Shown here: positions 1-21,734 of the stretch, in pieces | How the letters are laid out: every line of letters begins with the position of its first letter | How positions within the stretch are numbered: the first letter of the stretch is position 1 | Source of the DNA: a virus | Virus record (IMG/VR): IMGVR_UViG_3300032240_001388 | Span: 1 to 21,734 of that record | DNA: 21,734 nucleotides | Reading direction: 5' to 3' (one strand) | The notes under the pieces: generated by a model | The model's input: only the letters and a program-made list of their open reading frames with translations | Databases searched by the model: none | Told to the model about the DNA's origin: nothing | Translations under genes and position numbers: made by a program

Positions 1-185
1 GCCCAGCAGGAAAGGAAGGCGGCAGCGACCAGCCCTAAGTCAAGGGACAGGTCGATCAGGTCCGGGACGCTGTCAGGCATAATGCCTTCAGGCAGCGATT
101 CGGTACCTAAAGCCCAAGCGGAGATGATCGCTAGGGCGCGCTGGCGTACCTCAGGACCGTTTGATGGAATTGGTGATGAAGTCAT
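1..185 (-). CDS. Hypothetical protein, N-terminal part (runs off left edge)
   Basis: An open frame starts at ATG 185-183 and runs without a stop to the left edge, giving at least 61 residues. The visible part begins MTSSPIPSNGPEVRQRA and continues as an amphipathic, Leu/Ala-rich and mildly acidic stretch. It overlaps the last 35 nt of the excisionase-like gene upstream, so it is probably the next gene of the same leftward transcript. I see no clear ribosome binding site and recognise no family. The main support is the continuous frame and the leftward neighbour; with only 61 residues visible this could still be chance. Confidence 0.45.
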   Translation of the reverse strand, partial: MTSSPIPSNGPEVRQRALAIISAWALGTESLPEGIMPDSVPDLIDLSLDLGLVAAAFLSCW

Positions 186-393
186 TGAGGTCATCTACAA
201 GGATTCTGTGACGGGGCTCAAGACTTCCCGGACGTGATACGTCGGCCGTTGGAAGTGCTCCCGATTTGATGAGTCGATACACGTGTGTACGTGAGCAGCC
301 TATGAAGTCTGCTGCTTGGTTCACGGTCATAAGCTTGATGAGCGGTGTGTCAGCCTGAGTCATAATGGGGATTGTAATGACATCTTGACTCAT
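151..393 (-). CDS. Excisionase-like / MerR-type helix-turn-helix DNA-binding protein
   Basis: This small protein is built around an excisionase-family winged helix. From the internal Met at 330-328 it reads MTVNQAADFIGCSRTHVYRL, then IKSGALP, and after a short linker PRHRILVDDLNDFI. That is the usual pattern of one HTH followed by a wing ending in an (R/H)RI..dDL motif. Such proteins bend att DNA and steer integrase to excision, or act as Cro-like regulators. The gene diverges from the repressor at 632, the usual place for a xis/cro gene. The start is uncertain: ATG at 393, ATG at 363, ATG at 330 and GTG at 417 are all possible and none has a good Shine-Dalgarno. I chose the ATG at 393, which gives 80 residues. 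Confidence 0.7.
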   Translation of the reverse strand: MSQDVITIPIMTQADTPLIKLMTVNQAADFIGCSRTHVYRLIKSGALPTADVSRPGSLEPRHRILVDDLNDFITNSIKRS

Positions 394-491
394 CCTGCAA
401 CTACTTTGGTCGTACACGAAACTGCCCCGTTCTTCCCCCGTTTGACGTGTAATGGTTTGTCATGCCGTTTGTTACCTGTGAGTACCGTCAC

Positions 492-520
492 ATTCTGCTG
501 AGAATGCCTCACAACGTCAA
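492..520 (-). promoter_or_regulatory. Putative leftward early promoter of the xis-like gene
   Basis: On the minus strand, TTGACG (520-515) and CAGAAT (497-492) are separated by exactly 17 nt, a fair sigma-70/SigA-like match (5/6 and 4/6). It lies 75-100 bp upstream of the excisionase-like gene and points at it. Motif site 503-515 occupies the spacer, so a protein bound there would block RNA polymerase. Read by eye only. Confidence 0.4.
503..515 (+). promoter_or_regulatory. Dispersed operator-like motif, site A
   Basis: AATGCCTCACAAC fits the consensus RATGCCTCANNAC, shared with 16675-16687, 19542-19554 and 19560-19572 (minus). It lies between the -35 and -10 of the putative leftward promoter. 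Inferred to be a binding site for the adjacent repressor. Confidence 0.55.
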
Positions 521-544
521 CTCTGTTTGCAAAATGCTTGAACA

Positions 545-574
545 ATGTGTGTCACGGTGTGACTATGTGTGTCA
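545..574 (+). promoter_or_regulatory. Operator-like direct repeats between xis-like and repressor genes
   Basis: ATGTGTGTCA occurs at 545-554 and again at 565-574. The starts are 20 bp apart, about two helical turns, so both copies present the same DNA face. An inverted pair GTCAC-GGT-GTGAC (551-563) overlaps the first copy. A weak rightward -35-like TTGAAC lies at 538-543. This arrangement is typical of a lysogeny-switch operator; which protein binds is unknown. Confidence 0.5.
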
Positions 575-631
575 TGATGTTTGATATTCGCTGCTAGATA
601 GGCCTAGTGGCACAAGCACGGAGGATTGATA

Positions 632-1021
632 ATGACTCAAAAGGACATTCAGCTTTCTGAAGATGCAGCCAGAAAGCTCGGGGGAGCAATAGTCCGTCAT
701 CGCGTTGAACGTGGATACCGAAGCGCACGAAAGTTGGGTCTTGAGTCCAATTTGGATTACCGCACTATCACCTCACTTGAAAGTGCTCGCCGAGCCAGCG
801 TTTCAAGAAGCACGCTTGCTGTACTGGAGCTGTGCCTTGACCTTCCATCTGGCTACTTCCTCAGTCTTGTAGACGGGGATGACATGCCTGCAGACACCGT
901 CGAGCTTGATATTCCAGCTGGAGTCTCGGCTAGTGCGGTGCAGCAAGCTCGCGTAGTTGCCCAGGCTGCTTTTGAGGCAGCATTGCAGCAATTGAAAGCT
1001 GCCGGCCTTCAGAAGGCATAG
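632..1021 (+). CDS. XRE-type phage repressor (immunity repressor candidate)
   Basis: This 129-residue protein has an N-terminal XRE-like helix-turn-helix at about residues 10-70. The visible pattern is LGGAIVRHRVERGYRSARKL, then RTITSLESARR, then a Leu-rich helix and LPSGYFLSLVDG. This matches small actinobacterial and actinophage repressors that keep lytic genes silent. The C-terminus (about 85-129) is Ala/Gln-rich and probably helical, perhaps for dimerisation. ATG 632 is preceded by GGAGG at 620-624 with 7-nt spacing, better than the upstream TTG at 626. The gene is divergent from the excisionase-like gene and lies 117 nt before the att core. It is the best candidate to bind the RATGCCTCANNAC sites, though this is inference. 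Confidence 0.75.
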   Translation: MTQKDIQLSEDAARKLGGAIVRHRVERGYRSARKLGLESNLDYRTITSLESARRASVSRSTLAVLELCLDLPSGYFLSLVDGDDMPADTVELDIPAGVSASAVQQARVVAQAAFEAALQQLKAAGLQKA

Positions 1022-1057
1022 GCGTCTAACAGCACGCCAGTACCAGCCAGTCACACG

Positions 1058-1128
1058 GTGTTGCAGAGTGACACAGGTGGTCGAGAAAATGCGCCGAGAA
1101 AGTCGCATTTTGAGCCACTCTGCAACAC
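1058..1128. repeat. Nested inverted repeats beside att (terminator and/or integrase/Xis sites)
   Basis: A perfect 13-bp inverted repeat, GTGTTGCAGAGTG (1058-1070) and CACTCTGCAACAC (1116-1128), encloses a second perfect inverted repeat, AAAATGCG (1086-1093) and CGCATTTT (1104-1111) with a 10-nt loop. The inner hairpin ends in TTTT on the plus strand and could terminate repressor transcription. The outer arms end 10 bp before the tRNA-derived core, so they could also be recombination-protein sites. The structure is seen directly; its function is inferred. Confidence 0.6.
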
Positions 1129-1138
1129 TGGACTGGAT

Positions 1139-1183
1139 CTCATAATCTGGTCGTCGTCGGTTCGAGCCCGACCCGCCCCACCA
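1139..1183 (+). other. attP core: 3' part of a CAT-anticodon tRNA gene
   Basis: The sequence is the 3' half of a tRNA: anticodon loop CTCATAA (1139-1145, anticodon CAT at 1141-1143), anticodon-stem 3' strand TCTGG (1146-1150), variable loop TCGTC, T-stem GTCGG (1156-1160) and CCGAC (1168-1172) around loop TTCGAGC, acceptor strand CCGCCCC (1173-1179), discriminator A and CCA to 1183. The 5' half is missing: 1134-1138 (TGGAT) cannot pair with TCTGG and no GGGGCGG lies upstream. Tyrosine integrases commonly use such 3' halves as att cores. The stem is not the GGG/CCC type of initiator tRNA, so elongator tRNA-Met or tRNA-Ile2(CAT) is the likely host target. Confidence 0.85.
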
Positions 1184-1253
1184 AGAAAAGCCGTTGCAGG
1201 ACATAAGTAAAGGCCGCTGAACAATGACTAGTCGATAGAAATTTGGACGTCAT

Positions 1254-1285
1254 ATCTAACATTTCATCTAACAGGGAGTTAGATG
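1254..1285. repeat. ATCTAAC repeats and hairpin between att core and integrase side
   Basis: ATCTAAC occurs at 1254-1260 and 1266-1272 (12-bp step). CATCTAAC (1265-1272) is also inverted as GTTAGATG (1278-1285) with a 5-nt loop. The hairpin includes the stop codon of the 41-residue gene, so it could be a terminator or integrase arm-type sites. AGGGAGTTAG here (1273-1282) recurs at the end of the integrase gene (1913-1922). Confidence 0.4.
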
Positions 1286-1404
1286 CAACCATCCGGTAGC
1301 TCGAGAGTTGCGGAATCATTTTCTGGCTTGAGTGAGCCGCACTCGCGGCACACTTGCCAGTCGTAAATAGAACTTCCGTAGGTCCACTCATGGCTGTGAT
1401 TCAT
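1279..1404 (-). CDS. Small Cys/His protein, 41 residues
   Basis: A short frame from ATG 1404-1402 to TAA 1281-1279 encodes MNHSHEWTYGSSIYDWQVCR, then ECGSLK and an acidic tail ending DGCI. The His-x-Trp start followed by a CxxC pair (C19, C22) suggests a small zinc-ribbon-like fold, a common type of tiny phage protein. AGGAG lies 8 nt before the start, inside the end of the upstream gene, whose stop is 2 nt away. It is the last gene of the leftward block before att. No function can be named. Confidence 0.65.
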   Translation of the reverse strand: MNHSHEWTYGSSIYDWQVCRECGSLKPENDSATLELPDGCI

Positions 1405-1406
1405 GG

Positions 1407-1637
1407 CTAGTTCTCCTCCGCTCGGTGAGCAAGCGCAGCATCGACCAGTACGGAAGCCTTGCCCGCCACATGATTCCTATACACCCTGAAAAGGTGCAGG
1501 TTCTCGTTCGTCACCAGATTCCCATCCGGTGAACCCCGGTGCGCCTTCTGTATCCGAAGTTCCACCAGTTCACGCTTCATGCCAGCATCTATGGCACCCG
1601 TGATGATCGCGAACAGTTCCTCGTACTCGTTGCTCAT
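1407..1637 (-). CDS. Hypothetical protein, 76 residues
   Basis: The protein reads MSNEYEELFAIITGAIDAGM and goes on to a basic centre and a helical Ala-rich end AALAHRAEEN. No family is recognised. The start ATG at 1637 has a GAGGAG site 8 nt upstream that is part of the last codons of the previous gene. The same arrangement is repeated at its own 3' end, where GAG GAG AAC TAG serves as both stop and ribosome binding site for the next gene. This tight coupling supports a real gene. It belongs to a small-gene block between integrase and att. Confidence 0.6.
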   Translation of the reverse strand: MSNEYEELFAIITGAIDAGMKRELVELRIQKAHRGSPDGNLVTNENLHLFRVYRNHVAGKASVLVDAALAHRAEEN

Positions 1638-1639
1638 GG

Positions 1640-1879
1640 CTAGTTCTCCTCGTAGATTGAGTCGATCACATCGACGTATGCGTGCGTTGACTCAAGGCTG
1701 TTCAGACCGTCGTCATCTGCCAACCAAAACTCAACATTGCCGCCCTCGTAATCACGCTCAGTCCGGTATGCCTCAATCCGATGAAAGACCGGGTACTGAC
1801 CATCCTTCTTAGCCTCTGCGGCCATGCGCCAGGCCTCTTGCCCGGCGCTCTCATCTGTGTCGAACATTCCTCGGTACAT
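1640..1879 (-). CDS. Hypothetical protein, 79 residues
   Basis: The protein begins MYRGMFDTDESAGQEAWRMA and is acidic, with aromatic residues in its second half (EFWLADDDG, STHAYVDVIDSIY). It ends EEN like its downstream neighbour. An AAGGGG site lies 6 nt before ATG 1879. It sits 39 nt downstream of the integrase gene, in the same direction. No family is recognised. A plus-strand ATGCCTCA octamer falls inside it at 1768-1775 but lacks the flanks of the intergenic motif. Confidence 0.6.
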   Translation of the reverse strand: MYRGMFDTDESAGQEAWRMAAEAKKDGQYPVFHRIEAYRTERDYEGGNVEFWLADDDGLNSLESTHAYVDVIDSIYEEN

Positions 1880-1918
1880 TTTTTCCCCTTGTTTGTTCTG
1901 ATGGACTCATCAAGGGAG

Positions 1919-3079
1919 TTAGGGCTGCCCCGATGAAAGCCATTTAGCGTAGGTGTCAGCGGCCTCGTCTTGTTGTTTAGCGGTTACGTGTGCGTACACC
2001 TTGAATGTTGTTGTGACGTCTTTGTGACCTAATCGTTCTGCCACTACGTGCGCCGGCACGCCTGCTTCCAGCAGCAGCGTTGCGTGGGTATGACGAAGTG
2101 CGTGAGGTTTGATGTAGGTCACGTTGGCTTGCTCAATGATGGCTTTCCAGTACCGAGCCATGTTGGAAGGATTTAGTGGGCCACCGAACACGTTTGGGAA
2201 AACGTAATCGGCATCCAGCCATCGAGAGCCAGCTCGTAAACGATCCTCTTTTTGTTTAACTCTGTGTTCTTTCAGAAGGAGGACAGTCGCTGGGTCAATT
2301 GTGACGCGCTTAGACAAGCCACTCTTCAAACTGTGCTCAACCATGCCGCCGTGCACTTTGACCCTGTTGGTGTGGAAAGTAATCACCCCAATTTCTAGAT
2401 CAATGTCGCTCCAGCGAAGCCCCAACATTTCGCCTCGCCTAGCGCCTGTTGCTGACTGAACGACGAACATTCGACCATATCGATCTTGCCGAATAACGTT
2501 GATAAGTCTGCTCATTTCATCCGACGACCAGATTTTGGTTTCGGTGTGACGTGGCCGAGGAATAGCAATGTGTTCTGCTGGAGAATCTCCTCTGAGCCCG
2601 TATTCAGTCATGGCGTCTCGAAAAGCCTTCTTCAGCAATGTGCCTACGAATTCAACAGTACGTTTGCTTAAACCAGTCTTGTTAACCCCACCTTTTGTCA
2701 GTAGGTCGCTGTAGAAGCGCTTGATGTCAATTGGCTTGACTAGCTGTAGTTGCATCTGACCAAGAGTGTGATTACTTACGTATGAGATTTTTTCTTTGTA
2801 GGAATCAATTGTTGAGGGTTTTAGGTCTTTTGTTAGTGCGTGGGCGGGCAGCCATTCGCTCAAGTAGTCACTTACGGTGATCTTGTCTCGAGCTGCTGCC
2901 CGCCCTACGCGCAAATCTTGGCGGCGTTGGTCGCGCCATGCCAGGGCGGATTCTTCATCGTTGAAGCCGTAGGTTGTTCCTGCGTGCCATACGACTTTCT
3001 TCCGGCTTGGGTTGAGTGGGTCTGGTTCGCGCAATACGACGTAAACCCGGTCGCCTCTCCAATGAATTCCTTCTGGCAT
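1919..3079 (-). CDS. int: Tyrosine-family site-specific integrase
   Basis: This 386-residue integrase inserts the phage into the host chromosome at the tRNA att site and, with an excisionase, removes it. It has an N-terminal arm-binding region (about 1-65), a SAM-like core-binding domain (about 68-165, KITVSDYLSEWLPAH onward) and a C-terminal catalytic domain. Catalytic residues are visible: R214 in TGARRGE, K252 region in LKSGLSKR, H327/R330 in KPHALRHTHAT, H352 in RLGHKD and nucleophile Y362 in FKVYAHV. Length and order are standard for actinophage integrases and nothing appears truncated. It starts at ATG 3079 after an in-frame stop; the Shine-Dalgarno is weak. It lies about 735 bp from the att core. 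Confidence 0.95.
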   Translation of the reverse strand: MPEGIHWRGDRVYVVLREPDPLNPSRKKVVWHAGTTYGFNDEESALAWRDQRRQDLRVGRAAARDKITVSDYLSEWLPAHALTKDLKPSTIDSYKEKISYVSNHTLGQMQLQLVKPIDIKRFYSDLLTKGGVNKTGLSKRTVEFVGTLLKKAFRDAMTEYGLRGDSPAEHIAIPRPRHTETKIWSSDEMSRLINVIRQDRYGRMFVVQSATGARRGEMLGLRWSDIDLEIGVITFHTNRVKVHGGMVEHSLKSGLSKRVTIDPATVLLLKEHRVKQKEDRLRAGSRWLDADYVFPNVFGGPLNPSNMARYWKAIIEQANVTYIKPHALRHTHATLLLEAGVPAHVVAERLGHKDVTTTFKVYAHVTAKQQDEAADTYAKWLSSGQP

Positions 3080-3088
3080 GGCGTCAGG

Positions 3089-3337
3089 TTACCCAGCCAA
3101 GCGGGCTTTGGATATGAAATGTTCGTCAATGTGATTCATGACGATGTTTCTGTAATTGTTTAGAAGTGACGTTGCCCTGCAGTCATAGCAATATGTCCCT
3201 ATGGCAGGAGACGAGTTCCCGTAATCGGTATCACCCGTATAGTCAACGGATTCTCCAGCCCAGCAATCAGACGTGTTGATGGAGATATTGACTTCGATGG
3301 CTCTTACGCTGTTGCAGTCGGGGTTATGGCATTTCAT
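3089..3337 (-). CDS. Small zinc-ribbon-like protein, 82 residues
   Basis: The N-terminus reads MKCHNPDCNSVRAIEVNI, with C3 and C8, and a second pair lies in GTYCYDCRATS at about residues 48-55. A CxxxxC plus CxxC spacing like this suggests one zinc-binding ribbon. Between them is an acidic Ser/Asp/Gly-rich loop; the C-terminus is helical. The gene ends 10 nt before the integrase start and overlaps the upstream gene by 14 nt, consistent with co-transcription. Function unknown; small zinc ribbons in phages often bind nucleic acid or host proteins. Confidence 0.6.
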   Translation of the reverse strand: MKCHNPDCNSVRAIEVNISINTSDCWAGESVDYTGDTDYGNSSPAIGTYCYDCRATSLLNNYRNIVMNHIDEHFISKARLAG

Positions 3338-3581
3338 GGGCGGCCGCCTTTGCGCAAATATTGATGCAATCAGCCATGAGTTCCACGACGCTTTCGACGC
3401 TAATCATGGAGCCGTCCATGGACGTTCGCGCTAAGTCAGCTGCTTCTGATTGAAGCCAGCTAGTTCCATGGGTAAAGACGCGCTCTTTAGCGTTGACGCG
3501 TTCCATGTCGACAATGCCCTGACTCAAGGTTTTGACGATCTGGTTAGCTGACTCTTCCGTAATTAGCTCTTCTGCAATCAC
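3324..3581 (-). CDS. Hypothetical helical protein, 85 residues
   Basis: A predicted all-helical acidic protein with Ala/Glu/Ile-rich segments (EELITEESANQIVKTLSQ, VESVVELMADCINICAKAAA). It starts at GTG 3581, with AAGGAG about 9 nt upstream, and overlaps the following zinc-ribbon gene by 14 nt. No family is recognised. Support comes from the ribosome binding site, frame length and operon context. A 28-nt gap separates it from the HNH gene; that gap carries a 13-bp near-palindrome GATTAAATTAATC (3603-3615). Confidence 0.55.
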   Translation of the reverse strand: MIAEELITEESANQIVKTLSQGIVDMERVNAKERVFTHGTSWLQSEAADLARTSMDGSMISVESVVELMADCINICAKAAAHEMP

Positions 3582-3609
3582 TTAACTGGTCTCCTTTGTC
3601 TTGATTAAA

Positions 3610-3876
3610 TTAATCCCAACTGTGGATTAGCCATCCGCGTTTTTGAGCCTCCTCGGGCTCTCGGGTAATGAGGTCATGACAAGGACGGCACAGACACACC
3701 AGATTGGTTTCGTCAGTAATGGAACCGCCCCTTGCTCGACTTTTTCGCTCATGCACATCAACTGAGCGTTGTTTCCAGCATCGCTGACAAATGGGATGCT
3801 GGGTCAGCAACCGTACAACTAAGGGAATGCGTTCCTTGTCGTAGATTCGTTGCCTCTTGGCGCTGCGATATTTCAC
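3610..3876 (-). CDS. HNH endonuclease, small
   Basis: From GTG 3876 this is an 88-residue HNH nuclease. Visible motifs are the zinc knuckle pair C30xxC33 (PICQRCW), the catalytic DVHE (D40, H42), the N58 region (SITDETNLVCLC) and C63xxC66-H67 (CRPCHDLI). This is the classic ββα-metal fold. Small HNH proteins of this kind often work with terminase in phage packaging, although they usually sit beside the terminase; here it is 14 kb away on the other strand. The GTG overlaps the upstream stop (GTGA) and has AAGG 6 nt before it, so I prefer it to the longer GTG start at 3918. Homing-type activity or a role in replication or host DNA degradation cannot be excluded. Confidence 0.85.
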   Translation of the reverse strand: MKYRSAKRQRIYDKERIPLVVRLLTQHPICQRCWKQRSVDVHERKSRARGGSITDETNLVCLCRPCHDLITREPEEAQKRGWLIHSWD

Positions 3877-4127
3877 ATAGCACCTTCGGGAACCATGTAC
3901 GTTGCCCTGCGGACGCACGCATCACACAGCTCTCTTTCGGTCCATGAGTCTTTCCACACATGACCGGTTGGCACCAAGCACTCATCGCAGTACACGATGT
4001 CAAGGCCGCTTGCTTGCGACGCGTGCTCGCTCATCGCACTGTTCTGATCGTTGATGCACGGGCCGCCCCTGTGTTTGCGTTGGTCACAATGCAGACACCG
4101 GTCTTCGTAGTTGTACGCGTGGGGCAT
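3873..4127 (-). CDS. Cys-rich small protein with two putative zinc knuckles
   Basis: This 84-residue protein has Cys/His pairs at CLHCDQRKH (C11, C14) with GGPC (C23), then YCDEC (C47, C50) and ELCDAC (C67, C70). This spacing fits one or two zinc-binding knuckles. AAGGA lies 5 nt before ATG 4127, a strong start signal. Its first 97 nt overlap the 3' end of the upstream secreted-protein gene in another frame, an unusually long overlap. Its stop overlaps the HNH start. No family is recognised; its position next to the HNH nuclease may be functional or incidental. Confidence 0.6.
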   Translation of the reverse strand: MPHAYNYEDRCLHCDQRKHRGGPCINDQNSAMSEHASQASGLDIVYCDECLVPTGHVWKDSWTERELCDACVRRATYMVPEGAM

Positions 4128-4816
4128 GTCTTTCCTTTGTTAGGTGTCGGTCGACTAAGTGCTGGTGTGGGGTTATTTGTGATGCGGCCGGTTGTAACTA
4201 CAGGGATGGTGGGAGTTGGCTCAGGTGATGCAGACGGCTCCAGAGTTACTGTTGGCGTTGGTGTTGGTGTAGGTGCTGGGCATGCTGCTACGCATGTGGG
4301 CCTGTTATTTGCGTCTGGGTACGCCAAGGGAATTTCAAGAGTTGTTCCGTTTGCTCCTGGCATGGTCCATTGGCCTGAGGTGAAGTTGTAAGAGCCACCT
4401 GAGTAGCCCGCAACGTTTCCTACGCCATTCGCCGATCGTGCTGCCTCAGCAGGATCTTGAAGTGTTTGCAAAACAACACGCATGCCAGCAAACCAGCCGC
4501 TGCCGCACACTTCGGGCGTGCACACAATCACTCCGCCTGTTTGACGGCCAGTAGTGGGATCAACAATTGCCCAACCGCCATGCTCGCCGGGTGACATTCC
4601 TGGCGCGTAAGTAGCGGACGGTGCAGGTGTCGGCGTTGGCCGTGGAGTTGCTACTGGAGTAGGTGTCGGCGATGGTGAAGGTGCCGTTGATGCGCTTACC
4701 GACGGTGTTGGGGTGGATACCGGGTCTGCTGAGCTGACAGCAGCGTTTGATACGGCAACAAGTGATGCAATTGCGGTGAACGCTGCTGTGGTGGTGGCAA
4801 TGATTGTTTTCTTCAT
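4031..4816 (-). CDS. Secreted Pro/Thr/Ser-rich protein
   Basis: The protein (261 residues from ATG 4816) has a typical signal peptide: MKKTIIATTTAAFTAIASLV followed by an Ala-rich cleavage region. After it comes a low-complexity Pro/Thr/Ser linker (about 34-68), then a compact domain of roughly 120 residues (GGWAIVDPTTGRQTGGVIVC, CTPEVCGSG, GNVAGYSGGSYNF, GQWTMPGANGTTLEIPLAYP). A second Pro/Thr linker (APTPTPTPTV) and a basic Thr-rich tail follow. Cys pairs in the exported domain suggest disulfides. I do not recognise the domain. An exported phage protein expressed with the leftward genes could alter the lysogen surface or aid lysis; this is inference. AGGGG lies about 9 nt upstream. The 3' end overlaps the next gene by 97 nt. 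Confidence 0.65.
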   Translation of the reverse strand: MKKTIIATTTAAFTAIASLVAVSNAAVSSADPVSTPTPSVSASTAPSPSPTPTPVATPRPTPTPAPSATYAPGMSPGEHGGWAIVDPTTGRQTGGVIVCTPEVCGSGWFAGMRVVLQTLQDPAEAARSANGVGNVAGYSGGSYNFTSGQWTMPGANGTTLEIPLAYPDANNRPTCVAACPAPTPTPTPTVTLEPSASPEPTPTIPVVTTGRITNNPTPALSRPTPNKGKTCPTRTTTKTGVCIVTNANTGAARASTIRTVR

Positions 4817-4830
4817 GTGGTTTTTCCCCT

Positions 4831-5181
4831 CTAACTCCACTGTCCGGTTGGTTCTGCCATGAATTGGACGCGTTGTCCTGCGGCGGTCGTACGCAGGATT
4901 TCCATTTGATCGCGCAAAGTTCTCAAGCGCTCTTTGATTGCTCGCACTTTGGCGTCGCTTAGTTCACGATCTCGCAGAGACAATATGGTTTCGTCGTCTG
5001 CCGTGTATCTACGCAAGTCCATGGAACCGGTTGCGTCCAAGAAGGCGCGAGCGTATGCCTTGATGTACTCAACCTTGGCTTCCACTGATTCGTTGTCCGC
5101 TAACGCCAAATCGTCTGTTGCTGTGTCTAATAGACGACTGACGTCAGCAAGTTGGGTGAGCGTTTGCTCTAGTGAATTCAT
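4831..5181 (-). CDS. Hypothetical coiled-coil protein, 116 residues
   Basis: An all-helical charged protein (LEQTLTQLADVSRLLDTATD, AKVEYIKAYARAFLDATGSM, DAKVRAIKERLRTLRDQMEI) with heptad-like Leu spacing, ending in AEPTGQWS. Proteins of this size and style are common in actinophage early regions and are usually left unnamed. The start ATG 5181 has GGAG in GGAGACCAG about 7-8 nt upstream. It lies between the lysin gene and the secreted-protein gene with short gaps. Function unknown. Confidence 0.65.
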   Translation of the reverse strand: MNSLEQTLTQLADVSRLLDTATDDLALADNESVEAKVEYIKAYARAFLDATGSMDLRRYTADDETILSLRDRELSDAKVRAIKERLRTLRDQMEILRTTAAGQRVQFMAEPTGQWS

Positions 5182-5190
5182 CTGGTCTCC

Positions 5191-5655
5191 TTACGGCGTG
5201 CATGTCCACCGGCCCCCAGCCCAATGGCGTGCACCTGAATTTTTTCCATTCCAATTAAGCACCGTGGCAAAAGCCATGTGCTGATAGAAAGGTCCCCATT
5301 TCTGCATTGGGGTCTTTCGAAGAGTCACAGCAATGTCGTGACCTGTCGTCTTGCCAAACATGGTTATTAGCTCAGGTTCGATCATCCACGACGCACCTTT
5401 CGTCAGTGCGTAAGAGAATTGGAAGCCACCTGCGTAGCCGCCTGATCTGTTTGTAGAAAACCAATGGTTGTTGGATTCTCTTTTCAATACACATAACGTG
5501 AATTCGCGTTGACCTGGTAGTGCGTACTTGCCGTTGTAGAGCAAGACAGGCGCGCTCATCTCTGGCGCAGACTTCGACATGGTGATTGCCGGAGGTGCTG
5601 GAAGGGACGGGGTTGTAATGCTCAACATCAAGCCAATGGCAAGTACAGGGATCAT
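5191..5655 (-). CDS. Secreted lysozyme/Rpf-like peptidoglycan hydrolase (lysin candidate)
   Basis: A 154-residue protein with an N-terminal hydrophobic segment (MIPVLAIGLMLSITTPSLPA), probably a signal peptide or signal anchor. It is followed by a transglycosylase-like domain: CVLKRESNNHWFSTN (candidate catalytic E60), GGYAGGFQFSY and a C-terminal ARHWAGGRWTC. The E-S-N ... G-x-x-G-G-x-F-Q-F pattern is that of the lysozyme-like/resuscitation-promoting-factor superfamily, which cuts the glycan strand. C55 and C152 could form the usual disulfide. GGGAGG stands 4 nt before ATG 5655, so this start beats the longer frame. No holin is obvious next to it. It could serve host lysis or cell-wall passage; assignment to Rpf versus another lysozyme clan member is uncertain. 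Confidence 0.7.
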   Translation of the reverse strand: MIPVLAIGLMLSITTPSLPAPPAITMSKSAPEMSAPVLLYNGKYALPGQREFTLCVLKRESNNHWFSTNRSGGYAGGFQFSYALTKGASWMIEPELITMFGKTTGHDIAVTLRKTPMQKWGPFYQHMAFATVLNWNGKNSGARHWAGGRWTCTP

Positions 5656-5677
5656 GAGACCTCCCTTAACGCAGTTC

Positions 5678-5700
5678 GTGGTGTTGACCAACACACCACC
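5678..5700. repeat. Short inverted repeat upstream of the lysin gene
   Basis: GTGTTG (5681-5686) and CAACAC (5689-5694) are inverted, with GTG/CCAC flanks allowing a bulge. The pair lies in the 71-nt gap before the lysin start and could form a hairpin or bind a dimeric regulator. Weak evidence. Confidence 0.25.
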
Positions 5701-5726
5701 GGAATATTCAGTTGTGATGTGGTTAT

Positions 5727-5915
5727 TTACTGTTCAGCGATCCAGCTTTGGATGGCTGTCCTCAGGGCAGCAAGCGTGTTAGCTGCTGCAATCTGGCCTT
5801 GCACGCTCTGGCTTGGAACCTTCATGAGCGTGTCTACGTTGAACAGGTCTGTGAGTGCGTGACCGTGTCCTTTAAGTCCTCCGGTAGGGCTGATGCGCCC
5901 CTTGTTCATGTCCAT
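5727..5915 (-). CDS. Hypothetical protein, 62 residues
   Basis: The protein starts MDMNKGRISPTGGLKGHGHA and ends in a helix AALRTAIQSWIAEQ. The ATG at 5915 shares one base with the stop of the FN3 gene (TGATG), so translation is probably coupled. The Gly-rich N-terminus and helical C-terminus suggest a small structural or adaptor protein working with the FN3 protein, but no family is recognised. Confidence 0.6.
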   Translation of the reverse strand: MDMNKGRISPTGGLKGHGHALTDLFNVDTLMKVPSQSVQGQIAAANTLAALRTAIQSWIAEQ

Positions 5916-6958
5916 CACGACACCGTGATCTTCAGGTCTCCTACTCGAGGAGACACAGTGATGTCGGCGTAAAGACTGGACTGGTATCGCTCGGGTGTGC
6001 CGCCCCACGTAATGCCGCAGGCATACGTTCCCGTGATGAGTGTTTGTCCTACAGACGTAGGGAGATCAACCCATCCGTACGCTCCACGCGCAAACTGTCC
6101 AACATCTGTAGTTGCTGCCGGCGCTTGAGGCTGAGACGCGGGCTTGTCCGTGTAGTTGTGCAGTCCCCACTGGGATAGGACTACGCCAGGGTCTCCTGTA
6201 GGGCCGTTGCGGTCAAGGTATACCTGTATGCGCGTAACGGTTCCACCTGCGAGGGTGATGAAAGGATTTGGGCTTCCAAAGAAGAAATATGTGGTCATGA
6301 CTCCGCGGTTATCGCCCCACGCGCTTCCTTCACCCGCATACCAGTCACTTACTGATGACAACCATGACGGGTCTGTAGATCCTGCTTTTCCTGCTGACCA
6401 GGTGTAAATGCTGGAAGGACTGAAGTCATACGTGCCGGGGGTGACGGTCGTCGACGCATTGGTGAAAAACGTGACTGGCGCACTCCACGCGGAGCGAATG
6501 CTGTTGTACACGGTTCGCACTGCTCGGGAATAGCGCGTTGATGGAGATAAGCCCGTCAAAGCCTCTGTCGTACCGGAAATGGTGTCTAGCACTTTGTACG
6601 ACTGGGCTACGTCAGCAATTTCATATGACGTGGCTCCCGATACTGCGGTCCAAGACAACGATGCTGTGGTGCTTGTGATGGAGCCGGCAGCCAGTCCGAC
6701 AGGGGCGGGGAGAGTTGATGTGTAGGTCATGATGGTTTGTGAATATGTTGTTCCGCCTACCGTTGTTTCTAGGCGGTAATCGCCTCGCGTATTTGGGGTA
6801 GAGGTAATTGCGTATGTGTAGTTTGCGCCTGTGTATAGAGGCGTTGGGTTGTTGACCTGATACAGCTTCCAGTTAGTTCCTGTACCACCCCATGCGAGCA
6901 CGATGTCTTTCCATGGGCTGGTGCCGTAATAGGAAATGAAATAGTCAAGGGGATTCAT
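5915..6958 (-). CDS. Fibronectin type III protein (putative tail or host-binding protein)
   Basis: This 347-residue protein is β-rich throughout. Residues about 84-168 form an FN3 domain: PAPVGLAAGSITSTTASLSW, ATSYEIADV, TGLSPSTRYSRAVRTV, AWSAPVTFFT. The N-terminal 80 residues (DYFISYYGTSPWKDIVLAWG) and the C-terminal 170 residues, with Gly/Trp/Tyr-rich segments, look like carbohydrate-binding or tail-tip modules but I cannot name them. No signal peptide is visible. FN3 modules are frequent in phage tail and receptor-binding proteins. Oddly, it lies on the leftward replication strand rather than with the virion genes at 18-21 kb. AGGAG lies 7 nt before ATG 6958. Confidence 0.75.
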   Translation of the reverse strand: MNPLDYFISYYGTSPWKDIVLAWGGTGTNWKLYQVNNPTPLYTGANYTYAITSTPNTRGDYRLETTVGGTTYSQTIMTYTSTLPAPVGLAAGSITSTTASLSWTAVSGATSYEIADVAQSYKVLDTISGTTEALTGLSPSTRYSRAVRTVYNSIRSAWSAPVTFFTNASTTVTPGTYDFSPSSIYTWSAGKAGSTDPSWLSSVSDWYAGEGSAWGDNRGVMTTYFFFGSPNPFITLAGGTVTRIQVYLDRNGPTGDPGVVLSQWGLHNYTDKPASQPQAPAATTDVGQFARGAYGWVDLPTSVGQTLITGTYACGITWGGTPERYQSSLYADITVSPRVGDLKITVS

Positions 6959-6959
6959 G

Positions 6960-7448
6960 TCAGACTCCTGTCATGGCTTGAAGCGCGGCCACGTATTCGG
7001 CCGGGTTTCCGGGCACGACGATGGTGTTGTTGGTGATTTGCTTTCCTGTTGTTGCGTCCTCAAGTCCCAGCAGTTTGGATCGATGGGTCATGATTTTTAG
7101 GACGCTTTCAACTGAACGCGAGTCGCCTGTCATGGCGGCCGGCCACACAGCCCTTTGAAGGGCATCTAGCCTGTTGAGTTCTACTGTCAGCATTTGATGC
7201 TTTGCGCTTTCATCTACAAGCGTGGCTGCATATCTAATGGCTTCAGAGACAAGTCCGACAGCTGCTGTCTCAGTGATCTTTAGGGCTTCGGCTATCTGCC
7301 ACCACGTTTGGCCTTCAAGACGAAGGTCGTGGGCCTTCTTAGCAAGCTTTGCTCGCTGCTCGGCTTCGTTGGCTTCAGTCAGAGCTTTGTTTGTACGAGC
7401 CAATGCTTTGGAGGTGGTGGTGCTTTTTCTGGCCGTCATGCTGGCCAT
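6960..7448 (-). CDS. Helix-turn-helix protein, terminase small subunit-like
   Basis: A 162-residue helical protein. A basic Lys/Ala-rich N-terminus is followed by an HTH (about 43-75: HDLRLEGQTWWQIAEALKIT, then AAVGLVSEAIRYA). A conserved-looking segment comes next (ELNRLDALQRAVWPAAMTGD, VLKIMTHRSKLLGLED). This layout matches actinobacterial phage proteins annotated as small terminase subunits or terminase-like HTH proteins, which bind packaging sites. The large terminase is 10.5 kb away on the opposite strand, so the assignment is tentative; it could be another DNA-binding protein. It overlaps WhiB by 13 nt if the ATG at 7448 is used, or by an ATGA junction with the ATG at 7439. Confidence 0.6.
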   Translation of the reverse strand: MASMTARKSTTTSKALARTNKALTEANEAEQRAKLAKKAHDLRLEGQTWWQIAEALKITETAAVGLVSEAIRYAATLVDESAKHQMLTVELNRLDALQRAVWPAAMTGDSRSVESVLKIMTHRSKLLGLEDATTGKQITNNTIVVPGNPAEYVAALQAMTGV

Positions 7449-7831
7449 CCGTCTTTTACAGCCTGTATGGCTGCTTTGATGGTTTTGTATTCCTTCATGA
7501 CTGCGCGGCGCTCACGCTCGTCAAGACCACCCCAAATTCCCCAGTATTCGCGGGTAATGAGACTGTGCTCGAGGCAATTGAATTGCACGGGGCACTTCTT
7601 GCAGATGTCTTTTGCTTGAGCTCTTTCAGTATGGGTGAGGGGGTGTTCTTCGGTGCCGTAGAAGACTTCTACGGGGACGGTGGTGCATCCTGCGTCGTCA
7701 AGCCATGAGTCCCTTGGAGTGGAGGGCAAGGCAAGTAGCATCGATGGCGTCTTGGCTGGTGCACTTGGCGTACCAGATCGGGTGATGAAGAAGGAGCCAG
7801 GATGCGACTTCTTCTTTGTTCGAGTTGCCAC
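7436..7831 (-). CDS. WhiB-family Fe-S transcription factor
   Basis: A 131-residue protein with the four-Cys WhiB signature: C49 (DDAGC), C77xxC80 (ICKKC), C86 (FNC), then the β-turn GIWGG (98-102) and a basic C-terminal helix (LDERERRAVMKEYKTIK). WhiB proteins bind a [4Fe-4S] cluster and act with the principal sigma factor. They are found only in Actinobacteria and their phages, which makes this the best host marker in the window. Phage copies can rewire host transcription or mimic WhiB2. The start is uncertain: GTG 7831 gives a 134-nt overlap with the RuvC-like gene, while ATG 7741 (MLLALPSTPR...) gives a 101-residue form and a 44-nt overlap. Confidence 0.9.
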   Translation of the reverse strand: MATRTKKKSHPGSFFITRSGTPSAPAKTPSMLLALPSTPRDSWLDDAGCTTVPVEVFYGTEEHPLTHTERAQAKDICKKCPVQFNCLEHSLITREYWGIWGGLDERERRAVMKEYKTIKAAIQAVKDGWPA

Positions 7832-8153
7832 GTCCGGTTACCGCCTTTTTCCATGTCGCTGGGGGCGCTAGAGCAACGGATGCTCCAGTTTGTCTCGCGG
7901 TGATGCAAATTGCTCCAGCAACCATACCGAGTGATACACCGACACGTAAGTTGCGACTCGCCCCGATGATGGGTGATTCGACTGATACGTGGGTCGCTTC
8001 GCCCGTTTTGAGTGCATTCCAGACTGCATCGCCGATGACGGTAAGAGATTCCAGGTTGTCTTTTGGCTGGAGCACGATGTCGTCAAAGATGCCTGCTTCT
8101 GGAATAGAAATGGCTACCTTGGCGGTTCCGTAATCAATTCCGGCGTAGGTCAT
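7698..8153 (-). CDS. RuvC-like Holliday junction resolvase
   Basis: From ATG 8153 the product has 151 residues with an RNase-H/RuvC fold. Acidic residues sit where RuvC needs them: D7 (AGIDYGTAKVAISI), E59 (VSVESPIIG) and D135/D138 (SQDAIDATCLAL). The RuvC-like GRGNSNKEEV (108-117) is also present. It would cut branched DNA made during phage replication and recombination before packaging. Its position among polymerase, primase and nuclease genes fits. The ATG is 2 nt past the stop of the upstream zinc peptide, so I prefer it to an earlier in-frame start that would lie inside that gene. Confidence 0.85.
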   Translation of the reverse strand: MTYAGIDYGTAKVAISIPEAGIFDDIVLQPKDNLESLTVIGDAVWNALKTGEATHVSVESPIIGASRNLRVGVSLGMVAGAICITARQTGASVALAPPATWKKAVTGRGNSNKEEVASWLLLHHPIWYAKCTSQDAIDATCLALHSKGLMA

Positions 8154-8155
8154 TT

Positions 8156-8320
8156 TTAGCCCGTGCTTTCTATGGTGAGAACGATCCACTCGTCTCCATT
8201 TTGGGATTCCATGGAGTACAGAGCTGCGCAGGAGGCGCAGAAATACGTGGCTCGGTGCTTTCTAATTAGACACGTAGTTGACGGCCTGGCGCAGGTTTCA
8301 CAGGGGATGTAGTTACTCAT
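8156..8320 (-). CDS. Small zinc-ribbon peptide, 54 residues
   Basis: ATG 8320-8318 to TAA 8158-8156 encodes MSNYIPCETCARPSTTCLIR, continuing with FCASCAALYS and an acidic C-terminus ending TIESTG. The two CxxC pairs (C7/C10 and C28/C31) spaced 17 residues apart form a standard zinc ribbon. The gene fits exactly between neighbours: its start follows the nuclease stop directly (8321) and the RuvC-like start follows its stop by 2 nt. This makes it very likely real. Perhaps it is an accessory nucleic-acid-binding factor for the adjacent nucleases; no family assigned. Confidence 0.75.
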   Translation of the reverse strand: MSNYIPCETCARPSTTCLIRKHRATYFCASCAALYSMESQNGDEWIVLTIESTG

Positions 8321-9169
8321 TTAACTCCAGTCTTTGGGGTTTGCCTTATGGCAGATGTGCTTGTAGTCGCACCAGCGTTGGCCGGCCAGCCACGAATCAA
8401 CAGTCTTTTGATTGTGTTCTGCTGGATCCCAACCGTCTTGCAACATTTCGCAACCAAAGAGGCGGGCAGGTAGTTTGCCTTCGGCGATACGGGAAAGCGT
8501 ATCGGTGGCTTCAACGTCCATCTGTTCCAACAATTTCTTGTCCCGTTGAATACGGAATTCACGGAAACGCAACCCGCCTCGATCCAGATACACAATGGAA
8601 GCCTCGGTTTCTCCTGTCGCGGCCATGTAGGCGTGTACCTGCTTGATGTGCGATTCGACGGCTGTTTCCATGGCTTCAACGGCAGGCATTCCCCGCCACC
8701 CGTTGTACTTTTCTGTGGATACGGTTTTAAGCTCAAAGATTGAGCCGTCTTTGCACACACCGTCCATGGCGCCCTTGAGGTGCCAACGCTTGTATTCGAC
8801 AGGAACCTCAATGTCGGTCAGCCAGCCGGCGCTCATGCCTTCGGCTTGGAACCAGTAATGCGACAGCGTTCCGGCTTTGGCTGCATCCAAGTACGGGCTC
8901 TCAGGGTCGTCTTCTGTTGGCGCCCCTAAATAGCTCATGGCTTGGGCTCGCCAGCAGGGGTTCCCAATCATGGAAGGACGCAGTCTGCGAGAGCCGTCCG
9001 ATCTGCTTCCTGACGTGAGGTCGCGAACCATGGCCTGATAAGCAATCTCAAGGCAGTCCATATTCATGGGAGAGCCTTCTTTTTTGTATTGTGTGATCCA
9101 CGCTGTAACCGGCTTGTCCGTGCCTCGCTCAAGCGCTAATGCGGCAATGGCGTTTTTCTTGCTAGTCAT
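8321..9169 (-). CDS. Cas4/RecB-like PD-(D/E)XK exonuclease with Fe-S cysteines
   Basis: A 282-residue nuclease of the Cas4/RecB superfamily. Motifs are in order: C72 (MIGNPCWR), H104 (GTLSHYW), D136 (KGAMDG), E146-x-K148 (FELKTV), Q177 (HIKQVHAY), then C240, C267 and C273. One N-terminal and three C-terminal cysteines are the hallmark of the [4Fe-4S] clamp in Cas4 and AddB. Such phage enzymes act as ssDNA or dsDNA exonucleases in recombination and end processing. Some phage Cas4-like proteins have been linked to interference with CRISPR spacer acquisition, but nothing here shows this. It starts at ATG 9169 with an ATGA overlap with the upstream gene. Confidence 0.88.
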   Translation of the reverse strand: MTSKKNAIAALALERGTDKPVTAWITQYKKEGSPMNMDCLEIAYQAMVRDLTSGSRSDGSRRLRPSMIGNPCWRAQAMSYLGAPTEDDPESPYLDAAKAGTLSHYWFQAEGMSAGWLTDIEVPVEYKRWHLKGAMDGVCKDGSIFELKTVSTEKYNGWRGMPAVEAMETAVESHIKQVHAYMAATGETEASIVYLDRGGLRFREFRIQRDKKLLEQMDVEATDTLSRIAEGKLPARLFGCEMLQDGWDPAEHNQKTVDSWLAGQRWCDYKHICHKANPKDWS

Positions 9170-9393
9170 TGGCTCAACTCCTTGTATCGATCAGAGAATC
9201 CAGGCAAAAGGTCATTTGCTTGGGCGATGTGTGTGTCAATTTGTTGGGCTGATAAGTAGCCTGCGTACTGCTTCAGGATGTCGAAGCGACCTGCCCATAC
9301 AGCGGCTAGTTGTGTGTCGCAGTTCGGCGGAGCGGTTAGCACTAGCCAATTGGCTGCGTCGTGCGCTGTCTTGGCACGTTGGCTTTTGATCAT
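9166..9393 (-). CDS. Hypothetical protein between polymerase and nuclease, 75 residues
   Basis: From ATG 9393 the protein reads MIKSQRAKTAHDAANWLVLT, then a helical, mildly basic body and the end YKELSQ. The start overlaps the DnaE stop (ATGA) and its own stop overlaps the nuclease start (ATGA), so the three genes are translationally linked. The longer in-frame start upstream would lie deep inside dnaE and is not needed. No family recognised; the linkage suggests a small replication or recombination accessory protein. Confidence 0.65.
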   Translation of the reverse strand: MIKSQRAKTAHDAANWLVLTAPPNCDTQLAAVWAGRFDILKQYAGYLSAQQIDTHIAQANDLLPGFSDRYKELSQ

Positions 9394-12035
9394 GCAACTT
9401 TCTCCTTCGTAGTGGCAAGGTCGCTTAAAGCTCCAACTTCCGCCAGGGCAGCAATAACGCCGCCGCATGCTTCGGGGGAGTGGCCTTTGCGAAGTGACGC
9501 CGATCCTGTAACTGCCCGGCCGTTGACTTTGTTGGCGAGGTCAGCCAGTGACGCAAATGGCGCCTTTTCTTCTAACTCAAGCGCGGCCTTCATGCCAACG
9601 CCTTTGACGCTAGTCAAGCCCTTTCTGATGGCGTTGGATTGGAAGTCGGCCGTGTAGAACGGCCCTGATTTGTTGATGTCCGGCGGTCTGATTGACACCC
9701 CTTGCCTACGTGCGGCAGACAGATAGATGCCTTCCTGATCGTCACCGATGTAGGCGTTCAACTGACCTGTCCAAAACGCGACAGGATGATTTACCTTGAA
9801 CCAGCCCGTGATGTAAGCAACTAGCCCGTACGCGGTGGCGTGAGCGCGGTTAAACGAATACCCCGCAAACTCCAGCAAAGCGTTTTCTAGCCATGCACGG
9901 TCAGCGTCGGAAAGACCCTGAGCGGCCTTTTCTACTTCGGAAATAACCTCGGCCATAACGGACGAAGCATCACCGACGTTCTTGTTTGACGCCTTGATTG
10001 CTTTTCTGGCCTTTTCAATGAACGCAATGGGTAGACCGAAATTGCGCATAATGTCCATGGCCTGCTCCTGAAACAGCATGACCCCGTAGGTGTCTTTCGT
10101 CTGTTCCATGATTACGTCGTGACGTTGAATAATTTCTTGGTCACCTGATTTGCGTGCCATGTAATCATCGGTTGCGCCAGACTTCATAGCGGCAGGTCGG
10201 AACAGTGCTACGGCGGCAATGATGTCGCTCATTTTGGTGACCTTCATTTGCCTGATTCCTCGAGCAGATGCCGGTCCTTCTAACTGAAAAATGCCTTCGA
10301 CCTGCCCTTTGCTGAGCATTTGAAACACATTTTTGTCGTTCATAGGAACAGTCCACGGGTCAACTCCAGTCAGGGCTTTCATCGTTGTGAGCGCCGTGAG
10401 TGTTTTCAGACCCAAGACATCAAGCTTGACCAGCCCCATGGACTCCACGTCTTTCATGGGAAAGGCCGACACCATTGTTTTGCTGGACGCCACCCACTGC
10501 AATGGGAGCCCGGACAGACTGGACTCGTCAGGGGCTACTACTACACCTGCGGCATGCACGCCCACCCCCGAATACGGTGAATGGGATGACAAAACTCGCA
10601 GCTCTTGCATTTCTTCTTCGGGGATTTCGGCGTGTGGATCCCCACCAGTGCGGCGCTGCTGCTGCTTCCACCGCACAATTAATGAACCCTTGGACTCGTC
10701 CTTTTCTGACAAGCCAAGGGCAAGCCATGTTCCGATGCGGTACGTGGTGTACTGCTCGTCAAGCATGGCCAGCACTTCGTCACGCCTTGCATCTTCCACG
10801 TCGATATCGATGTCAGGCATAGACGCCCTGTCGGTTGAAAGGAAACGTTCGAATGGCAGTTTCCACGTGATGGGGTCAAGCCTTGTGATACCAAGCAGGT
10901 AGCACAGAAGCGATCCTGATGCTGATCCTCGAATGTTGTAGGCAATGTTCTGCTTCCTAATCCAGTCACAGACTTTGGCTGTGAATAGCAAATATCCGGA
11001 GAATCCTGCTCCGGCAATGACATCGATTTCTGCGTCAATGCGGTCGCTGTATTCCTTTGTCTTGGACTTAGGAATCTTTCCTTTGATTGACAAGTCAGTC
11101 ATGGCATCGACTGCGCGTCGCAATAGTTCGTCGTCAGGGTCTTTACCTGGCGTGACGTCGGGTATGGCTGCCTTGAAAGTGTCAAGTTCCTTGATGCGCA
11201 CTTTGGCTTTGCTCAGAAGGTCTTGAAGACCTTCCATTCCTGAGTTGTAAACGCGGGGAATGTGATGGTCTTCCATCCACACTGAATCCACCATGTGGTA
11301 GCCGTCGCCGGGGAACACGGCATCGTCAGGGTCGTCTGACCACGAGACTAGGCGCTTCATTGTTTCGTGCGCGCCTCTGTCGATTTCGTGGCAATAGTGC
11401 GAGTCCTGTGTGATGACTGTGGGCAGTCCTAGTGAATCTGCCACAGCTTGCAGGGCTATTGACACTTTGGTGTCGTCATGATCGTTTGTGTAAATCATGT
11501 GGTTTTGGATTTCGACGTAGCACCCTGATCCGAACCAGCCTGCAAGGGATTGGACGACGTTCTTGACGCCACGCATGTCTCCACCAGAGCGCATAAGAGT
11601 GGGGGCTAGACCAAACCAGCAGCCGGTGAGGACGCTGATGCCTTTAGTGGCTCCGTCTTCTGCTGCCTGTGCTAGGTCTGCGAGATCAAGGATGGGCTTG
11701 TATTTGAAGTTTCTTTGTGATGCGTTGACGAGGGCGACAAGGTTTCTGTATCCCTGTTCGGTGGTGGCGACCATTCCAAGGTGCATGGTGGAGGGGCGTG
11801 GTGTGTTGCGGTCGAAGGCAACGTAGGCCTCGACGCCGGGTAGCGGTTCGATGCCGGCTTTGCGTGCTTCTCTGTACAGCTGTGCGGCTCCTCCAAGGGT
11901 TCCGTGGTCAGTGAGGCCAATGGCGGGGTAATTGAGTTCTACTGCCCGATCAACGATGGCCTTGGGGGTGGGTAGTGCGTCTTTTGCGCTGAACATTGAG
12001 TGTGTGTGAACACTCCAGAACGGCATGCCGCTCAC
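9390..12035 (-). CDS. dnaE: DNA polymerase III alpha (DnaE-type) with PHP domain
   Basis: This 881-residue C-family polymerase replicates the phage genome. The N-terminal PHP domain keeps metal-binding residues (H10/H12 in SVHTHS, D43/H44 in LTDHG, E69 in GVEAYV, D211/H213 in QDSHYCH), so it may proofread. The polymerase core has NIRGSASGSLLCYLLGIT (368-385), the catalytic pair D408/D410 in MPDIDIDVED and the third Asp D539 in KLDVLGLKTL. A Y-S-G-V-G-V-H-A-A-G fingers motif follows, and a helix-hairpin-helix near the end (VKGVGMKAAL). At 881 residues it is about 280 shorter than cellular DnaE and lacks the usual OB/tau-binding C-terminus. GTG 12035 has AAGGAG 5 nt upstream. The downstream small gene overlaps by ATGA. 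Confidence 0.96.
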   Translation of the reverse strand: MSGMPFWSVHTHSMFSAKDALPTPKAIVDRAVELNYPAIGLTDHGTLGGAAQLYREARKAGIEPLPGVEAYVAFDRNTPRPSTMHLGMVATTEQGYRNLVALVNASQRNFKYKPILDLADLAQAAEDGATKGISVLTGCWFGLAPTLMRSGGDMRGVKNVVQSLAGWFGSGCYVEIQNHMIYTNDHDDTKVSIALQAVADSLGLPTVITQDSHYCHEIDRGAHETMKRLVSWSDDPDDAVFPGDGYHMVDSVWMEDHHIPRVYNSGMEGLQDLLSKAKVRIKELDTFKAAIPDVTPGKDPDDELLRRAVDAMTDLSIKGKIPKSKTKEYSDRIDAEIDVIAGAGFSGYLLFTAKVCDWIRKQNIAYNIRGSASGSLLCYLLGITRLDPITWKLPFERFLSTDRASMPDIDIDVEDARRDEVLAMLDEQYTTYRIGTWLALGLSEKDESKGSLIVRWKQQQRRTGGDPHAEIPEEEMQELRVLSSHSPYSGVGVHAAGVVVAPDESSLSGLPLQWVASSKTMVSAFPMKDVESMGLVKLDVLGLKTLTALTTMKALTGVDPWTVPMNDKNVFQMLSKGQVEGIFQLEGPASARGIRQMKVTKMSDIIAAVALFRPAAMKSGATDDYMARKSGDQEIIQRHDVIMEQTKDTYGVMLFQEQAMDIMRNFGLPIAFIEKARKAIKASNKNVGDASSVMAEVISEVEKAAQGLSDADRAWLENALLEFAGYSFNRAHATAYGLVAYITGWFKVNHPVAFWTGQLNAYIGDDQEGIYLSAARRQGVSIRPPDINKSGPFYTADFQSNAIRKGLTSVKGVGMKAALELEEKAPFASLADLANKVNGRAVTGSASLRKGHSPEACGGVIAALAEVGALSDLATTKEKVA

Positions 12036-12062
12036 GCGATCTCCTTTGTGTCAAGAAATGGT

Positions 12063-12095
12063 GCAGGGGGCCGGTTGGTCAGTCCGGCCCCCTGC
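12063..12095 (-). terminator. Strong hairpin between the HIRAN gene and dnaE
   Basis: A perfect 12-bp GC-rich stem, GCAGGGGGCCGG (12063-12074) with CCGGCCCCCTGC (12084-12095), encloses a 9-nt loop. It lies 11 nt past the stop of the HIRAN gene, on the leftward transcript. The following bases (CACCATTTCTTG on the minus strand) are a poor U-tract, so partial termination, mRNA 3'-end protection or attenuation before dnaE is more likely than a full stop. Confidence 0.65.
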
Positions 12096-12105
12096 GGCTT
12101 GTGTG

Positions 12106-13506
12106 CTAGGCCGCGGCTGAGTTCATAAACTCCAGCAGCGCGTCCTCGTGCTCGGTTGCCAAAGCGATGAGCTCGTCCTTCTTTGCCGTGGGGGCGACCT
12201 TCACCCCAATGGCTGTGAGCATTTTCTTCAGACGAGCAGGAACTTCCTCGCTCCAGTCGTGACCGTCGGATCCACTGTCGGAGGAGGCCACTGCTTCCTC
12301 GAACTCGGTGATGGCCTCGTCATCTTCTTCGACGCTGACGTCGTCGTCTTCGGGTTCTGCCTGATGGGGGTTGAACATGATGTCCGTTACCCCATCAAGT
12401 GAGTTGACCCATGCCTCGACTTCGGCGCGCTTGTTTTCTGCCCAGTCTTGAAGATTGATGGGATCGGGCAGCGGGATTGGTTCGCCGATCTCGTCATCAG
12501 CATGAAAGGCAAGGTTTCCGTCTTGGAATGAACCGGAAATCTTCAAAGTCCACCGTCGACCAGCGGGTGAATAGTCCTTGTTCTTCTTGCGGTCGCGCTC
12601 CATAAGACGCTTCCAGTCCTCGTACCACGAGGTAGCCATTCCCAGAAGGATGTGGTCACCTGGCTTGGGGTTGTAATTTGCCTTGTCACCTTCATGGAGT
12701 TGTCCTTCAATGAAGACGCAGTTGACGTAAGTGACGTCCTTGGGCTTGGTGTGCTTGGGGGGTTCCCAATCATCCGGTGCTTTGAAAGGCTTTTTACACT
12801 CGTACTTGCTAGGTGCAAGCCGCTGCAGAAGGGGATCAGTTGCGTACTGGCGCTTCATTGATCCGTCGCGACCACGAACGATCACGAAGTCGGACACAGG
12901 AAACACCACAAGTCGACCGGGGAGATCTACGGGCTCCTTCTCACCGGCAATACGTACGCCTCCGAAGGCCTTGACCTCGCGAATGGACGCCCAGCCGCCA
13001 TCAGCAGAAGACGTCTTGTAGTCCGTCAAGGGAATGACGGTAATGGGCTTGCCTGCAGCGAGTCGGACGACGCGTACCTTGCTGGCACGGTCTGACTCCC
13101 AGCCACCAGCACCCTGCTCTGTTACCTCGTCAGGAATGGTGAACCTACTCATGTCATCTTCTTTCTTCGTAATGTGTGTTTGGGTTGGTATGAGGTACCC
13201 GGCTTGTGTCGGGAACTGAATGAACCCTCCGACCGTTACCCCTTCGTGTGTTGTCGTGTTGATGACGTGGGCTGTGAAAGCCCGTTCTGTGTCCTTCTCA
13301 ATGACGCGTTTGGCTACGTCACGTGCGATGTAGCCGACGGTGTCTCCGTTTTCTTTAGTGACCTTCAACGCGTTTGCGTCGTACGCGTTGTCGGGTTCGT
13401 GTTCGACCAGCAGTTGCTGGCCTATTTCGAGGTCGCGGACTGCGTCGGCGTACACCGATACGCCAACGAGTTTGGTTTGCAGCCCGCGAATGCTGCTAGT
13501 TGTCAT
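12106..13506 (-). CDS. HIRAN-domain protein fused to a replication-associated (possibly ssDNA-binding) region
   Basis: The 466-residue product starts with a HIRAN domain (about 10-100): LVGVSVYADAV, the EPDNAYDANALKV block and GYIARDVAKRV. HIRAN domains bind 3' ends of ssDNA. After residue 119 comes a second region (SRFTIPDEVTEQGAGGWESD, FVIVRGRDGSMKRQYATD, CVFIEGQLHEG, RRWTLKISGSFQDGNLAF), β-rich and of unknown family. Then follow a strongly acidic tail (about 375-405) and a short helical end. An acidic tail and operon position between primase and polymerase suggest an SSB-like role; this is inference. ATG 13152 inside the gene has a GAAAGAAGA site in front, so a shorter second product is possible. 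ATG 13506 overlaps the upstream gene by 11 nt. Confidence 0.7.
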   Translation of the reverse strand: MTTSSIRGLQTKLVGVSVYADAVRDLEIGQQLLVEHEPDNAYDANALKVTKENGDTVGYIARDVAKRVIEKDTERAFTAHVINTTTHEGVTVGGFIQFPTQAGYLIPTQTHITKKEDDMSRFTIPDEVTEQGAGGWESDRASKVRVVRLAAGKPITVIPLTDYKTSSADGGWASIREVKAFGGVRIAGEKEPVDLPGRLVVFPVSDFVIVRGRDGSMKRQYATDPLLQRLAPSKYECKKPFKAPDDWEPPKHTKPKDVTYVNCVFIEGQLHEGDKANYNPKPGDHILLGMATSWYEDWKRLMERDRKKNKDYSPAGRRWTLKISGSFQDGNLAFHADDEIGEPIPLPDPINLQDWAENKRAEVEAWVNSLDGVTDIMFNPHQAEPEDDDVSVEEDDEAITEFEEAVASSDSGSDGHDWSEEVPARLKKMLTAIGVKVAPTAKKDELIALATEHEDALLEFMNSAAA

Positions 13507-13936
13507 CACTAGGTGCGTTTATGCTGCGTGACTTAAACCGCAGGCTCGGCGAACTGGACTTGTAAGACAGCGCCTTGGCTGCCTGTTTGCCTGGACCAAA
13601 CATCCCAAACTCAATCAACTGATTGAGGGCTTCACGGTCAACGACCGTCTTGGTGGATGACACCAGTTCATACACCTTGGGGTCCAGCTCTTGAAGGGCA
13701 TCCAAGTTGACTTCGGCTGTTGTGGGGCGTACGACCGTAACGGTCATGACGTCTGTTCCCTGCTGCCAAAAGGCCGTGTGCTTGACGCGGTCGGCAATCC
13801 ACCGAGTGATGTCTTTGCGTTCAGCTTCAAGGGATTTGATTTGGGCATCCAGTTGCACCCAGCGGTCCATCTCCAAGCGGATGGCGTCGAGTTCTTCCTG
13901 CGTGTACAGCTCTTCACTGATGGTTTCGGTACTCAC
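13496..13936 (-). CDS. Hypothetical coiled-coil protein, 146 residues
   Basis: Residues about 10-50 form a helical coiled coil (LYTQEELDAIRLEMDRWVQL, IKSLEAERKDITRWIADRV). A β segment (DVMTVTVVRPTTAEVNLDAL), a second helical part and a basic Ser-rich tail (SSSPSLRFKSRS) follow. GTG 13936 has AAGGAG 5 nt upstream, an excellent start. It sits between primase and the HIRAN gene, so a role in replication is likely, but no family is recognised. Its end overlaps the HIRAN gene. Confidence 0.7.
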   Translation of the reverse strand: MSTETISEELYTQEELDAIRLEMDRWVQLDAQIKSLEAERKDITRWIADRVKHTAFWQQGTDVMTVTVVRPTTAEVNLDALQELDPKVYELVSSTKTVVDREALNQLIEFGMFGPGKQAAKALSYKSSSPSLRFKSRSINAPSDDN

Positions 13937-13948
13937 GGGTTCTCCTTG

Positions 13949-14776
13949 TTAGTGGGCGTATTTGCTGTACCCGTTGGCGGCCAGATGTGCTGACAGGCCT
14001 TGCACGGCCTGCCCGTCTGGCACGTCTCCGGGGTCTTTCCCTCCGATACTGCCCCAGAGGTATGACAAAGAATGCGTCAAAGTACCTAATAGGTCGCTTG
14101 AGCGACCCATTGCGGCACGGCCTGCATCATCATCATCAAAGGCTAGGACGATTACGGAGGGGTTGAGTCGTCGAAGAATGTCGACTTGTGGGGAGTGGAT
14201 TCCGGCTCCGTAGCAGCCCAAGACTGTCCAGGATTCTGGATGGTCGTGGAGGGCCATGACGTCTCCGGCTCCCTCTACCAGCACGACTACGGGGCGGGGT
14301 GTGATGTGCCCGAAGAACGTGGCTGATGTTCGCGATCCGTACGGATAGCGATATTTGGGGTTGGCGTCCGGGTCACGGACAACAACGCCATTAATCCGTC
14401 CAACTGCGTCCCGAAGCGGGTAGGTCGGGAAACCTGTGACGGGGTGGGTTCCGCATCTGTAATGGGACGCCACATCTGTGCCGTATCTGGCCGACCAGTA
14501 AGGACTGGGTTCGTGGGAGTCGAATAGGTCCAGCCATGATTCCGGATACGTTCGAACAACTGTTTCTCCTTTAAGAGCGTTAATGAGGTCGTCAAGGTCA
14601 GGGGCGACGTCTTTACTGTCGACTTGTCCTGCTGCCCCGCATGCGTAACACACCCACACTTTGGATACGACGTTTACCGAAGCCGAAGCGTTGGTGTCTT
14701 CGTGGACATGGCATTTGAAAGGGCGTTCAACGCCTCTTCCTGTGTTAAGTGCTTCCTCAAGGGTGTGTGACTTCAC
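13949..14776 (-). CDS. DnaG-like primase with zinc finger and TOPRIM domain
   Basis: A 275-residue primase. The N-terminal CHC2-type zinc site is C22-x-x-H25 (FKCHVHEDTNAS) with C43-x-x-C46 (WVCYACGAAG). The TOPRIM domain shows E169 (VVVLVEGAGDVMAL) and the DDDD run at 214-217 (VLAFDDDDAGRA). Between them is a short RNA-polymerase-like segment (TGFPTYPLRDAVGRINGVVV). It makes primers for the DnaE-type polymerase; the helicase-interaction domain of cellular DnaG is absent, normal for short phage primases. It starts at GTG 14776 overlapping the upstream stop (GTGA), hence coupled translation. Gene order helicase, small genes, primase, polymerase makes a compact replication module. Confidence 0.92.
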   Translation of the reverse strand: MKSHTLEEALNTGRGVERPFKCHVHEDTNASASVNVVSKVWVCYACGAAGQVDSKDVAPDLDDLINALKGETVVRTYPESWLDLFDSHEPSPYWSARYGTDVASHYRCGTHPVTGFPTYPLRDAVGRINGVVVRDPDANPKYRYPYGSRTSATFFGHITPRPVVVLVEGAGDVMALHDHPESWTVLGCYGAGIHSPQVDILRRLNPSVIVLAFDDDDAGRAAMGRSSDLLGTLTHSLSYLWGSIGGKDPGDVPDGQAVQGLSAHLAANGYSKYAH

Positions 14777-15135
14777 GACTTGGGTGTCAACGAGCCGTCA
14801 GCCAAAGCTTCCGCCAGGGTCTTGCCTACTGCTCTGGGCAGCTTTGTTTGCTTCGGCACAGGCTCGGGCTCAGGTTCCAAATCGAGGTCATCCCACGCGT
14901 CAGCAAATTCACCATCCCCGATGTACTCGTAGTTGACGTACTCCTGGTTGAGGTGCTCTGTTGCGGCAAGAAGCGCTGAACACGCAATTATTAGTTCTTC
15001 AATATCTTCCTTGAGCATAGAAGTCTTTGCGCCATCTGAATTTTTCAGAATTTGCAACGAAAATGCGTCTCCATCATGACCAAGGACCACTTTGTCGCTC
15101 GTGTAACCCACGTGAATCATGCAATTAATATTCAC
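14773..15135 (-). CDS. Hypothetical acidic protein, 120 residues
   Basis: From GTG 15135 the protein begins MNINCMIHVGYTSDKVVLGH, a β-rich N-terminus, then a helix (LKEDIEELIIACSALLAATE), then an acidic Pro-containing linker (DDLDLEPEPEPVPKQ) and a short basic helix. AGGAG lies 5 nt before this GTG, and the upstream stop is 2 nt away, so I prefer it to longer starts inside the previous gene. The form is like other small actinophage replication-region proteins; function unknown. It ends in GTGA overlap with primase. Confidence 0.65.
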   Translation of the reverse strand: MNINCMIHVGYTSDKVVLGHDGDAFSLQILKNSDGAKTSMLKEDIEELIIACSALLAATEHLNQEYVNYEYIGDGEFADAWDDLDLEPEPEPVPKQTKLPRAVGKTLAEALADGSLTPKS

Positions 15136-15137
15136 TC

Positions 15138-15323
15138 TTACTCCTTTTCTGTCTGCCATTGACTTGGTAGGAAACCGCCTTTGGACAGCCATTCGTCCAA
15201 AGCGGCAAGGTGTTCAATAAGTTCGATCACGTTGTCGTAATCAATCAGGGAGTGCGTGTCCAGATCGTTTTGGACTTTCTCTAACGCTGTTCTGACGTTG
15301 TGTAATGCGACATCAGGGTCCAT
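15138..15323 (-). CDS. Hypothetical helical protein, 61 residues
   Basis: The protein reads MDPDVALHNVRTALEKVQND, then VIELIEHLAALDEWLSKGGF, and ends LPSQWQTEKE. Two helices and the terminal LDEWLSKGGFLP-W pattern are typical of small conserved actinophage proteins near replication genes. It starts 4 nt after the helicase stop and ends 2 nt before the next start. Function unknown. Confidence 0.7.
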   Translation of the reverse strand: MDPDVALHNVRTALEKVQNDLDTHSLIDYDNVIELIEHLAALDEWLSKGGFLPSQWQTEKE

Positions 15324-15327
15324 GAGT

Positions 15328-16596
15328 TCAGCCTTCGTCTTGGGCAATGTCTTGCTCAATGAGCTCAAATGCCTTATCTCGGTCGATTTCTCCAAACTTC
15401 CCGTTGGCCGGGTCGAGGATGACGTGCCATCTACGGCCGGCATTTCCGTGCCTGTTTTTGGCCAGATTGCACATCAGTACGCGGCGGGATTCCCGACGCA
15501 TCGTGATCACTACGTCCGCGTCACGACCTAACTGGTCGGATTCAGCCAAATGTTCGGCTCCAGGGGCCTTTTCTGAGTTGGCTCCTGCGCGGTTGATTTG
15601 TGCAGCAGAAATGATGGGAATGGAATGGGCAAGGGCTGTTTGCTTCAGTTCCTTGCTAATTCCTGCCGCGGACTGCCAATGCTCGGCATTACGTGACATC
15701 GAAGCGGTCGGCTTCATGAGGGTCGCGTAATCGATCACGGTGATGGTTTCTGGGGCGTGACAGGCAGCAATCTCAGTAGCGTCCAAAGGCCCGTAAGAAG
15801 GGTCTCTGATGTAGATCGATCCGTTGGTTTGCTGCCATTCGTTGAGACGTTCCATCCGCTCATCGTTGGGAAGTTGATGGAAGTTCGGAACGTCCCTTAG
15901 GGCGATGCGATGTAACCGGTCAGCGACTTCTTCTTCGGTCATTTCAAGGCTGAAGAAGTTCACGTTCCAGCCTGCTTCGGCTGCTGCGACAGCCATTTGT
16001 TGCAGGATCCACGATTTGCCCACGCTGAGGCGGGCTGCCACGAACCACAAGTTTCCGGGCCTGATGCCGCCCGTGATTTGTTCTAGTGAGTCGCTGTGGT
16101 TAAGGCAGACGGGCGCGGGTTGAAAGTCCATGCTCGCGCGCGTGTCGATCTCTGAGAAAGACCGCCCCATTTTGGCTCGTGGGGTGGAGGTGCGGATGAC
16201 TTCGTTGAGTTCCGCGAGGGCCTTGTGGTAGTCGTCTTCACCAAGGTGCCTGATGGCTGAAAGCATTCCGCTTCGCATGTTTCGGGTCATGGTGTCGATG
16301 GACAGTTGTTCGGCCGTCCAGCTGAGATATCCGTCGTCGACTTGCGGCTCATGGGTGTAGGGGAAGGAAGGGAATCTGCTGGTGATCATCTGCGCCGTGG
16401 GCGATTTGCCGGCGTGTGTTTGGTAGTCGGTGCAGAAGGTGTGGACTTGCTGCCAGGACGTGAAGTGCCTGTCGGAGATTCCGTGTTTTGAGGGCACATA
16501 GGTGCCTGAGTCGATGAGGGCCGAGATGTAGATGGCCTCCGGGGATAGTTCGTTGGGCTGCCGGGAGGCCATGTCGTAGATGTTTGCTGTGCTCAT
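15328..16596 (-). CDS. dnaB: DnaB-like replicative helicase
   Basis: This 422-residue protein unwinds DNA at the phage fork. It has a small N-terminal domain (about 1-140) and a RecA-like ATPase domain. Visible motifs: Walker A AARLSVGKSW (188-195, with Ala for the first Gly), FFSLEMTEEEVADRL (DnaB motif 1a), Walker B ITVIDYATLM (D289), and the QINRAG and ADVVITMRRE segments near the end (motifs 3 and 4). The N-terminal domain is shorter and diverged from bacterial DnaB, usual for phage. ATG 16596 has AAGGAG 5 nt upstream. It is the first gene of the leftward replication operon and diverges from the 17243 gene; motif site B lies 79 nt upstream. Confidence 0.92.
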   Translation of the reverse strand: MSTANIYDMASRQPNELSPEAIYISALIDSGTYVPSKHGISDRHFTSWQQVHTFCTDYQTHAGKSPTAQMITSRFPSFPYTHEPQVDDGYLSWTAEQLSIDTMTRNMRSGMLSAIRHLGEDDYHKALAELNEVIRTSTPRAKMGRSFSEIDTRASMDFQPAPVCLNHSDSLEQITGGIRPGNLWFVAARLSVGKSWILQQMAVAAAEAGWNVNFFSLEMTEEEVADRLHRIALRDVPNFHQLPNDERMERLNEWQQTNGSIYIRDPSYGPLDATEIAACHAPETITVIDYATLMKPTASMSRNAEHWQSAAGISKELKQTALAHSIPIISAAQINRAGANSEKAPGAEHLAESDQLGRDADVVITMRRESRRVLMCNLAKNRHGNAGRRWHVILDPANGKFGEIDRDKAFELIEQDIAQDEG

Positions 16597-16674
16597 GTGG
16601 TCTCCTTGATCCGGCTTATGTGGATCTGCATGCTGTTTCTAAGTGGACCCCCATCCTGTACCGAGACGTATCAG

Positions 16675-16687
16675 AATGCCTCATTAC
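16675..16687 (+). promoter_or_regulatory. Dispersed operator-like motif, site B
   Basis: AATGCCTCATTAC matches RATGCCTCANNAC. Eleven bases, AGAATGCCTCA, are identical to site A at 501-511. It is 79 nt upstream of dnaB, where a repressor could stop leftward replication transcripts. Confidence 0.55.
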
Positions 16688-16747
16688 CGGGTAACGATTC
16701 GGGATCGAGGACATAACAAAGCCCCGGGGGGTAACCAGGGGGTACGT

Positions 16748-16759
16748 GTCACGCGTGAC
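16748..16759. repeat. 12-bp perfect palindrome
   Basis: GTCACGCGTGAC is a perfect palindrome, inside a wider GTGTC...GACAC arrangement. GTCAC/GTGAC half-sites also occur at 551-563. A dimeric regulator could bind it. Confidence 0.5.
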
Positions 16760-16768
16760 GGGACACGC

Positions 16769-16804
16769 AATAAACCCAATAACCCCAATGAACCCAACAA
16801 ACCC
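16769..16804 (+). repeat. Four tandem 9-bp repeats (iteron-like)
   Basis: Units are AATAAACCC, AATAACCCC, AATGAACCC and AACAAACCC, directly abutting. All keep AA at positions 1-2, A at 5 and CCC at 7-9. Short tandem iterons beside a helicase gene are typical of initiator-binding sites, but no initiator other than the helicase and primase is recognised. Confidence 0.55.
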
Positions 16805-17054
16805 TCTAAGGCAGGGGTTGGTTAGGAGGTTTAAAAGATTTGCTCAAGACATAAAAAGAGCTGTTACAGGCTTTTGAAGGAAGGCATACGTTCCCCCTCC
16901 CCAGATAGAAGCAATACTAGACCAAAACAGTTGCAGAATGCAACACAAAGTTCACCAAAGACACAACACTAAGACACCGTGATACCACCAGAAACAAACT
17001 GCACTTGACAACCCCAGTAGACTTCCGTAGCGAAGGCTGAACAAGCCGGCATGC

Positions 17055-17140
17055 AAACAACCAGAAACAAACACCACACACCAACATAAAAAACACCCAC
17101 CCCACCACCAACCACAAACACACCACCCCCAACACACCAC
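17055..17140 (+). other. 86-nt tract of almost only A and C
   Basis: Within these 86 bases I count one G (17064) and one T (17087); all others are A or C. The bias continues less strictly to about 17220. It lies just upstream of the first rightward gene. On RNA such a stretch cannot fold, so it may be an open 5' leader; as DNA it may be an origin strand. Confidence 0.6.
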
Positions 17141-17242
17141 GCCAGACAGCCGAGCTACTAACAAACAACCCCCAACACACTCACAAAAACACACCGAAAC
17201 ACCTGATACCAAAAAGACGCAAAATGTGTCACCATGTAGCAC

Positions 17243-17533
17243 ATGGACAGATGGGAACAGGCCTACCTGGCCTACCACTCACAAAACCCGCAAGTGTTTA
17301 CGTACCTTGAGAAGCTCATACGTGAACTAAGAAACGCAGGCATCACCAAAACCGGTATGAGCCTGTTGTTTGGCCGTCTCAGATGGGACATGGCCCTCTC
17401 CACGAACAAGATCGACGATTTCAAAATCAACGAGAACTTGTCGTGCCTGTATGCCCGAGAACTCATCAAAGCCCACCCCGAATGGGAAGGCATGTTTGAA
17501 CTCAGGGCCCGCCGCACTAAGGAGGCAGCATGA
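17243..17533 (+). CDS. Conserved-looking hypothetical protein, 96 residues
   Basis: The first rightward gene encodes a helical protein: MDRWEQAYLAYHSQNPQVFT, then LIRELRNAGITKTGMSLLFG, LRWDMALSTN, INENLSCLYARELIKAHPEW and FELRARRTKEAA. The pattern (Y-H-x-x-N-P near the start, L-R-W, Y-A-R-x-x-x-x-x-P, F-x-x-R) resembles a widespread phage/bacterial hypothetical family; I know no firm function. No Shine-Dalgarno precedes ATG 17243, so translation may start from a leaderless transcript or the unstructured A/C leader. It overlaps the next gene by ATGA. Confidence 0.75.
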   Translation: MDRWEQAYLAYHSQNPQVFTYLEKLIRELRNAGITKTGMSLLFGRLRWDMALSTNKIDDFKINENLSCLYARELIKAHPEWEGMFELRARRTKEAA

Positions 17534-17793
17534 GTATTTACGAAATCCCTGCACCGCCTGTCAATGAGATTCCTCAGGTTCCTGCTATCGACTACTCCCG
17601 GGCTGTTGTCCCGTTGGAGTGGTACGAGGACGTTAAGAGTTGGGCGTACATGAAAGGCCGTCAAGACGCTGCTGAAGCGTGGCTTACTTTTGTCAGCACC
17701 CACACGTGTTTTGAGGACGATGAGATGCTTCAGGTCCTTCGTGGCTCAGCAAACACCGTCAGCCAGTGTGTGAGCGTGGAGCCGGGGCTGTGA
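17530..17793 (+). CDS. Hypothetical protein, 87 residues
   Basis: Begins MSIYEIPAPPVNEIPQVPAI, a Pro-rich N-terminus, followed by a helical domain (LEWYEDVKSWAYMKGRQDAA, EAWLTFVSTH) and an acidic segment FEDDEMLQVL. An AAGGAGG site inside the end of the previous gene precedes ATG 17530, and the stop/start overlap is ATGA. Position just upstream of the terminase gene suggests a packaging or regulatory accessory gene. No family recognised. Confidence 0.65.
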   Translation: MSIYEIPAPPVNEIPQVPAIDYSRAVVPLEWYEDVKSWAYMKGRQDAAEAWLTFVSTHTCFEDDEMLQVLRGSANTVSQCVSVEPGL

Positions 17794-17891
17794 AGCAATT
17801 TCTTGGTCGATGGAAGAAGGACAAGAAGACTGGCGATCTTGTGTGGCGTTGGAAACTGCGTAAAGCCAAGCGATACAAGGTTGACTCGTGA
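17790..17891 (+). CDS. Tiny basic protein, 33 residues
   Basis: GTG 17790 overlaps the upstream stop (GTGA) and the frame runs to TGA 17889-17891, encoding a very Lys/Arg/Trp-rich peptide (VKQFLGRWKKDKKTGDLVWR, then WKLRKAKRYKVDS). The next gene starts in the same way by a GTGA overlap. The chain of three coupled starts makes this plausible though short. Its charge suggests nucleic-acid or membrane-surface binding. Confidence 0.5.
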   Translation: MKQFLGRWKKDKKTGDLVWRWKLRKAKRYKVDS

Positions 17892-18010
17892 GCCGCTGGC
17901 CATATCAAAACGGATATACCAGCGGTTACCGCGATGGCGTCATTATCGGCGGGATTATGGGTTTTCTTGCCGGTGGCGCCATGGTGGCCATCGTTTTGCT
18001 GGTTTTCTAG
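17888..18010 (+). CDS. Tiny one-helix membrane protein, 40 residues
   Basis: GTG 17888 to TAG 18010 encodes MSRWPYQNGYTSGYRDGVII followed by GGIMGFLAGGAMVAIVLLVF. The second half is one clean transmembrane helix with Gly/Ala small-xxx-small spacing suited to helix packing. It could be a holin-like or accessory membrane peptide, but a single helix cannot prove that. It lies between the basic peptide and the terminase gene, whose ATG follows the stop directly. Confidence 0.55.
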   Translation: MSRWPYQNGYTSGYRDGVIIGGIMGFLAGGAMVAIVLLVF

Positions 18011-19543
18011 ATGACAGAGATCTTGCTGGACGAGAACGAAAATCGGGTTTACCCCAGGCTTCATTTGCCGCGGCCTCCTCAAGACAAGGAGGAACTGTGG
18101 TGGGTGGTTAAGCGTTTGTGGGGCGTGGAAATTCCTCGGGTGAAAGTGTGCCCTGATCACGTAGCACCGTTCGACGCGTTCGCTGAGGGCTATTTCGGCA
18201 ATCAGTCGAACTGGGCTTTGTGGTACGGATCTCGAGGTACAGGTAAATCACTCATGCTGGCATTGCTGGCGTTGACGAAGGCTGCCGTGCTGGAGATCAA
18301 CGTGGCATTGCTGGGTGGCTCCATGGCGCAGTCTCAGAACGTGCAAGAGCACATTGAGAATTTGCTGTTGTTTCCTGCTGCCCCGGTGTATGCGGTGGCG
18401 TCTCAGATTCAGACCCAGATCACTTTTACGGGCGGTAATTGGATTAGGCCGTTGCCGGCGTCTCAAAAGACTGTTCGTGGCCCTCACCCGCAGATGACGG
18501 CTTTGGATGAGATCGATGAGATGGAACGCAAGGTGTATGACGCTGCCATGGGGCAGGCGATGGCCAAACCCAATGCACGGGGGATTGTGATCCCGGAAAT
18601 GGTGGTGGCCTCGTCAACGTGGCAGAACCCCGTGGGGACGTTTCAGTCAGTGCGTGACGAGGCGTTGAGTAAGGGCCTGCCGGTACGGACGTGGTGTTTT
18701 CGTGAAGTGCTAAAAACCGATGACAATCCTTCGGGTTGGATGGACCCGGCGTTCATTGAACGTAAGAGGGCTTCGGTTCCTGCTGAATTGTTTCGCGTGG
18801 AGTATGAGCTGGGTGAGCCTGCTGGCGGATCGCGGGCGTTCGATCTGGAGAAACTCAATAAGTGCTTTGTTGATATGGACACAGTTGATGAGCGGCATGC
18901 CGGTAACGACGACCTGTGGGTGTTCGAGGAGCCTCGTAGTGATGCCTGGTATGCGGTGGGGGCTGACTGGGCTAAGGAAAAGGACAAGACGGTCATTGTG
19001 GTGGCCCGTACGGATGTGAAGCCTCACAGGATTGTGTATTTGAGGCGGGTAAATAAGCGTCCGTGGCCGGAAATGGCTGACATGTTCAATGACGTACTGA
19101 ATTCATATCAGGCTGTGGCAGCTCATGACGGCACAGGTATCGGCAACGTGGTCAATGACTTGATCGATGAACGTGCCCGCAAGATCCTCATGATTGGACG
19201 TGCTCGAACCCAATTGCTGGTGGAGTACATCTCGGCTGTGGAAAACGGCGAGTATCTTCTGCCGTCAAATACGCCTGCATTTGACTCCCACAAGGGGACA
19301 ACAGTGGAAGAGGTGTATGCCCCTGGCCGGTGGAATTCCCATTTGGCTGACGACGTGGCTGCTTTCGCGATCATGCACAATGCGGCTTCAAAGCAGCCTC
19401 CTCCTGCGGGTATGGAGGGAGTTAAGAAGTCTCCGATGAGGTTTGTGAAGATCCCGGACGCTTCGGAGGCGTTTTATGACACTTCTATTTCGGGAGAAGT
19501 TTCCGTTCAGTCTGAAGGTGACAACCCCTATCTTGTGACGTGA
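18011..19543 (+). CDS. terL: Terminase large subunit (packaging ATPase-nuclease)
   Basis: This 510-residue protein drives DNA into the prohead and cuts the concatemer. The ATPase domain has Walker A GSRGTGKS (73-80) in ALWYGSRGTGKSLML and Walker B MTALDEIDEM (D166, E167); SSTWQNPVGT (201-210) fits the coupling motif. The C-terminal RNase-H-like nuclease shows D319 (VGADWAKEKDKT), D373 (AAHDGTGIGN) and D447/D448 (HLADDVAAF). Length is normal for phage TerL. The ATG directly follows the previous stop. The next genes are tail-fibre-like, not portal and capsid, which departs from the usual order. Two inverted copies of the 13-bp motif follow its stop codon. Confidence 0.95.
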   Translation: MTEILLDENENRVYPRLHLPRPPQDKEELWWVVKRLWGVEIPRVKVCPDHVAPFDAFAEGYFGNQSNWALWYGSRGTGKSLMLALLALTKAAVLEINVALLGGSMAQSQNVQEHIENLLLFPAAPVYAVASQIQTQITFTGGNWIRPLPASQKTVRGPHPQMTALDEIDEMERKVYDAAMGQAMAKPNARGIVIPEMVVASSTWQNPVGTFQSVRDEALSKGLPVRTWCFREVLKTDDNPSGWMDPAFIERKRASVPAELFRVEYELGEPAGGSRAFDLEKLNKCFVDMDTVDERHAGNDDLWVFEEPRSDAWYAVGADWAKEKDKTVIVVARTDVKPHRIVYLRRVNKRPWPEMADMFNDVLNSYQAVAAHDGTGIGNVVNDLIDERARKILMIGRARTQLLVEYISAVENGEYLLPSNTPAFDSHKGTTVEEVYAPGRWNSHLADDVAAFAIMHNAASKQPPPAGMEGVKKSPMRFVKIPDASEAFYDTSISGEVSVQSEGDNPYLVT

Positions 19544-19572
19544 TGCCTCAGAACGCCTAGTATTGAGGCATC
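19542..19572. promoter_or_regulatory. Inverted pair of the 13-bp motif after terL (sites C and D)
   Basis: GATGCCTCAGAAC (19542-19554, plus) and GATGCCTCAATAC (19572-19560, minus) both fit RATGCCTCANNAC and face each other 5 nt apart. They also form a 9-bp hairpin (19542-19550 with 19564-19572, 13-nt loop) overlapping the terL stop. No T-tract follows. Either a weak terminator or, more likely given sites A and B, a paired operator before the virion genes. Confidence 0.6.
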
Positions 19573-19595
19573 CTGAATCATCGTGGAGGGGTTTT

Positions 19596-19904
19596 ATGCC
19601 AGACGCTGGGCATTCCTACACGCCTACCGGCAGGTCGGTGGTGTTCAACGTTCCGGCATATGCGGACGTCGCCGACCTTCGGGCGCTGTTTCAGCTCTTT
19701 GCTGATACGTCCGCAGGTTTGTATGAAGCCCCCGTGGCGGTGTCAACTGCAAACAGGCCTACCAGCCCGTTTACCAACCAGTTGATTTTCGACACCACGC
19801 TTCACCAAATTTTGTATTGGAGCGGGTCGGCGTGGGTTCAGGTGACGGGTTCCTCAACCGGCGGAACCTCTACAGGTGACATTTTTCTAATGATGGGAGC
19901 CTAA
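19596..19904 (+). CDS. Small phage structural-like protein, 102 residues
   Basis: From ATG 19596, preceded by GGAGG about 8 nt upstream, the protein begins MPDAGHSYTPTGRSVVFNVP and contains FQLFADTSAGLYE and a C-terminal half with FDTTLHQILYWSGSAWVQVT. The LxYWSGSAWVQV repeat-like element is common in tail-fibre or virion proteins that display small β modules. The end is Gly/Thr/Ser-rich. It opens the virion-like cluster downstream of terL. Exact role unknown. Confidence 0.65.
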   Translation: MPDAGHSYTPTGRSVVFNVPAYADVADLRALFQLFADTSAGLYEAPVAVSTANRPTSPFTNQLIFDTTLHQILYWSGSAWVQVTGSSTGGTSTGDIFLMMGA

Positions 19905-19905
19905 A

Positions 19906-20241
19906 GTGGCTACTACGTTTAAGCGCCTAGGCGCAATCACTTCAAGTGGAACTTTAGGCACAGCCGACACCCTGTACACGGCCCCAGGCGCGGGCGGTGT
20001 TGTTGTCAGCACCTTGACGGTTTGCAACCAGTCAACGGCTTCTGTTACCTACCGCATTTGCATCAGCACAACCACGTCTTTTCAAACGACGGGCTACATC
20101 ATTTATGAGGCAACCCTTCTTGGAAATGAAGGGGTTGGAATTACCTACGGAATAACACTTGATCCGACAAACAAGTACCTCTTGTGTTCGGCATCTTCAT
20201 CATCGGTTTCTTTCACGGCTTTTGGAAGCGAGATCTCCTAA
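19906..20241 (+). CDS. β-rich virion/tail-like protein, 111 residues
   Basis: Starts at GTG 19906, one base after the previous stop. The protein reads MATTFKRLGAITSSGTLGTA, DTLYTAPGAGGVVVSTLTVC and NQSTASVTYRICIS, a pattern often seen in small virion proteins of marine and freshwater phages (FKRLGA, LYTVP-type, ST(L/I)xVCN motifs). It is compact, Ser/Thr-rich and lacks a signal peptide. Its last base is shared with the next start (TAATG). Probable tail or capsid decoration role; name not assignable. Confidence 0.7.
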   Translation: MATTFKRLGAITSSGTLGTADTLYTAPGAGGVVVSTLTVCNQSTASVTYRICISTTTSFQTTGYIIYEATLLGNEGVGITYGITLDPTNKYLLCSASSSSVSFTAFGSEIS

Positions 20242-20642
20242 TGTCATACGGATCGAGTAAATCAACCAGCACAGCAGTCGGTTTGTCGGAAGCCATTACT
20301 GCGTACACCATCACTTCAAACACTCTTACGATGCCTTTGGGCAACGGAAACGTGGGGCGCGTCAGCACTGCTCCTTCTGCCAACTTCACAGTCAATCTTA
20401 CTGGCGTTCCTACAACGGACGGCCAAGTCATTACCGTAACGATCTTTGTTACGCAGGGAGCTACGGGGTATTACCCTAGCGCGTTTCAAATTGACGGAAA
20501 TGCACAAACCATTAAGTGGGCAAACTCAGCGGCTCCGACGCCAACCTCTTCTGCTGGAAAGATTGACATCTTTACTTTCAGTCTGGTTCGACTCAGCAGC
20601 GCTTGGACTGTCTTTGGTACTGGCGTTTTGAATATGGGTTAG
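20241..20642 (+). CDS. β-rich virion/tail-fibre-like protein, 133 residues
   Basis: From ATG 20241 the product begins MSYGSSKSTSTAVGLSEAIT and holds the run FTVNLTGVPTTDGQVITVTI, FVTQGATGYYPSAFQIDG, IKWANSAAPTPTSSAGKIDI, FTFSLVRLSSAWTVFGTG. This NLTGVPTTDG ... QGATGY.P ... IKWA ... W-T-V-x-G order is common in virion-associated proteins of aquatic phages, usually near tail fibres. Translation is coupled to the preceding gene by a shared base. No enzymatic residues are seen. Confidence 0.72.
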   Translation: MSYGSSKSTSTAVGLSEAITAYTITSNTLTMPLGNGNVGRVSTAPSANFTVNLTGVPTTDGQVITVTIFVTQGATGYYPSAFQIDGNAQTIKWANSAAPTPTSSAGKIDIFTFSLVRLSSAWTVFGTGVLNMG

Positions 20643-20650
20643 GAGTATCA

Positions 20651-21202
20651 ATGACCCTGCTATCACGCGTTGGCGGCACCGTTGGGCCGGTGGGACGCAA
20701 GTACACAAATCCTTTGAGCTTTGCAACAGGTGGCGCCACGCAAACATATACAAAAGGCGGGAACACGTGGCAGTCACACACTTTTACCGGATCTGGTCAA
20801 TTTGTTGTGGTGTCCAATTCCCAACCTTTTACTGTCCTTGTTGTCGGGGGCGGTCAAGGTGGCGGCTACGACCACCCTGCTGATACTCGATACAACGGTG
20901 CAAGTGGTGGGGCGGTTGTGTCCACTTCAATTACGCCAACTATTGGAACAGTGAACGTGACTGTTGGCGGCGGTGGCGGCGGCGGGCAAGGAACTCACGA
21001 ATCAGGTGGCCCGGGCGGTCTTTCATCGTTTGGCGCCTACTTGTCGTCTTCGGGTGGCGGAGGAGTAACCACTGACGTCCAAACTGGAACCAACGTTTCC
21101 TATGCCAATTCAACGTACGGAGCTGGTGGCCCTGTTGGATATTTGACCCCTGGCGGCAGCGGTCGTTCAGGTGTTGTGATTATTGCTTACAGGCTTTCGT
21201 GA
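20651..21202 (+). CDS. Glycine-rich tail-fibre-like protein, 183 residues
   Basis: From ATG 20651, with AGGAG at 20641-20645, the protein has a short N-terminus (MTLLSRVGGTVGPVGRKYTN), then WQSHTFTGSGQFVV and the Gly-rich block QPFTVLVVGGGQGGGYD. TVNVTVGGGGGGGQGTHESG follows, and it ends GRSGVVIIAYRLS. The VLVVGGG ... GG(S)GVVIIAYR frame is the hallmark of glycine-rich domains in phage tail fibres and adhesins. It probably contributes to receptor contact. The halogenase-family gene begins 1 nt after its stop. Confidence 0.78.
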   Translation: MTLLSRVGGTVGPVGRKYTNPLSFATGGATQTYTKGGNTWQSHTFTGSGQFVVVSNSQPFTVLVVGGGQGGGYDHPADTRYNGASGGAVVSTSITPTIGTVNVTVGGGGGGGQGTHESGGPGGLSSFGAYLSSSGGGGVTTDVQTGTNVSYANSTYGAGGPVGYLTPGGSGRSGVVIIAYRLS

Positions 21203-21203
21203 C

Positions 21204-21734
21204 ATGAATGTTGTCATTGTCGGGGGCGGAACAGCAGGTTGGATTACTGCCCTGTTTTTCCTCAAAACATATCCACAGCATTCATTAACAGTTATTGAAA
21301 GTGATGAGATTGGTGTTTTGGGGGCCGGCGAGGGCACAACTCCAAACTTCCCTCACATCATGAAGTCTCTTGACATACCAGTGAGCAAGTTAATTTCTGA
21401 ATGCAATGCAACAATCAAAAATGGCATCAAATTTACTAATTGGAATCCAGATAGGGCGTTTTATTACCCATTTCTTGCTCACGCTGGCTTGGGTGAACAG
21501 GCCTATTTGCATCGATACGGCACTAATCTGCCCACGTATATGTCGCCCATTCTTGCGGCGATGAATTACCAAGAGTCATTTCAGTATGATTTGACCACCA
21601 AAATATCTGAGCGCGGTCTGGTTCCTCTTTTTGACAAGGGCTTTTCAGAACCAGAAGACGTAATATCCGGATGCAGTGTTGTTACTGAGTGGGCGTTGCA
21701 TTTTGACGCAAGAAAAGTAGCTTCCTTTTTACGC
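21204..21734 (+). CDS. Flavin-dependent tryptophan halogenase family protein, N-terminal part (runs off right edge)
   Basis: The visible 177 residues start MNVVIVGGGTAGWITALFFL, with the FAD-binding GxGxxGW motif. Next comes LGAGEGTTPNF (39-49), equivalent to the G-x-G-E-(A/G)-T-x-P signature. ISECNATIKNGIKFTNW (64-80) follows, where K72 aligns with the halogenase active-site lysine (K79 in PrnA/RebH). WALHFDARKVASFLR is at the edge. The enzyme family uses FADH2, O2 and halide to halogenate indole-like substrates. The W-x-W-x-I-P motif would lie beyond the window. ATG 21204 follows the tail protein stop by 1 nt, no Shine-Dalgarno. G+C is about 44% by hand count (21241-21660), below its neighbours, suggesting transfer. 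Substrate unknown; it could have lost halogenase activity. Confidence 0.88.
   Translation, partial: MNVVIVGGGTAGWITALFFLKTYPQHSLTVIESDEIGVLGAGEGTTPNFPHIMKSLDIPVSKLISECNATIKNGIKFTNWNPDRAFYYPFLAHAGLGEQAYLHRYGTNLPTYMSPILAAMNYQESFQYDLTTKISERGLVPLFDKGFSEPEDVISGCSVVTEWALHFDARKVASFLR

Follow-up and report, generated by a model that had tools for sequence, protein, structure and literature searches.

Paired 8-bp half-sites dispersed over predicted promoters of a temperate phage genome and its relatives: candidate operators of a lysogeny repressor

Results

The data presented here support well the existence, in a group of temperate phages, of a dispersed, promoter-associated regulatory system whose sites are tied to the temperate lifestyle. 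We propose, with a probability of roughly 60%, that these sites are operators and that the lysogeny repressor encoded at 632-1021 of the window (the whole stretch of viral DNA analysed, 21,734 bp long) reads them, shutting early, replication and late promoters.

Four copies of a 13-bp sequence in the window and in its parent genome

The window is an IMG/VR fragment, near-identical to the complete genome G001, which has 70,449 bp and a terminal repeat of 123 bp. The first-pass annotation had reported four copies of the 13-mer RATGCCTCANNAC, all extragenic or at a stop codon, and had considered them too rare for chance. Both statements were confirmed: the window contains exactly four copies, non-genic or on the terL stop codon, and none was found in 100 dinucleotide-preserving shuffles. 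Coordinates and strands are as follows.

503..515, plus strand: site A, 13-mer with half-site ATGCCTCA at 504-511, located within the spacer of the predicted leftward promoter of the HTH_17 gene; copy also present in G001
16675..16687, plus strand: site B, 13-mer with half-site ATGCCTCA at 16676-16683, upstream of dnaB
19542..19554, plus strand: site C, half-site ATGCCTCA at 19543-19550, overlapping the terL stop codon
19560..19572, minus strand: site D, inverted half-site TGAGGCAT at 19564-19571

The scan of the full genome proposed with the motif returned the 13-mer at the same four places only. When up to two mismatches were allowed, 14 matches were counted versus 11.4 expected, with no excess of near-copies. 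That the relaxed sequence stood merely at background suggested that the wrong unit had been chosen, and the exact 13-mer was rejected as such.

The unit is an 8-bp half-site arranged in helically phased pairs

Listing the word TGCCTCA in G001 and its relatives revealed non-coding near-copies with a partner either one helical turn away or inverted. The 8-bp half-site ATGYNTCA, rather than the 13-bp sequence put forward at first, forms the true unit, and additional half-sites are found in the window close to those listed above.

548..554, plus strand: half-site TGTGTCA, upstream of the repressor gene
568..574, plus strand: half-site TGTGTCA, 20 bp from the copy at 548, upstream of the repressor gene
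16666..16673, plus strand: degenerate half-site ACGTATCA that partners the one of site B at a distance of 10 bp, read from the sequence
19574..19581, minus strand: degenerate half-site TGAATCAT, the third of this group, 10 bp past site D

A pair was defined as two copies of ATGCCTCA that together carry no more than two mismatches, at an offset of 10 bp for direct and of 20 or 21 bp for inverted copies. The temperate genomes G001, G005 and G006 together contain 16 non-coding and 2 coding pairs, against a non-coding mean of 0.08 and a maximum of 6, reached by a shifted version of the same word, for 999 column-permuted half-sites; this permutation figure is not a strict probability, because the offsets were picked after viewing the same genomes, the controls being the shuffled words and the integrase-less genomes. 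The three integrase-less relatives contain one pair altogether. A chance or base-composition artefact was a legitimate concern for a motif defined post hoc, as the 13-mer was chosen after reading and its relaxed form is at background; the independent tests on permuted half-sites and on related genomes argue against it, and the excess of non-coding pairs over all 999 permuted words refutes it. In addition, the spectrum of offsets peaks at 10 and 30 bp for direct and at 20-21 and 30 bp for inverted copies, as expected if the bound protein contacts a single face of the DNA.

The shorter word TGYNTCA gave a consistent picture of many dispersed sites enriched in non-coding DNA. Specifically, its non-coding occurrences in G001, G005 and G006 amount to 76 versus 21.5 expected, the top value among 700 permutations, and to 27 versus 10.2 in G001 alone. 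The word stays close to background in G018, G021 and G022, which lack an integrase (23 versus 18.5 expected), and is not enriched in G013 (10 versus 8.2). Gene calls were home-made, and all enrichment tests share one home-made gene mask, applied alike to the permuted controls.

Other words were also inspected. AACAGGT, in non-coding excess in G013, G014, G005 and G006, was dismissed by eye as a second dispersed motif since its copies have no shared context and some of them form a tandem array in G006. TGAACA, a candidate substitute half-site in G013, forms two inverted pairs with the right spacing, and its overall enrichment is weak (10 versus 7.0). The same genome (L110-L113) carries a repeated gene-start leader, with GTGTGGTTACGGG on the opposite strand, which resembles start-associated sequences, and GTGTGGTT occurs there eight times in non-coding and once in coding DNA. 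GGAGACC and GAGACCA show strong non-coding enrichment in G005 and G006 (L021-L028) and in G002 (L019-L020), probably reflecting a shared ribosome-binding leader. A pattern search of all viral contigs with the inverted composite matched near-identical relatives of the window; elsewhere in these contigs it returned only single chance-like matches, in unrelated and mostly AT-rich contigs. A triple tandem adjoins the integrase gene of G040, a genome otherwise unrelated.

The sites lie at predicted promoters and are conserved in temperate relatives

The genes and promoter-like elements around sites A to D are the following.

492..520 (read 520-492), minus strand: predicted leftward promoter-like pair TTGACG-17-CAGAAT, pointing at the HTH_17 gene
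15328..16596, minus strand: DnaB-like replicative helicase, downstream of site B (phrog_19, E 7e-51)
18011..19543, plus strand: terminase large subunit, terL (phrog_2, E 1.8e-19)
19558..19563, plus strand: -10-like TAGTAT of a predicted late promoter, between sites C and D, with a -35-like GTGACG at 19535-19540
19596..19904, plus strand: first virion-side gene, downstream of sites C and D

The placement described in the first-pass annotation was borne out at each site. Site A falls between the -35 and the -10, within the 17-bp spacer of a promoter-like pair that is weak taken alone, as 0.4 are expected in shuffles; only one promoter of the window passes a consensus scan, a point against the proposed reading. 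Site B lies upstream of dnaB, accompanied by the degenerate half-site 10 bp away. Sites C and D form an inverted pair between terL and the virion genes, flanking TAGTAT, whose position agrees with that of TAGNCT in the relatives and at which the automatic promoter scan made no call. The composite sites are found 30-105 bp upstream of gene starts, the promoters being predicted rather than mapped.

Conservation in related phages, suggested as a check on the motif, was likewise observed: temperate relatives with as little as about 43% protein identity again carry sites upstream of dnaB, downstream of terL and ahead of a virion-side gene. As G005 and G006 are close to each other, the independent lineages number about three, which weighs against the reading. 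Upstream of the orthologous dnaB genes, G005 shows TGAGACATTC-N10-TGATGCA, G006 shows TGAGACATTC-N10-TGAGACA and G002 a degenerate TGAAACATTTTGATTCAT; no site was marked in the dnaB upstream regions of G013, G018, G021 and G022. At the post-terL position, a degenerate copy is seen in G002, whereas the variants of G005 and G006 run into TAGACT. Further composites occur in G001 at 16763-16783, 17330-17340 and 37722-37732, among rightward virion-side genes. The composite at 37722-37732 has a counterpart at the orthologous gene of G005 and G006, absent at that gene in G013, G018, G021 and G022. The dispersed sites are therefore found at the predicted promoter regions of several gene groups, namely the switch, dnaB, the post-terL position and the virion genes.

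The half-sites accompany the lysogeny module

Matches to a profile of the repressor-like protein and a phage integrase were found in the same 6 of 31 records, and neither in the other 25; as the six were found via the repressor, the informative part is the 25 others lacking both genes, some of which are fragments. In relatives outside the six, the post-terL promoter TTGCRM-N17-TAGNCT is kept in eight of the nine loci inspected, with a half-site in just one of the nine stretches. A plain promoter kept without half-sites suggests that these were added to a promoter already functional and do not belong to it.

These observations bear on whether the half-sites could be activator sites, through which a phage or host regulator would turn on the late and replication promoters. 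Some composites do abut or replace the -35 region next to a conserved TAGNCT -10. However, the half-sites occur in both orientations and at varied distances from the -10, integrase-less relatives keep the full promoter without them, and sites are present at the lysogeny switch too, so that we regard activation as quite improbable. Taken together, the site pairs, their promoter-proximal placement, their conservation and their restriction to temperate relatives support the dispersed regulatory system postulated in the first-pass annotation.

The candidate reader is a small protein with a predicted XRE fold

Two regulators are encoded divergently at the left end of the window.

632..1021, plus strand: repressor-like protein of 129 aa with a predicted XRE fold, candidate reader (predicted structure, homologs)
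151..393, minus strand: HTH_17 protein, excisionase/Cox-like, rival reader (Pfam PF12728, E 5.9e-11)

The 632-1021 protein matched nothing in PHROG and nothing credible in Pfam, and four of its homologs matched none of the Pfam HTH families at E values up to 5. Its model is a five-helix XRE fold (pLDDT 81.5) with XRE controllers as top PDB matches (E about 2e-3), which supports the XRE assignment made earlier. The nearest solved folds include C.Esp1396I, Rhodococcus and Mycobacterium XRE regulators and SinR. C.Esp1396I and SinR share the predicted five-helix fold, but they differ from the phage protein in sequence (about 22% identity over about 75 residues), in its extra C-terminal helix at residues 100-123 and in their biology. 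Beyond the XRE domain and this one C-terminal helix, no second DNA-binding domain is predicted. A DYRTIT helix is invariant in six homologs.

A search for families present in the motif-bearing G005 and G006 and absent from G018 and G021 left only two recognisable transcription regulators, the 632-1021 type and the divergent HTH_17 protein, next to the integrase and several members with no assigned function. The small HTH_17 protein might be the reader, acting on tandem direct repeats about 10 bp apart as a lytic-side switch of many promoters. Such tandem repeats, about one helical turn apart, resemble the sites of lambda Xis and P2 Cox, where an HTH_17-type gene is likewise found at the switch. 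Besides lying divergent from the repressor gene, the HTH_17 gene has relatives in G002, G005, G006 and G014, its relative in the motif-less G013 is much weaker and strongly diverged, and tandem copies lie near attP in G005, G006 and G014. On the other hand, G022 has an HTH_17 relative and neither repressor, integrase nor motif enrichment; inverted pairs at 20-21 bp are atypical of Xis, and the spread of sites over replication and late promoters is unlike the Xis and Cox systems, late-promoter control being unusual for an excisionase.

Two facts count against the repressor as reader. Its homolog in G013 has the same DYRTIT helix and is 61% identical to that of G014, yet the G013 genome shows no motif enrichment; moreover, the HTH_17 gene has nearly the same distribution. 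Having weighed both, we favour the repressor at the probability stated at the outset and consider the HTH_17 protein, its main rival, an unlikely reader.

The integration region and the phage family

Between the repressor gene and the integrase gene lies a probable attachment site.

1134..1183, plus strand: probable attP core, the 3' part of a tRNA gene (tRNA read by eye), between repressor and integrase
1919..3079, minus strand: tyrosine integrase (phrog_1, E 3.2e-68; PF00589 in G001)

The 1134-1183 segment is 88% identical to non-coding DNA of mycobacteriophages ThetaBob and Demsculpinboyz, and ARAGORN detected no whole tRNA. This attP-like match gives a weak indication of an actinobacterial host. 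The TerL family (L036-L109) comprises at least 274 viral contigs; the terminase had no tblastn match at E 1e-5 among 50,697 GenBank phages, and a TerL search of bacterial genomes returned six loci in MAGs of mixed phyla, uninformative on the host. No prophage with the repressor was found in a search of bacterial genomes.

Tandems of TGCGTCA, TGCTTCA or ATGCCTCA, spaced 10-11 bp, lie by the integrase gene or attP (L114 at 129 and 380, L024 at about 2411, L025 at about 8466, L180 at about 1860). The tandems close to attP or to the integrase end in G005 (62411), G006 (8466) and G014 (129 and 380) could be arm sites for integrase or excisionase instead of operators. In the window, an inverted repeat at 1058-1128 (GTGTTGCAGAGTGACACA / TGAGCCACTCTGCAACAC), between repressor and attP, could be a terminator or integrase arm sites, and the protein encoded at 12106-13509, on the replication arm, contains a HIRAN domain and, towards its C terminus, a weak match to an Arc-like repressor. 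One IMG/VR record of 135,953 bp (L044, L049) has two terL genes, and so probably represents two joined phages or a concatemer.

Discussion

Cluster A stoperators, the analogy initially drawn for these sites, are single asymmetric sites of 13 bp. Most of them share one orientation and most lie away from promoters, and the repressor that binds them is monomeric, has two DNA-binding domains and, in L5, counts 183 residues (PMC9283540, PMC6550527). If the present sites were stoperators of this type, they would be repressor sites oriented along transcription and acting mainly by stopping elongation. The likeness to L5, Bxb1 and TipsytheTRex is real in that many short repressor-type sites occupy non-coding DNA genome-wide, at the switch and beyond it, in a temperate genome encoding a repressor. 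In contrast, the sites described here are paired 8-bp half-sites in composites at predicted promoters, with no orientation bias (20 along and 21 against transcription in G001, G005 and G006), and the candidate reader has 129 aa and a single predicted XRE domain. The analogy fails on the form of the site, on orientation and on the repressor; the system is outside the cluster A stoperator family, and a stoperator mode of action is very improbable.

Phage P1 has 22 dispersed C1 operators, each an asymmetric 17-bp ATTGCTCTAATAAATTT (PMC8546580). This is the closest functional parallel, with dispersed operators for one lysogeny repressor, a role that is inferred in our case; here too a lysogeny module goes with the sites, as judged from the co-occurrence of repressor and integrase. 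The two differ in half-site sequence and in the pairing seen here, and the parallel is one of function. Phage-wide operators are already known from P1 and L5; what would be new is the sequence of the sites, their geometry and the repressor.

The following mechanism would account for the operator role of the sites. In the lysogen, the XRE-fold repressor would cooperatively occupy half-sites which, on one helix face, lie across or directly beside core elements of the switch, dnaB and several late promoters. Once bound, it would block the start of transcription, directly silencing early, replication and late genes, and would also regulate its own promoter. Half-sites located at the core promoter in either orientation agree with initiation being blocked sterically rather than with an activator of fixed geometry. 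We infer the repressor as the binder, repression through binding and cooperativity; with the repressor as reader, one protein would silence all three classes of promoters.

To our knowledge, the lysogeny repressors studied in depth mostly target early promoters, and direct dispersed control is found in few phages, such as cluster A and P1. In this context, the phages studied here may represent an undescribed lysogeny circuit of an uncultured family, a proposal whose odds we consider even: one small regulator would read helically phased 8-bp half-sites in every major promoter class, late promoters included, silencing the whole virus, with sites present in temperate and absent from integrase-less members. 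If true, this would be an independent case of dispersed control that reaches late promoters, and it would differ from the known ones in its repressor and in the sequence and geometry of its sites. The integrase-less relatives, which have the same promoter without the sites, provide a natural control that would make the operator set predictable and testable.

Follow-up and report, generated by a model that had tools for sequence, protein, structure and literature searches.

A halogenase gene downstream of tail-fibre-like genes

Flavin-dependent halogenases add a halogen (chlorine, bromine or iodine) to ring compounds, and the natural substrate of the viral members of this family is apparently unsettled in the literature. 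The locus described here, a halogenase gene that directly follows a tail-fibre-like gene in an uncultured phage, raises the question of what such an enzyme modifies during infection. The window, i.e. the whole stretch of DNA that was analyzed, is an entire virus record of 21,734 bases, and the record itself stops at position 21734. Considering all the evidence jointly, we regard as probable, albeit with reservations, that the phage encodes a complete, group C FAD-dependent halogenase within a three-gene block of low G+C content, and that a small membrane protein encoded in this block, denoted SM, is the likely functional partner of the enzyme.

The open reading frame at positions 21204..21734 (plus strand), open to the record end, encodes the N-terminal 177 codons of the halogenase. 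Residues 1-177 match the Pfam family PF04820 (Trp_halogenase) with E = 7.2e-29 and 101 bits (cut-off 21), far beyond chance, in line with the earlier note, which had claimed a halogenase-family enzyme in a phage. The last 123 bases of the window (21612..21734) are exactly identical to the first 123 bases of the record IMGVR_UViG_3300032240_002983 (L002; 9,707 bases), found in the IMG/VR scan, and L002 was the sole match of a 61-base piece of this overlap among the searched IMG/VR records, from which the record of the window itself was apparently excluded. Read-level proof aside, this exact end-to-end overlap suggests that the two contigs join; across it, the halogenase gene is complete (506 codons, 506 aa), with the remainder located at L002:124-1113. 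This continuation matches PF04820 in the profile search (253 bits, 7e-75) as well as phrog_2928 in the PHROG search (1e-69), so that PF04820 matches cover both parts and assign the protein to the family along its whole length. When the full 506-aa protein was compared to solved structures, 30 PDB chains were found at E ≤ 0.001, all of them halogenase-family entries, with 9luq and 8fov as the best (9e-62) and VirX1 ranking among the last hits. Phages were already known to encode halogenases (phrog_2928 is named tryptophan halogenase), and the present enzyme is a further member; new here are the AspH-like oxygenase and SM downstream of the halogenase, and the recurrent pairing of SM with halogenases.

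Active-site motifs and enzyme class

The N-terminal signatures listed in the earlier note, GGGTAGW, GEGTTP and ECNATIKNGIKFTNW, are all present in the 21204-21734 frame. GGGTAG (residues 7-12; 21222..21239, plus strand) is the FAD-binding GxGxxG motif, in which G7, G8, G9 and G12 are invariant across 19 aligned relatives. The active-site lysine expected in the N-terminal block is K72 (codon at 21417..21419, plus strand), which lines up with the catalytic lysine in halogenases of solved structure, K79 in PrnA and VirX1 numbering (alignments to PDB chains). The rest of the gene, now at full length and with solved halogenases as best matches, contains the W-x-W-x-I-P motif, the absence of which would, by the note, have spoken against a halogenase, as GWMWKIP (residues 272-278, on L002), and E346 sits within an EPLEATS signature; K72, W273, W275, P278 and E346 are invariant in the 19 aligned relatives.

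In active halogenases, the tunnel motif is F-x-x-P-x-x-S-x-G (PMC8407142); here, it reads FIEPLEATS, with the F, the P and the catalytic E kept, and S replaced by A (A347) and G by S (S349). The PLEATS form is frequent among the relatives, the bacterial set of which had been selected using the PLEATS pattern. The two replacements are what could be expected if the protein were a flavin monooxygenase that shares the fold but does not halogenate, and instead adds a hydroxyl group to a residue within a protein, in the manner of QhpG, LodB or GoxB. The family does match the LodB, GoxB and QhpG models, weakly and far under their cut-offs, and the small tryptophan-rich protein encoded nearby recalls the case of QhpG, which acts on a small subunit. 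However, K72, E346 and GWMWKIP are all retained, and every relative of solved structure that the sequence search found is a halogenase-family entry; we consider a monooxygenase highly doubtful.

Neither of the published Trp4 patterns, which in groups A and B denote binding of free tryptophan (PMC8269204), was detected by motif search in the window protein and 18 relatives (19 sequences), and the Trp2 position is occupied by YPF, as in VirX1 and KrmI, instead of H-P-F. Because the Trp4 motif is absent, the enzyme falls, under the scheme of PMC8269204, into group C, which includes BrvH (indole), MibH (peptide), KrmI and VirX1. Put most cautiously, an actinophage carries as cargo a group C flavin halogenase that looks intact and presumably draws on FADH2 of the host. 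Given the missing Trp4 motif, 'tryptophan halogenase', the name used in the earlier note, is misleading when read as a substrate call, and free tryptophan is probably not the substrate.

These observations bear on the possibility that the enzyme halogenates a small molecule, whether free indole, tryptophan or some other metabolite of the host, and thereby alters signalling or poisons competitors. The fold and motifs are shared with PrnA, RebH and other metabolite halogenases, and BrvH, also of group C, is able to halogenate indole in vitro (PMC8269204). Apart from the missing Trp4 motif, however, the two contigs contain no biosynthetic gene cluster, and the partner flavin reductase that had been anticipated did not materialize: no PF01613 match was obtained on these possibly partial contigs or in 11 related records, whereas the controls were positive. 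Small-molecule halogenation would also leave SM and the AspH-like oxygenase unexplained, and appears to us somewhat unlikely. BrvH, MibH and other group C halogenases share the catalytic motifs and likewise lack Trp4 (PMC8269204), but the window halogenase differs from BrvH and MibH in being a phage gene, in the surroundings of which no cluster for peptide or metabolite biosynthesis was seen.

A special likeness to VirX1 (cyanophage Syn10 CPUG_00131, PDB 6QGM), the phage-borne example named in the earlier note, is not supported beyond features of the class. VirX1 is likewise a phage-borne group C halogenase and shares with the window enzyme the catalytic lysine, W-x-W-x-I-P, and Y-P-F in place of H-P-F. 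However, the two proteins are only 29% identical and separated by a strongly supported branch, VirX1 has PLESTG rather than PLEATS, bacterial halogenases score higher, and, unlike the window phage, the Syn10 genome has no detectable SM. A VirX1-type enzyme was accordingly rejected, the window protein lying outside the VirX1 clade on the tree. In the Syn10 record, the gene with the VirX1 motifs (CPUG_00131; L114:4986-6578) still bears the annotation 'hypothetical protein'; it adjoins a second halogenase gene.

Gene neighbourhood and the low-G+C block

The rightward gene block that leads to the halogenase begins with a probable terminase large subunit (18011..19543, plus strand), a reading from gene order and sequence, as the Pfam search gave no match for this gene. 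Two tail-fibre-like frames follow on the plus strand. The first (20184..20642), which probably starts at the ATG at 20242, matches phrog_22179, tail fiber protein (4.5e-5), and phrog_5906, of unnamed function (3e-13). The second, glycine-rich and tail-fibre-like (20651..21202), matches Gly_rich_2 (25.5 bits, barely above the cut-off of 24.3), phrog_863, tail fiber assembly (2e-6), and phrog_21412, tail fiber protein (1.5e-4), and ends one nucleotide before the halogenase ATG, just as had been described. On the minus strand, a WhiB-like regulator is encoded at 7436..7831 (PF02467, 1.5e-18); WhiB is an actinophage indicator (PMC10202952), and its presence therefore points to an actinobacterial host. 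The window also encodes a DNA polymerase III alpha subunit with a PHP domain (9390-12035).

The next gene after the halogenase encodes an Asp/Asn beta-hydroxylase-like (AspH-like) 2-oxoglutarate oxygenase (L002:1113-1712), the start of which overlaps the halogenase stop (TGATG). Its match to PF05118 (Asp_Arg_Hydrox) is weak but above the threshold (23.8 bits, cut-off 22.6), and H84, D86, H138 and R148 (H-x-D...H...R) are shared without exception by relatives scoring 47-51 bits; the predicted structure (pLDDT 41) is too poor for use. After this gene comes that of SM (L002:1745-1990), an 81-aa tryptophan-rich membrane protein, such that, in the window phage, the AspH-like gene separates the halogenase from SM. 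The lower G+C of the halogenase gene that had been reported is borne out (44.1% for the 21204-21734 piece compared to 53.3% for the window), and extends to the three genes together (44.7%, compared to 54.0 ± 3.1% for the 36 other ORFs of both contigs). The halogenase, the AspH-like oxygenase and SM thus appear to have arrived as one low-G+C block, which would have been inserted after the tail-fibre genes and is probably co-expressed with them.

Further downstream, L002 encodes collagen-like proteins, a GT2/TPR protein (L002:5588-6622) and a ferritin-like (Dps-like) protein (L002:9337-9705; PF00210, 6e-15). The GT2/TPR protein is homologous to genes beside halogenases in two other loci, located directly 3' of the halogenase in the phage DSL-LC01 (L003) and directly after a halogenase-SM pair in L124, and is a possible further recurring neighbour of halogenases.

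Relatives and the case for virion modification

Relatives of the halogenase were found in 24 further viral loci (36-50% identity in the best segment); phrog_2928 and the uncultured-phage halogenases L010-L031 belong to the same family, share EPLEATS and are 37-44% identical over the full length. Among cellular organisms, the nearest relatives come from gammaproteobacteria (40-44% identity) and were recovered by an alignment scan, which was required because a single-sequence scan of bacterial genomes detected no close relatives. In most of the near viral relatives, the halogenase is away from tail genes: beside an APS kinase, DUF2061 and a conserved 76-aa protein, beside ribonucleotide reductase and an integrase, or beside holin-like genes; virion-like genes are the neighbours in others (some of these names were read from sequence alone). 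The positions are equally varied in isolate phages, as in HTVC008M, in which the halogenase adjoins the terminase. Given these varied places, the tail-gene neighbourhood is not conserved, and of the virion gene cluster proposed in the earlier note, the adjacency to a tail-like gene stands, whereas a virion neighbourhood common to the relatives does not.

These varied positions bear on virion modification, whereby the halogenase, the oxygenase and the glycosyltransferase would decorate tail proteins, either tail fibres or collagen-like ones, with an effect on host recognition or stability. Locally, the arrangement is suggestive, with the halogenase directly after a tail-fibre-like gene and the collagen-like and GT2/TPR genes downstream on L002. 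The lake actinophage DSL-LC01 (OQ999401) likewise has collagen-like genes and a homologous glycosyltransferase near its halogenase, in the order collagen, collagen, hypothetical gene, halogenase, glycosyltransferase, and the Syn10 halogenases immediately follow genes with a gp37-gp40-like annotation. The DSL-LC01 enzyme, however, is 31% identical to that of the window phage, and no SM was found in DSL-LC01. Because the halogenases of most relatives are not beside tail genes, and the gene that accompanies the halogenase from lineage to lineage is SM rather than a tail gene (see below), modification of tail proteins, while possible, has dropped out of favour; its support is the local position in some phages, and we consider it rather unlikely.

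In the DSL-LC01 halogenase (L003:7980-9551), GWVSKIP and IEPLDFSS replace the usual motifs, and this protein may therefore be inactive as a halogenase.

Association between SM and halogenases

SM is a previously unnamed family that recurs in many uncultured phages. Among 40 sequences, 36 of the 81 positions are invariant, including W7, W36, W37, W51 and W68, and the predicted fold consists of three helices at modest confidence (pLDDT 69). No family match was found in Pfam, NCBIfam, PADLOC or PHROG, and none in 50,697 phage records, the isolate-phage entries included; comparison of the SM structure to viral structures gave no significant match, and weak sequence matches to PDB entries were judged to be due to chance.

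SM was first noticed in five loci, adjoining the halogenase gene or two genes away from it. For the scans, which return the best 80 of several hundred loci, genes were called with simple ORF rules. A halogenase was present within 4 kb of SM in 61 of the 80 loci of the first scan and in 23 of the 50 further loci of a second scan seeded with an SM that lacks an adjoining halogenase (some of these loci being re-cut first-scan contigs), i.e. in 84 of the 130 pooled loci, fractions that, coming from best-scoring loci, are not population estimates. After clustering at 90% nucleotide identity, 48 of the 65 pooled clusters included a halogenase (counted per scan, with a few contigs counted double), and so did 34 of the 42 clusters from the best 80 loci of the first scan alone. 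The distance between the two genes does not exceed 200 bp in 82 of the 84 loci, with the halogenase either upstream or downstream. As a control, we used 80 loci from a related phage group, centred on the ssb-like gene found next to SM where halogenases are absent, and none of these contained a halogenase (Fisher p about 5e-12 on clusters, which are incompletely independent).

The SM-linked halogenases do not form a single lineage. Strongly supported branches split them into at least 3 groups, with 13 in the VirX1 clade, and 7 label changes are required on the tree, at least 3 of which are forced by such branches. Since halogenases from widely separated lineages have SM next to them, SM is most likely a functional partner of these enzymes. 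Conversely, SM was not found in seven halogenase-carrying isolate phages, and, unlike the window phage, L010-L020 and several other relatives carry a halogenase without SM in the sequence covered, so that SM is not required by halogenases generally.

If SM and the halogenase merely travelled together through a shared cargo hot spot, SM might be an unrelated holin-like or superinfection protein. In favour of this, SM also occurs between primase-like and ssb-like genes with no halogenase in view, and APS kinase and the 76-aa protein likewise cluster near halogenases. SM loci without a visible halogenase (46 of 130) are mostly fragments, however, and among four contigs of at least 30 kb with SM but no neighbouring halogenase, three carry a halogenase elsewhere, compared to 1 of the 16 large control contigs (p about 0.013, in a comparison chosen after seeing the data). 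Together with the adjacency on either side and to deeply separate halogenases, this argues against mere co-travel, to which we assign a low, though appreciable, likelihood.

An AspH-like gene is present in 17 of the 84 loci with SM and a halogenase, and in none of the 46 SM-only loci or the 80 controls; among the loci examined, it is immediately 3' of the halogenase solely in the window phage. The idea that halogenases are generally linked to 2-oxoglutarate oxygenases of whatever family was rejected: the two are directly adjacent in eight loci (L002, L004, L033, L034, L036, L037, L042 and L047), but such oxygenases are common in marine phages, which leaves the adjacency suggestive at most. The gammaproteobacterial halogenases of L034 and L036 (42% identity) are likewise paired with a 2-oxoglutarate oxygenase, but one of a different family (2OG-FeII_Oxy_3), on bacterial contigs and without SM; a TonB-receptor-like gene, read from sequence, is near that of L034.

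A possible mechanism

The family, the catalytic motifs, the gene order and the association of SM with halogenases are direct observations, whereas halogenase activity, halide, substrate and the role of SM are inferred. By analogy with the family, a host reductase would supply FADH2, which would react with O2 and a halide near the flavin; hypohalite would then travel down the tunnel, along the W-x-W-x-I-P segment, as far as K72, where an aromatic ring positioned close to K72 and E346 would be halogenated. SM could act as a membrane anchor or scaffold, or could itself be the protein whose aromatic residues are modified. The most specific version, in which SM is the dedicated target or an obligate membrane partner and its conserved aromatic residues (such as W7, W36, W37, W51 and W68) are halogenated during infection, with additional hydroxylation by the AspH-like enzyme in a subset of phages, we consider fairly improbable. 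Whether anchor, regulator or substrate, SM is the best available lead to the role of the halogenase: by tracking halogenases across lineages, it provides a concrete candidate for a partner or substrate, and a reason to seek halogenated proteins in infected cells, beyond halogenated metabolites. If true, halogenation of SM would amount to a phage-encoded system for modifying proteins of a kind not known before.

Other recurring neighbours

The 76-aa protein (L014:2840-3070 and relatives), the family of which is unnamed, often overlaps the start of the halogenase gene by 4 bases; it is present in 12 of the 20 relatives without SM, in 30 of the 84 loci with SM and a halogenase, and in none of the 80 controls. 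APS kinase genes occur in the vicinity of many phage halogenases, and one halogenase has a sulfotransferase gene immediately upstream (L014:1741-2529; L012:6742-7587), a possible sulfation module. Three loci binned as Verrucomicrobia or Bacteroidetes (L042, L043 and L047) nevertheless appear phage-like and carry a halogenase, 2-oxoglutarate oxygenases and sulfotransferase-like genes.
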